The notes beneath the pieces are model-generated. The model saw nothing but the letters and a program-made list of their open reading frames with translations, did not search any database and had not been told where the DNA came from. The translations under genes were made by a program, and so were the position numbers. A stretch of 48,851 nucleotides of DNA from a virus, in the IMG/VR virus record IMGVR_UViG_3300020109_000035, positions 1-48,851 of that record, one strand, 5' to 3'. Positions 1-48,851 of the stretch are shown in pieces (positions within the stretch are counted from its first letter, which is position 1; each line of letters opens with the position of its first letter).

Positions 1-127
1 ATCGGCCACAACCCGACCCACGCCGGCGTCCTCGGCCTGCTGGTCCCGCGCTACACCGACCACGCCGCGGCGCCCGTCTGGCTCTCGGTGCTGTACGGCT
101 CCGGCTGGTGGCTGCTGGACGACGACG
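1..127. repeat. Terminal direct repeat, left copy
   Basis: Bases 1-127 are identical to 48725-48851. The repeat lies inside an HNH endonuclease reading frame, and joining the copies restores that frame. An exact 127-bp overlap is the size expected from a circular contig assembled with k-mer 127, so this is more likely an assembly overlap than a biological terminal repeat. Confidence 0.95.
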
Positions 128-201
128 GTAACTACGGCTGGCACCACGGCGAGGCGCCACAAGTCGACTTCCTGCACCCCGGCCGGCTCTCCCTCGTGTA
201 G
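1..201 (+). CDS. HNH endonuclease, C-terminal part (gene split by the contig ends)
   Basis: Reading frame 1 is open from the first base to the TAG at 199-201. It is the direct continuation of the gene that starts at 48536: 63 codons lie before the repeat and 66 after, giving a 129-aa protein. This part holds the tail after the HNH core, a W/Y-rich stretch (tryptophans near the end of the repeat, then GWHHGEAP). The zinc/HNH residues are in the N-terminal piece. Small HNH endonucleases are common in actinophages, where they can assist terminase cleavage or act as nicking enzymes. Which role applies here cannot be told from sequence. The stop codon overlaps the candidate operator at 196-216. 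Confidence 0.85.
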   Translation: MGHNPTHAGVLGLLVPRYTDHAAAPVWLSVLYGSGWWLLDDDGNYGWHHGEAPQVDFLHPGRLSLV

Positions 202-216
202 GGTCCACCTGTACAC
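196..216 (+). promoter_or_regulatory. Operator-like 21-bp element with -10 hexamer (site 1)
   Basis: The element begins GTGTAGGGTCCACC and ends TACAC, with outer arms GTGTA/TACAC as an inverted repeat. TAGGGT at 199-204 fits an actinobacterial TAnnnT -10 box. Related copies are at 15244, 16256 and 26108, with a partial one at 44291. It precedes an SD (221-233) and a 25-codon ORF at 242. A promoter overlapped by a repressor site is inferred. Confidence 0.6.
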
Positions 217-241
217 CCGGTCTCGTGGAGGAGCCCGCACC

Positions 242-319
242 ATGCCCGTTCGCCATGCCCTCGCCCCTTCCCTGGCGCGGGCCTCTCGGCGTGCTGCTGG
301 ACCTCCCCGGACCACCTGA
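242..319 (+). CDS. 25-aa leader ORF
   Basis: An ATG follows an excellent SD (GGAGGAG at 227-233, 8-nt spacing), and the frame encodes a basic 25-residue peptide rich in Arg, Ala and Pro before TGA at 317-319. No family is recognised. It sits between the promoter/operator at 196-216 and a perfect 13-bp hairpin that starts 4 nt after the stop codon. That order (promoter, short ORF, terminator-like hairpin, structural gene) is typical of attenuation leaders, so its translation may matter more than the peptide. It could also be a genuine micro-protein. Confidence 0.5.
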   Translation: MPVRHALAPSLARASRRAAGPPRTT

Positions 320-322
320 GCG

Positions 323-360
323 CGGTCCCGGGAGGTGCCCCCGTCGCCCTCCCGGGACCG
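323..360 (+). terminator. Perfect 13-bp hairpin after the leader ORF
   Basis: Arms 323-335 and 348-360 are exact reverse complements (arm CGGTCCCGGGAGG) around a 12-nt loop. There is no U-tract, which is common for terminators in very high-GC genomes. It may be a terminator or attenuator. A TAnnnT sequence (TACCGT, 387-392) downstream could restart transcription for the gene at 424. Confidence 0.6.
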
Positions 361-423
361 TCCTCGGCCCCGGCGACCGTCGGGGCTACCGTCCAGCACC
401 ACCCCACGAGAGGACGCGCCACC

Positions 424-954
424 ATGACCCAAGGGATCCGCCTCGGCGGCCAACTGCCCGCCGGCGACCGCAACGGCCTGGTCCGGATCACGTCGCAACT
501 GATCGACGACCCGCACGCCGCCCACGTCGCCGTCGTCGTCCTGGACTGCAAGCAGTTGACGGTGAACACCGACGACGAGACGCAGACCCCGCTGGTCCGG
601 ATCCGGGCGATCGAGCCGCTGACCACCGCCGAGGACATCGCCGCTGTCTCGGCCGCGCTCCGGCGGGCGTTCGAGCAGCGCACCGGGAAGGTCGAGCTCC
701 CCTTCGAGATGACCCAGGACGCCGAGCGGGTCACCCTCGCCGACCGCCCGGACCTGCCCGACGCCGGCAGCCTCACCGACGACGGCGACGCGATCGGCGG
801 CGACCTGCCGGAGATCCCGCCGGCCGCGGACCTGGACGCCCCGGCCGAGTGGGAGGACGGCTACCCCGAGGGCAAGCCCGACGCCGAGCCCACCGAGGAG
901 GAGCCGGGCAACGTCCGGGCGTTCCGGTCGCCGTTCCAGACCAGTGGTCAGTGA
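424..954 (+). CDS. Hypothetical protein (176 aa)
   Basis: ATG is preceded by GAGAGGA at a suitable distance. The N-terminal ~110 residues look folded, with a hydrophobic strand (AAHVAVVVLDCKQL, about residues 37-50) and an amphipathic helix (about 75-92). The C-terminal third is acidic and Pro/Glu-rich, probably disordered. No catalytic motif is recognised. It is the first long gene of the early/DNA-metabolism unit and overlaps the next gene by 11 nt. A DNA-metabolism accessory role is suggested only by position beside the RuvC-like resolvase and, around the circle, the Cas4-like nuclease. Confidence 0.75.
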   Translation: MTQGIRLGGQLPAGDRNGLVRITSQLIDDPHAAHVAVVVLDCKQLTVNTDDETQTPLVRIRAIEPLTTAEDIAAVSAALRRAFEQRTGKVELPFEMTQDAERVTLADRPDLPDAGSLTDDGDAIGGDLPEIPPAADLDAPAEWEDGYPEGKPDAEPTEEEPGNVRAFRSPFQTSGQ

Positions 955-1393
955 CCCGCCGGCCCGCCTGCTGCTCGGCCTCGCCGGACTGACCGCCGGC
1001 GGCGTGCTCGCCGCGGTGACCGGCCAGTACTGGGCCGCGTTCCTGGCGCTCGCCGCCGCGTGCGCGTGGCTGCTCACCGTCGGCATCCGGGAGATCCGGA
1101 ACCGGCGGTGGGCGGCCCGCGTCGCCCGCTGGGACCGCCCGGAGGTCTGGCGGATACTGGACGCCGTCCGCGACCGGGAAGCCCAGCGGGACCGCGACCG
1201 GGAAGCCTGGGCCCGCCTGACCGGGCAACTGGCCGCGCTCGCCGTCGGCCTCGCCGCCGGCTTCCCCGGGGTGCTGGTCGACGTCGACCGGACCGTGGCC
1301 CGCATCGTCGGCACGTTCGACGGCCGGTTCGTCGGGTTCGGCGACCGGCTGGCCGGCGAGGAGCAGCCCCCGCCGCCGGTGCGGTACCTGTGA
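944..1393 (+). CDS. Membrane-associated hypothetical protein (149 aa)
   Basis: GTG start inside the end of the previous gene. Residues about 7-50 are strongly hydrophobic and could form two membrane helices (LLLGLAGLTAGGVLAAVTG, then an Ala/Leu/Trp-rich segment). These are followed by a highly charged Arg/Asp region (about 55-95, coiled-coil-like) and a further apolar helix (about 97-115). No family is recognised. Its TGA overlaps the GTG of the resolvase gene (GTGA), so the two are translationally coupled. Confidence 0.7.
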   Translation: MVSDPPARLLLGLAGLTAGGVLAAVTGQYWAAFLALAAACAWLLTVGIREIRNRRWAARVARWDRPEVWRILDAVRDREAQRDRDREAWARLTGQLAALAVGLAAGFPGVLVDVDRTVARIVGTFDGRFVGFGDRLAGEEQPPPPVRYL

Positions 1394-1935
1394 GCACCGT
1401 CATGGGCCTGGACCTGTCCCTGGCGTCTACCGGCGTGGCCGTGGCCCGCGCCACCGGCCCGATCACCACCGAGACGCTCGAGACCCGCGGCCGGAAGGGC
1501 GACGGCTACCCCGAGCGGGAGGCCCGGATCCGGCAGGTGCTCCGGCTGGTCGCCAACGCCGTGCCCTTCGACGTCGACCTGGTCGTCCTGGAGGCCCCTT
1601 CTTACGGCAGTAACACCCCGGGCACCTGGGACCGCGGCGGCCTGTGGTGGGCGGTGCTGCTCGGGATCCGCGACTGGGGCCACCCGATTGCCCTGGTGCC
1701 ACCCAAGAGCCGCGCCCAGTTCGCCACCGGGAAGGGCAACGCCAACAAGCCCACGGTCATGGCCGCGGCGATGAACGCCTACCCGGCCACGATCCACAAC
1801 GACAACGAGGCCGACGCGGTGATCCTCGCCGCGATGGGCTGCCAGTGGCTTGGCCAGCCCCGCGCCTCCGTCCCGCCTCGCAACGTCACCGCCCTGGACG
1901 GCTGCCTGTGGCCGTCCCGCGACCTGATCCGCTGA
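1390..1935 (+). CDS. RuvC-like Holliday junction resolvase
   Basis: 181-aa RNase H-fold nuclease of the RuvC/phage resolvase type. Visible acidic residues are D8 in the N-terminal strand (MGLDLSLASTG), E68 in VVLEAPSYGS, and the C-terminal D138/E140/D142 cluster in NDNEADAV, the expected layout for the four-acid metal site. RuvC-type enzymes cut branched DNA. In phages they resolve recombination or replication intermediates before packaging. GTG at 1390 is chosen because it forms a GTGA overlap with the previous stop; an internal ATG at 1402 would still leave the first motif intact. It probably works with the ATPase and Cas4-like nuclease at 45-48 kb. Confidence 0.88.
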   Translation: MSTVMGLDLSLASTGVAVARATGPITTETLETRGRKGDGYPEREARIRQVLRLVANAVPFDVDLVVLEAPSYGSNTPGTWDRGGLWWAVLLGIRDWGHPIALVPPKSRAQFATGKGNANKPTVMAAAMNAYPATIHNDNEADAVILAAMGCQWLGQPRASVPPRNVTALDGCLWPSRDLIR

Positions 1936-1937
1936 CC

Positions 1938-1950
1938 TCTCGTGGAGGAG
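1938..1950 (+). promoter_or_regulatory. Extended SD block (TCTCGTGGAGGAG)
   Basis: Copy of a recurrent translation-start block (others near 221, 15461, 16286, 44183, 44343 and 45336). It lies 6 nt before the ATG at 1957, not the ATG of the J-domain gene at 1977. Confidence 0.65.
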
Positions 1951-1956
1951 AGACCG

Positions 1957-1980
1957 ATGGAACCGAGACCCGCACCATGA
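1957..1980 (+). CDS. 7-codon leader peptide coupled to the J-domain gene
   Basis: The best-placed start after the SD at 1944-1950 is the ATG at 1957. It encodes MEPRPAP and stops at TGA 1978-1980, which overlaps the ATG of the next gene (ATGA). The J-domain gene has no good SD of its own at its ATG, so it is probably translated by termination-reinitiation. The peptide itself need not be functional. Confidence 0.45.
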   Translation: MEPRPAP

Positions 1981-2618
1981 CCGCCCTCTACACCGTGCGC
2001 CCGCTGAGCACCCGGGAAGGCCTCACCGGCAAGGGCCGGCCGTCCCCGTTCGCCGCGCCCTGGTCCACCACCCTGGACGAGCTCCGCCGCGAACTCACCG
2101 CCCTGCGGGCCACCGCGGTGACCCTGGAACTGGACGTGCCCGAGTCGTCGATCCGGCAAGACGGCCAGCTCCGCGCCGGCGCGCTGGTCTACTCCCCGGC
2201 CGTCCGCCTGGTCGCCCAGACCAAGCACGGCGCCCTGGTGCTGGCCACCGACGAGTTCGGCGGCCGGGGCGCCGTCGGCTGGCACTCCAACGTGCGCGCG
2301 ATCGTCAAGACCCTGGAAGCCCTCCGCATGATCGACCGCTACGGCGTCCAGCGCGGCGCCCAGTACGCCGGCTACCGGGCGATCGGCGCCGGCACCGGCA
2401 CCCCCCCGCCCGCCATGACCGTGGAGGAGGCCGTCGGCGTGCTGGTGGCCGCCTCCGGCGTCCCCGACGTCGACCTCACCGAGGTGCCTCGCAACGCCGA
2501 CCTCCGCCGAGCCCTGTACCGGAAGGCCGCCGCCCGGCTGCACCCCGACACCGGCGGCGACGTCGGGAAGTGGCTCCGGCTGCAGACCGCCCGCGAACTG
2601 CTGGATGGCGCCGCGTGA
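1977..2618 (+). CDS. J-domain (DnaJ-like) phage protein
   Basis: 213 aa. The C-terminal ~40 residues resemble helices II-III of a J domain: a basic helix (LRRALYRKAAARL), the signature His-Pro-Asp at 189-191, then TGGD and a closing helix (RLQTARELL). J domains stimulate DnaK/Hsp70 ATPase through HPD. The N-terminal ~150 residues are of unknown type, with beta-rich segments. Phage J proteins may recruit host DnaK for replication complexes, as lambda replication uses host DnaJ/DnaK; that role is inferred. ATG 1977 is used because it forms ATGA with the upstream 7-codon leader. Confidence 0.75.
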   Translation: MTALYTVRPLSTREGLTGKGRPSPFAAPWSTTLDELRRELTALRATAVTLELDVPESSIRQDGQLRAGALVYSPAVRLVAQTKHGALVLATDEFGGRGAVGWHSNVRAIVKTLEALRMIDRYGVQRGAQYAGYRAIGAGTGTPPPAMTVEEAVGVLVAASGVPDVDLTEVPRNADLRRALYRKAAARLHPDTGGDVGKWLRLQTARELLDGAA

Positions 2619-2881
2619 CCCCGGCCGACGCCCCCCCGCCGGGGCTGCTGGTTGCCGAGGCGATCCGCGTCCAGGTGGCCGCGACCAAGGTCCGGGAGGG
2701 CGACGGGGCGGTCGTCGACCAGTTGGCCGCCGTGCTCACGCTCCGCGGACACGTCAACGGCACCACCGAGCCGATCACCGTCACCGCGGCGCTGACCACC
2801 TCCGGCGCCGCCATGCTCGCCGGCTCCCTGCTCGAGGCCCTGGACCTGATGCGCGAGACCCCCGGTGCGGCCCCTACCTGA
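2615..2881 (+). CDS. Small hypothetical protein (88 aa)
   Basis: GTG start in a GTGA overlap with the J-domain gene. The protein reads as alternating strands and a C-terminal amphipathic helix (MLAGSLLEALDLMRE). There are no Cys, no membrane segment and no recognised family. Conserved codon bias and the tight overlap support it as real. Confidence 0.65.
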   Translation: MTPADAPPPGLLVAEAIRVQVAATKVREGDGAVVDQLAAVLTLRGHVNGTTEPITVTAALTTSGAAMLAGSLLEALDLMRETPGAAPT

Positions 2882-3113
2882 CCGCGACGCCTGGGCCGAG
2901 TACTCGCACCTGCTCGCCGTCGGTGTCCGCCCCGAGGTGGCCGCCCTGCTCGCCGTCGGCCTCGCCGGCGGGCACCTCCGCGTCCACCTAGCCCCGCACG
3001 TCCACCCGCGCCGGTACTGGGCCACCGCGCTGGCCGGCGTCGTCACCTGCGCCCCCTGCCGGATCGCCCGCCGGCGCCACACCACCCGCACCCCATCGAG
3101 GAGTTCCGCATGA
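2865..3113 (+). CDS. Small basic hypothetical protein (82 aa)
   Basis: GTG at 2865 overlaps the preceding gene by 17 nt. The frame has a hydrophobic helix (VAALLAVGLAGG), His/Arg-rich middle and a CAPC motif followed by basic residues (ARRRH), a possible small metal-binding or nucleic-acid-binding element. Its TGA overlaps the ATG at 3110. No family is recognised. It fills the space between two well-supported genes without leaving a gap, which is the main support. Confidence 0.55.
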   Translation: MRPLPDRDAWAEYSHLLAVGVRPEVAALLAVGLAGGHLRVHLAPHVHPRRYWATALAGVVTCAPCRIARRRHTTRTPSRSSA

Positions 3114-4318
3114 TGAACGCCCGCACCACCGCCCTGCTCGCCCTAGACCTCGCCGAGTCCCGCCGCGTCCGCGGCGCGATCGCCACCTCGGCGCCGTGGA
3201 TCCCCGTCCCGAGGATTTGGACCCTGGACGGGCACAACGCCGCCCGGGAGATCTCCCAGCCCGTCGACTACGCCCTCCCCGAGGGCGCGGTCGTGTACGT
3301 CTCCGCCGGCGTCCAGCGCACCCCGGCCGCCAAGTTCCTGGCCGCCGTCCAGCGGGAGAACGGCGACGATATCGAGTTCCGCAACCTGGACCGCGACGGC
3401 CACTGGGACGGCTGGGAGCGAGAGCGCCCCGAGCAGCGCCGCGACGTCGTCGAGCAGGGCGAGGCCCCCGACCGACCCACCGGTCCCGCCCCGCTGCTCG
3501 CCGAGCCGGGCGCCGACGACTGCCGGCACCTCGCCTGGGAGCAGTCGAGCACCGGGCGCCCGGTCAAGTGCGCGGACTGCGGCGCCCCGCTGCCCGACGA
3601 CTGGGCCCCCGAGGAGGTCGAGGCGATCGCCGACCTGGTCGAGCAGGGCGTCGACGTCGTCGAGGCGGTGGAAGCCGTCACCGCGCCGGGCCCCGACGAG
3701 CTCGCCGAGGCCGCGATCGCCGACGCCCTGAACGACGACCGGCTCGAGAACCTCGGCGGCGTCGACTTCGCCCAGACCCTCCGGGACGTCCTCGCCGAGA
3801 ACGGCTGGCGGGTGCTGCCCGTCGTCGACGCTGAGCCCATCGGCGAACCGGAGACGATCGACGTCGACGACGCGGACGAGCTCGCCGGGCTGCACGCCTC
3901 GGCCGGCCACGACCAGCCGCTCACCCCGGAAGCGCTGGCCCTGCACCGCATCGACCGGCTGATCGGCAACCGGATCCACCTCGGCCCGTCGACGCTCGGC
4001 CAGGTCCGCGGCATCGTGCTGGACACGCTGAACACCTGGCACGACCGGCAGCGGGCGATTGAGGCCCACGAGGAGAACGCCGCGCGCGCCGAGCAGGCCA
4101 CCGACCCGCGGAAGGCCGTCGGCACGGCGCGGCCCGAGCCCACCGAGGTGGCGACGTGGATCTACGTCCGCGGCGCCGGCTGGTGGCCCGGACCCTGGCA
4201 CCTCGCCGCCGGCGAGGCCGTCGACGACGTCGGGACGCGCGTCGACCTCGCCGGCGTCTCCGCCCGGTCGTCCGTCCCGCTGGACGGCACCCGCGACCTG
4301 CCCGGCGGCCCCCGGTGA
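3110..4318 (+). CDS. Hypothetical protein with zinc-ribbon-like CxxC (402 aa)
   Basis: ATG follows GAGGAG with 6-nt spacing. It is a modular acidic protein: residues 1-85 look folded; 90-125 are charged linker; VKCADCGAPL around 150 is one half of a zinc ribbon, with a second half not obvious (C138 and H140 in DCRHLAWEQ could contribute); 165-260 is very acidic; a helical segment (LHRIDRLIGNRIHL...) and a small Trp-rich C-terminal domain (WIYVRGAGWWPGPW) follow. Function is unknown. It sits between the J-domain unit and the ASCH/methyltransferase genes and shares a GTGA overlap with the ASCH gene. Confidence 0.75.
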   Translation: MMNARTTALLALDLAESRRVRGAIATSAPWIPVPRIWTLDGHNAAREISQPVDYALPEGAVVYVSAGVQRTPAAKFLAAVQRENGDDIEFRNLDRDGHWDGWERERPEQRRDVVEQGEAPDRPTGPAPLLAEPGADDCRHLAWEQSSTGRPVKCADCGAPLPDDWAPEEVEAIADLVEQGVDVVEAVEAVTAPGPDELAEAAIADALNDDRLENLGGVDFAQTLRDVLAENGWRVLPVVDAEPIGEPETIDVDDADELAGLHASAGHDQPLTPEALALHRIDRLIGNRIHLGPSTLGQVRGIVLDTLNTWHDRQRAIEAHEENAARAEQATDPRKAVGTARPEPTEVATWIYVRGAGWWPGPWHLAAGEAVDDVGTRVDLAGVSARSSVPLDGTRDLPGGPR

Positions 4319-4773
4319 GGGCGCTCACCGTCCGGCAGCCGTGGGCGTGGGCGATCGTCGAGGGCGGCAAACACGTGGAGAACCGGTCACGCGGCACCAC
4401 CTACCGCGGCCCGCTGGCGATCCACGCCGCCCTGACCTGGTCCGCCCGCGGCGCCTCGGATCCGCGCGTGCTCGCCGCCTGGGATCCGGCTGGCCTCGGC
4501 CGCGGCTGGGGCCCCGACGACTTCCCGGCCGGCGCGGTGATCGGCGTCGTCGACCTGGTCGACGCCCATCCCGCGGCCGGCTGCTGCGAGCCCTGGGGCG
4601 AGGCCGAGTACTCCGAGGCCAACGGCCGCACCGTCCGCACCGTTCACCACCTGGTACTCGAGCAGCCCCGCGCCCTCCCCGAGCCCATCCCCGCCCGCGG
4701 CGCGCTGGGACTCTGGACACCGCCGCGCGACCTGATCGACCGCCTGACCGCCGAGGAGACCCGCCGTGCCTGA
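4315..4773 (+). CDS. ASCH (PUA-like) domain protein
   Basis: 152 aa opening with ALTVRQPWAWAIVEGGKHVENR, the classic start of phage ASCH proteins (QPWA...I..G.K..E.R), followed by YRGPLAIHA and GAVIGVVDL, the expected central strands. ASCH is a PUA-like beta-barrel thought to bind modified bases or RNA. GTG 4315 overlaps the previous stop (GTGA), and the end overlaps the ParB-methyltransferase gene by 8 nt. Being directly upstream of a DNA methyltransferase fits a role linked to modified DNA, but that is inference. Confidence 0.85.
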   Translation: MRALTVRQPWAWAIVEGGKHVENRSRGTTYRGPLAIHAALTWSARGASDPRVLAAWDPAGLGRGWGPDDFPAGAVIGVVDLVDAHPAAGCCEPWGEAEYSEANGRTVRTVHHLVLEQPRALPEPIPARGALGLWTPPRDLIDRLTAEETRRA

Positions 4774-6355
4774 CACCGCCCCGCTGACCGTCCAGCGCGT
4801 GCCGATCGACTCGGTCACCCCGCACCCCGAGAACCCGCGCGTCGGCAACGTCGAGAAGATCCGGGAGAGCCTGCGAGAGTTCGGCCAGTACAAGCCGATC
4901 GTCGTCCAGCAGTCCACCGGCTACGTCCTCGCCGGCAACCACACCCGGAAGGCCCTCATCGCCGAGGGCGCGACCGCGATCGACGCCGTGTTCCGCGACG
5001 TCGACGACGAGGAAGCCCGCCGGATCCTGCTCGCCGACAACCGGACCAGCGACGTCGGCGGCTACGACTCCGCCGGCCTGCTCGCCCTGCTCGGCGGCCT
5101 CCCCGACCTCGCCGGCACCGGCTACACCCCCGACGACCTCGCCGAGCTCCAGCGCGCGATCGCCCCCGCCACCGACGGCGGCAGCCCCGTCGCCCTCACC
5201 GACCCCGACGAGATCCCCGAGCCGATCGCCCCCGCCGACGCCGTCACCCGCCCCGGCGACCTCTGGCACCTCGGCCCGCACCGCCTGCTCTGCGGCGACT
5301 CCACCCGAGCCGACGACGTCCTCCGCCTGGTCGAGGGCGTCACCGAGGCGCTGGACCTGATCCACGCCGACCCGCCCTACGGCATGGGCAAGGAGGCCGA
5401 CGGGATCGCCAACGACAACCTGTACGGGCCCAAGTTGGATCGGTTCCAGGTGTCCTGGTGGGCCGCGTGGCTGCCCGTGCTCGCCGAGAACGGCTCGGCC
5501 TACGTCTGGGGGCAGGCCGCCGACCTCTGGCGCCTCTGGTGGGTCGGCGGCCTCGGCAAGGACCCCGACCTGATGGTCCGCAACGAGGTCGTCTGGGACA
5601 AGGGCAGCGGCATGGGCCAGCGCTCCGCCGACCGGCACTCCTACCCGGTCGCCTCCGAGCGCTGCCTGTTCCTGATGCGCGGCCGGCAGTTCCTCGGCAA
5701 CGTCAACACCGACGAGTACCAAGAGGAGAACGAGCCCCTACGCGCCTGGCTGGTCGCCGAACGCGACCGCATGGGCTGGACCAACCGCGACGTCAACGCC
5801 CTGACCGGAACCCAGATGGCCGGCCACTGGTTCACCCGCTCCCAGTTCCTCCCGATCACCGCCAACCACTACGAGACCCTCCAGGCCGCCGCCGACGGCC
5901 GCGCGTTCGTCAAGCCCTACGCCGAACTGCTCGGCGACCTGTTCCCCGACTTCGACGGCGACGCCAACGCCCTACGCCGCCGCCTCGCCGCCCAACTCCG
6001 CGAGGGCCGGACCTACTTCGACAACACCCACGACACCATGCGCGACGTCTGGACCTTCCCCCGCGTCCACGGCGACGACCGGCACGGCCACGCCACCCCC
6101 AAGCCCGTCGCCATGGTCGAGCGCGCCATCAAGTCCAGCACCCCACCCGGCGGCACCGTCGGCGTCCCCTTCGCCGGCACCTGCCCCGAACTGATCGCCG
6201 GCCACCACCTCGGCCGCACCGTCCTGGCGATCGAGCTCGAGCCCGCCTACTGCGACGTGATCGCCCGCCGGTACGCCGAGCACACCGGCACGACCCCGAT
6301 CCGGCAGCCCGCCGGCACCACCGACCGCGTCGCTCACCCGGAGTTGGCCCGGTGA
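4766..6355 (+). CDS. ParB-like nuclease domain / DNA amino-methyltransferase fusion
   Basis: 529 aa. Residues ~8-100 form a ParB/Srx-like domain (VTPHPENPR, then GQYKPIVVQ and AGNHTRKAL). A linker leads to a beta-class S-adenosylmethionine methyltransferase: catalytic motif IV DPPYGMG near 201 and motif I-like VPFAGTCPE near 468, with TPKPVAMVERAI just before it. DPPY enzymes methylate adenine N6 or cytosine N4. Such fusions are widespread in actinophages and presumably modify phage DNA against restriction. The start codon GTG follows GAGGAGAC. No restriction nuclease partner is seen nearby, so it is an orphan enzyme here. Confidence 0.9.
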   Translation: MPDTAPLTVQRVPIDSVTPHPENPRVGNVEKIRESLREFGQYKPIVVQQSTGYVLAGNHTRKALIAEGATAIDAVFRDVDDEEARRILLADNRTSDVGGYDSAGLLALLGGLPDLAGTGYTPDDLAELQRAIAPATDGGSPVALTDPDEIPEPIAPADAVTRPGDLWHLGPHRLLCGDSTRADDVLRLVEGVTEALDLIHADPPYGMGKEADGIANDNLYGPKLDRFQVSWWAAWLPVLAENGSAYVWGQAADLWRLWWVGGLGKDPDLMVRNEVVWDKGSGMGQRSADRHSYPVASERCLFLMRGRQFLGNVNTDEYQEENEPLRAWLVAERDRMGWTNRDVNALTGTQMAGHWFTRSQFLPITANHYETLQAAADGRAFVKPYAELLGDLFPDFDGDANALRRRLAAQLREGRTYFDNTHDTMRDVWTFPRVHGDDRHGHATPKPVAMVERAIKSSTPPGGTVGVPFAGTCPELIAGHHLGRTVLAIELEPAYCDVIARRYAEHTGTTPIRQPAGTTDRVAHPELAR

Positions 6356-6711
6356 CCGGCCTCCCGGTCTGGCACGGCCACCGCGGCGACGGCGACACCC
6401 CGCTCAAGTTCGCCGCCGTCCGCTCCCTGCTGGACGTCGAGACGGCCAAGCAACTGACCCACGACCGCGTCGTCGAGATCGCCGGACCCCGCCGAGCCGG
6501 CCCCGTCCAGTGGGCCGTCTGGACCCGCGACGCCGGCCTCGCCAACCTCCGGGAACACCTCCACACCCCGGAAGCCGCCCAGGTCGCCGACGAGATGGCC
6601 GCCTTCCTGGCCGACCACCCGCTCGGCTACATCGTCGCCGCCACCTGCGCGACCGACCGCCCCAGGATCACCCGCACTCCCAAGCGCCGACCCGGAAAGG
6701 CACGCCGATGA
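6352..6711 (+). CDS. Hypothetical protein (119 aa)
   Basis: GTG in a GTGA overlap with the methyltransferase. It is a soluble alpha/beta protein with a helical middle (EAAQVADEMAAFLADHPLGYIVA) and a very basic C-terminus (PKRRPGKARR) that suggests nucleic-acid contact. No family is recognised. Coupling to the methyltransferase suggests co-expression only. Confidence 0.65.
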   Translation: MTGLPVWHGHRGDGDTPLKFAAVRSLLDVETAKQLTHDRVVEIAGPRRAGPVQWAVWTRDAGLANLREHLHTPEAAQVADEMAAFLADHPLGYIVAATCATDRPRITRTPKRRPGKARR

Positions 6712-7004
6712 CCGGCTTCCTGCTCACCCTGCTGGTGCTCGCCGAGTGCGCCGCCCTCGCCGCCCTCGCCGTCGTCGCCTACCGCCGCATCCTCCCGCCG
6801 CCCCCGAGCACCGCACGCCGCCGAGCCGCCGACGCCCACACCGGCGCGATCGACGCCTCCGAGATCCGCCGACACCTGGACGCCGGCACCCTCCCCGACG
6901 ACCTGTCCACCCTCGCCCGGAAGGCTTCCGGAGGAGTCACCCGCACACTGGACGGAAAGCAACACCCCACCCCGCACCCCCGCACCCGGAAGGCTTCCCG
7001 GTGA
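6708..7004 (+). CDS. Single-span membrane protein ending in RKAS motif (98 aa)
   Basis: ATGA overlap with the previous gene. Residues 3-25 (FLLTLLVLAECAALAALAVVAY) form one membrane helix at the N-terminus, followed by a Pro-rich stretch and a hydrophilic tail. The tail contains ARKASGG and ends RKASR. The same ARKAS ending recurs in the next gene. Function unknown; topology suggests a small inner-membrane-anchored protein. Confidence 0.6.
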   Translation: MTGFLLTLLVLAECAALAALAVVAYRRILPPPPSTARRRAADAHTGAIDASEIRRHLDAGTLPDDLSTLARKASGGVTRTLDGKQHPTPHPRTRKASR

Positions 7005-7189
7005 CTGACCCGCACACCCCGCCGACCTGCCCACCCCACGACCCCGCCGGCCTCACCTGCCGCCGATGCGGCACCCCGCTCCCCACCTTCCGGAGCCCCC
7101 TCGGACCCCTCGCCCGCTGGCTGCTCGGCCTCCCCCCAGACCCCGGCACCCAGCGCGACTACGCCCTCGCCCGCAAGGCCTCCCAGTGA
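7001..7189 (+). CDS. Small zinc-finger-like protein (62 aa)
   Basis: GTGA overlap with the upstream gene. CPPHD near residue 10 and CRRCG near 20 form a possible C-x2-H/C-x2-C metal site. A short apolar segment (PLARWLLGLP) follows, and the end is ARKASQ, matching the tail of the preceding protein. It directly precedes the terminase small subunit with another GTGA overlap. Function unknown. Confidence 0.5.
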   Translation: MTDPHTPPTCPPHDPAGLTCRRCGTPLPTFRSPLGPLARWLLGLPPDPGTQRDYALARKASQ

Positions 7190-7767
7190 CCACCCCCACC
7201 AACCCTGGGGAAGCAACCCCGACCGGGAAGCGACCCAACGGCGCCGGCTCCACCGTGAAGGTCACCGCGGCCGAGAAGCGACGGCAGGCCGTCGAGCTCC
7301 GGAAGGCCGGCGCTACCTTCGAGGAGATCGCCGCGGCCCACGGTGCGGACGGGCGTCGTCTGTACTCGAACAAGGGCACCGCGTACCGGGCGGTCGAGCA
7401 GGCGCTCCGGGAAGCGGTGCGGGAACCGACCCGGGAACTGATCGAGTTGGAGACGCAACGCCTGGACCTGATGCTGCGGGCGCTGTGGCCCCAGGTGATC
7501 GCCGGGAAGCTCGGGGCGGTCGATCGGGCGCTGCGGGTGGCCGAGCGGCGCGCGCGGCTGCTGGGCCTGGACGGGCCCCAGGTCGTCCAGCATTCCGGCC
7601 CCGACGGCGGGCCGATCCCGGTCGACGTATCCGGCATGACCCCGGAGGAGAAGGCCGCGCGGCTGGCCGAACTGATCGCCGAGGCCCAGCGGCGGCTCAC
7701 CGCCGAGCAGAAGGCCGCCGCGCCGGCGGCCTCACCTGACACCCCGCCGTCCGGCGCGGGAGAGTGA
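7186..7767 (+). CDS. Terminase small subunit (DNA-binding, HTH)
   Basis: 193 aa. An N-terminal helix-turn-helix (RQAVELRKAGATFEEIAAAHG, about 31-51) is followed by a long charged helical region (AYRAVEQALREAVREPTRELI... RLDLMLRALW) and a helix containing RALRVAERRARLLGLDGP. That arrangement is typical of actinophage small terminases, which recognise the packaging site and regulate the large subunit. Small terminases usually lie just upstream of the large one. Here about 2.5 kb of small genes intervene, which is unusual but seen in other actinophages. An alternative is a general HTH regulator. Confidence 0.7.
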   Translation: MTTPTNPGEATPTGKRPNGAGSTVKVTAAEKRRQAVELRKAGATFEEIAAAHGADGRRLYSNKGTAYRAVEQALREAVREPTRELIELETQRLDLMLRALWPQVIAGKLGAVDRALRVAERRARLLGLDGPQVVQHSGPDGGPIPVDVSGMTPEEKAARLAELIAEAQRRLTAEQKAAAPAASPDTPPSGAGE

Positions 7768-7786
7768 CCCAGTGGAGGAGACGACG

Positions 7787-8371
7787 ATGACCGAGACCGC
7801 GCCCCTGATCGAGACCCTGCCGGCGCCGGAAGGCCTGTCCCCGGCCATGACCGGGCAGCGCTGGACGACGGCCCACGGCGACCGGGTCACCGTCTGGCAG
7901 GCCGGCGCGCTCGGCCGCCTGATCGACTGGCGGTGGCACGTCCAGGCCCGGAACGGAGAGATCGTCGGCCAGGGCGAGGGTCACCCGCGGCGCCGCTCGG
8001 CCCGGATCGCCGCGATGCGGCACCACCCGCCCGTCGGCCAGCCGGCCGAGGTGCCGGCCGCGCTGGTCGAGCGCCTGGCCGGCCTGCTGGACCGGGAGAC
8101 CGCCGGCCCTCCCGGGGACGACGTCCGGAAAATCGCCGAGGCGTGGGCCGCCGAACTGGCCCCGCTGCTCACCGTCGCCCCGCCGCTGCCCGCCGACCAG
8201 GTCGAGACCACCTGGCCCGCCGCCTGGTTCTCCTACCTGGACGACTCCCCCGACGTCGGCGCCGAGGTGCTGGTCGACGGCACCCCGTACCGGGTGGCCG
8301 CCCGGTACCCCGACGGCGTCCCGGACCGGATCCGCGTCCGCCTCACCCGATCGGAGATCCGCCGTGCCTGA
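7787..8371 (+). CDS. DUF1508/YegP-like protein (194 aa)
   Basis: ATG 7787 follows GTGGAGGAGACGACG. Residues ~35-75 (WHVQARNGEIVGQGEGH, then a basic helix) resemble the YegP/DUF1508 fold, in which a strand carrying ARNGE packs on a repeated beta-alpha unit. The middle is helical with Pro linkers. The C-terminus carries a small beta domain (GAEVLVDGTPYRVAARYPDG). Function of the family is unclear. The gene overlaps the next by 8 nt. Confidence 0.55.
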   Translation: MTETAPLIETLPAPEGLSPAMTGQRWTTAHGDRVTVWQAGALGRLIDWRWHVQARNGEIVGQGEGHPRRRSARIAAMRHHPPVGQPAEVPAALVERLAGLLDRETAGPPGDDVRKIAEAWAAELAPLLTVAPPLPADQVETTWPAAWFSYLDDSPDVGAEVLVDGTPYRVAARYPDGVPDRIRVRLTRSEIRRA

Positions 8372-9056
8372 CACCGACGCCGGCGGGCCCTGGACCCGGC
8401 ACGGCCACCCCGTGCCCGGCGTCACCGTGGCCCCCGCCAACCCCGCCGACCGCCCGCCCGTCCACCGCTGCGGCGGCGTCCGGATCTGCGACACCTGCAG
8501 GGACGACGCCGAGCGGATCCGCGCCGAGCACCGGCCCGCCGTCCTCGGCGACCAGACCCCGCCCCCGTCGACGCGCACCGAGCCCGACGAGGAGGCCCGC
8601 CGGCACCCGCTCCACCGGGTGATCGTCGCCGCCCTGTCCCGCCCCGAGGGCTACACCCGCGACCCGATCATCCGAGTCTGGGGCCGGGTCACGACCGACC
8701 ACCTGGTCGGCATCGCCGGCAACGCCTGGGCCGGCACCCCGGAGGACGTCGCCGACCACCTGGTGCGCGCGGTCGTCGAGAACCTGCCCCAGGTCGACGG
8801 CGGCCGGTACCTGATCACCCCGACGCTGCCCGTCCCCGCGGACCCGCCGCCGGACCTCACCACCGACCCGGTCGCCGCGGAACGTCGATCGCGGGCCGCG
8901 TTCCTCCGCCGGCTGGTCGTCCTCGCCGGCGACGAGCTCCAGCCGGCCACCGTCCACACCGGCGACGGCGACCCCGTCCACCTGGTGACCCGGGACGCGG
9001 TCACCCGCTGGCTCGAGGGCCTGGTCGTCCGCGCCGTGGCCGGTGAGGATCTGTGA
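8364..9056 (+). CDS. Hypothetical protein with CxxC motif (230 aa)
   Basis: GTG in an 8-nt overlap. N-terminal His/Cys segment (VHRCGGVRICDTCRDD, about 33-48) could bind zinc. The remainder is a soluble alpha/beta protein with a helical region (EDVADHLVRAVVENL) and a C-terminal helix (AVTRWLEGLVVRAV). It lies in the small-gene block between the terminase subunits. No family is recognised. Confidence 0.65.
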   Translation: MPDTDAGGPWTRHGHPVPGVTVAPANPADRPPVHRCGGVRICDTCRDDAERIRAEHRPAVLGDQTPPPSTRTEPDEEARRHPLHRVIVAALSRPEGYTRDPIIRVWGRVTTDHLVGIAGNAWAGTPEDVADHLVRAVVENLPQVDGGRYLITPTLPVPADPPPDLTTDPVAAERRSRAAFLRRLVVLAGDELQPATVHTGDGDPVHLVTRDAVTRWLEGLVVRAVAGEDL

Positions 9057-9154
9057 GCCTGGTCCGTAACCTCGCCGCCGTGATCGTCGTCGTCGTCGAC
9101 GGGCTGCTGGCCCTGCTGACCCCGCGCCCCGAGGAGGTGCCGCCGCGTGGCTGA
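9053..9154 (+). CDS. 33-aa membrane micro-protein
   Basis: GTG 9053 overlaps the previous stop (GTGA) and the frame ends at TGA 9152-9154, overlapping the next gene (start 9147) by 8 nt. The peptide has one perfect transmembrane stretch (LAAVIVVVVDGLLALL, residues 7-22) and a short Pro/Glu/Arg tail. Without it there would be a 90-nt gap in an otherwise gap-free gene row, which supports it. The GAGGAGG that serves the next gene lies inside it. Function unknown. Confidence 0.55.
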   Translation: MSLVRNLAAVIVVVVDGLLALLTPRPEEVPPRG

Positions 9155-9689
9155 GCCGAGCCTGGACCACCCCGGCGAGGTGTCGTGGTTCCCCGGGAAG
9201 GCCGCGGCCCCCGTCCTCGGCCCGTGCCCGCACACCCGCTGCCCGCACGACTCCGCCCGGTGCGTCGCCTGGGGCCCGGACTTCGAGCACTACACGCTGG
9301 ACGAGTGCCACGTCCCCGCCGAGCTCGGCGGCTGCGCCGGCCAGTGTCGGGCGTGGGCCGCCGAGGTGCCCGAGACCGACCGCCGCGGCCGGCAGCGGAT
9401 CCGGTACGGCTGGGGCGCCTGGCTGCACGTCGACGTTGCCGCCGCGCCGTCCCCGCGCACCGAGCCCGGCCCCGACCTGCCGATCGACGCGGTCCCTCTC
9501 GGCGAGGAGTTCGTGCGCGCGGTGGAGACCCGGATCGGCACACTGGCCGACGTGATCCCCGACGCGACCGGCGTCGTCTCGCCCGCCGACCTGTACCGGC
9601 TCGGGGCTACCCGCGCGGTCGCCGCCGTCGCCGATGAGTTGGTCGCCCGCGGCTGGCTGATCTTCGACCCGTCCCAGCCCCGTGGCTGA
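9147..9689 (+). CDS. Cysteine-rich hypothetical protein (180 aa)
   Basis: GTG preceded by GAGGAGG with 9-nt spacing. The first half has seven Cys and several His (CPHTRCPHD, ARCVAW, DECHV, GGCAGQCRAW), probably two metal sites. The second half is helical with a winged-helix look (LYRLGATRAVAAVADELVARGWLIF). This could be a DNA-binding accessory protein. It overlaps the next gene by 8 nt. Confidence 0.65.
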   Translation: MAEPSLDHPGEVSWFPGKAAAPVLGPCPHTRCPHDSARCVAWGPDFEHYTLDECHVPAELGGCAGQCRAWAAEVPETDRRGRQRIRYGWGAWLHVDVAAAPSPRTEPGPDLPIDAVPLGEEFVRAVETRIGTLADVIPDATGVVSPADLYRLGATRAVAAVADELVARGWLIFDPSQPRG

Positions 9690-10179
9690 GCCGGTCACCG
9701 CGCCGATCGACCTCGGCGACTGGCGGCCCGCGTCCCTCGGCCTGCTCGCCCGGCACGTCGGCCGCCGGATCCGGCTCACCGTCGACCACCCCGGCCGGAT
9801 CGGTGACCGGCCCGCCCGCGGGCAGACTTTCGAGGGCCGGCTGGACGACGTCGGCCCCTCGGACGTGTCCAGCGTGTACGCCTCGGTGACGTTCACCGAG
9901 GACGACGGGCAGGCCCGCACCCTGTCCCTGCCCCTCGGTCACGCCGTCGACGTCCTCCACCTGCCCGACGTGGAGACGATCGACGTCGACGACGCCCAGG
10001 CCGACGCGCTGGTGGCCGAGGCCGTCCGCCGGTACGAGGCGGATCCGCGGTTCCGGGCGCGCGCCGGGCTGGCCGCCCGCCTCTCCGAGCGCACCGAGTA
10101 CCGCGAACTGGACGGGGCGGTGCTGGTCGGCGCCGTCCTCGCCCTGGTCGTCGACGACCACCCGGAGTTGATCCCGTGA
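9682..10179 (+). CDS. Hypothetical protein (165 aa)
   Basis: GTG in an 8-nt overlap. N-terminal half is beta-rich (HVGRRIRLTVDHPGRI ... FEGRLDDVGPSD), resembling a small barrel. The C-terminal half is acidic and helical, ending in a hydrophobic helix (AVLVGAVLALVVDDH). Function unknown. Its position two genes before the large terminase does not define a role. Confidence 0.65.
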   Translation: MAEPVTAPIDLGDWRPASLGLLARHVGRRIRLTVDHPGRIGDRPARGQTFEGRLDDVGPSDVSSVYASVTFTEDDGQARTLSLPLGHAVDVLHLPDVETIDVDDAQADALVAEAVRRYEADPRFRARAGLAARLSERTEYRELDGAVLVGAVLALVVDDHPELIP

Positions 10180-10343
10180 CCAGCGTCGGCCCGCTGCTGG
10201 TGCTGCTCGGCCTCGCCCTCTGGCTCGCCGGATCCGCACGGCCCCGCGGCCTCGCCCGCGGCGTCCTGCTCGGCCTCGGCGCGACCGCCGTCGGCTGGGG
10301 CCTGGTGCTGGTCGTCCTCACCTTCCCGGGCGGTGACGGGTGA
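10176..10343 (+). CDS. 55-aa double-span membrane protein
   Basis: GTGA overlap on both sides: with the previous stop at 10177-10179, and its own TGA 10341-10343 overlapping the terminase GTG at 10340. Two hydrophobic helices (VGPLLVLLGLALWLAG and VLLGLGATAVGWGLVLVVL) flank a short basic loop (SARPRGLAR). Small hydrophobic proteins of this shape can be holin-like or exclusion proteins. Position before terminase argues against a lysis role. Function unknown. Confidence 0.6.
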   Translation: MTSVGPLLVLLGLALWLAGSARPRGLARGVLLGLGATAVGWGLVLVVLTFPGGDG

Positions 10344-11902
10344 GCCTGCACAACCTCACCGACGACGAGCTCGAGGGGGAGATCCTGGCCCTGGCCGCCG
10401 CGATCGACGCCGACCGGGACGCCGAGCGGTACAACTGGGAGGCCAAGCGCCGGCCCTCCCAGGTCTACCCCGCCGGCGCCTACGTCTGGCTGCTGCTCGC
10501 CGGCGCCGGGTTCGGCAAGACCCGCACCGCCGCCGAGGAGTGCCGGCGCCGCGGCACCGCCCGGCCGCTGCACATCGCGGTGATTCACGAGGGCGACCGC
10601 GACGTCCGGGAGATCTGCTTCGAGCACCCCACCTCCGGGCTGCTCGCCGTGATCCCCCCCGAGGAGATCGCCCGCGGGCGCGGCGGCCGGCTCGCCTACG
10701 TGGAGAGCAGCGGCGATACGACGCTGACCCTCCGCAACGGGACCGTGTTCCGGGCGTTCTCCTCCAACGACCCTGACCGGCTCCGCGGCTTCGCCTTCGA
10801 CGGGTTCTGGTGCGAGGAGTTCGCCGCCTGGGGCCGGAAGTCCAAGAGCAGCAAGCCGACGGCCACCCTGGAGATGTTGGAGTTCCGGCTCCGGGAGGCC
10901 ACCGAGCCGTTCGGGATCATCACGACCACGCCCAAGCGGGTCAAGCACATGATCGAACTGGTCGAGCGCGCCAAGGATCCCGAGGAAGGGATCGTGATCA
11001 CCCACGGGTCGACCTTCGACAACGCCGCCAACCTGTCGCCGATCGTGCTCCGGCGGCTCGAGCGGAAGTACGGGGGCAGCGCGCTGGGCCGGCAGGAACT
11101 CGGGGGCGAGATGTTGGACGAGATCGAGGGCGCGCTGTGGAAGACGGCCACTCTGAGCCGCGCCCGCTGGCTGGGCCCGCTGCCCGACCTGGTCGAGCGG
11201 GTGACCGTCGTCGACCCCTCCGGATCCGCCGAGGGCGACGCAACCGGGATCGTCACCCTGGGCCGAGCCCGCCCCGGCACGGCCCCGGACCTGACCGCCG
11301 CCGACGGCGCGGTGCTGACCGCCGCCGAACTGGAAGCCGTCGTCGCCGACGCCCGCGCCAAGGCCGCCAACCTGGACGACCCCGGCCCGATCCTGGTCCT
11401 GGCCGACGACTCCACCGCCGGCACCCCCGACGAGCGGTACGCCGCGGTCTGCCGGGCCGCGCACCTGCACGCCGTGGGCGCGATCCTGTACGAGTCCAAC
11501 TACGGCGGGGACAACGTCGCGCTCGGCATCCGGAACACCTGGGCCGAGCTCCAGCGGCAAGGGGAGATCCCCGCGGCCGACGTCCTGCCCAAGTTGGTGC
11601 CACTGCCCGCGCGCGGGACCAAGTTCGATCGGGCCCAGCCCGTCGCCGCCCTGTACCCGTCGGCCAACCGGCCCACGACCGGCGTCTGGCACGTCGGCGC
11701 CTTCCCCGAGCTCGAGGAGGAGCAGACCACGTACGAGGCCAACGCGACGTGGTCACCCAACCGGCTGGACGCCCTGGTCCACGGGGTGCGGTACTTCCTC
11801 GGGGAGGACAAGGGCCCGGCCCAGGTGTCCACCTCGGTGGGCGTGCGCCGGCCAGCGACCGCGCGGATCGGCGGACCGCGGCGCGGCATGATGGGCCGCT
11901 GA
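10340..11902 (+). CDS. terL: Terminase large subunit
   Basis: 520-aa packaging motor. The ATPase half has Walker A GAGFGKT (55-61) and a Walker B region ending in two acids (FAFDGFWCEE, 151-160). The RNase H-like nuclease half has the first metal-binding strand VTVVDPSGSAEGD (about 287-299), a second strand ILVLADDS, and a late acidic segment. Length matches the family. It cuts concatemeric DNA and drives it into the prohead through the portal. Start GTG overlaps the preceding stop (GTGA). Unusually, more than 8 kb of accessory genes separate it from the portal gene at 20305. Confidence 0.93.
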   Translation: MSLHNLTDDELEGEILALAAAIDADRDAERYNWEAKRRPSQVYPAGAYVWLLLAGAGFGKTRTAAEECRRRGTARPLHIAVIHEGDRDVREICFEHPTSGLLAVIPPEEIARGRGGRLAYVESSGDTTLTLRNGTVFRAFSSNDPDRLRGFAFDGFWCEEFAAWGRKSKSSKPTATLEMLEFRLREATEPFGIITTTPKRVKHMIELVERAKDPEEGIVITHGSTFDNAANLSPIVLRRLERKYGGSALGRQELGGEMLDEIEGALWKTATLSRARWLGPLPDLVERVTVVDPSGSAEGDATGIVTLGRARPGTAPDLTAADGAVLTAAELEAVVADARAKAANLDDPGPILVLADDSTAGTPDERYAAVCRAAHLHAVGAILYESNYGGDNVALGIRNTWAELQRQGEIPAADVLPKLVPLPARGTKFDRAQPVAALYPSANRPTTGVWHVGAFPELEEEQTTYEANATWSPNRLDALVHGVRYFLGEDKGPAQVSTSVGVRRPATARIGGPRRGMMGR

Positions 11903-11919
11903 GCCCCGAGGAGGCCCCC

Positions 11920-12285
11920 GTGGAGGAGATCCCAGCCGGCACCGAGCCGGACGACACCCGCACCGCCCCGATCGCCGGCGTGCGCCGGCTCCACCCCGTC
12001 GACGACGACCAAGACGACCCGCCCGAGTTCTGGGAAGACGTCGCCGAGTACTCCGACGGCGGGCCGGTCGCCCACCCGTCCCGCTGGCGCCGCCCCGCGC
12101 TCGGCGACCTCGGGGACCGGGTCGAGCACTTCGCCGGCGAACTGCTCGAGGCCGACGACGGCACCGGCCTGCCCCGCCGCGTCGTCTGGTGGGCCGCCGC
12201 CGGCGCCGCGGTCGCCCTCGCCCTGGCCCTGGTCGCCGTGCTGGTGCCCGCCGTCCGTCTGGTCTGGACGGAGTTGTGGCCCTGA
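11920..12285 (+). CDS. C-terminally membrane-anchored protein (121 aa)
   Basis: GTG follows CGAGGAGG with 5-nt spacing, 17 nt after terL. The first 85 residues are acidic and hydrophilic. Residues ~92-115 form a membrane helix (VVWWAAAGAAVALALALVAVLVP), giving a tail-anchored topology. Function unknown. The last 10 nt overlap the next gene. Confidence 0.6.
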   Translation: MEEIPAGTEPDDTRTAPIAGVRRLHPVDDDQDDPPEFWEDVAEYSDGGPVAHPSRWRRPALGDLGDRVEHFAGELLEADDGTGLPRRVVWWAAAGAAVALALALVAVLVPAVRLVWTELWP

Positions 12286-12566
12286 TCGACCCGCCCCCGG
12301 CCTCGGTCGAGGGCGGGGTGTGCGCGGTGATCCCGCGGGACGTCGTCGCCGACCCGCGGCGCTGGCCGGCGGCGCTCACCGAGCTCGAGACCGCCGCCCG
12401 CGCGGCGCTGGCCGTCACCCTCGGCCGGGAACCCGGCCCCGCCCGGTTCTCCGTCGGGGTGCTGTACGGCTGCCTGTCAGACCCGGGCGGTACGTTCCGC
12501 CCGTTCCCGTGCCCCGAGGCGACCCACGCCCGGGTGTCCGTTCGTCTAGTGGAGGAGACGCGGTGA
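12276..12566 (+). CDS. Small hypothetical protein (96 aa)
   Basis: Chosen start GTG 12276 gives a 10-nt overlap; a TTG at 12274 is out of frame. The protein has an apolar first strand (VCAVIPRDVV), a helix (ALTELETAARAALAVTLG) and a strand/loop with two Cys. No family is recognised. It ends in a GTGA overlap after a strong SD (AGTGGAGGAG, 12548-12557). Confidence 0.55.
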   Translation: MALIDPPPASVEGGVCAVIPRDVVADPRRWPAALTELETAARAALAVTLGREPGPARFSVGVLYGCLSDPGGTFRPFPCPEATHARVSVRLVEETR

Positions 12567-12925
12567 AGGTGACCCGAGAAGCGCAGCACCGAGTGCCCGA
12601 GGGCGAGGCCCTGAGCCTGGCCGACCTGGGCCTGCTGGTGGCCCACCTGCAAACGGTTGGGCAGGCCCCGCCCGACGCGCGCGTGTTCCTGCGCGTCGAC
12701 CTGCTCCGGGTGGAGTGGGAGACCGACCAGCCCAGCGGCGCCGAGCTCCAGGCCGAGGCCGAGCGGATCCGGGCCGAGCGGGAGGAGGCCCGCTCGCGCG
12801 CGGTGGCCGCCGAGCCCGAGGCCGCCGCCTACCCGGCCGAGGAGGAGGTGGCCTACGCCGAGCCCGAGCCGGTGGGCGACGGGGTCAACCGCGCCCGGCG
12901 CGGACGGGCGTCGTCCGGTGCCTGA
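12563..12925 (+). CDS. Hypothetical acidic protein (120 aa)
   Basis: GTG is 5 nt after the SD GGAGGAG (12551-12557), one of the best RBSs in this block. The N-terminal 60 residues appear folded (SLADLGLLVAHLQTVGQAPPDARVFLRV). Then comes a charged Glu/Arg/Ala helix (ELQAEAERIRAEREEARSRAV, likely coiled coil) and an acidic tail ending in basic residues. Unknown function. The strong SD suggests higher translation than its neighbours. Confidence 0.65.
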   Translation: MKVTREAQHRVPEGEALSLADLGLLVAHLQTVGQAPPDARVFLRVDLLRVEWETDQPSGAELQAEAERIRAEREEARSRAVAAEPEAAAYPAEEEVAYAEPEPVGDGVNRARRGRASSGA

Positions 12926-13154
12926 CACCCTGACCGCGGCCAGCCCCGCGGAACTGGTCGACCGGCTCGGGACCACCGTCACCGTCACCGGCCGGGAGCA
13001 CCGCCCACCGTGCGCGCTCGGCCCCGTCACCGAGTACTCCGGCGAACTGCTGACCGTCGCCGTGCTGCCCGGCAACGTCACCGAGGTGCGCGTGCTCACC
13101 GCCGGCGGCGCCCGGATCCGCGTCCGCCTCGGACGGGAGGCCTCCGGTGCATGA
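12918..13154 (+). CDS. Small beta-rich hypothetical protein (78 aa)
   Basis: GTG overlaps the previous gene by 8 nt. Sequence is mostly short strands (GTTVTVTGRE, LLTVAVLPGNVTEVRVL, ARIRVRLGR), resembling a small barrel. It echoes the beta domain of the gene at 9682. No family is recognised. Ends in an 8-nt overlap with the next gene. Confidence 0.6.
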   Translation: MPDTLTAASPAELVDRLGTTVTVTGREHRPPCALGPVTEYSGELLTVAVLPGNVTEVRVLTAGGARIRVRLGREASGA

Positions 13155-14019
13155 CCCGCTGGTCGTCGCGTTCTCGGTCCGCCGGCCCTGGCCGCGGCTC
13201 CGCCCCGAGCCGGCCCGAGCCGGCACCCGCTGGGACTGGGGCCACGGCCGCGGCCTCGGGTGGCGGCCGTCCCCGTTCGTCACCGTCGCCGGCCGCCGGT
13301 TCTACTTCCCGCCGTTCCTGACCGTCTGGCACCGAGAGCCCGACGGCCGGGACTCCGGCGAGGTGTGCGCCCACTGGCGGACCGTCGTCGACGGCCCCGC
13401 GCGGGAGCGGATCCGCCTCGCCGTCGAGGCGCTCGAGCAGGCCCAGGCCGACCGCCTGGCCCTGCTCGGCCGGTTCGGTGGCCCGTCGCTGGCCGAACTG
13501 GACCGCGTCGAGAAGGTGCTCGCCGAGGCGATCGCCGCCGTCGCCAAGGCCCGGAAAGGCCGCCGCGTCCGAGACGACCGGTGGCGGCTGCACGTCCACC
13601 ACTGGCGGCTCCAGGTCCACCCGCTGCAGGGCCTCCGCCGGTGGGCGCTGACCCGGTGCGGCTGGTGCTCGGGGCGGTCCCGCCGCGGCGACGTCGTCAA
13701 CGTGTCGCACGGCTGGGACCGGCCCGCCGGCCGCTGGTGGCAGGGCGAGCCGGGCCTGTTCCACCACTGGTGCTCGGCCGCCGCGATCGCCTGGCGGACC
13801 TGCACCTGCCAGCCGCCCCGCTTCGAGCGGCCCGGCCTCGGCCACGGCAAGTGCCTGGCGTGCGACCGGTTCCGGCCGTACTCCCTGGACCCGTGGCAGG
13901 TCGAGCAGGTCGAGGCCTGGCGCCGGTCGACGCCGTACGGCACCCACCCCACGCCCGAGGCCTGGGCCGAGGCCGTGGAGATGTACCAGCGCGCCAAGTC
14001 CACCGGGGCAGCCCGGTGA
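13147..14019 (+). CDS. Zinc-binding hypothetical protein (290 aa)
   Basis: GTG in an 8-nt overlap. Residues 1-80 are Trp/Arg/Pro-rich. About 95-145 is a long coiled helix (EALEQAQADRLALL ... LDRVEKVLAEAIAAVAKARKGRR). The rest holds paired Cys/His motifs (RCGWCSGRS, FHHWCS, CTCQPP, KCLACDRF) that look like two zinc knuckles or ribbons. The size and metal sites suggest a structured nucleic-acid-binding protein. No specific family is recognised. It ends in a GTGA overlap. Confidence 0.7.
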   Translation: MHDPLVVAFSVRRPWPRLRPEPARAGTRWDWGHGRGLGWRPSPFVTVAGRRFYFPPFLTVWHREPDGRDSGEVCAHWRTVVDGPARERIRLAVEALEQAQADRLALLGRFGGPSLAELDRVEKVLAEAIAAVAKARKGRRVRDDRWRLHVHHWRLQVHPLQGLRRWALTRCGWCSGRSRRGDVVNVSHGWDRPAGRWWQGEPGLFHHWCSAAAIAWRTCTCQPPRFERPGLGHGKCLACDRFRPYSLDPWQVEQVEAWRRSTPYGTHPTPEAWAEAVEMYQRAKSTGAAR

Positions 14020-14381
14020 ACCGCGCGCGCCGCTGGTGGGCCGGCACCGGTTGCCTGACCCGCTGCGGGGAGGGGCACACCTACCGGCCCGGGTGCCTGC
14101 TCTGTGAGCGGCGCCGGCTGCTCGAGGCCCTGGTCGAGGTCTACCGGTGGATCGCCCGAGCGGTCGCCCGCTGGCTGGTCCGCCACCTGACCCGGTACCT
14201 GGCCGACCCCGAGCCGGTCCGCGCCGACCGGGTGCCGGTGTCCCGGCTGGCGGCCATGGGCGGGGTCCACGTCAACGTCGTGATCCCGCCGGCGTCGCTG
14301 CTCTCGCCCGAGGAGGCCGCCGCCCGCCACCTCGCCCACGGCCGCTGGGCCGCGGAAGCCTGGGAGGCTCGGCGGACGTGA
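14016..14381 (+). CDS. Hypothetical protein with Cys cluster (121 aa)
   Basis: GTGA overlap. Residues 13-30 contain C-x3-C and C-x2-C (GCLTRCGEGH, PGCLLCERR), a probable metal site. An amphipathic/aromatic helix (VYRWIARAVARWLVRHLTRYL) follows that might lie on a membrane or bind DNA. Unknown function. Ends in a GTGA overlap with the 48-aa zinc protein. Confidence 0.6.
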   Translation: MNRARRWWAGTGCLTRCGEGHTYRPGCLLCERRRLLEALVEVYRWIARAVARWLVRHLTRYLADPEPVRADRVPVSRLAAMGGVHVNVVIPPASLLSPEEAAARHLAHGRWAAEAWEARRT

Positions 14382-14524
14382 CGACGTTCTCCCCGCTGGA
14401 CCTCCGGTGCCGGGTCTGCACGGCCCCGCCCGGCCAGCGGTGCCGGTCCCTGCTGAACGGCAAGCCGCGGCGCCCGCACGCCGACCGCGTCACCGACGCC
14501 CGCGGATCCGCGCCGAGGGACTAG
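14378..14524 (+). CDS. 48-aa zinc-finger-like protein
   Basis: Compact motif CRVCTAPPGQRC followed by G and H-A-D-R (PHADRV) matches a small actinobacterial zinc-finger layout C-x2-C-x6-C-x(n)-H that is common in actinophages and in host proteins. GTGA overlap with the previous gene. It is the last gene before the two hairpins at 14536-14638, hence the end of the terminase-region transcript. Confidence 0.65.
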   Translation: MTTFSPLDLRCRVCTAPPGQRCRSLLNGKPRRPHADRVTDARGSAPRD

Positions 14525-14535
14525 CGTCACCCCCG

Positions 14536-14563
14536 CCGGGCGGCTACCCCCGTGGCCGCCCGG
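14536..14563 (+). terminator. 9-bp hairpin terminating the terminase-region operon
   Basis: Arms CCGGGCGGC (14536-14544) and GCCGCCCGG (14555-14563) are perfectly complementary around a 10-nt loop, 12 nt after the last stop codon. No U-tract. Confidence 0.6.
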
Positions 14564-14606
14564 TCCGATCTACCCGCCCGCGTCGAGGAGATGGGCACCT
14601 CGCCCG

Positions 14607-14638
14607 CCGGCCCCGTCCTCCACCGAGGGCGGGGCCGG
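14607..14638 (+). terminator. 14-bp hairpin with 4-nt loop
   Basis: Arms 14607-14620 and 14625-14638 pair over 14 positions with a single G-U, loop CACC. It is stronger than the hairpin before it. Together they make a tandem terminator before the accessory block. Confidence 0.65.
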
Positions 14639-14821
14639 TGTCGTACGGTCACGCGGCCGGGCGCGGACTGACTCCGGCGAGGGCGGTAGGCGCACGCGCG
14701 GTGAGCGTGCGGAACCCCGCCCCCGGTGGCGGACCACCGCCCAGCGCGCCCGGTTCTCACTCCTCCGAGGGATCTCCGCCGTCCGGCTCAAGGTTCCGGG
14801 CAGCGTGCCGTTCACCGGTAC

Positions 14822-15193
14822 ATGACCACCACCGCCACCGCCCCCAAGGTGACCCGCGACGACGTCGACTACGTCCTCGCCAACCCCGCCGCCGTCGTCG
14901 TCCTGGACCTCACCTCCGGCCGGGTCTACCCCGACGCCGGCACCGGCGCGGCCGACCCCTTCGACTCCCCGACCCTGCTGGTGCTGGTGACCTACTCCGA
15001 CGCCGCGCACCACTTCGGCGAGGTTGCCGGCCAGCGCGACGCCCTCGGCAAGGCGACCAAGGCGATCAACCGCGAGCTCTACGCGCTGGACGCCCGCGGC
15101 GAGATCCCGACCGCCGAGGAGCTCGAGCACGTCCTCGCCGAACTCGCCCAGGTCGACGCCGAGATCCTGCCGTTCCGGGCCCGCACCGCCTGA
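14822..15193 (+). CDS. Hypothetical protein (123 aa)
   Basis: ATG 14822 with no obvious SD; sequence before it is ACCGGTAC. The protein is acidic, with strands (AAVVVLDLTSGRVY, TLLVLVTYSD) and a C-terminal helical half (LGKATKAINRELYALDA ... LEHVLAELAQVDAEIL). No family is recognised. It is isolated between terminators upstream and the operator at 15244 downstream, so it is probably monocistronic. Confidence 0.7.
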   Translation: MTTTATAPKVTRDDVDYVLANPAAVVVLDLTSGRVYPDAGTGAADPFDSPTLLVLVTYSDAAHHFGEVAGQRDALGKATKAINRELYALDARGEIPTAEELEHVLAELAQVDAEILPFRARTA

Positions 15194-15243
15194 CCACTTT
15201 CCGGCGCGTCGTGCTGGTGTCCTGCACACAACGACCCGCCCCG

Positions 15244-15264
15244 GTGTACTGTCCACCTGTACGC
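15244..15264 (+). promoter_or_regulatory. Operator-like 21-bp element with -10 hexamer (site 2)
   Basis: Begins GTGTACTGTCCACC and ends GTACGC; TACTGT (15247-15252) is a good TAnnnT -10 box. CTGCAC lies 19 bp upstream (15222-15227), the same distance as at site 4. Predicted transcription start falls inside the element, about 32 nt before the ATG at 15292. Confidence 0.65.
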
Positions 15265-15291
15265 GAAAGACGCCGAACCGAGGAGACCAAC

Positions 15292-15441
15292 ATGGCCCAC
15301 AACGCCGCCACCGCCGCCGCCGAGCTCTCCCAGGCCCGCGCCGCCCTGGCCCGCGCCGAGCGCCGCGGCGACACCGCCGCCGCGGCGCACCTCCGCGGCA
15401 TCGTCGGCAACGCCGCCCTGATCGCCCGCCGCTACCGCTGA
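15292..15441 (+). CDS. Small Ala/Arg-rich helical protein (49 aa)
   Basis: ATG after GAGGAGACC with good spacing, directly downstream of operator site 2. The peptide is almost wholly helical and repetitive in character (ATAAAELSQARAALARAERRG, then HLRGIVGNAALIARRYR) with basic charge. No family is recognised. A promoter and SD devoted to such a small gene suggest a regulatory or counter-host role, not determinable from sequence. Confidence 0.65.
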   Translation: MAHNAATAAAELSQARAALARAERRGDTAAAAHLRGIVGNAALIARRYR

Positions 15442-15479
15442 CCCACCCGCACCACCCCGGCTCTGTGGAGGAGACCACC

Positions 15480-16235
15480 ATGACCGCGATCGCCACCTGG
15501 GGCGGTGACGCCCTTCCCGACGGCGTCACGATCGGCCCCGCCGACCTGACCCGCTACACCGCCGTCCAGTTGTCCGAGCGCCTGGCCCGCCGGCTGACCG
15601 AGGAGATCCGCGGACACCTCGGCCAGGGCATCCGGAAGCTGGTCCGCGCCCGGGAGGGCGGCGCCCACCTGGCCATGGGCTACGCCACCTGGCACGAGTA
15701 CTGCGAGGCCGAGTTCGGCGACCTCCGGGATCTCGCCCTCCCGTCGTCCGAGCGCCTGCACCTGGTGGCGTCGATGAAGGCCTCCCGCTTGCCGAACCGG
15801 CCGATCGCCGAGCGGCTGGGGTGCTCGCCGGGCACGGTCGCCGGCGACGTTGCCCGCCTCCGCGCGTCCGGCTGGGAGGGCCCGGACACCGTCACGTCCT
15901 CCGACGGCTCCGAGCGCCCCGCCCGGATCGCCTCGGCGCGCGTCACCGAGGAGCCGGACTACCGCGGCCTGTCCCGCGTCTCCGAGTCCCTGGCCCGGGT
16001 GGCGGCCCAGCAGGACCGCGGCCTCACCTCCCTGGAACTGGACGCCGAGACAGGGTGGCCGATGGGCACCGCGACGGCGTCCCTGTCCAAGGTCGAGCGC
16101 CGCGGCTGGGCCGTGCGGATCGAGGAGCCGGCGCACCGCCGCCGCGCGCGCGCCCCGTACGTCGTGACCGACGCCGGCCTCACCGCCCTGGACGCGCTGC
16201 TGGTGCCGCACGACGACGCCGAGCGCGCTCCCTGA
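15480..16235 (+). CDS. DNA-binding protein with two HTH/winged-helix regions (251 aa)
   Basis: ATG follows CTCTGTGGAGGAG. A mid-protein helix-turn-helix is clear (NRPIAERLGCSPGTVAGDVARLRASGW, about residues 103-129). The C-terminal ~75 residues form a MarR-like winged helix (LTSLELDAETGWPMGTATASLSKVERRGWAVR, then VTDAGLTALDALL). The N-terminal 80 residues resemble ParB-associated or gene-regulatory helices (IRGHLGQGIRKLVRAREGGAHLAMGY). It could be a transcriptional regulator that binds the dispersed operator element, which flanks it at 15244 and 16256. That link is inferred from position. Confidence 0.7.
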   Translation: MTAIATWGGDALPDGVTIGPADLTRYTAVQLSERLARRLTEEIRGHLGQGIRKLVRAREGGAHLAMGYATWHEYCEAEFGDLRDLALPSSERLHLVASMKASRLPNRPIAERLGCSPGTVAGDVARLRASGWEGPDTVTSSDGSERPARIASARVTEEPDYRGLSRVSESLARVAAQQDRGLTSLELDAETGWPMGTATASLSKVERRGWAVRIEEPAHRRRARAPYVVTDAGLTALDALLVPHDDAERAP

Positions 16236-16255
16236 CCCAGCCAGGGACCCTGATC

Positions 16256-16276
16256 GTGTACTGTTCACCTGCACGC
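16256..16276 (+). promoter_or_regulatory. Operator-like 21-bp element with -10 hexamer (site 3)
   Basis: Begins GTGTACTGTTCACC and ends GCACGC; -10 TACTGT at 16259-16264. It lies 28 nt before the ATG at 16305 and just after the stop of the HTH gene. Shares 18 of 21 positions with site 2. Confidence 0.65.
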
Positions 16277-16304
16277 AAAACCCGGACTCGTGGAGGAGAC
16301 CGAC

Positions 16305-16493
16305 ATGCCCCGCACCGCCCGCACAACCCCTACCGGCCGCCAGTTGGCGATCGCCGTCCCGCGCGACGCCTGGACCGGCGTCGGCCTGGCCGTCACCCCC
16401 GACGAGGACGGCGACCAGACGGACCTGTTCGAGCAGATCGCCGCCGAGCACCACATCGACGACGCCGCCGTTCAGTTCCTCACCCGCCGGTGA
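16305..16493 (+). CDS. Small hypothetical protein (62 aa)
   Basis: ATG after ACTCGTGGAGGAGACC, downstream of operator site 3. Short basic N-terminus, then an acidic body (TPDEDGDQTDLFEQIAAEHHIDDAAVQFL). It ends in a GTGA overlap with the C5-methyltransferase gene, so it heads the methyltransferase transcript. No family is recognised. Confidence 0.65.
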   Translation: MPRTARTTPTGRQLAIAVPRDAWTGVGLAVTPDEDGDQTDLFEQIAAEHHIDDAAVQFLTRR

Positions 16494-18001
16494 TCGGCCT
16501 CCGGATCGGGTCCCTGTTCACCGGCTACGGCGGCCTAGACATGGCTGTCGAGGAGGTCACCGGCGGGCGCACCGTGTGGGTGTCCGAGTACGAGCCGCCC
16601 ACCAAGAAGAACCCGCGCCCCACCCAAGCCGCCGCCCGCCTGCTCGCCTACCGGCACCCCGACGTGCCCAACCTCGGCGACGTGTCCGCGATCGACTGGG
16701 CTGGCGTGCCCCGCGTCGACGTCCTCACCGGCGGGTTTCCCTGCCAGGGCCTCTCCCTCGCCGGGAAACGCCTCGGCCTGCTGGACGCCCGCTCCGGGCT
16801 GTGGGAGCGAATGGCCTACGCCGTCGACCAGCTGCGCCCGTCCCTTGTCGTGATCGAGAACGTGAGAGGTCTGCTCAGTGCCGAAGCCGGTGGCTCGCTG
16901 GAATCCTGCCCGTGGTGTGTGGGAGACCCCGACCACGTCCCTCTGCGGGCACTCGGAGCCGTTCTCGGAGACCTGGCCGACCTCGGGTACGACGCTCGCT
17001 GGATCGGCCTACGCGCTGCCGACGTGGGCGCACCTCACGGCCGCTTCCGGGTGTTCGTCGTCGCCTGGCCTGCTGCCGACGCCGACGACGTCGGACGGCG
17101 CCGGAGGGCCGGGTTCGTCGGGTCGGGACGGCGGGGACAACCTGAGGACGGCCGTAGCGTTGCTGCCGACACCGGTAGCGCGAGACCACAAGGGCCGGCA
17201 GAACGGGCCCGGCCGGGAGCGCGACGGGAAGCCGAGGACGACGGGGGACGACGGACTGCCGGACGCGCTCGAGCGGCTACTGCCGACGCCGACGGCGGTC
17301 CCGTACGGGACACAGCAGTCCCCGAGTTCAGGAGCATCGGTGCGGCCGTCACTGGAGACCCTCATCCCGTTGCTTCCGACGCCGACGGCGATCGCCTCGG
17401 CGGCGTCGGGCGGATTGTCACCGTCGGACGTGACGCTGACGGATGCGGTCGAGCGGACCGCAATGGGCACCCGGCCGAATCCGAGGCACGCCCCGCTGTT
17501 GCCGACGCCCAAAGCTGCGGCGGCCCGGACGTCGCGGAAGGCGCTCACCCAGCAGCACTGGTCGGCTCCGAGTCTGGAGCAGGCGCTGGAGATCGCCCGG
17601 GGGGAACTGCCGCGGGAGCTGTTCTCCTGGGAGGAGTTGCAGGGGTCCAGTGGGGGGAGTTCGAGACCGCCGTCAGACGATGGGAGACCATGACCCGGCC
17701 CGCTCCGGCGCCGACCGAGCAGGACTGGGAGGGGTGGCAGCGGCGTCGCGCCGCTGCACTCCGGCGTCGCCGGAGCCGTGTCCAGCCCGTCGGCCACCGC
17801 GGCTCGGTGTGGGGGCTGTGGAACCCGCCCGCTCATCGCCTGTCTCCCGAGTTCGTGGAGTGGATGATGGGCCTCCCCGAGGGGTGGGTCACTGCTGTTC
17901 CCGGCCTCAACCGGCGCGAGGCCCTGCGAATGCTCGGCAACGGCGTCGTGCCCCAGCAGGCCGCCGCCGCTGTCCGGGTGCTGCTCAGCGGTGCGGTATG
18001 A
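16490..18001 (+). CDS. C5-cytosine DNA methyltransferase with embedded second frame
   Basis: 503 aa. Motif I SLFTGYGGLD (8-17), catalytic GGFPCQG with C85, motif VI IENVRG (~122-127), motif VIII GAPHGRFRVF (~181-190), and after a long variable region the C-terminal LSPEFVEWMMGLPEGW (~451-466) and motif X GNGVVPQQA. It transfers methyl to cytosine C5, probably protecting phage DNA. The variable region (17075-17640), where target recognition normally lies, has many A/T-ending codons in this frame and fully overlaps another ORF (16878-17693) with better codon use. The frame is open throughout, so one long protein is possible. Alternatively N- and C-terminal parts may be joined by frameshifting. 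Confidence 0.82.
   Translation: MIGLRIGSLFTGYGGLDMAVEEVTGGRTVWVSEYEPPTKKNPRPTQAAARLLAYRHPDVPNLGDVSAIDWAGVPRVDVLTGGFPCQGLSLAGKRLGLLDARSGLWERMAYAVDQLRPSLVVIENVRGLLSAEAGGSLESCPWCVGDPDHVPLRALGAVLGDLADLGYDARWIGLRAADVGAPHGRFRVFVVAWPAADADDVGRRRRAGFVGSGRRGQPEDGRSVAADTGSARPQGPAERARPGARREAEDDGGRRTAGRARAATADADGGPVRDTAVPEFRSIGAAVTGDPHPVASDADGDRLGGVGRIVTVGRDADGCGRADRNGHPAESEARPAVADAQSCGGPDVAEGAHPAALVGSESGAGAGDRPGGTAAGAVLLGGVAGVQWGEFETAVRRWETMTRPAPAPTEQDWEGWQRRRAAALRRRRSRVQPVGHRGSVWGLWNPPAHRLSPEFVEWMMGLPEGWVTAVPGLNRREALRMLGNGVVPQQAAAAVRVLLSGAV
16878..17693 (+). CDS. LLPTP-repeat protein in the +1 frame inside the methyltransferase
   Basis: 271 aa from GTG 16878, preceded by GAGAGG with an 8-nt gap. It opens with a segment typical of a methyltransferase-associated family in actinobacteria and phages (WNPARGVWETPTTSLCGH, SETWPTSGTTLAGSAYALP), then carries five LLPTP units with spacers containing D/K/G residues. 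Over about 100 codons from 17070 I count roughly 15 A/T third positions here against roughly 37 in the methyltransferase frame. This suggests real coding selection on this frame. Role unknown. Family members usually sit beside C5 methyltransferases. In this phage it overlaps the enzyme's variable region completely. Confidence 0.6.
   Translation: MPKPVARWNPARGVWETPTTSLCGHSEPFSETWPTSGTTLAGSAYALPTWAHLTAASGCSSSPGLLPTPTTSDGAGGPGSSGRDGGDNLRTAVALLPTPVARDHKGRQNGPGRERDGKPRTTGDDGLPDALERLLPTPTAVPYGTQQSPSSGASVRPSLETLIPLLPTPTAIASAASGGLSPSDVTLTDAVERTAMGTRPNPRHAPLLPTPKAAAARTSRKALTQQHWSAPSLEQALEIARGELPRELFSWEELQGSSGGSSRPPSDDGRP
17070..17510 (+). repeat. Five LLPTP-encoding repeats
   Basis: Short units built on TGCTGCCGACGCCGACG-like DNA begin at 17070, 17160, 17277, 17370 and 17496 (spacing 90, 117, 93 and 126 nt). 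In the +1 frame they read LLPTP. In the methyltransferase frame the same bases read A-D-A/T-D-type units such as ADADD and SDADG. Confidence 0.8.
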
Positions 18002-19209
18002 CCGCCCCGCACTACCGGGACGGCTCGGTCACCGTCCTGCACGGCGACGCCCTGGACCTGCTCCCCGAGATCCCGACCGGCTCGGTCGACGCCGTCGTCA
18101 CCGACCCGCCCTACGGAATCGGCTTCATGGGCAAGGCCTGGGACGGCCCCGGCGGGATGCTCGGCCAGTTGGCGACCGGCCAGGAGACCCGCGCCGGCGG
18201 TGGCCTCGCCTACGGCGGCACCCACTCCCGCGGCTACGCCGAGAACGACCCGGCCGCGTTCCAGGCCTGGGCCGGCCGATGGGCCGCCGAGTGCCTGCGA
18301 GTACTCCGCCCCGGCGGCCACCTGGTGACGTTCGGGTCGTCGAGGACGTGGCACCGCCTCGCCGTCGCCGTCGAGGACGCCGGGTTTGAGATCCGGGACA
18401 GCATCGCCTGGCTGTACGGGCAGGGCTTCCCCAAGTCGCTGGACGTCGAGCGCGCCACCGGCTCGGAGGAGTGGGCCGGCTGGGGCACCGCGCTGAAGCC
18501 CGCGTTCGAGCCGATCGTCGTCGCCCGGAAGGCCCTCACCGGCACGGTCGCCGCCAACGTCACCGAGCACCGCACCGGCGCCCTGAACGTCGACGGGTGC
18601 CGGGTGCCGATCTCCGAGACCGACCGCGCGGCGATCGACGCCAAGCACGCCGGGATGGACGTCGCCGCCTACGTCCGCGCGCCCGGGGCGTCGCTGAACC
18701 TGTCGGCCAACCCGATACCGCTCCGGCAGGCCCAGGCCCACGACCTCGGCCGCTGGCCGACCAACGTCGTGCTCGCCGAGGAGGCCGCCGAGCAGTTGGA
18801 CGCCGAGACGGGCGTGCGGCGCGCTGGAGCCGCTCCGGCCCGCCGGCAGGGCATCGGCTACGGCGGCCAGCAGACGGGCACCGAGGGCGAGCGCCGGGAC
18901 TTCGAGCCCGGCGGCGCCTCCCGGTACTTCCCGACCTTCCGGTGGGAGGCCAAGGCCCCGACCTCCGAGCGCCCGCGGGACGGCGACACCGCGCACCCCA
19001 CGGTCAAGCCGCTAGACCTCATGCGGTGGATCGTCCGGCTGGTCACCCCGCCGGGCGGCCTAGTGCTGGACCCGTTCGCCGGCTCGGGGACGACGGCCGA
19101 GGCGTGCGTCGTCGAGGGCTTCCGGTGCCTCACGATTGAGCGGGAAGCCGCCTACCTGCCGCTGATCGTCGGCCGCCTGTCCAAGCCGATCCAGGGCGTG
19201 CTGCTGTGA
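17998..19209 (+). CDS. DNA amino-methyltransferase (adenine N6 / cytosine N4)
   Basis: 403 aa. Motif IV DPPYGIG at 36-42 follows a strand DALDLLPEIPTGSVDAVVT. Motif I FAGSGTT is near 360, just after HPTVKPLDLMRWIVRLVTPPGG. This order (IV before I) marks the beta class. The central ~200 residues (about 150-330) form the target-recognition region. ATG is in an ATGA overlap with the C5 enzyme, so the two are made from one message. With the ParB fusion at 4766 this gives three DNA methyltransferases, none with an obvious restriction partner, consistent with anti-restriction modification. Confidence 0.92.
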   Translation: MTAPHYRDGSVTVLHGDALDLLPEIPTGSVDAVVTDPPYGIGFMGKAWDGPGGMLGQLATGQETRAGGGLAYGGTHSRGYAENDPAAFQAWAGRWAAECLRVLRPGGHLVTFGSSRTWHRLAVAVEDAGFEIRDSIAWLYGQGFPKSLDVERATGSEEWAGWGTALKPAFEPIVVARKALTGTVAANVTEHRTGALNVDGCRVPISETDRAAIDAKHAGMDVAAYVRAPGASLNLSANPIPLRQAQAHDLGRWPTNVVLAEEAAEQLDAETGVRRAGAAPARRQGIGYGGQQTGTEGERRDFEPGGASRYFPTFRWEAKAPTSERPRDGDTAHPTVKPLDLMRWIVRLVTPPGGLVLDPFAGSGTTAEACVVEGFRCLTIEREAAYLPLIVGRLSKPIQGVLL

Positions 19210-19382
19210 CGCTCGCCGACCTGTACGACGCCGACCGCCGGCGGCGCGACCCCGAGGCCGCGCGGCTGGCCGCGGCGGTGCGGATCCCTCACCCGCTGCA
19301 CGGCGTGGAGTACTCCGACGGGGTCGAGCGCTGCACCCACGCCCGGCGGTGCTGGACCGTGCTCGGCAAGCCGGCGGGCTGA
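19206..19382 (+). CDS. Small hypothetical protein (58 aa)
   Basis: GTGA overlap with the methyltransferase. The peptide starts with an acidic/basic helix (LADLYDADRRRRDPEAARLAAAV) and ends with RCTHARRCW, a possible C-x6-C metal or disulfide pair. No family is recognised. The next gene starts 3 nt after its stop. Confidence 0.5.
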   Translation: MTLADLYDADRRRRDPEAARLAAAVRIPHPLHGVEYSDGVERCTHARRCWTVLGKPAG

Positions 19383-19385
19383 CCG

Positions 19386-19703
19386 GTGGCCTTCCGCCCG
19401 CTGGACGGCCCCTGGGGCTACGCGCACGACGCGATCGAGCACGTCGAGGAGTGGAACTGCTCCCGCGGCCACGGCTGCCAGCACGGCGCCCGGAAGGGCT
19501 CCCCCGAGTGGCGGAAGATCGGCCCCGGCGCGTCCTGCTCGGTGCTGCTGGCGATCGTCACCGACCCCGACAAGCCGATCGAGGCCCTGGACTTCGACGG
19601 CGGCGCCGAGCACGCGACCTGCTGGCAGTACGAGCCGCGGCCCGAGCCCCCGCCCCGGAAGCCGGCACCGATCGCCGGGCCCGGCCAACTGGCGATCGAG
19701 TGA
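19386..19703 (+). CDS. Cysteine-containing hypothetical protein (105 aa)
   Basis: GTG 3 nt after the previous stop. Sequence includes EWNCSRGHGCQHG, SCSVLLAIVTD and ATCWQYEP, with acidic and aromatic residues and a Pro-rich tail. Conserved-looking Cys/His suggest metal binding. No family is recognised with confidence. GTGA overlap with the following membrane protein. Confidence 0.6.
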   Translation: MAFRPLDGPWGYAHDAIEHVEEWNCSRGHGCQHGARKGSPEWRKIGPGASCSVLLAIVTDPDKPIEALDFDGGAEHATCWQYEPRPEPPPRKPAPIAGPGQLAIE

Positions 19704-19900
19704 CCGGCGTCGCCGACGTCGACGTCTGGCGGCTGGTGCTGATCGCCGGCGCGCTGGTCGTCCTCGCCGGCCTGGTGCTCTGGCGCGTCCTCGGCCCGCT
19801 CTGCCCCTCCCGACGCGCCTCGGCATGGTTCGCCGGCGGCGTGCTGCTCACCGTCCCCACGCTGGCCGCGGCCGTCGTCCTGTTCCTGGCCCAGACCTAG
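19700..19900 (+). CDS. Double-span membrane protein (66 aa)
   Basis: GTGA overlap. Two hydrophobic helices (LVLIAGALVVLAGLVLWRVL and WFAGGVLLTVPTLAAAVVLFL) are joined by a short basic loop (CPSRRAS). Function unknown. It ends the accessory block, 64 nt before the DUF1360-like gene. Confidence 0.6.
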   Translation: MTGVADVDVWRLVLIAGALVVLAGLVLWRVLGPLCPSRRASAWFAGGVLLTVPTLAAAVVLFLAQT

Positions 19901-19951
19901 CGCGCCCCGCCGGGCCTCGGCGCGTACCACGCCGACGACGGCAGGCCCGGA

Positions 19952-19957
19952 TACCCT
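19952..19957 (+). promoter_or_regulatory. -10 box for an apparently leaderless transcript
   Basis: TACCCT fits TAnnnT and ends 7 nt before the GTG at 19965, so the predicted transcription start would coincide with the start codon. There is no SD. Leaderless mRNAs are common in actinobacteria. Confidence 0.45.
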
Positions 19958-19964
19958 CTGCGGC

Positions 19965-20300
19965 GTGTCACCTGTCGTCGCTCTCGGTGTTCTCGCCCTC
20001 GGCCTGCTCGCCACCGCGCGGATCACCCGGCTGGTGACCACGGACCGGATCGGCCTCCCGCTCCGGCTCGCCGTGCTCCGCCGCTGGCCGGCGCCCCCGG
20101 ACGACCCCGACGGCCTGTCCCTGCCCGGCTACCTGGTCCACTGCCGCTGGTGCGTCTCGGTGTGGATCGCCGTCCCCGCCGCCTTCCTGGTGTCGCTGCT
20201 GCTGGTCGACGGCTGGGACGTCGTCGCCCTCGGCTCGGCGCTCGCCCTCGCCTACTCACACCTCACGGGGCTGCTAGTGGCCCTCGAGCCGGAGGACTGA
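19965..20300 (+). CDS. DUF1360-like membrane protein (111 aa)
   Basis: Starts with an apolar helix (PVVALGVLALGLLATARITRLVTTDRI), has a central Cys pair in HCRWCVSVW, and two further apolar segments (IAVPAAFLVSLLLVDGW, VVALGSALALAYSHLTGLLVAL). The order helix, R-x-T-R-L, C-x2-C followed by aromatic residues and a membrane hairpin resembles DUF1360 phage membrane proteins, whose function is unknown. GTG start seems leaderless. It lies directly upstream of the portal gene. Confidence 0.6.
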   Translation: MSPVVALGVLALGLLATARITRLVTTDRIGLPLRLAVLRRWPAPPDDPDGLSLPGYLVHCRWCVSVWIAVPAAFLVSLLLVDGWDVVALGSALALAYSHLTGLLVALEPED

Positions 20301-20304
20301 CCCC

Positions 20305-22119
20305 GTGGCCCGTGCGACCAGCGCCCCCCCGTCGGCACCGCCCAAGGTCACGGGCCTGGTGTCCTCGGCCGCCCGTATCCCGCTGGACCGGAAGCCCTCG
20401 GCGGCGATCCAGCAGGACTGGCAGGAGGAGGCCTGGCGGCACTTCGACCTCTGCGGCGAGCTCGCCTACTCGGCCGGCTGGATGGGCAACTCCCTGAGCC
20501 GCGCGACGATCTACGTCGCCGACGTCGTCGACGGGAAACCCGCCGGACCGACCGAGGACAAGCGGGCGATCGCCGCCGCCGACGGGCTGCTCGGCGGGCC
20601 AGCGCACGCCGCCCAGATCCTCGGGAGCATCGGCACCCACTTGACCATCCCCGGCGACCTGTACGTCCTCGGGGAGACGCCCGAGGCCGGCGGCCCCGAC
20701 CAGTGGACGACGGCGAGCACCACCGAACTGCGGTACCTGAACAAGCGCTGGACCCTGGACCAGGGCGAGGGGAAGCGCCCGCTGGACCTGGACCGCACGG
20801 TGCTGATCCGGGTCTGGCAGTCGCACCCGCGGAAGCGCTGGGAGGCCTACTCCCCGACCCGCTCGGTGCTCCCCGTGCTCGCCGAGCTCGAGCAACTGTC
20901 CCAGCGGGTCGCCGCCGACCTGGACTCCCGTCTCGCCGGCGCCGGCATCCTGGCCGTCGCCAAGGGCGTGACCCTCCCCGACGTCCCCGAGGAGGTGCGG
21001 AAGCGCTACCCGGGGCTCTCGCCGCTGGCCGCGATGCTCACCGACGCCATGATTACCCCGCTGGGAGACCGGTCGGACGCCTCGGCGATCGTCCCGATCA
21101 TCCTGGAACTGCCCGGCGACAACGTCGCCCAGGCGATCCAGTGGATCAACTTCTACACCGAGCTCAAGACCGAGGTGCAGGAGGCGCGGGAGAAGGCGAT
21201 CCGGCGCATGGCGCTGAGCATGGACATGGAACCCGAGGCCCTGCTCGGTCTCGGCGGGATCAACCACTGGGGCGCCTGGCAGATCGACGAGGCCGGGGTG
21301 AAACTGCACGTCGAGCCCAAGTTGACCACCGTCGTGGCCGCCCTGAACTCGGAGTACTACCGGCCGAACCTGGTCGACGACGGCCTGGACCCGTCCCGGT
21401 TCTGCCTCTGGTTCGACACCTCGGAACTGACCACCCGCCCCGACCAGTCGGCCAACGCCCAGAAGGCCTACGACGCCGGCGAGCTCAAGGGCGCGGCCCT
21501 GCTCCGCTACCTCGGCCTGGACGCCGGCGACCAGGCCAGCCCCGAGGACCGGGCCGCCCGGATGCTGCAGAAGATCGCCGAGGCCAACCCCGCCGCGGCG
21601 CCCGCCCTCATGGATCCGCTGATGCGGCTCTGGCGCGGCGAGTCCCTGCCGTCCCTGCCGATCGTCGTCACCTCCGAGGCCCTGCCCGCCGGCGGCACCG
21701 ACGACGTCGACGACCAGGGCGGCGAGGAGACCGGCCCGCCGGCCCTGCCCGCCGGCGAGGACACCGCCGCGTCCCTGGTCGACGCCGCCACCATGACCGC
21801 GCACCTGGCCGTGCGGCGGGCGCTCGAGCTCGCCGGCAACCGGATGCTGGTCAACCGCGCCGCCCGGGAGGAACTGGGCAGCGTGCCCGCCCGCGACCGG
21901 TACCTCCGGCGCGCGGTCGACCCCGAGCACCTGGACCGGCAACTGGCCGGCGCCTGGGACACCCTCGCCGAGGACGCCGGCATGGTCGGGCTGGACGCTG
22001 ACCGGCTCCGCGGCGAGTTGGACACCTACACCCGCGGGCTGCTGCAGGCCGCCGAGCCGCACGACCCGCGGCACCTCCGGGCGATCGTCGCCCGGTGCCG
22101 CGCGCTGGTGCCGGCGTGA
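20305..22119 (+). CDS. Portal protein
   Basis: 604 aa, the usual size for actinophage portals. GTG follows CCGGAGGACTG. N-terminal segments (ELAYSAGWMGNSLSRATIYVA), the clip/stem region (SPTRSVLPVLAELEQLSQRVAADLDSRLAG) and the long helix with a loop (INFYTELKTEVQEAREKAIRRMALSM ... GINHWGAWQIDE) are characteristic. The C-terminal ~150 residues are Ala/Gly/Asp-rich and then helical (HLAVRRALELAGNRML), the crown/barrel extension. The dodecameric portal is the DNA gate at one capsid vertex and docks TerL. Its stop overlaps the MuF gene start (GTGA). Confidence 0.9.
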   Translation: MARATSAPPSAPPKVTGLVSSAARIPLDRKPSAAIQQDWQEEAWRHFDLCGELAYSAGWMGNSLSRATIYVADVVDGKPAGPTEDKRAIAAADGLLGGPAHAAQILGSIGTHLTIPGDLYVLGETPEAGGPDQWTTASTTELRYLNKRWTLDQGEGKRPLDLDRTVLIRVWQSHPRKRWEAYSPTRSVLPVLAELEQLSQRVAADLDSRLAGAGILAVAKGVTLPDVPEEVRKRYPGLSPLAAMLTDAMITPLGDRSDASAIVPIILELPGDNVAQAIQWINFYTELKTEVQEAREKAIRRMALSMDMEPEALLGLGGINHWGAWQIDEAGVKLHVEPKLTTVVAALNSEYYRPNLVDDGLDPSRFCLWFDTSELTTRPDQSANAQKAYDAGELKGAALLRYLGLDAGDQASPEDRAARMLQKIAEANPAAAPALMDPLMRLWRGESLPSLPIVVTSEALPAGGTDDVDDQGGEETGPPALPAGEDTAASLVDAATMTAHLAVRRALELAGNRMLVNRAAREELGSVPARDRYLRRAVDPEHLDRQLAGAWDTLAEDAGMVGLDADRLRGELDTYTRGLLQAAEPHDPRHLRAIVARCRALVPA

Positions 22120-25100
22120 GTCGCCGGGCCGCGGCCCTCCGGGCAGCCGCCGAGGAGGCCGACCCGCTGCTCCCCGAGCGGGAGCGGGCCGCGGCCGACC
22201 TCGCCCGCTTCGAGGAGAAGGTGCAGGCGGCCACCTGGCGCGCGGTCCGGGAGTGGCTGACGATCGCCACCCGCGCCGCGCTCGGCCAGTCCCTCACCGC
22301 GGCCCCCGAGGACGTCGTCCCCGACCCGACGGCGATCAACGCGCACGCCGAGGAGTGGGCGCGGCTGGTCGACGCGCACATCGTGGGCGCGATCGACGAC
22401 CTGCTCGGCGAGCGGTTCGGCGCGCTGCTGGACCGTGACGACGTCGTGAGCGCCCGCCCCTGGCAGGAGCAGTACCTCGGGGCCGTCCGCAACCGCATGG
22501 CCGACGTTCCCGGGCAGACCTTCGACGCCGTCCGGACCGCCGTCCAACTCGGGATCGACGACGGCGACGCGATCCCCACGATCCGCGACCGGATCGCCGG
22601 CGTGCTCTCGGCCCGGATGGGCGGCCCGGAGAACGAGTGGCTCAAGCGGTCCCAGACGATCGCCCGCACCGAGACGATCGGCGCGTACAACGGCGGGCAC
22701 CTCGCCGCGTCCCGGATCCGGGCCGAGGCCACCGGGGTGGAGATCGACAAGGTCTGGCTGGCCACGATCGACAGCCGCACCCGGAAGGACCACTACCGGG
22801 CCGACGGGCAGCGGGTGGCCCTCGGCGAGCCCTTCCGGGTGGGCGGCCGGTCGCTGGACCACCCGGGCGACCCGAGCGCCCCGCCGGCCCAAACCGTCAA
22901 CTGCCGCTGCACCATGCTGGAAGTCGAGGCCACCGAGGAGACGCCGAACACCTCCCGCCGGCAACTCCGAGACGCCGACGACGTCGCCGGCGAGATCGAG
23001 GCCCGCGCGGACGACGACCAGGTCCGCGCGTACGACGACCCCGAGGAGCAGCGCCGGCAGGCCGACCGGGTCCGGGCGGCCACCGAGGCGGCCCGCACGG
23101 TCACCCCGGGCGCCGGCGCGGCCCAGTCCGCGGCCCAGGTCGCCGAGCGGGAAGCCGCGGCCCAGGCCCGCCGGGAGAAGGCCGCCGCCCGCCGGGCCGA
23201 GCGGAAGCTCGAGCAGGAGACCGACGACGCCGGCGTTCCCCTCCGCCTGTCCTACGACTACCTCGGCAACCTGAACGAGGACGAGCTCGACGACCTGGCG
23301 ACGCACATCCTCGGCCGGCTGGACGACGCCAACGAGTTGGAGGGCCGCCGCTGGGACGACTACGAGAAGTTCATGGACTACCGGCAGCGGGAGGAGCAGG
23401 TCGTCGACGACGTCCTCCGGTCGGCGACCAGCGACGCCGAGGTCACCCGCGCGGTCGAGGCGTTCCAGGCCGAGAACGGGATCCCCGGGCTGACCCACCC
23501 GCGGGTCGGCGGCGTCAAAGCCTCCGACGTCGCCCCGACGCGCGGCGAGGTCCAGGTCGAGTACGCGCTGTTCACCGAGCGGCAGTACATCGAGGCCCAG
23601 GCCGCCACCCGCGGCGAGTTGCTGAGCAAGGCCGGGCAGCGCGCCGGCGTGGACGCCCGGGAACTGTTCCGGATGGACCCGCGGCAGGCCGGCCGCTACG
23701 CCTCCGAGGAACTCTTGGAGTTCTGGGAGTCGACGCGGCGGGTGTCCTGGTCGGAGTTCTACTACGAGCGCACCGGCTCGCCGGGCACCGCGCGGGCCGC
23801 CGCCAACCAGAAGGCGCTCAACTCCCTGATGGACCGGGACCGCTCGGTGCTCCGGGCCTCGGCCGGCGACGCCGTCCCCGAGCCCACCACCGAGCAGGTC
23901 GCCGCGTACGACGCCGGTCGGCAGGCCTACGCCGACGGGCGACCGTCGACGGACTGCCCGCACACCGGCGGCCCGCCGGACCTGTTCACCTTGTGGGTGC
24001 GGGGCTACGTCCTGGCCCGCACCGAGGCGATCGCCTGGCGCCTGTTCGACGAGGGCGCGATCGACACCGAACCCACGACCGGCGGCCCCGACGGGATCAC
24101 CGCCTCCGCCACCCCGGAAGGAACCCCGCCCATGCCTCGCCGTACCTGGCGCTCTGCGCCCGTGCTGGCCCCGTTCGCCAAGCCCACCGGCGACGGCCGG
24201 ATCTTCGCCGCGGGGTCGCTGACCTCCCGGGATCTTCCGCTGCCCCTCATGTACCAGGAGTCGACCAGTTTCGGCCACGACGGCAGCACCACGGTGGGCC
24301 GGATCCTGGCCGTGGAGTTCACCGCGGACGGCATCGTGGCCAGCGGCGACTACCTGGACGACCCGGCGCTGGCCGAGGCCGTGGGTAAGGCGATCGCCCT
24401 GGTCGAGGCCGGCCTCGGCGGTGTCTCGGTGGACCTGGACAGCGTCACGGGGTCGCTGGTCGACGAGAACGGCGACCCGGTCGATATGGACTGGCTGATC
24501 GGGGAGTGGGAGAAGGGCGAGAACCCGCCCGTCTACGAGCAGGTCGACGAGGGCCGGCTGATCGGCGTCACCCAGGTGGCCACGCCGGCGTTCGCTGAGG
24601 CCGCGATCGAACTGGACCCGATCGACGCCGCCGGGGACGACCTCGCCGCGGCGCTCACCGACGCCGCCGGCGCCGAGGTCGCCCCGGGCGCGGTCGTCGA
24701 CTACGTCGAGCCGGCCGGCGCCGAGGACGACGCCGACACCGTCGGACGCGGTGAGGTGACCGCCGTCGACGAGGACGCCGAGACCGTTACCGTCCAGCCC
24801 ACCGAGGACGCCGAGGGCGAGGCCGTCGACTGGCCGCCGGTGACCGTGCCGGTCGCCAATGTCACCGTCGTGACCGCCGCACCCGTCGAGGAGGAGGACG
24901 ACGCCGAGGCCCAGGTCGAGAGCCTGACCGCCGCGGCCGGGACGATCTTCCGCCCGCCGGCGTCGGCTTACGAGAACCCGAACCTGTCCGAGCCGACGCC
25001 GATCACCGTCACCGACGACGGGCGCGTGTTCGGCCACGTCGCCACCTGGGGAACGTGCCACGTCGGGTACCCCGGCCAGTGTGTCGAGCCGCCGCGGTCG

Positions 25101-25691
25101 CCCTCGGAGTACGCGTTCTTCCACACCGGCGCCGTCCGGCTGGACGACGGGAGCCGGATCGCCGTCGGGAACCTCACCCTCGGCGGGGGCCACGCCGACC
25201 CCAAGTACGCGTGGCGGCAGGCCGCCCGGCACTACGACGAGACCGGCTACGGGATCGCCACCGTGCGCGCGTACGAGGACGACCACGGCATCGCCGTGGC
25301 CGGCTGGCTGAACCCCGGCGCGACCGAGGCCCAGATCGCCGAGCTCGAGCGCTCGCCCCTGTCCGGCGACTGGCGGGAGATCGGCGGCGAACTGGACATG
25401 ATCGGCGCCCTGGCGGTCAACTCCGGGGGCTTCCCGGTGCCGCGCTACACCACCGGCCCGAGCGGCGACCGCCTGTCCCTGGTCGCCGCCCCGGGTGTCC
25501 GCCCCAACCCGAGCCGCCGCCGCGGCCCGGGGAACGGGTACGGCGAGCTCCGGGCGCGCCTCCGCCGGGAGGTGCTGGCCGACGTCCGCGCCGACCTCAC
25601 CCGCCGGGCCCGCCTGGACCGCATCGTCGCCTCGGTCGGCCTGGACTCCCGGTCCCGGCTCGCCGAGGTGCTGGCCGACGTCGACGACTGA
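22116..25691 (+). CDS. MuF-like minor capsid protein fused to capsid maturation protease
   Basis: 1191 aa, about twice a normal MuF. Residues ~184-265 are the MuF domain (RTETIGAYNGG, DSRTRKDHYRADGQ, closing NCRCTML). A Glu/Ala/Arg coiled region and a helical domain (300-590) follow. An Rmf/CrpP-like segment lies at ~598-632 (AYDAGRQAYADGRP, CPHTG, LWVRGY). From residue 673 there is an actinophage prohead protease region (FAKPTGDGRIFAAG ... GVSVDLDS), an acidic linker, and the hallmark VFGHVATWGTCH, YAFFHTGAV, GGHADP and LSGDWREIGG blocks. The His and Ser in these blocks are likely catalytic. The protease would process capsid and scaffold parts. An internal SD/ATG at 24132 is in frame and could make protease alone. 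Confidence 0.87.
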   Translation: MSRRAAALRAAAEEADPLLPERERAAADLARFEEKVQAATWRAVREWLTIATRAALGQSLTAAPEDVVPDPTAINAHAEEWARLVDAHIVGAIDDLLGERFGALLDRDDVVSARPWQEQYLGAVRNRMADVPGQTFDAVRTAVQLGIDDGDAIPTIRDRIAGVLSARMGGPENEWLKRSQTIARTETIGAYNGGHLAASRIRAEATGVEIDKVWLATIDSRTRKDHYRADGQRVALGEPFRVGGRSLDHPGDPSAPPAQTVNCRCTMLEVEATEETPNTSRRQLRDADDVAGEIEARADDDQVRAYDDPEEQRRQADRVRAATEAARTVTPGAGAAQSAAQVAEREAAAQARREKAAARRAERKLEQETDDAGVPLRLSYDYLGNLNEDELDDLATHILGRLDDANELEGRRWDDYEKFMDYRQREEQVVDDVLRSATSDAEVTRAVEAFQAENGIPGLTHPRVGGVKASDVAPTRGEVQVEYALFTERQYIEAQAATRGELLSKAGQRAGVDARELFRMDPRQAGRYASEELLEFWESTRRVSWSEFYYERTGSPGTARAAANQKALNSLMDRDRSVLRASAGDAVPEPTTEQVAAYDAGRQAYADGRPSTDCPHTGGPPDLFTLWVRGYVLARTEAIAWRLFDEGAIDTEPTTGGPDGITASATPEGTPPMPRRTWRSAPVLAPFAKPTGDGRIFAAGSLTSRDLPLPLMYQESTSFGHDGSTTVGRILAVEFTADGIVASGDYLDDPALAEAVGKAIALVEAGLGGVSVDLDSVTGSLVDENGDPVDMDWLIGEWEKGENPPVYEQVDEGRLIGVTQVATPAFAEAAIELDPIDAAGDDLAAALTDAAGAEVAPGAVVDYVEPAGAEDDADTVGRGEVTAVDEDAETVTVQPTEDAEGEAVDWPPVTVPVANVTVVTAAPVEEEDDAEAQVESLTAAAGTIFRPPASAYENPNLSEPTPITVTDDGRVFGHVATWGTCHVGYPGQCVEPPRSPSEYAFFHTGAVRLDDGSRIAVGNLTLGGGHADPKYAWRQAARHYDETGYGIATVRAYEDDHGIAVAGWLNPGATEAQIAELERSPLSGDWREIGGELDMIGALAVNSGGFPVPRYTTGPSGDRLSLVAAPGVRPNPSRRRGPGNGYGELRARLRREVLADVRADLTRRARLDRIVASVGLDSRSRLAEVLADVDD
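24114..24134 (+). promoter_or_regulatory. Internal SD and in-frame ATG within the MuF-protease gene
   Basis: GGAAGGA is followed after 9 nt by ATG 24132-24134, in frame with the large ORF and exactly at the boundary between the Rmf-like region and the protease domain. Translation from here would give a 519-aa stand-alone protease. Confidence 0.5.
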
Positions 25692-25703
25692 GAGGAGCAC
25701 GCG

Positions 25704-25856
25704 ATGGGTTGCAACTGCGGCGGGAAGTCCGGGCAGAAGTACACGGTCACCCGCCCCGACGGCAGCACCTACGGGCCGGTGGACTCCAAGGCCGCCGCCC
25801 TCGCCGAGGTGTCCCGCCTCGGCGGCCGGGGGACGATCGTCCCCGTCTCCGCCTGA
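25704..25856 (+). CDS. Small head-region protein with N-terminal CNCGGK (50 aa)
   Basis: ATG after AGAGGAGCACGCG, 12 nt after the protease stop. It begins MGCNCGGK and contains YTVTRPDGSTYGPVDSKAAALAEV, a layout I recognise from small conserved proteins next to head genes in many actinophages. Two Cys at the N-terminus may bind metal or form disulfides. Function is unknown; position suggests a virion-assembly accessory. Confidence 0.75.
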   Translation: MGCNCGGKSGQKYTVTRPDGSTYGPVDSKAAALAEVSRLGGRGTIVPVSA

Positions 25857-25859
25857 CCC

Positions 25860-26057
25860 GTGGGCGACGTCGTCCCGCTCCCCCTGCCGGCTTCCCCGCG
25901 GCAGGGTGGGCGGGACGTCGTCGTCTCGGCGTGCTGGTGCGGCTCGGTCCGCTGGCGCGCGGTCGTCGAGATCTCCGGCGGCGTCGTCGTCGACGTCGAG
26001 CCGCTGCTGGTCTGCGACGGGTGCGGCTCGGCTCACGTACTGAGACGCGACGGGTAA
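25860..26057 (+). CDS. Small zinc-ribbon protein (65 aa)
   Basis: GTG 3 nt after the previous stop, without its own SD, so probably translated by coupling. ACWCGS near residue 25 and CDGCGS near 52, separated by beta strands (VRWRAVVEISGGVVVDVEPLLV), form a classical four-Cys zinc ribbon. Role unknown. Confidence 0.65.
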   Translation: MGDVVPLPLPASPRQGGRDVVVSACWCGSVRWRAVVEISGGVVVDVEPLLVCDGCGSAHVLRRDG

Positions 26058-26107
26058 CCCTTCGTGGGCGTGTCGTGTCGGCCGCCTGCACATCACCTCC
26101 CCGCGCG

Positions 26108-26128
26108 GTGTACGGTCCACCCGCACAC
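26108..26128 (+). promoter_or_regulatory. Operator-like 21-bp element with -10 hexamer (site 4)
   Basis: Begins GTGTACGGTCCACC and ends GCACAC, with outer arms GTGTAC/..ACAC. -10 TACGGT at 26111-26116; CTGCAC 19 bp upstream at 26086-26091. It drives the small cassette 26149-27639, which ends at the terminator 27663-27701. Confidence 0.65.
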
Positions 26129-26148
26129 CACGACGCGAGGAGCACCGC

Positions 26149-26469
26149 ATGACCGCCCCACCTCTCCGCACCAACCGGCACCTGATCCGGCCCACCGCTA
26201 CCGAGTTCGCCGCCCAGGCCGTCGCCCTGGACCACGGCGGCAAGCCGGCCGAGGTGCTGGTCAAGGCCGCCCGCGACCTGGTCGTCGTCGAGGCCGTCTG
26301 GCGCGCGACCGGATCCGGGCCCGCGCACCGCCACGAGGCCGAGGCCGCCCGGACCCGCTTCGCCCAGCACGCGCTCGGCGCCGGCGTCCACGTCACCGAG
26401 CTCGGGGCGACCGTCTCCGAGACCGCGATCGCCGCCGCCCGCATTCTCGCCCGCTACCTGCCCGCCTGA
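26149..26469 (+). CDS. Hypothetical helical protein (106 aa)
   Basis: ATG after GCGAGGAGCACCGC, 20 nt after operator site 4. Almost entirely helical (TEFAAQAVALDHGGKPAEVLVKAARDLVVVEAVW, EAEAARTRFAQHAL, TAIAAARILARYL) with modest charge. No family is recognised. First gene of a three-gene cassette that looks inserted between head genes. Confidence 0.65.
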   Translation: MTAPPLRTNRHLIRPTATEFAAQAVALDHGGKPAEVLVKAARDLVVVEAVWRATGSGPAHRHEAEAARTRFAQHALGAGVHVTELGATVSETAIAAARILARYLPA

Positions 26470-26548
26470 TCCACCCGCCGCCGGGCCACCCCACCCGACG
26501 GCGGTCACCCCTTCACCCGCGCACCACCTCCACCACCAGGAGTTCGCC

Positions 26549-27322
26549 ATGCCCAGCACGCCCACCCCCCTGATCCGCCGCATCCCCCTCGCCCTGCTGG
26601 TGCTGTTCCTGATCGCCGGGGGCCTGCTGGCCGTCGCCGCGATCCACGGCCCCGCCGCCCCCGTCTCCGAGCCCGCCCCGGCGCCGGCGGACTTCCGCCG
26701 GATCTCGATCGACGTTCCGACCGCCGACCAGGTCGCCGCCGAGCAGCGCGCCGCGTTCCTCGCCGACCTGCTCGGCCCCGACGTGGGCTACTCCGACGCC
26801 GAGGCCGCCGACCTGGTCCACCTCGCCGAGCGGGTGTGCGACCTGCTCGGTGACCCGACCGGCGTCCCCGCCGGCGCCGAGATCCCCACCCGCGACGGGA
26901 TCACCTCCGGGCTGATCGCTTCCGGCTGGACCGCCGGCGAGGCCGGGAAGCTCGTCGACACCGCGGTGGCGACCTACTGCGCCGGCGTCGTCGTCCCCGC
27001 GGCGCCCGTCTTGGCGGGCCCCGCCGCGGCCGAGCCGGTCCAGCAGCCCGCCCCGGCGCCGACCCGCCCGAGCGCAGCCCCGGCTCCCGCCCGCACCGTG
27101 GCCCCGCCCGCCCCGGCGCCGGCCCCGGTCGTCGAGCAGCCGACGCCCGCCGTCGACACCCGCGCCTACCTGCCCCCGGGCGCCTGGTCCGACGCCGGCC
27201 CCGTCGGCGACGTCGCCGAGCAGTTGCCCGAGGAGTCCATCGGCGGCGCCCGCTGCGGCGACTCGGCCGACGTCGTCACCTCGGTGACCGTCGACGGCGC
27301 GCCGGTCTGCGGGCAGCCGTGA
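26549..27322 (+). CDS. Secreted or membrane-anchored DUF732-like protein (257 aa)
   Basis: ATG after CAGGAGTTCGCC. Residues 9-33 (RRIPLALLVLFLIAGGLLAVAAIHG) are a signal anchor with basic start. Residues ~65-150 resemble DUF732, a small helical domain of actinobacterial exported proteins: LADLLGPDVGYSDAEAADL, a Cys in ERVCDLLG, and a second in VATYCAG. Then a Pro/Ala-rich linker (160-205) and a short C-terminal piece with a Cys pair (ARCGDS, VCGQP). As a phage-encoded surface protein it may alter the host envelope or block superinfection; this is inferred. Confidence 0.65.
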   Translation: MPSTPTPLIRRIPLALLVLFLIAGGLLAVAAIHGPAAPVSEPAPAPADFRRISIDVPTADQVAAEQRAAFLADLLGPDVGYSDAEAADLVHLAERVCDLLGDPTGVPAGAEIPTRDGITSGLIASGWTAGEAGKLVDTAVATYCAGVVVPAAPVLAGPAAAEPVQQPAPAPTRPSAAPAPARTVAPPAPAPAPVVEQPTPAVDTRAYLPPGAWSDAGPVGDVAEQLPEESIGGARCGDSADVVTSVTVDGAPVCGQP

Positions 27323-27639
27323 CGCTGCTCGGGAACCTCGGCGACCAGGACGGCCGGATCCGCGGCACCGCCTCGGTCGAGTACTCCGACCACGTCCACG
27401 GCTCCAACGTGCTGGTCGACGTCGACGGCGGGCCCGACGAGGTGATCCCCGAGGCGATCCGGTATGACCCGGCCGCGCACGGGCCCGAGGGCCGGCACCG
27501 CGTGGTCACGCTGCTGACCGCCGCGCTCGAGGTGGCCGGCTGGCGGCAGATCGGCCCGATCGTTTGGGGCTCCGACGACGCCCGCGTGCGGGTCGAGCGG
27601 GTGCGTCCCGCTGGCGCCGACCCGGCTGGGGCAGGCTGA
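27319..27639 (+). CDS. Hypothetical protein (106 aa)
   Basis: GTGA overlap with the DUF732-like gene. Soluble beta-rich protein (RGTASVEYSDHVHGSNVLVDVDG) with a helix (HRVVTLLTAALEVAGWRQIG) and a final strand. No family is recognised. The terminator hairpin begins 24 nt after its stop, closing the cassette. Confidence 0.65.
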   Translation: MTLLGNLGDQDGRIRGTASVEYSDHVHGSNVLVDVDGGPDEVIPEAIRYDPAAHGPEGRHRVVTLLTAALEVAGWRQIGPIVWGSDDARVRVERVRPAGADPAGAG

Positions 27640-27662
27640 GCCCCCGCCCTGCCGATAGACAA

Positions 27663-27701
27663 CGAGAGGCCCCGCCGATCACCACTCGGCGGGGCCTCTC
27701 G
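27663..27701 (+). terminator. Perfect 16-bp terminator hairpin
   Basis: Arms 27663-27678 and 27686-27701 are exact reverse complements (CGAGAGGCCCCGCCGA arm) with a 7-nt loop. It isolates the upstream cassette from the capsid gene. No U-tract follows. Confidence 0.8.
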
Positions 27702-27901
27702 CGTGTCCTGGGGCGGTGCGGCCGTACCCCTACGGCCAACCCCGGGACGCGGGCACCCTTCGCACCCGCCCCCACGGTATGCGCGTCACAAGACCAGCAC
27801 CCGCCGAGGTCCGGCGCCGTGGGCTACCCTCTGCCCCGTAGCGACCGCTGGCTGTGGGCCGGGCGCTCGGCCGTCCCGAGTCCCCGCTAGGAGCCCCCGC
27901 C
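27702..27901 (+). promoter_or_regulatory. Capsid gene promoter and leader with 34-bp box (copy 1)
   Basis: TACCCT (27825-27830) is a TAnnnT -10 box. The 34-bp box at 27837-27870 (starts CGTAGCGACCGCTGGC, ends GGGCGCTCGG) is identical to 32505-32538. It continues into a small hairpin CTCGG/CCGAG (27866-27880), then TAGGAG 8 nt before the GTG at 27902. The first ~120 nt of this stretch hold nothing I recognise. Confidence 0.7.
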
Positions 27902-29677
27902 GTGAGCCTGTCGTCCCTCCCCCGCCGCCGTTCCGCCCTGCCCCGCGTCCGCCCGGACCTGGTCGGCCGCGCCTCGGTCGTGTTCGTCCCCCGCGACGAC
28001 GACCAGACCCCGATCGCGCTCCCCGAGGGCGAGGAGCTCGAGCAGACCTCGGCCGCCGACCTGGAGAAGATCCGGGACCGGGCCCGCGCCGAGATCGAGA
28101 AGATCAAGGCCAAGGACGACATCTCCGACGAGGACGTCGCCGAGGCCGAGCGCCTGGCCCAGGTGATGAAGGGCGCCAAGACCGAGGTCAAGCGCCGGGA
28201 GACCGCCGAGGAGGACCGGCGCAAGCGGCTGGACGCCGTCGACGTCGACGACGACGACCAGGACGGCGACGACGACGGCCAGGACGACCAGGACGACGAC
28301 GACCAGGACGGCGACGACGGCCAGGACGGCGACGACTCGGCCGACGCCGACGACTCCGCCCCGGCCGGCAAGGAGCCGGTCCTCGCCGGCGCCGACGGCG
28401 GCAAGCCAAAGACCGGCCGCGCCGCGCGCGCCGCCCGCCGACAGCAGGAGCCCAAGCCCCCGGCCCGCCGCACCGCGACGATCACCGCCGCGGCCGACGT
28501 GCCCGGGATGAAAGCCAACCACACGTTCGGCAACTTCACCGAGGTGGCCGAGGTGGCGAACCGCCGCCTCGCGTCCTACCCGTCCCGGCCGATGCCCTCG
28601 GCCAGCGGGCACTCCACCCGGCTCCAGCACGGCATCGCCCGGATCCGCCGGGACTTCGACGCCGACCTGATCGCCGACGTCAACGGCGACGACGTGCTCA
28701 CCTTCGCCGCCCAGGAGTCCCGGCTGCCCGGCGGCTCCCTGGTCGCCGCGGGCGGCTGGTGCGCGCCCTCGGAGACGCTGTACGACCTCACCGAGCTCGA
28801 GAGCGCCGACGGCCTGATCGACGTCCCCGAGGTCAACGCCCGCCGCGGCGGTATCCGGTTCACCCCGGGCCCGGACTACTCGGCGATCTACGCCGGGACC
28901 GGGTTCGCCCAGACCGAGGCCCAGGCGATCGCCGGCGAGACGAAGGACTGCTACCGGGTGCCCTGCCCGGACTTCGCCGAGGTGCGCGCCGAGGCCGTCG
29001 GGGTGTGCATCACCTCCGGGATCCTGCAGAACCACGCGTACCCCGAGCTCACCGCCCGGGTGACGCGCGGCGCGCTGATCGCCCACGCGCACAAGGTGAG
29101 CGCCAAGACGATCGCCAAGATGGTGGCCGGCTCCACCGCGGTGGCGCCCACGGCGCTGCTCGGGGCAACCGCGTCCCTGCTCTCGGCCGCCGAACTGGCC
29201 GCCCTGGACACCCGGTACCGCCACCGGATGCCGCTCACCGCGACGGTCGAGCAGGTGTACCCGCTGTTCGCCTACGCGCTGGTCCGGGCCGACCTCGCCC
29301 AGCGGTCCGGCGTCATGGCCCTGGACGTCACCGACGCCCAGATCCGCGGCTGGTTCGCCGAGCGGCAGATCCGGGCCCAGTTCGTCTACGACTGGCAGGA
29401 CACGGCGCTCGGCCAGGCCGTGCCCGCGGTGGCCCTGCCGGCGTCGACCCAGTTCCTCTCCTACCCGGCCGGGACGTGGGTCCGGGGCCTGGACGAGGTG
29501 ATCAACCTGGACACCGTGTACGACTCCGCCGGGCTGGTCGAGAACGACTACGTCGGCCTGTTCACCGAGGAGGCGCTGCTGGTCGCCAAGACCGGCCACG
29601 ACTCCCGCCGGTACACCGTCGCCACCCCGGCGAACGGTGCGACCTACCCGACCGCGGTGCCGGTGCCGGCCGCCTGA
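27902..29677 (+). CDS. Major capsid protein with N-terminal scaffold-like domain
   Basis: 591 aa. Residues ~45-110 form a charged helix (AADLEKIRDRARAEIEKIKAKDD...) and ~115-150 an almost pure Asp/Gln/Gly acidic tract, together resembling a fused scaffolding (delta) domain that the maturation protease would remove. From ~200 the HK97-type capsid body follows (NHTFGNFTEVAEVANRRL, SLVAAGGWCAPSETLYDL, an E-loop-like GGIRFTPGPDY, and late strands AQFVYDW and FLSYPAGTWVRG). GTG follows TAGGAG with 8-nt spacing. It has its own promoter/leader and terminator, fitting its need for very high expression. Confidence 0.88.
   Translation: MSLSSLPRRRSALPRVRPDLVGRASVVFVPRDDDQTPIALPEGEELEQTSAADLEKIRDRARAEIEKIKAKDDISDEDVAEAERLAQVMKGAKTEVKRRETAEEDRRKRLDAVDVDDDDQDGDDDGQDDQDDDDQDGDDGQDGDDSADADDSAPAGKEPVLAGADGGKPKTGRAARAARRQQEPKPPARRTATITAAADVPGMKANHTFGNFTEVAEVANRRLASYPSRPMPSASGHSTRLQHGIARIRRDFDADLIADVNGDDVLTFAAQESRLPGGSLVAAGGWCAPSETLYDLTELESADGLIDVPEVNARRGGIRFTPGPDYSAIYAGTGFAQTEAQAIAGETKDCYRVPCPDFAEVRAEAVGVCITSGILQNHAYPELTARVTRGALIAHAHKVSAKTIAKMVAGSTAVAPTALLGATASLLSAAELAALDTRYRHRMPLTATVEQVYPLFAYALVRADLAQRSGVMALDVTDAQIRGWFAERQIRAQFVYDWQDTALGQAVPAVALPASTQFLSYPAGTWVRGLDEVINLDTVYDSAGLVENDYVGLFTEEALLVAKTGHDSRRYTVATPANGATYPTAVPVPAA
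28240..28345 (+). repeat. Asp/Gln/Gly low-complexity tract in the capsid gene
   Basis: Repetitive GAC/CAG/GGC codons encode about 33 residues that are nearly all D, Q or G, between the helical scaffold-like domain and the capsid body. Such tracts are prone to repeat-length change. Confidence 0.75.
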
Positions 29678-29698
29678 TCGACCGAGATCCGACCAGTC

Positions 29699-29738
29699 CC
29701 GAGGGCCGGGTGAGCCGACCGGCTCACCCGGCCCTCGG
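29699..29738 (+). terminator. Perfect 18-bp terminator hairpin after the capsid gene
   Basis: Arms 29699-29716 and 29721-29738 are exact reverse complements (arm CCGAGGGCCGGGTGAGCC) with a GACC loop, 22 nt after the capsid stop and before a weak U-containing stretch (CCTGTCTCC). It is the strongest hairpin in the window and probably limits read-through of the abundant capsid mRNA. Confidence 0.85.
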
Positions 29739-29770
29739 CCTGTCTCCCCCTCCCGAGAGGAACCCCCGGC

Positions 29771-30619
29771 ATGACCTCCGCGATCTTCGCGCCGCCTGTC
29801 ACGATCACCGGCCCCACCCCGATGCCGACCGAGTTCGGGCTGTACTCGGTGGCGACCGTCGTCGACTCCAACGACGCGCACGCCCAGGGCGGCGTGCAGT
29901 ACGAGCCGCTGGGGTGCGGTGAGGTCGCCGCCGTCTCCGCCGCGTGCGGCACCGCCGGCGGCCCCGAGATGCCGGCGACGGTGGAACTGGACGCCGACCG
30001 GTTCGTGCGCTCCGTGGCGTTCACCGTCTACGCCGGCCCCTCGGCCGACCTGATCTCGCACCGCGCCGACGAGCTCAGCACCATGGCCCGCAACTGGCTG
30101 ACCCTCGGCGAGCAGCACGGCGCCGAGCGCGGGTTCTGGACCGGCGCCCCGCTGGTCGACGACGATTCCGCCGCGCTCCACCTCGCCGCCGGTGACGCCG
30201 TCGAGGTGCTGGCCGCCGACCCGGTCCCCGGGAAGTTGGCGCTCGGACTGCTGGAGGAAGCCCTCGGCGACCGCGTCCTCGGCCGCGGCGTGATCCACGT
30301 CCCCCGCGTGGCGTTCCCGTTCCTGCCCGACACCGCCGCCAACGGCGGCCGGATGCAGACCAAGCTCCGGACCGACCTCGCCGTCGGCACCGGGTACACC
30401 GGCAGCGCCCCCGACGGCACCGCGCGCGGCGCCGGCGAGGCGTGGCTGTACGGCACCGGCCCCGTCAAGATCACGCGGGGTGAGGTGTTCGACGTCGGCG
30501 GCACGGACGCGCGCCGGCTGCTGGACCGCTCCACCAACCGGATCGCCGTCCTGGCGGGCCGGATGCTCACCGTCACCTACGAGTGCGCCCTGGTGGGCGT
30601 GCGCGTCGCCCTGACCTGA
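29771..30619 (+). CDS. Head-associated structural protein of unknown type (282 aa)
   Basis: ATG after GAGAGGAACCCCCGGC. Soluble protein with a strand-rich N-terminus (FGLYSVATVVDSNDAHAQGGVQYEPLGCGEV), a Cys-containing loop, a central helix (ADLISHRADELSTMARNWLTLGEQHGAERGFW) and an alpha/beta C-terminus ending in RMLTVTYECALVGVRVAL. Position right after the major capsid gene is typical of a virion-associated protein in actinophages. Homology to a named family is not evident to me. Confidence 0.65.
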   Translation: MTSAIFAPPVTITGPTPMPTEFGLYSVATVVDSNDAHAQGGVQYEPLGCGEVAAVSAACGTAGGPEMPATVELDADRFVRSVAFTVYAGPSADLISHRADELSTMARNWLTLGEQHGAERGFWTGAPLVDDDSAALHLAAGDAVEVLAADPVPGKLALGLLEEALGDRVLGRGVIHVPRVAFPFLPDTAANGGRMQTKLRTDLAVGTGYTGSAPDGTARGAGEAWLYGTGPVKITRGEVFDVGGTDARRLLDRSTNRIAVLAGRMLTVTYECALVGVRVALT

Positions 30620-30638
30620 TCCGAGGAGATCCGCACCC

Positions 30639-31160
30639 ATGACCGAGAGCACGAGCACCACCCGCGAACCCGTCGAGGTCCACGTCGCCGGCGCCGACCA
30701 GCCCGAGGCGGCCCGGCTGCTGCTGGACGCCGCCAAGGCCACCGGGCACCCGGTGGAGTCCGTCGCCACGATCGCCGGCGGCTTCCTGGTGCCCTACGAG
30801 GTGGCGGTCGAGGCCGGCGCCGTCAAGGGCGAGCAGGTGACCCCCTCGGAGACCGAGATCGCCGCCCACCCGGAGACCACCGGCGCGGTCACCACCGCGG
30901 ACGGCGTCGAGCACGCCGGCGTCGTCCCCGCCTCGGCCGCCGTCGAGCAGCAGGACGACGTCGCCGCCGCCGGGATCGAGCAGCAGCAGCGCGACCAGGG
31001 CGCCGGCGACACCGAGCAGGGCGAGGACGCCGAGCAGGCCGACGACGTCCTCCGCGGTGAGGCCCTGGAGAAGGCGCTCAAGGACCGCGGCCTGTCCACG
31101 TCGGGCACCGCGGACGAGAAGCGCGCCCGGGTCGCCGCGCACGACGCCGCCCAGTCGTGA
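30639..31160 (+). CDS. Head-region protein with C-terminal SAP-like helix pair (173 aa)
   Basis: ATG after CCGAGGAGATCCGC. An N-terminal compact part (EVHVAGADQPEAARLLLDAAKATG, GFLVPYEVAVEAGAV) is followed by an acidic/Gln-rich linker and a C-terminal motif RGEALEKALKDRGL-STSGTADEKRARV. That last part matches the SAP fold (L-x3-L-x2-RGL-x3-G-x4-KRAR), usually a nucleic-acid-binding element. A closely similar tail ends the protein at 34581. It may contact DNA or be a head-tail assembly factor. Confidence 0.65.
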   Translation: MTESTSTTREPVEVHVAGADQPEAARLLLDAAKATGHPVESVATIAGGFLVPYEVAVEAGAVKGEQVTPSETEIAAHPETTGAVTTADGVEHAGVVPASAAVEQQDDVAAAGIEQQQRDQGAGDTEQGEDAEQADDVLRGEALEKALKDRGLSTSGTADEKRARVAAHDAAQS

Positions 31161-31828
31161 CCCGCCGCCGGCCGAGGGCCGTTCGTCCAGCCCTCGGCCG
31201 GTGGCTCGGCTGGGCCCGCCCCGGGGACTGGCACCCCGGGCGCACCAACGTGCCGTTCCTGATCATCCAACTGGCCGCCCTGTACCAAGCCGCCCTCCGC
31301 GGCCGGGACTACCTCACCCCGCGCGCCGGCGCCGTCGTCGACGCCGACGGCCTCGGCGTCGTCGAGCAGGCCGCCGCCCTCACCACCTGGGGCTGGCTGT
31401 TCTACGGCTCGGCCGCCGTCGTGCTGGTCGGCCTCGCCGGACGCTGGTCCCCGCTGGTGATCGCCGGCCACGCGTTCCTGTTCGCCTGGTATGGCGGGGT
31501 CGCCATAGGCCTGCTGCAGGCCCAGGGCTTCGACCTGTCGTGGCGCCTACTGCTCGGCGCGATCCTCTCCGGTCTGGGAACGTGGGTGATCCTGCGCCGG
31601 CGCGCACCCGGCGCGTCCGTCCGGCTACTGCTCGGAGTTCCGGGGATGCTGGTCGGGCAGGAGCTCATGGCCTCCGGGTTGGGCTCGGACTACCGAACGG
31701 GGACGGGTCTCATGGCCGCGGCGATCATCCACCTGACGCTGGCCGCCGGCACCTGGCTGCTGACCCAACGGCAGCGCCTCACCGCCCAGGTCGAGCGGGA
31801 GGTCGGCGTGGTGCTCCCCCGTGGCTGA
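31157..31828 (+). CDS. Multi-span membrane protein (223 aa)
   Basis: GTGA overlap. After a basic start (RRRPRAVRPALGRW) there are about five hydrophobic segments: FLIIQLAALYQAAL, WGWLFYGSAAVVLVGLAG, LVIAGHAFLFAWYGGVAIGLL, LLLGAILSGLGTWVIL and a last one near AAAIIHLTLAAGTWLL. Membrane proteins between head and tail genes are found in several actinophage groups; function unknown. GC3 is slightly lower than its neighbours in places (for example GTCGTGGCGCCTACTG), hinting at recent acquisition. Confidence 0.7.
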   Translation: MTRRRPRAVRPALGRWLGWARPGDWHPGRTNVPFLIIQLAALYQAALRGRDYLTPRAGAVVDADGLGVVEQAAALTTWGWLFYGSAAVVLVGLAGRWSPLVIAGHAFLFAWYGGVAIGLLQAQGFDLSWRLLLGAILSGLGTWVILRRRAPGASVRLLLGVPGMLVGQELMASGLGSDYRTGTGLMAAAIIHLTLAAGTWLLTQRQRLTAQVEREVGVVLPRG

Positions 31829-32471
31829 ACTGATCGCCGCGGCGGGCGAACTGGGCCCCTGGTTCCTGGCGCTGCTGCTGGTCGGCCTGTTCCTGGTGTA
31901 CGCCGCCGAGAAGATCGGCGGGAAGGACGGGCCGATCTCCCGGGTGCTGGCCTGGTTCTCCAACCGCGAACTGAACGCCCTACGCCGGCAGGGCGAGCTC
32001 GAGGCCGAGCGGCAGCGGATCGCCGCCCTGACCGAGTCCCGCGCGGTCCAGCGGTTCCGCCGCCGGCTGGCCGACGCCTACGACGAGATCGAGGAGCTCG
32101 AGGGCACCGTGGAGTGGCTGCTCCAGGACCGCAACGACCAGCGCCGGCGCGACCGCGCGCGCGGGCACTTCGACCGCGCCCTGGTCGACTGGTTCCAGCA
32201 GGTGATCCGCACCGTCGCCGAGGCCGCCCCCGGGACGCTGATCCCCGACCCGCCGCGCCCTCCGGAAGGCCTCGCCGAACTGCTGGTGATCGGCGACGAC
32301 CTGCCGCCCGAGGTGCGCCGGCCCCGACGGCGGGCCAACGTCCAGACCCGCCGGGAGGAGCTCGAGGCCGAGTGGTCCCAGGAGGACGAGGACGCGGTCG
32401 AGGCCGAGGCCGCCGCATCGGCCGCCGCCGCGCGCCGAGGTGGCCGGCGGCTGACCGATCGCCGCGCCTGA
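31821..32471 (+). CDS. Membrane-anchored coiled-coil protein (216 aa)
   Basis: GTG overlaps the previous gene by 8 nt. One N-terminal membrane helix (LGPWFLALLLVGLFLVYAAEKIGG, about 10-33) is followed by a long charged coiled coil (NRELNALRRQGELEAERQRIAALTES ... YDEIEELEGTVEWLLQDRNDQRRRDRA) and an acidic then basic tail. The topology places the coil in the cytoplasm. With the preceding multi-span protein it may form a membrane complex; unknown function. Confidence 0.65.
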   Translation: MAELIAAAGELGPWFLALLLVGLFLVYAAEKIGGKDGPISRVLAWFSNRELNALRRQGELEAERQRIAALTESRAVQRFRRRLADAYDEIEELEGTVEWLLQDRNDQRRRDRARGHFDRALVDWFQQVIRTVAEAAPGTLIPDPPRPPEGLAELLVIGDDLPPEVRRPRRRANVQTRREELEAEWSQEDEDAVEAEAAASAAAARRGGRRLTDRRA

Positions 32472-32567
32472 GCCGACCCGCGGGGCCGGGCGGTAGTCTG
32501 CCCGCGTAGCGACCGCTGGCTGTGGGCCGGGCGCTCGGTCCCCCCGAGATCCCCCAGGAGCGCCCAA
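32472..32567 (+). promoter_or_regulatory. Major tail protein promoter and leader with 34-bp box (copy 2)
   Basis: TAGTCT (32494-32499) is a TAnnnT -10 box. The box at 32505-32538 is identical over 34 bp to 27837-27870 and again forms a CTCGG/CCGAG hairpin (32534-32548). CAGGAG lies 7 nt before the GTG at 32568. Confidence 0.7.
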
Positions 32568-33269
32568 GTGCCCACGTCCAAGACCTTCGCCCCGATCCGC
32601 GGCCGTCGGATGCGGCTCACCCGCACCGACGAGTGCGGCGCCCCCGTGATCGGCCCCGCCTCCACCGGCGTCTCCAAGGGCTTCGTCTCGGTGGGCCTGT
32701 CGCTCCAGTACGAGGACGGGGAGACGATCCGCGTCCCCAACGCCGCCGGCGAGTTCGAGATCAACGAGATCCCCGACGCCCAGTTGGTCGGCGCGACCGT
32801 CACGCTCGGGTTCGTCGGCGTCCAGCCCGACTACCTGGCGATGATCACCAACTTCCCGACCGTGCTGGACTTCGAGGCCGCGGCCGTCGGGTTCTCCGCC
32901 GACGGCGGGGTGCCCGTCGTCGGCGGCTACGGCCTGGAGGTCTGGACCGACCTCGCCGGCGCCGGCGCGTGCGCGGACGGCGGCCGGGCCTGGGGCTACC
33001 TGCTGCTCCCCTACCTCCGCGGCGGCAAGATCTCGGACTTCACGATCGAGAACGGCGCCGCGAACTTCGAGGTCGTGAGCAGCACCCGGGAGGGTTCCCG
33101 CTGGGAGGAGGGCCCCTACGACGTCCAGGAGTCCGGCGCCGCGGTCAACGGCGTGTTCCCGGCCGGGCCGCTGCTCGAGCCGGTCGGCGAGCGGACCCAC
33201 TTCCGCCTGTTCACGACCCGCATCGCGCCGCCGGCGACCGTCGACGGCCTCACCGCGCTGGCGGCATGA
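32568..33269 (+). CDS. Major tail (tube) protein
   Basis: 233 aa, the typical size of a siphophage tube protein. Features include an N-terminal arm (TSKTFAPIRGRRMRLTRTDECG), a long run of beta strands (VSVGLSLQYEDGETIRVPN, LVGATVTLGFVGVQPDYLAMI, NFPTVLDFEAAAVGF) and a late strand region (LLLPYLRGGKISDFTIENGAANFEV). Tube proteins stack as hexamers around the tape measure. A private promoter with the same leader box as the capsid gene fits high-level late expression. Start codon is GTG after CAGGAG. Confidence 0.78.
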   Translation: MPTSKTFAPIRGRRMRLTRTDECGAPVIGPASTGVSKGFVSVGLSLQYEDGETIRVPNAAGEFEINEIPDAQLVGATVTLGFVGVQPDYLAMITNFPTVLDFEAAAVGFSADGGVPVVGGYGLEVWTDLAGAGACADGGRAWGYLLLPYLRGGKISDFTIENGAANFEVVSSTREGSRWEEGPYDVQESGAAVNGVFPAGPLLEPVGERTHFRLFTTRIAPPATVDGLTALAA

Positions 33270-34015
33270 CCGAGCCGGCGCCCCCGGGCCTGTTCGGCTG
33301 GGAGCCGGTCACCTCGGTGGCCGGCCCCGGCTGGGCTGAGGCGACCGAGGAGACCCGCGCCGCGGCCCAGCGGTGGGCCGTCGGGATCCTCTGGGCACTC
33401 TCGGGGCGCCGGTTCGGCCTGTTCGCGCACCGCATCGCCCCCTACGTCGCCCCGCGGCGGCTGAACGCCTACGACCAGCGCAACCGGTACGGGCCGCTGG
33501 CCGTCAACTACCGGGCCGGCGTCGCCCGCGCCGGCGGGTTCTGCTCGGCCAACGCGGTACGCCTCGGCCCGGTCCACGCCGTGACCGGCGTCCAGGTCGA
33601 CGGCGTCCCCCTGCCGGCTGAGGCCTGGCGGCTGGACCCCGACGGGACGCTGGTCCGCACCGACGGCGCCGGCTGGCCCGTCGGGCAGGACGTGTACGCC
33701 GCCTCCCCGCGGTGGCTGGTCGACGCCGTGCTCGGCGTCGCGCCCCCGGCCGCGGGCAACGTCGCAGCCGGCCGGTACGCCGGGGAGTGGGTGCGCGCCG
33801 CCGGCGGTGGCCGCTGCTCCCTGCCGGCGGGCGCCCGATCCATCGCCCGGCCCGGCCTCACCATCGAACTGCCCGACGCCGCGCTGCTCACCGAGAACGG
33901 CCGCACCGGCTCCCCCGAGGTCGACCGGTGGCTGGACACCGTCAACCCCGCGGGGCTCCCCGAGGCGGCCACGGTCTACTCCCCGGACCTCGCCCGCCAC
34001 CGGCTGCTCACGTGA
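33266..34015 (+). CDS. Putative head-to-tail connector/adaptor (249 aa)
   Basis: ATGA overlap with the major tail protein. N-terminal helices (EATEETRAAAQRWAVGILWALSGRRFG) followed by beta elements (AVRLGPVHAVTGVQVDGVPLP, WRLDPDGTLVRTDG, YAGEWVRAAGG) and a helical end resemble gp6/gp15-like head-tail adaptor organisation, where a helical bundle docks the portal. Length is larger than the smallest adaptors. Assignment rests on position and fold-like pattern. Confidence 0.5.
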   Translation: MTEPAPPGLFGWEPVTSVAGPGWAEATEETRAAAQRWAVGILWALSGRRFGLFAHRIAPYVAPRRLNAYDQRNRYGPLAVNYRAGVARAGGFCSANAVRLGPVHAVTGVQVDGVPLPAEAWRLDPDGTLVRTDGAGWPVGQDVYAASPRWLVDAVLGVAPPAAGNVAAGRYAGEWVRAAGGGRCSLPAGARSIARPGLTIELPDAALLTENGRTGSPEVDRWLDTVNPAGLPEAATVYSPDLARHRLLT

Positions 34016-34563
34016 CCGGCCCCCGGCGCTGCTCGGACCCGGTCGCCGAGCCCACCATGGTGGCGATGCTGGCCGCCCTCCGCGCCGTGTTCGCCGAGCA
34101 GGGCGAGGTCGACGAGACGCTGGTCCAGCCGTGCGAGTTCGAGCTCATGCCCGGCGCCGTCCCGGTCGTCGATCACGGCCTGGACTGCCGCGACAACTGC
34201 GAGGGCGTCGCGTGGGTCCGGCTGGTCGACGTCTCCCCGACCGACTGGGCCACCTTCCCCGGCCCGGTCGCCCGAGCCGCCCGCGGTGACCTGTCCTACG
34301 CCGTGACCTTGGAGGTCGGCGTGGCCCGGTGCGCGCCCGTCGGCTACACCGAGGGCGAGCGGTACTACCCGCCCACCCCCGACGAGCAGGCCGCGGCCAG
34401 CACCCGCGCCGCGATCGACGCCGCGATAGTCCGGCACACCATCCTCGAGCGGTTCCCCGAGGACAACGACGACGCCGGGGTCGCCCTCGGCGCGTACGGC
34501 CCGATCGGGCCCGAGGGCGACGTCGTCGGCGGCGCCACGTTCTGCACCGTGTTCGTCCCCTGA
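34012..34563 (+). CDS. Putative head-tail completion protein (183 aa)
   Basis: GTGA overlap. Helical start (MVAMLAALRAVFAEQGE), Cys-containing middle (DCRDNCEGVAWVRLVDV) and a beta-rich region (LSYAVTLEVGVARCAP), then a helix (STRAAIDAAIVRHTILERF) and a strand end (GGATFCTVFVP). Proteins of this pattern occupy the stopper/neck position in many actinophages. Family membership is not certain. Confidence 0.45.
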   Translation: MTGPRRCSDPVAEPTMVAMLAALRAVFAEQGEVDETLVQPCEFELMPGAVPVVDHGLDCRDNCEGVAWVRLVDVSPTDWATFPGPVARAARGDLSYAVTLEVGVARCAPVGYTEGERYYPPTPDEQAAASTRAAIDAAIVRHTILERFPEDNDDAGVALGAYGPIGPEGDVVGGATFCTVFVP

Positions 34564-34580
34564 TCCGAGGAGTCACCGCC

Positions 34581-34931
34581 ATGACCGAGATCCGCGCGCG
34601 CGTCGAGACGGGCATGATGGGCGCCGCCGTCGGCGACGTCGTCACCCTGGACGCCACCCCGCTGGTGCTGGCCGCCGTCCGCGACGGCCGGCTCACCGTG
34701 CTGGACCAGCCGGCACCCGAGCTCAAGGGCGAGGCCCTGGACCAGGCCCTCCGGGAGCGCGGCCTGTCCCTGTCCGGGACGGCCGACGAGAAGCGGGCCC
34801 GCCTCGCCGAGCACCCGCGGACCACCGAGGTGCCCGGCCTGCCCGCCGGCGGGGAAGCGCCCGGCGGGACGGCGATCCCGGACCCGGCGACCGTCGTCAC
34901 CCCGGCCGGCACCCCGGCGGGCACGCCCTGA
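34581..34931 (+). CDS. Head-tail region protein with SAP-like segment (116 aa)
   Basis: ATG after CGAGGAGTCACCGCC. Small beta N-terminus (TEIRARVETGMMGAAVGDVVTLDATPLVLAAV), then KGEALDQALRERGL-SLSGTADEKRARL, a SAP-like helix pair almost identical to the C-terminus of the protein at 30639, then a Pro/Gly/Thr-rich tail. The shared segment points to duplication or exchange within the structural module. Function unknown. Confidence 0.6.
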   Translation: MTEIRARVETGMMGAAVGDVVTLDATPLVLAAVRDGRLTVLDQPAPELKGEALDQALRERGLSLSGTADEKRARLAEHPRTTEVPGLPAGGEAPGGTAIPDPATVVTPAGTPAGTP

Positions 34932-34948
34932 CCGATCGGAGTTGACCG

Positions 34949-35377
34949 GTGGCTTCCGTCGCCCGCGTCCAACTGTCCGAGCAGGCCCTCCGGTCGGCCC
35001 TCACCGGGCCCACCGGCATGGTGACCCAGTACGTCGTGCGGACCACCCGGCAGATCACCAACCAGGCCAAGCTCTACGCCCCGGTCGACACCGGCAACCT
35101 GCGGGCGTCGATCACCTCGGCGGTCGAGGTCCAGGGCCTCCGAGTCGTCGGCCGGGTCGGCACCCCGGTGGAGTACGCGCTCGCCGTCCACGAGGGCCAG
35201 GACGCGCGCGCCGTCGTGGTCAAGGCCCACCAAGTGCGCGCGCACGCGGTCCGCGGGTCGGCCGGTCGAGCCGCCTACCGGGTCCGCGGGCACACCGTGG
35301 GCGCGCACACCCGGCAGCAGAAGGCCAAGCCGGGCCGGCCGTTCCTGCGCCGCGCCATGGAGGACGTGCTCCGGTAG
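34949..35377 (+). CDS. HK97 gp10-like neck/minor tail protein
   Basis: 142 aa with the hallmark of this family: TRQITNQAKLYAPVDTGNLRASI (APVDTGNLR at about 46-54), followed by VGRVGTPVEYALAVHEG and a basic C-terminus ending with FLRRAMEDVL. gp10-like proteins join the head-tail interface in siphophages. GTG start follows CGGAGTTGACC. The Arg/His-rich insert (VKAHQVRAHAVRGSAGRAAYRVRGH) is longer than usual. Confidence 0.8.
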   Translation: MASVARVQLSEQALRSALTGPTGMVTQYVVRTTRQITNQAKLYAPVDTGNLRASITSAVEVQGLRVVGRVGTPVEYALAVHEGQDARAVVVKAHQVRAHAVRGSAGRAAYRVRGHTVGAHTRQQKAKPGRPFLRRAMEDVLR

Positions 35378-35440
35378 CACGCCGTAGGCTGCTGGCGCCC
35401 CCTCTCGTGGAGAGACCGCCAACCGGACGAGGAGCCCCCG
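35378..35440 (+). promoter_or_regulatory. Possible promoter and degenerate SD block before the tail chaperones
   Basis: TAGGCT (35385-35390) fits a TAnnnT -10 box. TCTCGTGGAGAG (35403-35414) is a shortened copy of the recurrent SD block with no start codon after it. The functional SD is ACGAGGAG, 7 nt before ATG 35441. Confidence 0.4.
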
Positions 35441-35806
35441 ATGGTGTCCAGCGACCTGAACTTCACCACCACCCCCAAGACCCGGCCCGAGGCCGAGGGC
35501 GACGACGTCCCGGCGATCGAGCGCACGATCACGATCACGGTCGACGGCGTCGACTACCTGGTGAAGCGCCCCAAGGACGCGCTGATCGCCCGCCTGGGCC
35601 CGGCAACCCAGCGCCGCACCAACCCGCTGCTCAAGGTGTCGCTGGCTATGGACTTCCTCGGCGACTGCGTCCAGGAGCCGGGCCGCACGGTGCTGGTCGG
35701 CCGCCTGGAGGACGAGCACGACGACTTCGACGTCGAGGACGCGCTCCGGATCATCGAGCGGATCGCCGAGGAGTGGAAGCCGGCCGGCCGACGTAGCCGG
35801 CGGTGA
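35441..35806 (+). CDS. Tail assembly chaperone, first protein
   Basis: 121 aa, between the neck/minor tail genes and the tape measure, the standard site of the chaperone pair (lambda G/GT position). Sequence has a strand start (RTITITVDGVDYLVKRPKDALIARL), a helical body (NPLLKVSLAMDFLGDCV, VEDALRIIERIAEEW) and a basic end. Chaperones coat the tape measure before tube polymerisation. Its stop forms a GTGA overlap with the next gene. Confidence 0.65.
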   Translation: MVSSDLNFTTTPKTRPEAEGDDVPAIERTITITVDGVDYLVKRPKDALIARLGPATQRRTNPLLKVSLAMDFLGDCVQEPGRTVLVGRLEDEHDDFDVEDALRIIERIAEEWKPAGRRSRR

Positions 35807-36384
35807 GAGGCCCCCGCCGGGCGGGGGAGTGGAGGGACCACCTCGAGCAGGGCGGCGCGCTCCGCTTCGCTCTGGACGGGGAGCCGTACGAGATCCCGGC
35901 CCTGCCGGCGCGGGCGTGGCTGCTGGCCCACCTGGACGAGGATCCGCTGGCGATCTTCCCCGGCCTGCTGGCCGACGAGGACGACGTTGACGACCTGCTG
36001 GACGCCGTCGACGACGAGGACGACCCGCTGACCGCCCAGCGGTGCGTCGACCTGTCCCTGGCCCTGCTCGGGGAGGCCTCCGGCGGCTGGCGCTGGTGGG
36101 AAGCCGACCGGTTGGTGACGGTGGCGATCGCCAACTGGCCGATGCTGGACGGCCCGGCCGCGCGCCGCGGCGTCGACCTGCTGGCGCTGCCCTTCGACCG
36201 GTTCTGCTCCGCGGTCTATTCGTGGCGGGTCGAGCACGCTCCGGAGAAGGACCGGGACGAGTTCGACCGGTGGCTGACCATGGCCCCGGCCGGCGCGATC
36301 GACGTCGACGACGTCGACGACCGGCTGGCCGAGGAGGAGGCGGCGAGCTTCCTGGCGGTGGCTGGCGCGCTCGGCGCGGGGTGA
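35803..36384 (+). CDS. Tail assembly chaperone, second protein
   Basis: 193 aa starting at a GTG that overlaps the upstream stop. It is acidic (DEDDVDDLLDAVDDEDD) and helical, with Trp-rich helices (GGWRWWEADRLVTVAIANW) and a conserved-looking end (SAVYSWRVEHAPEKDRDEFDRWL) typical of the downstream chaperone product. In many siphophages this part is reached by -1 frameshifting. Here a stop at 35794-35796 in this frame and no clear slippery heptamer make reinitiation at GTGA more likely. Confidence 0.65.
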   Translation: MRGPRRAGEWRDHLEQGGALRFALDGEPYEIPALPARAWLLAHLDEDPLAIFPGLLADEDDVDDLLDAVDDEDDPLTAQRCVDLSLALLGEASGGWRWWEADRLVTVAIANWPMLDGPAARRGVDLLALPFDRFCSAVYSWRVEHAPEKDRDEFDRWLTMAPAGAIDVDDVDDRLAEEEAASFLAVAGALGAG

Positions 36385-36461
36385 TCGGCGCCGTCCGGCT
36401 ACTCTGAGCCCGCGACCGCTGGCTCTGGGCCGGGCGCCCGTCCTCCGGCCTAGGAGTGTCT
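36385..36461 (+). promoter_or_regulatory. Tape-measure promoter and leader box (copy 3)
   Basis: TACTCT (36400-36405) is a TAnnnT -10 box. The leader box at 36412-36439 shares 27 of 28 bases with the two other copies (single change in CTGGCTCTGGG). TAGGAG (36451-36456) is 5 nt before the GTG at 36462. Confidence 0.65.
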
Positions 36462-39203
36462 GTGGCGTCGTCGCTCGGCAAGGCGTGGGTCGAGGTCGAG
36501 GCCAACGCCGACAAGGTCGGCCCGGAGATCGAGGCCCGGTTCACCGCGGCCCTGTCGACGATCGTCGCCGCCGCCGAGGACACCTTCGAGGACGTCGGCG
36601 ACGAGTCCGCCGACGCGGCCCGGCTGATCGCCGAGGCGTTCGAGGAGAACGGCACCGAGGCCGCCCGCTCCCTGTCCCGCGTCGGCGACGCCATGGCCGA
36701 GACCGGGGACCGGATCACCTCCGGCGCCCAGCAGGCCGCGGCCGGCATGACCGACGCCCTGCGGGACGGCGCCAACCAGACCGACCAGGCCCTCGCCCCG
36801 ATGGTCGACGCCGCCGGGAAGGCCGGCGAGAAGGCCGGCGACAAGGCCGGGGAGGGCTTCGGCACCAAGGCCAAGGTGGCGATGGCCGCCGCCGGTGTCG
36901 CCGCCGGCGCGGCGCTCGGCGTCGCTCTGGCCGGCGCGATGGACGTCGAGCGCGCCAACGACAAGCTCGCCGCCCAGTTGGGGCTGACCGGGCCCCGCTC
37001 CGAGGAGATCGGCCGGGTCGCCGGCAGCCTGTACGCCAACGCCTACGGCGAGAGCCTCGAGGACGTCAACGGCGCGGTGGGCGCCGTCGTGTCGTCGATC
37101 GCTGGGATGCGGAACGCCTCCGCGGGTGACATCGAGGCGCTGACCGCGCGGGCCCTGGACTTCGCCGGCGCATTCGACCAGGACGTCACCGCCTCGGCGA
37201 ACACGGTCGGCGTGCTGATCCGCAACGGGCTGGCCCGGGATGGGGAGCAGGGCTTCGACCTGCTGACCCGCGCGTTCCAGAAGGTGCCCGCGGCGATGCG
37301 GGAGGAACTGCCCGCGATCCTGGACGAGTACGGGACCAACTTCCGCGCGCTCGGGTTCACCGGTGAGCAGGCGTTCGGCATCCTCACCGGCGCCGCCGAG
37401 GGTGGCGCGATCGTCCTGGACAAGGTCGGCGACTCCCTCAAGGAGTTGACGATCAACGGGATCGACCTCGGGAAGAACGGCGAGCTCTACGCCTCCCTGG
37501 GGCTGAACGCCGAGAAGATGGCGACCGCGATCGCCTCCGGCGGGCCGGCCGCCCAGGACGCCACCCAGAAGATCGCCAAGGCCCTGGCCGACATAGACGA
37601 CCCCGCCGAGCGGGCCACCGCGGCGATCCAGTTCTTCGGCACCCCGCTGGAGGATCTCTCGGTCGACCAGGTGCCGGCGTTCCTGGCGTCGATCGCCGGC
37701 GTCGGTGAGGGCATGACCGACGCGGCCGGCGCCGTCGACGGCCTCGGCACCACGCTGAACGACAACGCCGCGACCAACCTGGAATCCTTCAAACGGCAGG
37801 CCCAGCAGACCTTCGTCGACCTGATCGGCGGGCGGGCGCTGCCCTTCGTCTCCGACCTCGCCGGCACCCTGGCAACCCAGTTCGGGCCCGCCGTCCAGAC
37901 CGTCGGCGACTTCCTCACCGGGACGCTGATCCCCGCCCTGACCTCCGCGGCCGGGTGGATCGGCGACAACCAGACCGCGATCCTGATCGTCGCCGGCGTG
38001 ATCGCCGCCGTGTTCCTCCCGCACCTGGTGGCCCTCGGCATCCAGTACACGATCACCCAGGCCCAGGCCGTCGCCGCCTGGACCGTCCAGAAGGCCCAGG
38101 CGATCGCCGGCGCCGCGACGCACTCCCTGGCGGTGCTCGGCATGATCGGCCGGTGGGTGCTGCTCGGCGCCTCCGCCGTCGTCCAGGCCGCGATCGCCGT
38201 CGGCGCGTGGGTCGGGATGGGCGTCTCCGCCGTCGTCCAGGCCGCGATCGTCTCCGGGGCGTGGCTCGGCGCCCAGGCCCGCATGGCGGCGAGCATGGCC
38301 GTGACGGTGGCCGGCGTCGTCGGCGGGTGGGTGCTCATGGGCGCCCAGGCCATGCTCGGCGCCGCCCGCGTCGCCGCCGCCTGGCTTATCGCCATGGGCC
38401 CGATCGCCCTGGTCGTCGCCGCCGTCGTCGGGATCGTCGTCCTGATCGTCCAGAACTGGGAGACGATCAAGAACGCCACCGCGGCGGCGTTCCAGTTCGT
38501 CGTCGACAAGGTCCGCGGGGCCGTCGACTTCCTGGTCGGCCTGTTCCTGAACTTCACCCTGGTTGGCCTGATCATCCAGCACTGGGACACGATCAAGCGC
38601 GTGTTCTCCGACGGCGTCACCGGCGCGGTCAACTTCGTGCGCGACCTCCCGGGCCGCGTCGTCTCCGCGATCGGCAACCTGGGCAGCCTGCTGGCCGGCG
38701 CCGGCGGCGACCTGATCCGCGGGTTCATCAACGGGATCTCCAACGCCGCCGGCTTCGTCGGCGACGTCGGCCGGAACGTCGTCAACTCCATCGTCCGGTT
38801 CATCAACTCCAACGTGATCGACCGGATCAACAACCTGCTCGAGTTCAAGGTCGGCCCGCTCACGATCGACCCGCCCGACCTGCCGCGGATCCCCGCCCTG
38901 GCCGAGGGCGCGATCATCCGGCGGCCGACGCTGGCCCTGGTCGGCGAGGACGGGCCCGAGGTCGTCCTCCCCCTCTCCGCCCGCCGAGCCGGCCGGCGCG
39001 ACGCCCTCATGGACGCCGCCGGCCTCACCTCCGGCGGCGACGTCGCCGGCGCCGGGATCAACGTCACCTACGCCCCGGCGCTCACCGTGCCCCGCACCGC
39101 GTCGGCCGCCGAGGTGGCCGCCCTGGTCGGCCGCGACTTCGCCCGCTCGGTGCGCCTCGGCCTGCTGGACGGCTCTCTCGGCGACCTGGAGGCCGCGTCG
39201 TGA
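36462..39203 (+). CDS. Tape measure protein
   Basis: 913 aa, the second-longest gene. Helical, Ala-rich N-terminus (VEVEANADKVGPEIEARFTAALST), a basic/Lys-Gly stretch (GKAGEKAGDKAGEGFG), then a central domain with typical tape-measure wording (DVERANDKLAAQLGLTG; AAIQFFGTPLEDLSV), a hydrophobic middle with several membrane-like helices (NQTAILIVAGVIAAVFLPHLV; IALVVAAVVGIVVLIVQNW) and a beta/loop C-terminus (LVGEDGPEVVLPLS). It fixes tail length and may form a channel in the host membrane. GTG 36462 is chosen over 36456 because the SD ends at 36456. Confidence 0.9.
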   Translation: MASSLGKAWVEVEANADKVGPEIEARFTAALSTIVAAAEDTFEDVGDESADAARLIAEAFEENGTEAARSLSRVGDAMAETGDRITSGAQQAAAGMTDALRDGANQTDQALAPMVDAAGKAGEKAGDKAGEGFGTKAKVAMAAAGVAAGAALGVALAGAMDVERANDKLAAQLGLTGPRSEEIGRVAGSLYANAYGESLEDVNGAVGAVVSSIAGMRNASAGDIEALTARALDFAGAFDQDVTASANTVGVLIRNGLARDGEQGFDLLTRAFQKVPAAMREELPAILDEYGTNFRALGFTGEQAFGILTGAAEGGAIVLDKVGDSLKELTINGIDLGKNGELYASLGLNAEKMATAIASGGPAAQDATQKIAKALADIDDPAERATAAIQFFGTPLEDLSVDQVPAFLASIAGVGEGMTDAAGAVDGLGTTLNDNAATNLESFKRQAQQTFVDLIGGRALPFVSDLAGTLATQFGPAVQTVGDFLTGTLIPALTSAAGWIGDNQTAILIVAGVIAAVFLPHLVALGIQYTITQAQAVAAWTVQKAQAIAGAATHSLAVLGMIGRWVLLGASAVVQAAIAVGAWVGMGVSAVVQAAIVSGAWLGAQARMAASMAVTVAGVVGGWVLMGAQAMLGAARVAAAWLIAMGPIALVVAAVVGIVVLIVQNWETIKNATAAAFQFVVDKVRGAVDFLVGLFLNFTLVGLIIQHWDTIKRVFSDGVTGAVNFVRDLPGRVVSAIGNLGSLLAGAGGDLIRGFINGISNAAGFVGDVGRNVVNSIVRFINSNVIDRINNLLEFKVGPLTIDPPDLPRIPALAEGAIIRRPTLALVGEDGPEVVLPLSARRAGRRDALMDAAGLTSGGDVAGAGINVTYAPALTVPRTASAAEVAALVGRDFARSVRLGLLDGSLGDLEAAS

Positions 39204-40105
39204 TCTTCCATCCCCTCGGCCCGGTCGTCTGGGGCCTCGGCGACTACGACGACCCCGAGCTCCAGTTCGGCGGCACCGACAGCGACGGCACCACCTGGTC
39301 GATCCGGGTCGAGGGCTGGAACCGGACCAGCGTCGCCACCCCGGTGATCGAGGGAGGCGGGGACGGCGGCTGGTTCGCCCCCGGCCGCCGGAGGCCCAAG
39401 GTGATGACCCTCACCGGCGCGTTCCGGGCGTGCTCCGAGCTCTACCTGGACGTCGCCGAGCAGCGGCTCCGGGCCGCGCTGGAACGCTTCGCCACCGACC
39501 AGACCCTCTGGCGCTCGGCGCCGTACGCCCCCGGCACCGAGGTGCGGCTGGGCAAGCAGATGGCCGTTCGGCTGACCGGAGACCTGGACGTCGACCCGGT
39601 CCGCCTGAACCCCAAGGTCCGGACGTTCTCCGCGGTCGTCACCGCCGCCGACCCGCTCAAATACGCCGCCGGCGCCGACGGCCTGATCACCTACCCGTTC
39701 GCCCTGCCCCAGAACGCCGACGCCGACGGCGTCACCTTCCCGCTCACCTTCCCGCTGGACTTCGGCGGCGTCGAGCCCGGCGGCCGGCACACCGTGATCA
39801 ACTGGGGCACCGTGCCGGTGCTCCCCCGCGTCGTCTACACCGGCCCCGTGGACACCCCCCGGCTCCAGCACCTCGGCATCCCCGCGGCCGAGGGCGTCAA
39901 CTACGCGCTGCTCCCCGGCGAGGAGTTGGTCGTCGACCACGCCACCGGCCTGGTCTCCTCCGGCACCCGCTCCCTGTTCTCCCAGAAGATCGCCGGCAAC
40001 GAGTTCTGGCCGCTGCTCCCCGGCAGCAACGACGTCGTGTTCACCGCCAACGCCTACAACGCCGACGCCCGCGCCGCCCTGACCTTCCGACCCGCCTGGA
40101 GTTGA
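39200..40105 (+). CDS. Distal tail (Dit-like) minor tail protein
   Basis: 301 aa, GTGA overlap with the tape measure gene. N-terminal half has the Dit pattern (GGTDSDGTTWSIRVEGWN, RPKVMTLTGAF, then a helix AEQRLRAALERF and a strand RTFSAVVTAADPL), and the C-terminal half is a galectin-like beta domain (VINWGTVPVLPRVVYTG, GEELVVDHATGLV). The Dit ring connects the tube to the tip. Position right after the tape measure supports it. Confidence 0.75.
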   Translation: MIFHPLGPVVWGLGDYDDPELQFGGTDSDGTTWSIRVEGWNRTSVATPVIEGGGDGGWFAPGRRRPKVMTLTGAFRACSELYLDVAEQRLRAALERFATDQTLWRSAPYAPGTEVRLGKQMAVRLTGDLDVDPVRLNPKVRTFSAVVTAADPLKYAAGADGLITYPFALPQNADADGVTFPLTFPLDFGGVEPGGRHTVINWGTVPVLPRVVYTGPVDTPRLQHLGIPAAEGVNYALLPGEELVVDHATGLVSSGTRSLFSQKIAGNEFWPLLPGSNDVVFTANAYNADARAALTFRPAWS

Positions 40106-40109
40106 CCTC

Positions 40110-41156
40110 GTGACTTCCCCCGTCCCGCTGCTGACCCGCAAGCCCCTGTTCCTGCAGGGCACCGTCGCCGCCCCGGTCCGGACGTCGGCCGAGGACACCC
40201 GGGTCGCTCTCGGCGGACTCTGGACGCCCGAGGGCTCCGACCCGATCCGGGTCCGCTCCGGGATCGTCGCCGGCGGTGGGAACCCGTGCGCGGTCACCTC
40301 ACCGAGCGCCGGCAACCTCCAGGTCGCCCCCGGCCGGCTGCTGATCCAGGGCCCGGTCGCCGGGCAGGGCGCATACCTCGGGGCGATCACCGCCGCGATC
40401 ACCCGCCGGCCCGCCGACTACGGCGGCCTCCCCACCGCCGGCCAGTTCAAGGGCGGCGTGATCTACGCCCGGGTCTACGACCAGCAGTACGGCGACCAGG
40501 CCGACGGCTGGCAGGTCGACATCCTGCTGAGCAGCGCGCAACTGACCGCCAACGCCGCCGCCGCGGCGATCCCCGCCGTCCCCGCCGGCGGGGTGCTGCT
40601 CCGGAACTTCGTCGTCACCTCGGCCGGCGCGTTCACGCTCTCCGGCGAGCCCAAGTTCACGGTGCCGCTCGGCGGCATCCTGCCGATCTACGCCTCCGAG
40701 TCCGGCAGCCCCGGGTCCTACGGCGGGCAGGTGCGACGGCACCCGACCAACGGGCTCGAGCGGTGGACCGGCACCGGATGGGTGCCGGAGGACACCGGCC
40801 CGCCCCCGGCCACCCTGGCGCTCGCACTCGGCGCCACCGCCCTGCCCGGGGTCCGCGGTCCGCACGTCTGGCGGCAGGGCCGAACGGTGTTCTGCGCCGG
40901 TGTCGCCTACGTCCCTACCCTGCTGAACTCCGGCGGGCGGGTTGTGATCGCCACGATCCCCGACGGCTTCCGCACCCCCGCCGTGGCCGGCCAGCTCGTA
41001 CTTGGCGGCGTGCAGATCAACGGCTGGCTGGGGGCCTCGGTCGACGTGTTCCCCGATGGGCGGCTGCAACTCCGCAACGACACCGCCCAGCAGTTCGGCA
41101 GCAACGGGACCAGCGGGTCGTGGTACGCCCTGGGGCTCACCTGGTCGGTCGAGTAG
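40110..41156 (+). CDS. Minor tail protein (348 aa), possible receptor-contact protein
   Basis: GTG after GGAGTTGACCTC. The N-terminal ~130 residues appear to be a tail-attachment domain (FKGGVIYARVYDQQYGDQADGWQVDILLS), followed by an Ala/Pro-rich stretch and a Gly/Ser-rich beta C-terminus (SESGSPGSYGGQVR, LGGVQINGWLGASVDVFPDGRLQLRND, SWYALGLTWSVE) typical of host-recognition or fibre heads. There is no catalytic motif. It is located between Dit-like and the next tip protein. Confidence 0.6.
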   Translation: MTSPVPLLTRKPLFLQGTVAAPVRTSAEDTRVALGGLWTPEGSDPIRVRSGIVAGGGNPCAVTSPSAGNLQVAPGRLLIQGPVAGQGAYLGAITAAITRRPADYGGLPTAGQFKGGVIYARVYDQQYGDQADGWQVDILLSSAQLTANAAAAAIPAVPAGGVLLRNFVVTSAGAFTLSGEPKFTVPLGGILPIYASESGSPGSYGGQVRRHPTNGLERWTGTGWVPEDTGPPPATLALALGATALPGVRGPHVWRQGRTVFCAGVAYVPTLLNSGGRVVIATIPDGFRTPAVAGQLVLGGVQINGWLGASVDVFPDGRLQLRNDTAQQFGSNGTSGSWYALGLTWSVE

Positions 41157-42407
41157 GTGGCCGCCGGCTGGTCCTTTACGTTCTGCGATCTTGTTTCCGG
41201 GGAGGAGATCGCCACCCTGCCGGTGTACGCGGCCACCTTCGAGGACTGCCTCTGCCAGGTGGGCGCGTTCTCCGGGATCGTCCCGACCGTCGACGCCGAC
41301 GTGCGCGCGCTGGACCCGTGGGCGGCCACCGAGCCCCGCCGCACCGCCCTCTACATCGAGCACGGCGGGGAGGTCCAGTGGGGCGGGATCGTCTGGGGCC
41401 GCGCTCGGGACCAGGACACCCCCGGGCTGAAACTGACCGCCGCCACCTTCGATTCGTTCCTCGAGTTCCTCTACCTCCGCGACGACTGGAACGGCGTCGG
41501 CGCGCAACTCGGCCCGCTCACCACGACCGCCTCCCTGCTGTACGCCGCCCAGTCGTACGCCGGCGCCGATGTCCGGCTGCTGCCCTACTACTCCGGGGAC
41601 GGCACCGGGGAGAACCGGCTCGACGGCTTCCTGTACGAGGCCACCGCGCTGCGCTCCCTGGCCGAGATCCTGGACAACTTCGCCACCGACCAGGGCCGGG
41701 TGATCGAGTGGCGGGTCGACGTCACCAAGGAAGCCGGCAAGTACGTCCGCCGCCTGGCCGTCTACGACGAGCCGCTGATCGGCCCGCTGGTGCTCACCGA
41801 CGAGGCCTTCGAGCAGCAGCGCCCGCCGACGGTGATCCCCGCCGACCTGCTGGAGCTCACCTACCCCGGGAACCTGCTCACCTGGACCGACACCGAGGAC
41901 GGCAGCAGAAGCGCCAACGCGACGATCGGCGCCGCCTCCGGGGACAACGACACCAAGGCGCTGCACGTCGCCACCGCCGACCAGGTCGGATCCGACGAGC
42001 TCGCCGCCGGCTTCCCGTTGCAGACCGTCCCCCTGTCCGGGGGCACCGGCCTGACCGTGGAGAACCTGGTGCCGCGCACCCGCGCGCTGCTGCTGGACCG
42101 CCTCGCCCAGGGCCACGAGATCACCAACGTGACCGTCGTCCCGCACACCCCGCCGCTGCACACCATCCGGCCGGGCTACCGGGCCGGTCTGCGGATCGTC
42201 CACCCGGCGTTCCGGGAGTGGCCCAAGGCGGTGGAGTACTCCGGCTACCGGATCCAGTCCAAGAAGGTGGCGATCGGCTACGCCGGCTCGGCGGACTCGG
42301 TCGCCCTCGGCCTGATCCCGCCGGCCGACCGGGTGCCCAAGTCGCTGGGGCTGGTCGGCCAGTTCCGGGAGATCCAGACACGGCTCAAGGAGTTGGAGAC
42401 GCCGTAG
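41157..42407 (+). CDS. Minor tail/tip protein (416 aa)
   Basis: GTG immediately follows the upstream TAG with no gap. Beta-rich N-terminus (GWSFTFCDLVSGEEIATLPVYAATFEDCL), then the common tail-hub wording (VQWGGIVWGRARDQDTPGLKLTAATFDSFL; EILDNFATDQGRVIEWRVDVT; IPADLLELTYPGNLLTW) and a C-terminal helix. This resembles the tail-hub/Tal-like proteins that cap the tail in actinophages. Receptor or peptidoglycan role cannot be read from the sequence. Confidence 0.7.
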   Translation: MAAGWSFTFCDLVSGEEIATLPVYAATFEDCLCQVGAFSGIVPTVDADVRALDPWAATEPRRTALYIEHGGEVQWGGIVWGRARDQDTPGLKLTAATFDSFLEFLYLRDDWNGVGAQLGPLTTTASLLYAAQSYAGADVRLLPYYSGDGTGENRLDGFLYEATALRSLAEILDNFATDQGRVIEWRVDVTKEAGKYVRRLAVYDEPLIGPLVLTDEAFEQQRPPTVIPADLLELTYPGNLLTWTDTEDGSRSANATIGAASGDNDTKALHVATADQVGSDELAAGFPLQTVPLSGGTGLTVENLVPRTRALLLDRLAQGHEITNVTVVPHTPPLHTIRPGYRAGLRIVHPAFREWPKAVEYSGYRIQSKKVAIGYAGSADSVALGLIPPADRVPKSLGLVGQFREIQTRLKELETP

Positions 42408-42410
42408 CCG

Positions 42411-42434
42411 GGGTGAGACGGTAGGGACTCACCC
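42411..42434 (+). promoter_or_regulatory. Small hairpin before the 74-aa gene
   Basis: GGGTGAG (42411-42417) pairs with CTCACCC (42428-42434) around a 10-nt loop, just after the tail-tip stop and 6 nt before the SD GGAGGAG (42441-42447). It might be a weak terminator or protect the downstream leader. Confidence 0.45.
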
Positions 42435-42453
42435 ACTCCCGGAGGAGAGCCCG

Positions 42454-42678
42454 ATGACCGAAAGCACCGACCCGACCGCCGTCCCCGACGCCCCCGACCC
42501 CGGCGAGATCGCCGCGGCCCCCGGGTACGACCGGGTGACCGTCACCGACGAGACCGGCCCGGAGGTCCAGCCCGGCGACCCGTCCTACGTCGAGCCGGCG
42601 GCCGACGCGATCCGCCCGACGGCGGTCGTCGAGCCGGTCACCGACGGCGCCGGCGCGACCTACACCCCCGAGGGCTGA
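42454..42678 (+). CDS. Small acidic hypothetical protein (74 aa)
   Basis: ATG after GGAGGAGAGCCCG. Pro/Asp/Glu/Thr-rich throughout, without hydrophobic core, so probably disordered (PDAPDPGEIAAAPGYDRVTV). Lies between tail tip and endolysin. No family is recognised. The lysin GTG is 4 nt after its stop. Confidence 0.6.
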   Translation: MTESTDPTAVPDAPDPGEIAAAPGYDRVTVTDETGPEVQPGDPSYVEPAADAIRPTAVVEPVTDGAGATYTPEG

Positions 42679-42682
42679 TCTG

Positions 42683-43624
42683 GTGGGCGTTCTCTGCGGC
42701 ACCTACTACGGGGCCACGAGGTGCTCGAGCGGCCCGACCCCGGGCGCGCGCGGCGCGATGGCCTGGTTCACCGGCGCCTACCGGGAGGAGGGCGGCAAGA
42801 ACCTGGGGATCTACAACTGCCGCGCCGTCCGCGGCGGGTCGTCGACGAGCATCCACGGCGTCGGCCGGGCCGACGACTTCGGCGTTCCCCGGACCGGCCA
42901 GGAGTGGTCGTGGCACCTCGCCGAACTGCTCCGCCTGCACTCCGCCGAGCTCGGCATCCAGTACATCATCCACCGCCGGCGGCAGTGGTCGACGTCCCGC
43001 TGCGGGGCCGGCTGGACCTACTACGGCGGGATCGCCGACCACTTCGACCACCTGCACGTCGAGCTCACCCCGGAGGCCGCGGCGCGCTCCGAGGCCGAGA
43101 CGATCGCCCTCTGGAACCGCGTCCTCGGCGACCCTTCGCCGATCAAGGGCGACGGGCACGTGATCGCCCCGCCGGTCGTCACCACCCCCGAGGTCGGCGC
43201 CTGGCGGTTCGTGCCCATGGGCGGGATCTCCGAGGTCGGCACCAAGGGCGAGCAGGTGCGCCGCGACCAGGCCGACCTGATCGACACCGGGTTCCCGGTC
43301 GGCCGCACCGGCGCCGACGGCTACTGGGGCAACGACGCCGCCGCCGGCGCCCGCGCGTTCCAGGCCGCCGCCGGGCTGGTCGTCGACGGCAAGTTCGGGC
43401 CGGCGTCCCGCTCGGCGATCCACCGGGTGCCGTCCTGGCGCAACCAGGGCGCCCGGGAGTTCCAGCAGCGGCTCAAGGACCGCGGCTGGTCGATCACCGT
43501 CGACGGAAAGTGGGGCCCCAAGTCCGCGGCCACCCTGACCGCGTTCCAGCGGGAGAAGGGCCTCACCGCCGACGGCAAGCCGGGCCCGGCGTCCTGGACC
43601 GCCCTGTGGGTGCGGCCCCGGTGA
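42683..43624 (+). CDS. Endolysin: M15-type peptidase with two peptidoglycan-binding domains
   Basis: 313 aa. The catalytic part (about 1-135) has H58-x6-D65 (STSIHGVGRADDFG) and H123-x-H125 (HFDHLHVEL), the zinc ligands and catalytic residues of LAS/M15 D-Ala-D-Ala peptidases. A linker leads to two PG_binding_1-like repeats (about 187-250 and 254-309), each with GYWGNDAA/GKWGPKSAA and AFQ..AGL.VDG/AFQREKGLTADG signatures. It would cleave stem-peptide bonds of the host wall at lysis. The two downstream genes are the likely membrane partners. Confidence 0.88.
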   Translation: MGVLCGTYYGATRCSSGPTPGARGAMAWFTGAYREEGGKNLGIYNCRAVRGGSSTSIHGVGRADDFGVPRTGQEWSWHLAELLRLHSAELGIQYIIHRRRQWSTSRCGAGWTYYGGIADHFDHLHVELTPEAAARSEAETIALWNRVLGDPSPIKGDGHVIAPPVVTTPEVGAWRFVPMGGISEVGTKGEQVRRDQADLIDTGFPVGRTGADGYWGNDAAAGARAFQAAAGLVVDGKFGPASRSAIHRVPSWRNQGAREFQQRLKDRGWSITVDGKWGPKSAATLTAFQREKGLTADGKPGPASWTALWVRPR

Positions 43625-43761
43625 GGGGCGACCGGTACGACGACGGCCTCCAGCAGCCCCCCGAGGCGGCCGAGGCGGTCGCCCTGGCCGTCGGGGCGCT
43701 GCTCGGGGTCGCCGTCGCCGCCGCGGTTGGCTGGCTGGCGCTGAGGCGGTGGGCCCGGTGA
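43621..43761 (+). CDS. Small single-span membrane protein, holin candidate (46 aa)
   Basis: GTGA overlap with the endolysin. Acidic N-terminus then one membrane helix (AVALAVGALLGVAVAAAVGWLAL, about 19-41) ending with basic residues (RRWAR). Position makes it a class III-like holin or a holin regulator. Could instead be an antiholin to the next gene. Confidence 0.6.
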   Translation: MRGDRYDDGLQQPPEAAEAVALAVGALLGVAVAAAVGWLALRRWAR

Positions 43762-44123
43762 CCGACACCTCCCGCCCCGAGCCCGTCGTCGACGAGGGCA
43801 AGATCGCCGGGGCGATCGCCGGCGCGATCGTCGCCGTCGTCGCCGTCGTGCTGCTGGTGATCCGCGGCCAGGCCTCGGACCTGTCCGCGTTGCAGGTGGC
43901 CCTGCAGGGAGCCCTCTCCGCCGTCATGGCCGCCGCCGCGGTGATCGTCCCCGTCTGGCGCGCGTACCGCGCCCGCCGGAAAGTCACCCCGCTGGCCGAC
44001 CCTCGGGACGACGACGGCACCCCGCTGGTCGCCGACCTCGGAGACGGGGCGACGGGCGCCCCGTGGGTCGTCCAGCCCCAACGGCCCGGCGAACCGGACC
44101 ACGCGGCACCGGACGAGGGCTGA
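43758..44123 (+). CDS. Holin candidate with two membrane segments (121 aa)
   Basis: GTG 43758 gives a GTGA overlap and is preferred over GTG 43749. Helix 1 (GAIAGAIVAVVAVVLLVI, about 18-35) and helix 2 (ALQGALSAVMAAAAVIVPVW, about 48-67) are followed by a basic then acidic cytoplasmic tail, the layout of class II holins and common in actinophage lysis cassettes. The terminator follows 17 nt downstream. Confidence 0.72.
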   Translation: MTDTSRPEPVVDEGKIAGAIAGAIVAVVAVVLLVIRGQASDLSALQVALQGALSAVMAAAAVIVPVWRAYRARRKVTPLADPRDDDGTPLVADLGDGATGAPWVVQPQRPGEPDHAAPDEG

Positions 44124-44140
44124 TCGGTCCACCTACGAGC

Positions 44141-44179
44141 GAGGGCCCCGTTCCCGGCGACGCCCGGGGCGGGGCCCTC
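44141..44179 (+). terminator. 10-bp hairpin ending the late operon
   Basis: GAGGGCCCCG (44141-44150) pairs with CGGGGCCCTC (44170-44179); the 19-nt loop may itself fold (CCCGG/CCGGG). A partial U-run (TGTTCTC) follows. Ends the lysis cassette. Confidence 0.75.
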
Positions 44180-44361
44180 TGTTCTCGTGGAGGAGAACGC
44201 CGAGCCCGAGAGCCGCGGCACCGCCGAGGGTACCGGCCGGCCGCCCGGCTGGGGATAACCCGGGAGCGTGACCCGCCGACGCCCGCCGCCCCGTCGTGTC
44301 GACCTGTACACGCGGGCTATGCTGGTCCCGTACCGACCCCGTCCCCGTGGAGGAGACCCCG
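44180..44361 (+). promoter_or_regulatory. Promoter region of the HTH gene, with partial operator element and orphan SD block
   Basis: TCTCGTGGAGGAG at 44183-44195 is an SD block with no gene directly after it. At 44291-44311 the middle and right half of the 21-bp element recur (GACCTGTACAC) but the left arm GTGTA is missing. A -10 box TATGCT lies at 44318-44323. CCCCGTGGAGGAG (44343-44355) then provides the SD for ATG 44362. The stretch 44196-44290 holds nothing I recognise. Confidence 0.55.
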
Positions 44362-44646
44362 ATGCCCAAGACCCCGCCCCTGCTCGGCCCCGACGCCCAG
44401 CCCTACCTCGGCCTCGCCGAGATCGCCGCCGTGTTCGACGTCGAGGAGGGCACTACCTGGCGCTGGCAGCAGCGCGAGATCCTGCCGGCGCCCGACTTCC
44501 TGATCTCCGGCCGCACACCGGCCTGGTCCCGCGACCGGATCACCGCCTGGGGGATCCGCACGGGCCGGATCAAGCCCGACGGTGAGCAGCCGCCGGGCGA
44601 CGCGCCCGCCGACACCGAGAAGGCCGCGGCCACCTCGCCGGCGTGA
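44362..44646 (+). CDS. Helix-turn-helix DNA-binding protein (94 aa)
   Basis: YLGLAEIAAVFDVEEGTTWRWQQREILPAPDFLISGRTPAW followed by RDRITAWGIRTGR is the AlpA/MerR-type HTH_17 pattern (about 15-70) seen in phage excisionase-like and regulatory proteins. The last 25 residues are a disordered acidic/Pro tail. It lies just before the initiator-like gene (GTGA overlap), downstream of the partial operator at 44291. It is a candidate for the regulator that binds the dispersed element, or a replication accessory. Confidence 0.75.
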   Translation: MPKTPPLLGPDAQPYLGLAEIAAVFDVEEGTTWRWQQREILPAPDFLISGRTPAWSRDRITAWGIRTGRIKPDGEQPPGDAPADTEKAAATSPA

Positions 44647-45050
44647 CCGGCGGGGCCCACCGACGCCGGGGCCCCGAACCTCTCCGCAACCAGCCGCCGC
44701 TGCTGGCGGTCGTCGACGGTGCCCCCGCGCCCGTCGACCGGTTCGCGTGGGAGCGCACCCTGCGCCGGCTCACCCTTGGCCGGACCAAGTTCGTGGCGCT
44801 GATGCTGGCGACGTACGCCGACCGGGACGGCGACAACGCCCACCCCGGCGTCGACCGGCTGGCCGCGGACTGCGAGGCCGACGAGCGCACGATCCGCCGG
44901 CACCTCACCCGGCTGCTCGAGCTCGGCCTGATCGAGCGGACGTTCTCCGGCTCCCAAGCCGGCCGCCGCCGGCTGGCGGACTGCTACCGGCTGACCCTGC
45001 CGCCGAACCCGGCCGGGATCGGTCTCACCGACGACCCGGCGACCCGCTAG
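44643..45050 (+). CDS. Replication-initiator-like winged-helix protein (135 aa)
   Basis: The core TLGRTKFVALMLATYADRDG, then HPGVDRLAADCEADERTIRRHLTRLLELGLIERT (about 38-100) matches the HTH_36/replication-initiator winged helix: helix, helix-turn-helix and wing (SQAGRRRLADCYRLTL). Such proteins are often origin-binding initiators or their partners. The iteron array begins 48 nt after its stop, and an initiator next to its own iterons is the usual arrangement. That makes origin binding a reasonable but unproved role. Confidence 0.72.
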   Translation: MTGGAHRRRGPEPLRNQPPLLAVVDGAPAPVDRFAWERTLRRLTLGRTKFVALMLATYADRDGDNAHPGVDRLAADCEADERTIRRHLTRLLELGLIERTFSGSQAGRRRLADCYRLTLPPNPAGIGLTDDPATR

Positions 45051-45353
45051 ATCCACACCTGGGGGAAACCCTGGGGACGGCGCCCCGAGCCCCCTCGGAT
45101 CACCGGGCACCGGTGTCCCGATCACCGGGCACTGGTGACCGATCACCGGGCACCGGTGTCCGGATCACCGGGCACCCATGCCCGCCCACCACACATGACC
45201 ACGGACGAGTACCAACCCAGACCACGAGGAGGAGACCAAAGAGGGGACGTCACTAGGCCGCGCGCCCCCTTCCGAGAACTGTCACCCCTATGGCCTACTG
45301 TCTAGGTCGACGGCACACCCGTGACCGTCGTCCCCTTCGTGGAGGAGGAACCC
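45051..45353 (+). other. Candidate origin region (iterons) and promoter of the recombination operon
   Basis: Non-coding 303 nt. It starts with ATCCACACC, which resembles part of a DnaA box, then GC-rich dyads (CTGGGGGAAACCCTGGGG), the iteron array 45098-45183, a stretch without features to ~45225, an orphan SD (ACGAGGAGGAGACC, 45225-45238) without a start codon, TACTGT (45296-45301) as a -10 box, and TTCGTGGAGGAG before ATG 45354. Confidence 0.6.
45098..45183 (+). repeat. Four tandem iterons, candidate replication origin
   Basis: The 13-mer GATCACCGGGCAC occurs at 45098, 45120, 45141 and 45163 (spacing 22, 21 and 22 bp, two helical turns). Three of the copies continue as CGGTG or TGGTG plus 2-3 bases, making an internal CACCGGTG palindrome in two. 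All copies are in the same orientation. Same-face spacing is typical of initiator-binding iterons. Confidence 0.85.
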
Positions 45354-46886
45354 ATGAGCACCCACCTGATCACCCGCGGCGCCCCGCCGACGCTGAACGC
45401 CCGCCGGCCGACCGGGAAGCCGACGTGGCCCATGCTGCTGCTCGCCGGCGGCCAGAAGTGCGGCAAGACGTACACCGCGGTCGAGTTGTCCGCCTCGGAC
45501 CTGATCGACCGCACGTTCGTGATCGAGGTCGGCGAGGGCGCCGTCGACCAGTACGGCGCGATCCCCGGCGCCCGCTTCGAGATCCTGGACCACGACGGCA
45601 CGTTCCAGGGCATCGCCCGGCAGGTCTGGGCCGCGACCCTGGCCCCGCGCGGGGAGTCCGGCAAGCCGCACGCAATCGTCCTGGACTCGGCGACCGAGGT
45701 CTGGGACCTGGTCACCGGCGAGCAGCAGGAGCTCGCCAACCAGCGCCGGGAGCGGAAGCTCGCCGAGCGGGGAGGCCGCGCCCCCGAGGGCGCCGACGAC
45801 GCCCCGATCACGATGGACCAGTGGAACGCGGCGAAGAAGCGCTGGCGCGCGCTGGTCGACCTGCTCCGGTCGCACGACGGCCCGGTGATCTGGACCGCCC
45901 GCTTCGAGGAGGTCGCCCAGGTCGAGAACGGGAAGCCCGTCGAGGGCCGGAAGGAGTGGAAGATCCGGACCGAGAAGAACCTCCCCTACGAGGTCGACGG
46001 CATCGTCGAGATCCCGGCCCCGCGGGAGTTCTACGTGACCGGCATCCGGTCGCTGCGGTTCGTGCTGGACCCGGGGGAGAAGCGCAAGGTGCCCGGGTTC
46101 TCCCTGGACGCCATGCTCCGAGCCCTGGGCCTGGACGACCCGAGCGAGGTCGGCGCCCGGCACTACACCGCGCCCGACGCCGGCGCGTACCTCGCCGAGC
46201 ACGCCGCCGAGCAGGCCGCGGTCCGGGAGCAGCAGCAGCAGGGCGGGCAGCGGCAGCGGCCCCAGGCCCCGACCCGCACCCCCGGCCAGTGGGTCGCCGC
46301 GATCGCCGACTGCGACACCTACGAGGGCGCCCGCGCGCTGTACCGGGAAGCCCAGGCAGCCGGCCAGTTGGAGGTCGACTTCGAGGGCCACACCATTGGC
46401 GACCGGATCAAGGGCCGCGGGGAGACGCTGCGGGACGCCGAGCGGAAGGCCGCCCAGTCCGTCATGGTCGGCAAGCCCGCCACCCCGCCCGCCGAGCCGG
46501 CCCAGGAGCCGGCCGAGCAGCCCCAGGCCGAACCGGCAGCCCCGGCCGAGGCCCAGCAGCCCGAGCAGCAGCCCGCGGCCGAGGAGCAGCCCGAGCAGCC
46601 GGCCGCGGACGTCCGCGACCAGGCCGACGCCCCGGCCGCGGACGACCAGCCCGACGGCGGCGAGGAGTTGGCCGAGCCCGACCCGATCCAGTCCCGCCGC
46701 GACTCCGCCCGCCGGAAGGGCACGATCGCGGCCCTGGTCGAGCAGTACGGCAACGCCGAGGTGCTGGACGCCGCGTGCATCCAGACCCACCGGCAGACCG
46801 TCGCCAACGTGTCGACCCAGCGCCTCTCGGAGTGGCTCCAGGCCACGATCCGGGGCACTCGGGAGCCTGTCGGGGCGTCGTCGTGA
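45354..46886 (+). CDS. RecA-fold AAA ATPase (Sak4/AAA_24-like recombinase)
   Basis: 510 aa. Walker A GGQKCGKT (32-39), Walker B HAIVLD with D111, and a later strand GPVIWTARFEEVA are in the expected order for phage AAA_24 ATPases related to Sak4 single-strand-annealing recombinases. Residues 270-300 are Gln/Ala-rich. 378-440 is a Pro/Glu/Gln/Ala-rich disordered linker. The last ~70 residues form a small helical domain (RRKGTIAALVEQYGNAEVLDAACIQ). GTGA overlap with the Cas4-like nuclease suggests a recombination pair. ATG 45354 has the strong SD block. Confidence 0.8.
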   Translation: MSTHLITRGAPPTLNARRPTGKPTWPMLLLAGGQKCGKTYTAVELSASDLIDRTFVIEVGEGAVDQYGAIPGARFEILDHDGTFQGIARQVWAATLAPRGESGKPHAIVLDSATEVWDLVTGEQQELANQRRERKLAERGGRAPEGADDAPITMDQWNAAKKRWRALVDLLRSHDGPVIWTARFEEVAQVENGKPVEGRKEWKIRTEKNLPYEVDGIVEIPAPREFYVTGIRSLRFVLDPGEKRKVPGFSLDAMLRALGLDDPSEVGARHYTAPDAGAYLAEHAAEQAAVREQQQQGGQRQRPQAPTRTPGQWVAAIADCDTYEGARALYREAQAAGQLEVDFEGHTIGDRIKGRGETLRDAERKAAQSVMVGKPATPPAEPAQEPAEQPQAEPAAPAEAQQPEQQPAAEEQPEQPAADVRDQADAPAADDQPDGGEELAEPDPIQSRRDSARRKGTIAALVEQYGNAEVLDAACIQTHRQTVANVSTQRLSEWLQATIRGTREPVGASS

Positions 46887-47977
46887 CCGCCCCGGACCTC
46901 GCCGCGGCGATCCTCCGGGTGGAGTCCCGGTCGACCCGGTCCCGGCAGAAGAAGATCGGCGCCTCCGAGGTGGGCACCTGCCGGCGCCGCACCGCCTACC
47001 GGATCGCCGGGCAGAAGGTGACCAACCCGCCCACCGGCCTGCAAGCGTTCCTCGGGACGGCGATCCACCGCGCCGTCCTCGCCGTCGCCAAGCGGGAGCA
47101 CGGCGCGATCACCGAGGTGCGGCTCGACTCCCCGGTCGTCAAGGGCCACGCCGACGCCGTCTACCTCCGGGCCGCCGACCCGTGGGAGCCGGATCCGGTG
47201 TTCTCCCCGACCGAGCTCCGGAACCTCACCGAGGCCGACGCCGCGGCGATCGCCGTCCTGCTGGAAGATCTGAAAACCAAGGGCCGCTTCGCCTACCAGA
47301 CCACCGTCGACACCGGGCCCAAGGTCGCCGAGTGGTTCCAGGTCCACCTGTACGCCTGGATGCTCCGGACCGGGCAGGTGATTGACCGCCGGCTCCCCCG
47401 CGGGGTGCCCCTCATGGTCGAGAACGTCGCCCTCCGGTTTGTCGACCGCGACACCGGCCAGCAGCACGTGATCGAGGAGCCCTACGACCCGGCGGTCACC
47501 GTCGAGGCGATCGGCTGGCTGGACCAGGTCCACGAGAAGCTCGAGGCCGGTGGCCCTGAGGCCGTCCCGCGCGACGGCTGGGGACCGGAGACGTCGGCGA
47601 TCTGCGATTACTGCCCGTTCCTGGACGCCTGCTGGGGCCCGGCGCTGCTCGGCCCCGACGCCCGTGCCCGGCAATCGTTGGAGATCCACGACGACCCGGC
47701 CACCGAGGCGGCCCTACTCGCCTACGACCTCCGGCGGGCCGAGGAGAAGGCCGCGGCCGACGCCAAGGCCGGCCACCGCGCCCAGTTGGACGGCTCCCCC
47801 GCCGGCGTCTACGGCGACTTCCGGCTGGCCTGGACCGAGAAGGCCCACCGGGAGGTGCCCGACGGGGAAGCCGCGATCGAGCGCCTACGGGAGCTCGGCG
47901 AGGTAATCCCTACCCGCTGGACCGGTGGAGGCCGGACAATCCGGGTAACAAGATCCAAGCCCAAGGGCAAGGGCTGA
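46883..47977 (+). CDS. Cas4/RecB-like PD-(D/E)XK exonuclease with Fe-S cysteines
   Basis: 364 aa. Motifs: H62 in AIHRAV, D91 in GHADAV, D129-x-K131 in LEDLKTKG, and a helix with QVHLYAWML. Cys at 33, 241, 244 and 250 (GTC ... ICDYCPFLDAC) are positioned for a 4Fe-4S cluster as in Cas4 and AddB-type nucleases. Such enzymes resect DNA ends to make single strands for the annealing ATPase. The C-terminus is Lys-rich. No CRISPR array is seen, so this is the phage recombination type. Confidence 0.88.
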   Translation: MTAPDLAAAILRVESRSTRSRQKKIGASEVGTCRRRTAYRIAGQKVTNPPTGLQAFLGTAIHRAVLAVAKREHGAITEVRLDSPVVKGHADAVYLRAADPWEPDPVFSPTELRNLTEADAAAIAVLLEDLKTKGRFAYQTTVDTGPKVAEWFQVHLYAWMLRTGQVIDRRLPRGVPLMVENVALRFVDRDTGQQHVIEEPYDPAVTVEAIGWLDQVHEKLEAGGPEAVPRDGWGPETSAICDYCPFLDACWGPALLGPDARARQSLEIHDDPATEAALLAYDLRRAEEKAAADAKAGHRAQLDGSPAGVYGDFRLAWTEKAHREVPDGEAAIERLRELGEVIPTRWTGGGRTIRVTRSKPKGKG

Positions 47978-48003
47978 GGGCGGGGGCCGGGGAGGTGGAG
48001 ACC

Positions 48004-48309
48004 ATGCGACTGCTCGCCGAGGTCGTCAACGACTCCGGGCACGTCGACGCCGACGCCTGGCGGATCTCGCACCGCGACCGCCTCCCCGTCGCCAAGTGCG
48101 GGTGCGGTGGCCCGGCCATGACCCACCCGCTCGAGCCCGAGTCGACGGTCGTCGCCGGCGTCCGTTGGTACTCCCTGCGCTGCTCGGTGTGCGGGGCGAC
48201 GTCGGAACTGCCGGCGACCCGGAACCTCGGGACCGGCCGCCGGCCCTCCCGCGCGTCGACCGCCGTCGCCGTCGAGGCCGGACGGCGCCGGGTCGGCGAG
48301 ACGCTGTGA
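48004..48309 (+). CDS. Small zinc-ribbon protein (101 aa)
   Basis: ATG after GGGAGGTGGAGACC-like sequence (GGAGGTGGAGACC). AKCGCGGPAM and RCSVCGATS (about 31 and 60) make a four-Cys zinc ribbon; the rest is basic. Downstream of the nuclease, so perhaps part of the same unit. No named family. Confidence 0.65.
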   Translation: MRLLAEVVNDSGHVDADAWRISHRDRLPVAKCGCGGPAMTHPLEPESTVVAGVRWYSLRCSVCGATSELPATRNLGTGRRPSRASTAVAVEAGRRRVGETL

Positions 48310-48539
48310 CCCGGCGCCGCGTCCGGCTCACGCCCATGGCCGCGGCAGCGCTCGGCCCCGAGGCGGTGGCGATCCTGCAAGCCGACCTCGGGGCCCGCGC
48401 CCAGAAGATCCAGGACGAGGCCCGCGCCCACGCTCCCCGCGGGCGCGGGCCTCGCCCGTCCGACGTCGCCGACCCGCTGCCCGTGATCCGGGTCGCCTCC
48501 GAGCGGCTGGACCAGCCGCGAGCCCTCCCGCCGGCGTGA
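48306..48539 (+). CDS. Small basic protein (77 aa)
   Basis: GTGA overlap with the zinc-ribbon gene. Arg-rich start, then an amphipathic helix (PEAVAILQADLGARAQKIQDEARAH), Pro/Arg linker and a short end. Unknown function. Its stop overlaps the GTG of the HNH gene. Confidence 0.6.
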   Translation: MTRRRVRLTPMAAAALGPEAVAILQADLGARAQKIQDEARAHAPRGRGPRPSDVADPLPVIRVASERLDQPRALPPA

Positions 48540-48851
48540 ATCTCGCCCGCGCCCAGGAGATCGTCCGCGGCCGGTCCCTGGGCCTCTGCGAACTGTGCCG
48601 GCGGCAGGGCATCCACACCCACCACCGCTCCAACCGCGGCGCCGGCGGTGTCTCCCGGGCCGGCGCCGACGCCGTCAACCGGCCCGCGGCGCTGGTCCGG
48701 CTGTGCCTGTCCTGCCACGACTGGATCGGCCACAACCCGACCCACGCCGGCGTCCTCGGCCTGCTGGTCCCGCGCTACACCGACCACGCCGCGGCGCCCG
48801 TCTGGCTCTCGGTGCTGTACGGCTCCGGCTGGTGGCTGCTGGACGACGACG
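48536..48851 (+). CDS. HNH endonuclease, N-terminal part (gene continues at position 1)
   Basis: GTGA overlap with the previous gene. The metal/HNH residues are here: CELCRRQGIHTHHRSNRG (zinc Cys pair and the catalytic HH) and VRLCLSCHDWIGHNP (second Cys pair and final His). The frame runs through the 127-bp repeat and continues at base 1 to the TAG at 199-201 (129 aa in all). It nicks or cuts DNA; HNH proteins near genome ends often assist terminase, but here it is about 7 kb ahead of the terminase small subunit on the circle. Confidence 0.9.
   Translation, partial: MNLARAQEIVRGRSLGLCELCRRQGIHTHHRSNRGAGGVSRAGADAVNRPAALVRLCLSCHDWIGHNPTHAGVLGLLVPRYTDHAAAPVWLSVLYGSGWWLLDDD
48725..48851. repeat. 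Terminal direct repeat, right copy
   Basis: Identical to bases 1-127. Removing one copy leaves an open circle of about 48,724 bp with an intact HNH reading frame across the joint. Confidence 0.95.

Follow-up and report, generated by a model that had tools for sequence, protein, structure and literature searches.

Dispersed control elements in actinophages

Phage phiC31 carries conserved inverted repeats that are bound by its repressor, an arrangement that the element described here would share, with inverted repeats dispersed as operators for a phage repressor and a host of high GC content. The L5-type cluster A mycobacteriophages have operators and stoperators, the latter being asymmetric 13-bp sites for a monomer at which elongation is also halted (PMC9283540). 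Cluster K mycobacteriophages carry the SAS GGGATAGGAGCCC at the ribosome-binding position, and ESAS that contain inverted repeats (PMC3203893, PMC12699233). Finally, cluster EC Microbacterium phages (Quhwah and its relatives) have an 18-bp intergenic repeat, TAGaCTATaGGTgTaAgC, whose role was left open (PMC7302621). As described in the accessible sections of these papers, the EC repeat is the published motif closest to ours. Our literature search returned nothing on the letters of the element or on the phiC31 repeats, and the literature on actinophage operators gave nothing on point among the matches listed.

We analysed a 48,851-nt stretch of viral DNA (the window), whose record has a 127-bp end repeat, as in a circular or permuted genome. 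Four full copies of a 21-bp, partly palindromic element had been predicted at 196, 15244, 16256 and 26108; all four are present, on the + strand. The window matches the element, GTGTANNGTYCACCYGYACRC, exactly at 4 places and with 3 mismatches at one more (47335), and 100 dinucleotide shuffles of the window give an expectation of 0.13 matches with up to 3 mismatches. The features are listed below, with counterparts in two related phages, G002 and G013.

196..216, + strand: full element, putative operator with embedded -10 box TAGGGT; heads the 25-codon ORF at 242; G002 counterpart at 331
242..319, + strand: 25-codon ORF that follows element 196; an ORF of equal length stands at this place in G002
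15209..15229, + strand: second, upstream palindrome (score 12.1), 35 bp before 15244; G002 counterpart at 38785
15244..15264, + strand: full element, -10 box TACTGT; heads the unit 15292-15441 then 15480-16235; G002 counterpart at 38750
15292..15441, + strand: small ORF of 49 aa that separates element 15244 from gene 15480; no match in family searches
15480..16235, + strand: gene of a two-HTH protein (251 aa), proposed regulator; homologues in all four of the phages that have element sets
16256..16276, + strand: full element, -10 box TACTGT; precedes gene 16305; G002 counterpart at 36304
16305..16493, + strand: small ORF (62 aa) after element 16256; no match in family searches
26073..26093, + strand: weak upstream palindrome (score -2.0), 35 bp before 26108; G002 counterpart at 22898 (score -0.1)
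26108..26128, + strand: full element, -10 box TACGGT; precedes gene 26149; G002 counterpart at 22862
26149..26469, + strand: small ORF (106 aa) after element 26108; no match in family searches
44291..44311, + strand: degenerate fifth site with intact right arm, before HTH gene 44362; same place in G002 (4723) and G013 (80917)
44362..44646, + strand: small HTH (excisionase-like) gene, phrog_597 and phrog_66; homologue in G013

Both the element and the EC repeat are dispersed and keep one orientation before the start codons of small genes, at 21-30 bp in cluster EC (PMC7302621) and at 20-28 nt in the window, where all copies are on the + strand and copy 196 overlaps the stop codon of an HNH endonuclease gene. 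Both also occur in the terminase-portal gap, in the MuF-capsid region and at non-structural genes, according to the sections of PMC7302621 covered here. They share a register, with TAnnnT at the start and TGTAnGC at the end, but copy 15244 has only 10 of the 18 bases of the EC consensus in register (counted by eye), and the EC repeat is reported as asymmetric in those sections (PMC7302621), whereas the arms of the element mirror each other over the 27 sites described below. In bases 1-49000 of Quhwah we found 11 motifs, where the paper counts 12 (PMC7302621). TTAGAC lies upstream of 9 of these 11; where the distance to TAGACT was measured it is 17-18 bp, and by its letters the combination looks like a -35/-10 pair, one that is not mentioned in the accessible text of PMC7302621. 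The first 49 kb of Quhwah contain no homologue of the 15480 protein above threshold; Quhwah has a sigma factor gene, whereas none was detected in the window.

The L5-type and cluster K systems differ from the element in defining features, as far as the accessible sections of their papers describe them. Like the L5-type phages, this phage would have many dispersed sites of one phage repressor with two DNA-binding domains (PMC9283540), but the sites are 21-bp palindromes fixed on promoter cores, not 13-bp asymmetric stoperators. Like SAS and ESAS, the element is dispersed, associated with starts and found before small non-structural genes (PMC3203893, PMC12699233), but it ends 18-32 nt before most starts and the SD is separate.

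Symmetry of the element and its promoter register

Each of the four full copies contains the predicted TAnnnT (TAGGGT, TACTGT, TACTGT and TACGGT). The predicted arms GTGTA/TACAC are exact at 196, but elsewhere the right arm is TACGC, CACGC or CACAC. The distance to the start codon, expected at 21-28 nt, proved close to this, at 25, 27, 28 and 20 nt from the end of the element to an SD-preceded ATG. At copy 196 a start codon does follow, at 242, but it opens the 25-codon ORF and not the gene at 424.

We assembled a first set of 22 hand-picked sites (21 with TAnnnT) and a set of 27, which adds positions 13234 and 27794 of G005 and 16203, 60250, 80917 and 88463 of G013 (two distant relatives) and omits G013 86194 for lack of a start codon behind it. 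Since a downstream start codon was a rule of selection, start codons are no evidence in the relatives. Weaker palindromes lie outside both sets (e.g., G005 36471 and 14092; G013 9468, 82488 and 82501; window 14803). When each of the 27 sites is read in the direction of the start codon that follows it, positions 3, 4, 16, 18 and 19 never vary and one arm mirrors the other. Position 9 departs from this mirror: T9 is present in 24 of the 27 sites, its mirror base A (position 13) in none. T9 closes an in-register TAnnnT -10 box, found at positions 4-9 in 23 of the 27 sites, the fixed register of a sigma-70-type -10 feature. Binomial values for such counts treat related sites as independent and are too small. 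The reading of the element as a promoter embedded in an operator draws mainly on this dimer-like symmetry and on the one asymmetric base that fits a -10 box. Box and arms seem to be separable, because a conserved TAnnnT without arms precedes genes 424 and 45354.

The hexamer CTGCAC, predicted to be shared upstream of two copies, is found upstream of 15244 and 26108. In both cases it falls within the right arm of another palindrome, which is weaker and lies 35 bp before the element. These right arms read TGCACA and stand at the -35 position, at 15223-15228 for palindrome 15209 (spacer 18) and at 26087-26092 for palindrome 26073. A second palindrome with a score of at least 10 lies 34-36 bp upstream in 7 of the 27 sites, with right arms (TGGACA, TGCACA, TGGACG and similar) at the -35 position and spacers of 17-19. 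Two sites have it at 27 and 22 bp instead, and in 15 of the 27 the palindrome at about 35 bp is absent at any score above -5, or spaced otherwise; two sites lacking this partner have TTGGCA or ATGACA with a spacer of 17. Matches to TTGACA of at least 5/6 with a spacer of 15-20 are found at 3 of the 27 sites, compared with 0.5% of 2000 places drawn at random from the window, and matches of at least 4/6 at 8 of the 27, compared with 9.8%. Most of the 27 sites are without a good -35, and a promoter scan of 43900-48851 gave no TTGACA-like -35 match.

The fifth site, at 44291, fits the original prediction in part. Its right arm is intact and its place upstream of gene 44362 is conserved, but it is weak and has no in-register TAnnnT; a separate TATGCT lies just downstream. 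It scores 17.3 in the asymmetric matrix, against 31.5-36.7 for the four full copies. The symmetric matrix gives it 13.6; with control matrices whose columns were permuted, no place in the window reaches 13. The sites before the same gene are also weak in G002 (score 11.8) and in G013, although the G013 site is the better one (score 15.6). Gene 44362 is itself probably a target of the regulator of the element.

Conservation of the sites and the candidate regulator

An exact-pattern scan of 2.9 million viral contigs matched three of them: G001, with a single match; G003, a 33.6-kb record whose terminase is 100% identical to that of the window; and G002, which is 51.8 kb long and largely colinear with the window (terminase 75% identical), where three copies are exact and two others differ by 2 mismatches. 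In the aligned spacers of the window and G002, the elements are islands of identity at four orthologous places within otherwise poorly conserved sequence, and each place keeps its own variant of the element. The distant relatives G005 and G013 were found via the 15480 protein (homologues 39% identical in both). They carry a clearer palindrome, SYGTACANTNNNNNTGTACRS, at many promoters (10 strong copies in G005, 9 in G013) and keep sites at similar places. Symmetric-matrix sites scoring at least 13 number 5, 4, 14 and 16 in the window, G002, G005 and G013, respectively, and 0, 0.12, 0.12 and 0.25 with column-permuted matrices; since 22 of the counted sites served to train the matrix, these counts are not independent of it, and the fair comparison is with the permuted controls and with G004, whose homologue has no C-terminal winged HTH and which has 0 such sites.

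The scans of the viral contigs and of 84,980 prokaryote genomes found multi-copy sets in relatives of this phage only. Among the viral contigs, such sets were seen only in phages encoding a two-domain 15480-type protein, a co-occurrence that amounts to few independent events because it covers four related phages; the homologue searches used short peptide patterns, which can miss relatives. Matches to a looser pattern outside the phages already named were single copies in DNA of 35-54% GC, dropped as unrelated from context only, as was one record (L104) with two perfect palindromes and an unrelated spacer.

The first ORFs behind 21 sites are 25-274 aa long, and several are common to related phages. 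The expectation that the element covers accessory rather than late structural genes holds even for copy 26108, which lies within the structural block, between a MuF-type gene and the major capsid gene, and heads a small accessory gene. The idea of a single regulon stands in the form of phage-specific, promoter-overlapping sites before small accessory genes, but its option of a host regulator is disfavoured (see below). We regard this regulon as phage-specific because the sites are kept at orthologous places of G002 within poorly conserved spacers, and at similar places in distant relatives. That the elements form a real and conserved regulon of this kind, a novel variant among the dispersed control elements of actinophages, is well supported.

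The 15480 protein has a central HTH and a MarR-like winged HTH, with weak Pfam matches that are common to all 4 homologues: MarR_2 gives 22.7 bits for the window protein, below the curated cut-off of 27, and matches all 4 below E 0.5 (best E 5e-7). The predicted structure has a mean pLDDT of 58.7 and no Foldseek match at E 0.001. With tblastn, the weak partial matches were 3 to phages and 3 to plasmids, and no phiC31 record was among them. In the window and G002 the 15480-type unit begins with an element, followed by a small gene and then the 15480-type gene; in G005 and G013 the element lies 43 and 40 nt, respectively, before the regulator gene itself. Both 44362 and 15480 had been put forward as candidates. 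We favour 15480, because a two-HTH homologue is encoded in a unit headed by an element in each of the 4 phages that have multi-copy sets, and keep 44362 as a possible alternative; the two-HTH 15480-type protein is likely the cognate regulator. Domain searches of the window, G002, G005 and G013 gave no integrase of the tyrosine or serine type, and in the first three neither a ParA-type domain nor sigma-70 region 2 (records may be incomplete); G013 has one of each of the latter two.

Proposed mechanism and its alternatives

We propose that a 21-bp operator for a dimeric DNA-binding protein sits on a sigma-70-type promoter core. The left arm would provide the TA of the -10 box and position 9 its final T, and the right arm would lie around the transcription start, for which we estimate position 16 or so. 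Some promoters would have a further operator, 34-36 bp upstream, that covers the -35 region. The regulon would consist of small accessory genes and the unit of the regulator itself, and the 15480 protein would block RNA polymerase, shutting these promoters once enough of it is made. An operator over the -10 box and the start fits a repressor of early promoters, including its own, and it is from this position of the sites that we favour repression over activation. Judging from sequence, we lean slightly towards this reading, in which the elements are operators over sigma-70-type promoters and the 15480 protein is most likely an autoregulating repressor.

The same operators and regulator could instead work mainly by activation from the upstream site, near -40, with the -10-overlapping site only limiting expression (a dual regulator). 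The upstream palindromes with their fixed offset in 7 of the 27 sites stand near the class II activator position, many -35 boxes are poor, and most Quhwah motifs are preceded, at this offset, by a different palindrome (CTAAC-N4-TTAG-like). However, most sites have the -10-overlapping copy alone, where a bound dimer should block polymerase, and the upstream arms themselves resemble -35 boxes; we consider activation unlikely. It is quite unlikely that another phage protein binds the operators in place of 15480: the 44362 product, for example, has an HTH, a homologue in G013 and sites at its own promoter, but these sites are the weakest, G005 (a partial record) shows no 44362 match, and 15480-type genes occur in element-headed units in all four phages.

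A broad palindrome of this type could also be a host operator borrowed by the phage and bound by a host regulator. We hold this to be very unlikely, because the exact pattern has 5 scattered single matches in 84,980 prokaryote genomes, in unrelated organisms; viewed with their flanks (and with ORFs in Streptomyces atratus), none formed a set, and no host regulon emerged. In phage N15, partition (centromere-like) sites are dispersed and lie in promoters, and the palindromes could likewise be partition sites that lie in promoters by chance. They are dispersed and overlap promoters, and a gene at 4766 has a weak ParB_N match plus a methylase match, but a ParA-type match is present in G013 only among the four phages and a fixed promoter register is unexpected for a partition site, which makes this reading extremely improbable.

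A broader extension of the repressor reading is possible but doubtful: one dimeric phage protein may own both core boxes, with paired palindromes 35 bp apart placing arms on the -35 and the -10, and a broad range of actinophages, cluster EC among them, may retain the controlled places while the motif and its regulator are replaced. The controlled places in this extension are the terminase-portal gap, the MuF-capsid gap, the position after the HNH gene and that before the HTH gene.

If the elements are indeed operators of a 15480-type repressor, this would explain how many small genes between structural genes are controlled in actinophages without a detectable integrase. It would also give a testable model for the published cluster EC repeats of open function, and tie an unnamed family of two-HTH phage proteins to a defined candidate DNA target.

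Structured sequence beside two element copies

Window 211-423: leader 3' of the 21-bp palindromic element at 196-216 (+), with a 25-codon ORF
G002 around 36330-36360: GC-rich hairpin

The predicted fold of the leader is unusually stable (z -4.8), and a 25-codon ORF is found at the corresponding place in G002, the largely colinear 51.8-kb relative. The leader is a possible attenuator. A strong hairpin (GGTCCCGGGAGG/CCTCCCGGGACC) lies within it. In G002, the GC-rich hairpin stops immediately ahead of the element at 36304, the counterpart of the window copy at 16256. Judging from its position, it might be a terminator shielding the promoter of this element.

Promoter-like sequences

Window 387-392: CTACCGTCC, conserved, before gene 424
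Window 45296-45301: CTACTGTCTAGG, conserved, before gene 45354

Both sequences look like TAnnnT promoters devoid of palindromic arms. In Quhwah (L120; MH271321), a CTAAC-N4-TTAGACA block lies upstream of most copies (e.g., 45587) of the published 18-bp intergenic repeat of Microbacterium cluster EC phages, at about 17-18 bp from TAGACT. From sequence, repeat and block together resemble a promoter preceded by a palindromic site.

Methylase-like genes and a putative origin

Window 4766-6355: DNA methylase-domain gene that also matches ParB_N weakly
Window 16490-18001: second methylase-like gene
Window 17998-19209: third methylase-like gene
Window 44643-45050: replication-initiator-like gene
Window 45098-45176: four GATCACCGGGCACCGGTGTCCC-like 22-bp repeats

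The repeats are directly 3' of the replication-initiator-like gene. Their array is kept in G002, likewise in four copies, and they are candidate iterons of a putative origin.

Follow-up and report, generated by a model that had tools for sequence, protein, structure and literature searches.

A probable two-chain C5-cytosine methyltransferase encoded in two nested reading frames of a virus contig

A C5-cytosine methyltransferase gene whose middle part is also open in the +1 frame raises the question of whether both frames encode proteins and, if so, to which of the two the region between the catalytic motifs belongs. The stretch of DNA analysed (the window) is a virus contig of 48,851 bases, which carries portal, tape-measure and tail genes, and the locus lies on its plus strand. 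Translation confirmed the outer frame of the original prediction: the ORF at 16490-18001 starts with GTG, runs through 503 codons without an internal stop and ends with TGA. The +1-frame ORF at 16878-17693, expected to have a GAGAGG and a GTG of its own, was likewise recovered and encodes 271 amino acids, including all five of the predicted LLPTP units (starting at 17073, 17163, 17280, 17373 and 17499). The next gene (17998-19209), joined to the outer ORF through an ATGA overlap, encodes a second DNA methyltransferase (PHROG 67, E = 3.8e-85).

The outer protein (alpha chain, 503 aa) matches PF00145 over residues 5-192 (Pfam, E = 1.3e-31), with further matches to PHROG 116 and 363, and its fold matches M.HhaI and M.HaeIII (Foldseek, E about 1e-14). 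All catalytic motifs of C5-methyltransferases sit in this frame, as seen from the sequence and the invariant columns of alignment A3, in the order motifs I-VIII, disordered linker, motifs IX-X. The catalytic half with motifs I-VIII (16508-17056), which is supported by the sequence, invariant columns of A3 and high pLDDT, includes motif I (GSLFTGYGGLD), PCQ with its Cys codon at 16742-16744, ENV at 16856-16864 and motif VIII (GAPHGRFRVF) at 17027-17056. In the AlphaFold model both catalytic halves are confident, while residues 209-381 (173 residues, 17114-17632) form one continuous disordered stretch with pLDDT below 50; this linker is open throughout, and its assignment also draws on stop avoidance and weak conservation. 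Conserved outer coding resumes at the WGEFETAVRRWE segment (17651-17686; consensus WGxYxPAIxRWE in A3, pLDDT 76-96), followed at 17837-17962 by motif IX (RLSPEFVEWMMGLPEGW) and motif X (LGNGVVPQQA), identified from invariant columns and matches to PHROG 1008 and 10223. Judged from the model, the outer chain would have no recognition domain between motifs VIII and IX, where residues 209-381 are predicted to be disordered and are conserved little beyond the third frame.

The inner protein (beta chain) matches PHROG 1008 (E = 3.8e-24), in agreement with the suggestion that it opens like a methyltransferase-associated family. It has no match in Pfam, NCBIfam or PDB sequences and no fold match, by which an HNH or another known domain was ruled out. 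Its N-terminal part is a conserved, beta-rich domain of about 60 residues (WNPARGVWE...TWPTSGTT), which AlphaFold predicts to be beta-rich over residues 1-50 (block pLDDT 91, 92, 90, 76 and 86). The LPTP modules that follow are predicted at pLDDT 41-72 (one block 78), with short helices near module ends. The stretch encoding the folded domain (16878-17066) encodes the motif V-VIII region in the outer frame, and inner-stop avoidance, frame-preserving nulls and pLDDT mark it as a doubly conserved overlap.

Relatives collected by protein searches comprised actinophages, 66 viral contigs and 80 actinobacterial genome loci, and their layouts were assigned by frame mapping. The same two-frame arrangement is shared by dozens of actinobacterial viruses and hosts. 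Because hits in the viral and genome scans were selected by short peptide patterns, WNPARGVW appears more conserved than it is; weaker forms (WNTARDVWE, WNPKRQLWE and WDSTARLWM) are seen in relatives retrieved by BLAST independently of this pattern. In the split layout, the outer ORF stops soon past motif VIII, mostly within about 60 nt of the overlap (later in Jinkies, L008), and the inner ORF holds both the LPTP modules and motifs IX-X. In the nested layout, to which the window locus belongs, the LPTP modules lie in the inner frame and motifs IX-X in the outer frame, which is open all through. In the mixed layout, the first one or two LPTP units lie in the inner frame, and further units, beginning right after the inner stop in most of these loci, are followed by motifs IX-X in the outer frame. 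A fourth, EcoHK31I-like layout with motif IX inside and motif X outside was found in a Methylorubrum megaplasmid (L156) and in podovirus ctjLE16 (L162). The return of coding to the outer frame is variable in position: inside the modules, before motif IX (as in the window locus), between IX and X, or after X. By parsimony on a tree of motifs I-VIII (a quick tree with many weak branches), the split, nested and mixed layouts have interconverted at least 10 times. GenBank records of phages annotate overlapping alpha/beta methyltransferase pairs (Firecracker genes 6 and 5; ArV1 067a/067b). No description of such overlapping actinophage pairs was found in the literature searched, nor a paper on the ArV1 methyltransferase.

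Layout was defined by the frame of motifs IX-X and not by openness, so openness of the outer frame is an independent test. The nested set contained 40 non-redundant loci (<70% identity, 6341 codons), and expected outer stops were obtained from 300 simulations by synonymous permutation with the inner protein and codon composition fixed, related loci being treated as independent. Across the LPTP region no outer stop was found in the 40 loci, while 88.1 were expected (simulation minimum 65); for the Streptomyces nested loci (n = 9) the values are 0 and 17.3. In the split control, where the outer frame is not needed, 176 outer stops were counted in 21 loci against 187 expected, which indicates no avoidance. 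The same difference is visible in codon choice: inner codons ending in T precede GA/AA/AG codons in 0 of 1203 cases and other codons in 489 of 5098 cases in nested loci, compared with 26/268 and 111/937 in high-GC split loci. Because outer stops are missing where 88 are expected and yet are unavoided in split genes, chance openness is excluded for the nested group. GC richness alone was also ruled out as the cause by the synonymous permutation with its split-gene control. For the window locus alone, the probability that the outer frame stays open with the inner protein kept is about 0.095 (not significant), and in mixed loci the overlap is too short for openness tests to reach significance alone.

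For the inner frame, the raw zero count of stops over the LPTP region was dropped as circular, because this region is defined by the inner stop, and a run-length test was used instead. With the outer protein fixed, the inner runs are longer than expected (Fisher P-value = 1.9e-6, 30 loci), while the window locus alone gives a probability of about 0.17 (not significant). In the 190-nt overlap, no inner stop was found in 30 nested loci (21.8 expected) or in mixed loci (10.0 expected), and split loci had 2 (14.8 expected), of which at least one (L006) probably reflects a mis-anchored start. The openness of both frames in homologues is thus far beyond chance.

The inner frame also has conserved start signals. 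In the window locus, GAGAGG at 16864-16869 is followed after a spacing of 8 nt by GTG at 16878-16880 (the whole signal spanning 16864-16880), and an in-frame TGA lies upstream at 16863-16865. This is the commonest type of inner start, a GTG 18 nt past the Asn-derived position with a Shine-Dalgarno sequence formed by AGA/AGG at the Arg of ENVR; the GAGAGG of the window locus is built from the rare AGA codon of this Arg. AGA/AGG was used at the ENVR Arg in 16 of 20 nested loci with GTG start, compared with 9 of 163 background Arg codons (P-value = 2e-13), and in none of 5 homologues with ATG start. Alternatively, the rare codon AAT for the Asn of ENV makes an in-frame ATG; AAT was seen in 9 of 30 loci (8 usable) compared with 2 of 58 background Asn codons (P-value = 8e-4). 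The inner start is thus preserved through odd codon choices in the outer frame.

Which protein is conserved differs along the locus. The hand-counted third-position contrast from 17070 agrees with the computed values (GC3 over 17070-17400 of 0.855 in the inner and 0.651 in the outer frame; the upstream part of the outer frame has 0.92 and the following gene 0.96). Conservation was compared with frame-preserving nulls, in which the protein of the other frame is kept and related loci again count as independent. In the overlap both frames are conserved (inner 177 against 61 in the null, outer 201 against 81). In the LPTP region the inner frame scores 155 against 51, while the outer frame scores 112, near the 103 of the third frame. 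An upstream control coded only by the outer frame shows next to no inner conservation (103 against 97). Substitution phases in 20 Streptomyces loci of identical geometry follow the same course: upstream, 75% of substitutions fall at the outer third codon position; in the overlap they are rare and split over the third positions of both frames (42 and 40%); in the LPTP region, 56% are at third positions of inner codons, and in IX-X, 79% are at third positions of outer codons. From these sequence comparisons, the inner protein alone is clearly conserved over the LPTP region, and the outer frame is just kept open.

The proposal of real dual coding is therefore upheld: stops are avoided in both frames, the start signals are conserved, and so are both proteins over the first 190 nt or so. 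The related proposal, that a second gene has overprinted the recognition region of the methyltransferase, has to be largely reversed, since the conserved reading of 17067-17690 is the inner LPTP frame. Because this stretch is conserved inside and merely open outside, the inner ORF is better read as a displaced recognition half than as an unrelated new gene. Homologues with one frame broken, which would speak against dual coding, are approached only by Streptomyces copies (outer frame broken in L102, inner frame in L129), and these belong to a separate chromosomal lineage. In four Streptomyces loci (L102, L129, L103 and L152) the outer or inner frame is broken or motifs IX-X lie in the third frame, which suggests decay in some hosts; the outer stop of L102, a locus of nested layout, lies upstream of the tested region.

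The five LLPTP units of the window locus (17073-17600) are proposed DNA-recognition modules, belonging to families shared with other loci. Examples of these families are PTPAARDWKSGxSNLxxxNARPLNEVV, PTPxAxDSGNxPExHLRKKPGR and KTPTSQLAVNGGSQHPDKRKAGGHGPTLADE. They are shared by otherwise divergent loci at differing positions; nested and split loci have them in the inner frame, and mixed loci carry the same families in the outer frame. Because they turn up in either frame, LPTP is the functional reading irrespective of the ORF that contains it. The A-D-A-D-type units described for the outer frame do exist, but as shifted LPTP codons in a stretch that is predicted to be disordered and is selected mainly for openness; they are a by-product of the LPTP reading. 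With low pLDDT and no fold match for the modules, their proposed recognition role rests on where they lie in mixed loci, between motifs VIII and IX, and on their modularity.

We consider it likely that the locus encodes a two-chain C5 methyltransferase, with a catalytic alpha chain and a recognition beta chain in the +1 frame, as a modular variant of M.EcoHK31I and M.AquI. Selection acts on both frames, the inner start signal is maintained, and the LPTP modules are portable across frames and architectures; the middle of the outer frame is kept open, tolerant in sequence and predicted to be disordered. The outer frame would yield alpha, in which a long, unstructured linker joins the AdoMet-binding and catalytic motifs (I-VIII) to motifs IX-X, and the inner frame would yield beta, started at its own ribosome-binding site within the ENV motif. 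The beta-rich N-terminal domain of beta presumably docks on alpha, and its LPTP modules presumably stand in for the missing target-recognition domain of alpha. The two chains would assemble into a heterodimer in which beta provides sequence specificity, and the phage may use the methyl mark to protect its own DNA. More tentatively, and with somewhat less than even confidence, the LPTP modules might be exchangeable, with one DNA target each, and shuffled among phages as a hidden +1-frame beta chain. The methyltransferase gene would then have evolved to maintain a stop-free but meaningless linker opposite the modules, specificity could change in one frame without touching catalysis in the other, and the chain boundary could evolve freely.

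Other readings of the locus were weighed against this one. The inner protein could be a separate phage protein, such as a regulator or an anti-restriction factor, overprinted on the methyltransferase without being a subunit. Its own start and folded domain, and the inner ORF of mixed loci, which stops well ahead of motif IX, are in line with this, but split loci add motifs IX-X to the inner protein and mixed loci put the modules in the methyltransferase chain, so the inner protein is physically part of the enzyme; moreover, the outer chain seems, from its model, to have no recognition domain of its own. We regard a separate protein as improbable.

A three-piece enzyme, with only the inner frame translated mid-gene and the outer frame open by GC richness, seems still less probable. 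Re-initiation at the ATGA at 17690-17693, where the inner TGA overlaps an outer-frame ATG, could give a 103-aa piece with motifs IX-X; the ATGA has a GGGAG upstream, stand-alone IX-X proteins of 103 positions exist (PHROG 10223), and GC3 is better in the inner frame. However, the ATGA is not conserved, homologues having mostly CTGA or TAG there, and the count of 0 outer stops against 88 in the nested layout, with no avoidance in split genes, does not fit an unneeded outer frame. Programmed frameshifting, in which one chain is made by a ribosome that switches near motif VIII from the outer to the inner frame, translates the LPTP modules there and switches back before motif IX, is given the same small chance. 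The pieces do sum to one complete enzyme, some relatives hold LPTP modules and motifs IX-X in one frame, and Streptomyces relatives have a conserved candidate +1 shift at another place. Nevertheless, two shifts would be required, no conserved slippery site was found at the inner stop among the homologues compared, and the conserved inner start signals and the conserved inner N-terminal domain over motifs V-VIII would be left unexplained.

The two-chain reading has precedents. The beta subunit of M.EcoHK31I is encoded in another frame inside the alpha gene. M.AquI and M.EcoHK31I are two-polypeptide C5 methyltransferases, and in the latter alpha carries motifs I-VIII and X and beta carries motif IX (PMC3404938). 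With its parts divided over two polypeptides, the enzyme proposed here would be of this kind. The motif distribution of M.EcoHK31I (YGGCCR), with IX on beta and X on alpha, is exactly matched by the inner-family relatives L156 and L162. In contrast, alpha of the window locus has both IX and X, and beta has just the N-terminal domain and five LPTP modules; the larger subunit of M.EcoHK31I is said to hold the recognition domain, whereas the corresponding region of alpha is predicted to be disordered here. In M.AquI, alpha carries motifs I-VIII and beta the variable region and IX-X, a division resembled by the split homologues Dorothy, Chickaboom and Firecracker. Unlike M.AquI, the window locus has motifs IX-X in alpha, and its beta gene is completely nested in that of alpha, with 816 nt shared in two frames.

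Bacillus phages SPR and phi3T have multispecific C5 methyltransferases in which several exchangeable modules separate motif VIII from motif IX. These are similar to the window locus in layout, as phage C5 enzymes with modules, but consist of a single chain in a single frame. In the case of the ShiLan element, too, a phage methylase gene contains a second frame, and the host frame remains open as a loop. However, this element is a mobile HNH endonuclease that some relatives carry as an insertion, while the inner gene here contains methyltransferase pieces and has a fixed starting point within motif IV. A ShiLan-type out-of-frame HNH element was ruled out by this different content and the lack of a Pfam or NCBIfam HNH match of the inner protein. 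What appears to be new is the nested version with exchangeable modules, a mobile return point and quantified selection for openness.

In bacteria and dsDNA phages, long overlaps on the same strand are mostly written off as annotation noise, and the evidence here is unusually clean because split homologues serve as an internal control. The locus represents a gene with one frame conserved solely for openness and conserved modules in the other. Such an arrangement would account for many actinophage 'DNA methylase' annotations that are doubled, truncated or hypothetical, and phage methylation specificity could be read off from the modules that the hidden frame contains.

Several further observations were made in the relatives. 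In about 50 chromosomal copies from Streptomyces and Kitasatospora (L077-L155), a frame transition lies exactly at the catalytic PCQ motif. The transition site CCCTGTCAAAGACGTCTCGGTCGC is identical, including wobble positions, in 40 of 52 copies (e.g., L087, about 2838-2860), and a rare AGA codon occupies the place at which a +1 shift would give GAC. The site resembles a programmed +1 frameshift that has been conserved, or else a conserved lesion. In L087 (2174-3202) and similar Streptomyces loci, the pre-shift frame also extends far beyond the shift without a stop, running across the overlap, and positions -150 to -32 evolve slowly (rate 0.048 compared with 0.168 upstream). On a Euzebya pacifica plasmid (L158, 1540-1931), the distance between the part ending in ENV and motif VIII, about 390 nt, exceeds that of other loci, which might reflect an insertion near the inner start. 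Lastly, Streptomyces jumonjinensis (L109, 890-3776) has three partial tandem copies of the catalytic region of the methyltransferase.

What the first reader, a model, noticed from the sequence alone, without database searches (positions are those of the whole stretch)
27837..36439. Identical 34-bp leader box upstream of capsid, major tail and tape-measure genes
Bases 27837-27870 and 32505-32538 are identical; 36412-36439 matches 27 of 28. All three lie 13-17 nt downstream of a TAnnnT box and within 65 nt of a GTG start with (T)AGGAG. Two copies lead into a CTCGG/CCGAG hairpin. The genes are three of the most heavily or critically expressed late genes and are otherwise unrelated. A shared 5' untranslated element for late mRNA stability, a late transcription factor or antitermination is likely.
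Basis: partly seen in the sequence, partly recalled or inferred. Interest (0 to 1): 0.7.

Follow-up and report, generated by a model that had tools for sequence, protein, structure and literature searches.

The report
RNA hairpin tagging phage late mRNAs
The repeated box is one member of a small folded RNA element that sits at the start of the messages for capsid, tail and lysis genes in many viruses of soil actinobacteria; it appears not to have been described, and it probably marks these late messages for special handling.

Summary
The 34-nt box is identical before the capsid and major-tail genes, and 26 of 28 nt match before the tape-measure gene. Zero copies are expected by chance. It is not a local curiosity. 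It belongs to a family of roughly 22-27-nt RNA hairpins found in isolated Gordonia, Streptomyces and Tsukamurella phages and in prophages of at least seven actinobacterial genera. The architecture is a TAnnnT (-10-like) box, then about 17 nt, then the hairpin: a lower stem of 3-5 covarying pairs, a 5' GC bulge, the upper stem UGGY/RCCG and a loop NNNGG. SD and start codon follow. The lower stem covaries far beyond shuffled controls, also in a held-out set of prophages. Cores with a -10 box occur in 33 of 66 relatives' capsid leaders and 0 of 66 on the opposite strand. Downstream genes with a named family are head, tail and lysis genes. Often nearly every late gene has its own promoter plus hairpin (median spacing 1.2 kb). 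Rfam has no match and my literature searches found no description. Best reading: a sequence-specific 5' tag of each late mRNA, acting per transcript (stability or translation), probably through a phage-encoded binder. Nut/put-like antitermination is the main rival. The mechanism is inferred, not shown.

The parts
27825..27830 (+). TACCCT, -10-like box of the capsid leader
   Evidence: sequence; TAnnnT lies 8-26 nt before 153 of 184 independent copies against 59 of 4000 random positions
27841..27866 (+). leader hairpin, capsid copy: GCG(A)CC-GC-UGGC-UGUGG-GCCG-GG-CGC
27902..29677 (+). major capsid gene, phrog_777, GTG start
32494..32499 (+). TAGTCT, -10-like box of the major-tail leader
32509..32534 (+). 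leader hairpin, major-tail copy (identical to the capsid copy)
32568..33269 (+). major tail gene, phrog_792, GTG start
36400..36405 (+). TACTCT, -10-like box of the tape-measure leader
36412..36437 (+). leader hairpin, tape-measure copy, loop UCUGG
36462..39203 (+). tape measure gene, GTG start
27663..27701 (+). very strong 16-bp GC hairpin just before the capsid promoter (terminator-like, no U run)
29699..29738 (+). very strong 18-bp GC hairpin just after the capsid stop codon (terminator-like)

Best explanation
SHOWN by sequence and comparison: each of these late genes (capsid, major tail, often tape measure, minor tail and tail fibre, lysins) carries its own promoter-like TAnnnT, followed by a small RNA hairpin. 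The hairpin has a lower stem of 3-5 covarying pairs, a 5' bulge GC, the upper stem U-G-(optional extra nt)-G-Y with R-C-C-G, and a 5-6 nt loop that usually ends in GG or GA. INFERRED: transcription starts about 7 nt after TAnnnT, so the hairpin forms within the first ~30 nt of the mRNA and works as a 5' tag of each late message. A protein recognises it by sequence (upper stem, bulge, loop) and raises the yield of that message by protecting its 5' end and/or promoting translation. The binder is more likely phage-encoded than host-encoded, because loops tend to be uniform within a phage but differ between phages of the same host. Likelihoods: that it is a real cis-acting late-mRNA hairpin, about 0.93; that it acts per transcript on stability or translation, about 0.5; that a phage protein reads it, about 0.4.
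For: Conservation before the same genes in a 75-81%-identity relative with the same 34-nt box. Lower-stem covariation in A2: 63 cells with changes on both sides against 30.4 +/- 4.3 in shuffles, 0 of 500 reaching it; score 0.338 against 0.172, and 0.156 for the best slid version. Flank swap over 27 lineages, 0 of 5000 permutations. Fixed-geometry test over 28 lineages, 0 of 5000. Held-out prophages: 3.72 of 5 pairs against 2.12, 0 of 5000. Exact-core set of 184: 3.63 against 2.16, 0 of 2000. Upper closing pair C-G to U-A in several lineages, and an optional extra base A, C or U in the upper stem. Strand bias: 33 of 66 capsid leaders against 0 of 66 opposite; 80 + against 6 -. Downstream families with a known role are head, tail or lysis. 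Per-gene repetition: median spacing 1219 nt, 49 of 100 under 1 kb, 6 tandem pairs, which suits an action on each message. Loops identical in 55% of within-phage pairs against 5% between phages, outer arms 14% against 3%.
Against: No transcript ends, binding data or mutants exist. Folding energies of the window leaders are ordinary (z 0.1 to 0.9), and the full-leader MFE of the capsid and tail copies prefers other pairings. RNAalifold alone gives a weak consensus (-1.1 kcal/mol). Loops are not uniform in every phage (L011, L012, L013, TurkishDelight). The only non-structural gene shared by all seven element-bearing genomes compared (phrog_645) looks like a small terminase subunit and also occurs in one of four element-free phages. 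Half of the capsid relatives lack a recognisable copy.
Confidence: 0.5

Rival explanations
1. Nut/put-like antitermination signal: the nascent hairpin, alone or with a phage protein, modifies RNA polymerase so that it resists termination in the late region.
For: Promoter-proximal position with a TAnnnT box 10-24 nt upstream of the core; hairpin size and phage-specific loops resemble lambda boxB (recalled); very strong terminator-like hairpins lie before and after the capsid gene; tandem double hairpins in some leaders recall the two put stem-loops (recalled).
Against: A processive signal is needed once per operon, but successive copies are often under 1 kb apart, nearly one per gene. No boxA-like conserved neighbour was seen in the listed leaders (by eye).
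Confidence: 0.3
2. Generic 5'-terminal stem-loop that shields late mRNA from 5'-end-dependent decay, with no specific binder (ompA type).
For: The hairpin begins 6-10 nt after TAnnnT in the window, so close to the expected 5' end. Capsid and major tail, the most abundant virion proteins (general knowledge), are regularly among the genes that carry it.
Against: A generic shield would not need the invariant UGG/CCG, bulge GC and loop ending GG across phages of many genera, nor tandem copies.
Confidence: 0.12
3. DNA-level operator or promoter element (late activator site just downstream of -10), with the RNA fold a by-product.
For: Tight coupling to the -10 box.
Against: Compensatory changes in the lower stem, variable loop length (5-6 nt) and an optional extra base in the upper stem.
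Confidence: 0.05
4. Chance or copy artefact: recent duplication of a leader within one phage.
For: The 34-nt identity of two copies in the window.
Against: Same element with diverged flanks in many unrelated contigs and isolates.
Confidence: 0.01

Closest known systems
lambda nut site / boxB hairpin (recalled; N and NUT mentioned in passages of PMC4496710)
   Same: small promoter-proximal RNA hairpin in phage mRNA, short stem and 5-nt loop, loop tends to be phage-specific
   Different: one copy per late gene, each with its own TAnnnT; no boxA seen; 2-nt bulge and conserved UGG/CCG; no N-like protein identified
HK022 put RNA (recalled only; no passage found)
   Same: phage leader RNA structure close to the promoter; tandem stem-loops in some copies here
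   Different: single small hairpin in most copies; repeated at many late genes; antitermination untested
Cluster K mycobacteriophage SAS/ESAS (PMC3203893, passages read)
   Same: short repeated sequences in one orientation before many phage genes of an actinobacterial phage group
   Different: SAS lies at the ribosome-binding site of non-structural genes and ESAS shows little support for RNA pairing; the present element lies near -10, serves virion and lysis genes, and covaries
CaiB (cluster DR Gordonia phage) repeated intergenic regions (PMC9302106, passages read)
   Same: repeated leader motifs upstream of several genes of an actinophage
   Different: different sequence blocks (GAGAGGAC, ACCCGCTC, GCGGGA, TGTTGT); no hairpin described in the passages read
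5'-terminal mRNA-stabilising stem-loops such as ompA, papA, aprE (titles in the reference list of PMC3997798; otherwise recalled)
   Same: stem-loop at or near the 5' end of an abundant mRNA
   Different: those work largely by structure; here sequence is conserved across phages and hosts

Membership tests
Any Rfam 15 family | score at or above gathering threshold | tested here: not met
   0 matches in the window and in 9 loci with the element; at E up to 5 only five weak, unrelated matches, none above its gathering score
lambda-type nut site | boxA plus boxB hairpin | tested here: not met
   hairpin present, no conserved second box seen between TAnnnT and the hairpin in the listed leaders (by eye)
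lambda-type nut site | cognate N-like protein | tested here: inconclusive
   ORF comparison of 7 element-bearing and 4 element-free genomes found no clear candidate; short arginine-rich peptides would be missed
HK022 put | suppresses termination without a phage protein | not testable with these tools
   needs reporter assay
Cluster K SAS/ESAS | 13-bp GGGATAGGAGCCC at the ribosome-binding site of non-structural genes | tested here: not met
   different sequence, position and gene class
structured cis-acting leader RNA | compensatory base changes supporting a helix | tested here: met
structured cis-acting leader RNA | located in the transcribed 5' UTR | tested here: inconclusive
   between a -10-like box and SD/start in 132 of 184 copies; no transcript ends mapped
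5'-terminal mRNA stabiliser | prolongs mRNA half-life when placed at the 5' end | not testable with these tools
   needs mRNA decay assay

The most novel reading that the evidence does not exclude
Actinobacteriophages run a late RNA regulon: a phage-encoded RNA-binding protein with phage-specific loop preference reads the same hairpin at the 5' end of every late mRNA and switches all virion and lysis genes on together after transcription has begun.
Probability: 0.3. Interest if true: 0.87.

Novelty: new variant of a known kind. Interest (0 to 1): 0.72.

Why it matters
How late genes are controlled in phages of Actinobacteria is little known (my general view, not taken from a call), although very many such genomes are annotated. 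A conserved, covarying hairpin that marks their late genes gives an immediate handle: it predicts promoters and true start codons, defines the late regulon of unannotated prophages in Streptomyces, Nocardia, Rhodococcus and others, and offers a defined RNA bait to fish for the factor that reads it. It could also serve as an expression leader for these hosts.

Tried and rejected
Rfam at gathering and at E up to 5: nothing sensible. Single-sequence folding does not single the element out. The first covariance model R1, built with a conserved six-pair stem, showed little covariation because the regular expression fixed the core; R2 with the lower stem replaced it. A peptide-coding reading of the box (upstream ORF) was considered by eye and dropped, because loops of 5 and 6 nt would shift the frame. 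An SD-sequestering switch was considered because the capsid-leader MFE pairs the box with the SD region; not pursued, no general pattern tested. Search for the trans factor by gene co-occurrence gave only phrog_645, annotated 'Rnase E', which I judge to be a small-terminase-like HTH protein (judgement by eye). Literature searches (library of CC-licensed PMC papers only) found no description of the element; subscription papers and preprints were not covered. A plasmid search with the window's capsid leader gave only four weak matches.

Results that count against breadth: no copy in Microbacterium phages OneinaGillian and Quhwah, Arthrobacter phage SilentRX, Mycobacterium phage Nigel and Saccharomonospora phage PIS 136 (E <= 0.02); 33 of 66 metagenomic capsid leaders and 28 of 60 prophage capsid leaders without core plus TAnnnT; mycobacterial prophages lack it. 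The exact pattern returned many contigs with a single match, which I did not sort into true and chance hits. At least two matches of the R1 scan (G035:11337 and G012:22930) look like coding chance matches.

Rows left out before counts: L079:10664 and L085:12887 were dropped as likely chance matches (70 to 68). A1 holds 43 of 46 instances and A2 65 of 74 (near-duplicates left out). One search used 60 of 63 loci (L118 was in the model as L023; L144 and L151 start at the contig edge). One search used 66 of 73 loci (window twin and close relative L010, L011; edge loci L017, L052, L071, L077, L080). A4 is a random 110 of 147 downstream ORFs; 8 further copies had no ORF. In A2 six rows with 6-nt loops are misaligned in the upper stem by MAFFT and count as unpaired at one pair. 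Whole-genome search scored only 150 candidates per genome, and one of 12 loci (L140) was not held.
Full report
WHAT WAS CLAIMED AND WHAT IS THERE. The window is a 48,851-base virus record with 74.7% G+C. The 34-nt box is identical at 27837-27870 and 32505-32538, and 26 of 28 nt match at 36412-36439. The pattern occurs three times, only on the + strand, against none in 100 shuffles. The genes behind it are major capsid, major tail and tape measure. All three copies follow a TAnnnT box.

CONSERVATION IN RELATIVES. A near-identical contig and a more distant one (capsid 75%, major tail 81% amino-acid identity) carry the box before capsid and tail. Comparing upstream regions of capsid relatives (68 of the 73 fetched had enough upstream sequence to be used) showed that many carry their own repeated version of the same theme, GCTGGC-loop-GGCCGGG, at the same place. 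It is also in isolated phages. Gordonia phage VanDeWege has four copies, before capsid, major tail, tape measure and endolysin. EMoore has three (capsid, tail, endolysin), Brandonk123 two and Clawz one. Streptomyces phage TurkishDelight has a CTGGTTnTGGGCCGGG version before capsid, tail, chaperone, tape measure and minor tail genes, partly in tandem. Streptomyces phages TP1604, Xkcd426 and phiSAJS1 have it before capsid and tail, and each has a third copy; the third copy of TP1604 and of phiSAJS1 lies before the tape measure gene. Model R2 finds one copy in Tsukamurella phage TPA2, and none at E <= 0.02 in OneinaGillian, Quhwah, SilentRX, Nigel and PIS 136.

IT IS AN RNA HAIRPIN. The consensus is: lower stem (3-5 pairs), 5' bulge GC, U-G-(optional base)-G-Y, loop of 5-6 nt usually ending GG or GA, R-C-C-G, lower stem. 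On alignment A2 (65 sequences, 63 distinct) six of nine pairs have changes on both sides. 63 cells are changed on both sides against 30.4 +/- 4.3 in shuffles, and the covariation score is 0.338 against 0.172 shuffled and at most 0.156 when slid. Because related sequences can inflate such counts, I also tested one copy per lineage: swapping right flanks between 27 lineages (score 9.44 against 6.27, 0 of 5000) and shuffling the five 3' letters in 28 lineages (3.61 against 2.29 pairs, 0 of 5000; the register left-1/right-0 is the best of 20 tried). A held-out set of prophage capsid leaders, selected by the core and TAnnnT only, gives 3.72 against 2.12 pairs, 0 of 5000. An exact-core set of 184 copies gives 3.63 against 2.16, 0 of 2000, with the third lower pair G-C 164, A-U 11, U-A 3, G-U 3 and only 3 unpaired (that pattern fixes the two G's next to the core). 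The upper closing pair is C-G, U-G or U-A. Against this, single-sequence folding energies are ordinary and RNAalifold alone is unconvincing.

WHERE IT SITS. Among the 184 exact-core copies 153 have TAnnnT 8-26 nt upstream, against 59 of 4000 random positions; 154 have an SD and start within 130 nt; 132 have both. The median distance from TAnnnT to the core is 17 nt, range 10-24 (8-24 was the search range). With transcription starting about 7 nt after -10 (general knowledge), the hairpin lies at the very 5' end of the mRNA. In 66 capsid-leader regions the core with TAnnnT occurs in 33, and in none on the opposite strand. In 60 prophage capsid-leader regions it occurs in 32, with no core on the opposite strand. 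R2 over 63 prophage loci (1.23 Mb) gives 86 matches at E up to 1, 80 on the late-gene strand and 6 on the other; by my reading of that table 37 of 63 loci have one at the capsid leader. In 11 whole bacterial genomes, 54 of 58 matches at E <= 0.3 fall in the stretch around the capsid gene (my reading of coordinates; only 150 candidates per genome were scored), so it is a phage element rather than a host one.

WHICH GENES AND HOSTS. Of 110 downstream proteins (random sample of 147), the PHROG families with a named function are major head (12 members), tail fibre (13), minor tail (11 and 4), major tail (8), tape measure (about 5) and endolysins (3, 2 and 2, may overlap); several families have no named function, the largest with 16 members (25 of 30 families shown). 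33 of 46 records searched, the window included, encode the same capsid family; most of the rest are short contigs. Named hosts with a copy are Streptomyces, Microbispora, Rhodococcoides, Rhodococcus, Gordonia, Nocardia and Nonomuraea; Tsukamurella comes. Mycobacterial prophages show none with TAnnnT.

HOW IT PROBABLY WORKS. Three facts constrain the mechanism. First, it is coupled to its own promoter-like box, so it should act near the 5' end or near a starting polymerase. Second, it is repeated for neighbouring genes: 49 of 100 successive copies are less than 1 kb apart and six pairs are tandem, which suits an action on each message better than a processive signal needed once. Third, its sequence is conserved where a mere shield would only need structure, and loops are more alike within a phage than between phages (identical in 55% of 76 within-phage pairs against 5% of 1100 between; outer arms 14% against 3%). 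VanDeWege and EMoore share a host strain yet have different loops (CGAGG and UAGGG). This favours recognition by a factor that goes with the phage. I therefore put a per-transcript late-mRNA tag first and nut/put-like antitermination second. A search for the factor by shared genes was negative apart from phrog_645, which looks like a small terminase subunit.

AGAINST WHAT IS KNOWN. No Rfam family matches. Cluster K SAS/ESAS (PMC3203893, passages) and the CaiB repeats (PMC9302106, passages) are repeated leader motifs of actinophages but differ in sequence, place and gene class. The 2017 Gordonia phage comparison (PMC5559632, passages), the 2026 Rhodococcus phage comparison (PMC13313380, passages) and the 104-motif survey (PMC2864571, passages) did not mention it in the passages seen. 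Literature searches found no description. It works like a phage leader RNA signal; it is not shown to be a nut or put site.

Noticed in passing
L114 8665-8715 and 11870-11915 (Streptomyces phage TP1604); similar in L115, L116: The -10 box lies in the loop of a long inverted repeat whose right arm is the first part of the leader, so read-through RNA from upstream could hide the leader hairpin.
   Followed up: no
L024, L025, L026, L038, about 500 nt upstream of the capsid match and elsewhere: Capsid relatives without the hairpin carry another repeat, CTACRTTAC..TGACTGTGAAGTGTCAA, with a TTGAC/GTCAA palindrome; possibly an operator or another late-leader type.
   Followed up: no
window 27663-27701 and 29699-29738: The capsid gene is bracketed by two very strong G+C hairpins that look like terminators or insulators without a U run.
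   Followed up: partly
L085 20558 (TurkishDelight record position 30557): The annotated TTG start of the tailspike gene gp33 lies inside the hairpin, so the start is probably misannotated and the true one is downstream.
   Followed up: partly
L083 1-531, L084 10602-11087, window about 7009-7767 +: phrog_645, labelled 'Rnase E', is a small helix-turn-helix-like protein; relatives were found in all seven element-bearing genomes compared and one of four others; it looks more like a small terminase subunit.
   Followed up: partly
L110 376-437; L069 6196-6251; L085 8512-8578 and 12903-12956: Tandem double hairpins in one leader.
   Followed up: partly
L123 3831-3858: An actinophage-type capsid with the hairpin sits in a contig binned as a Syntrophomonadaceae MAG; either misbinning or a wider host range.
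   Followed up: no
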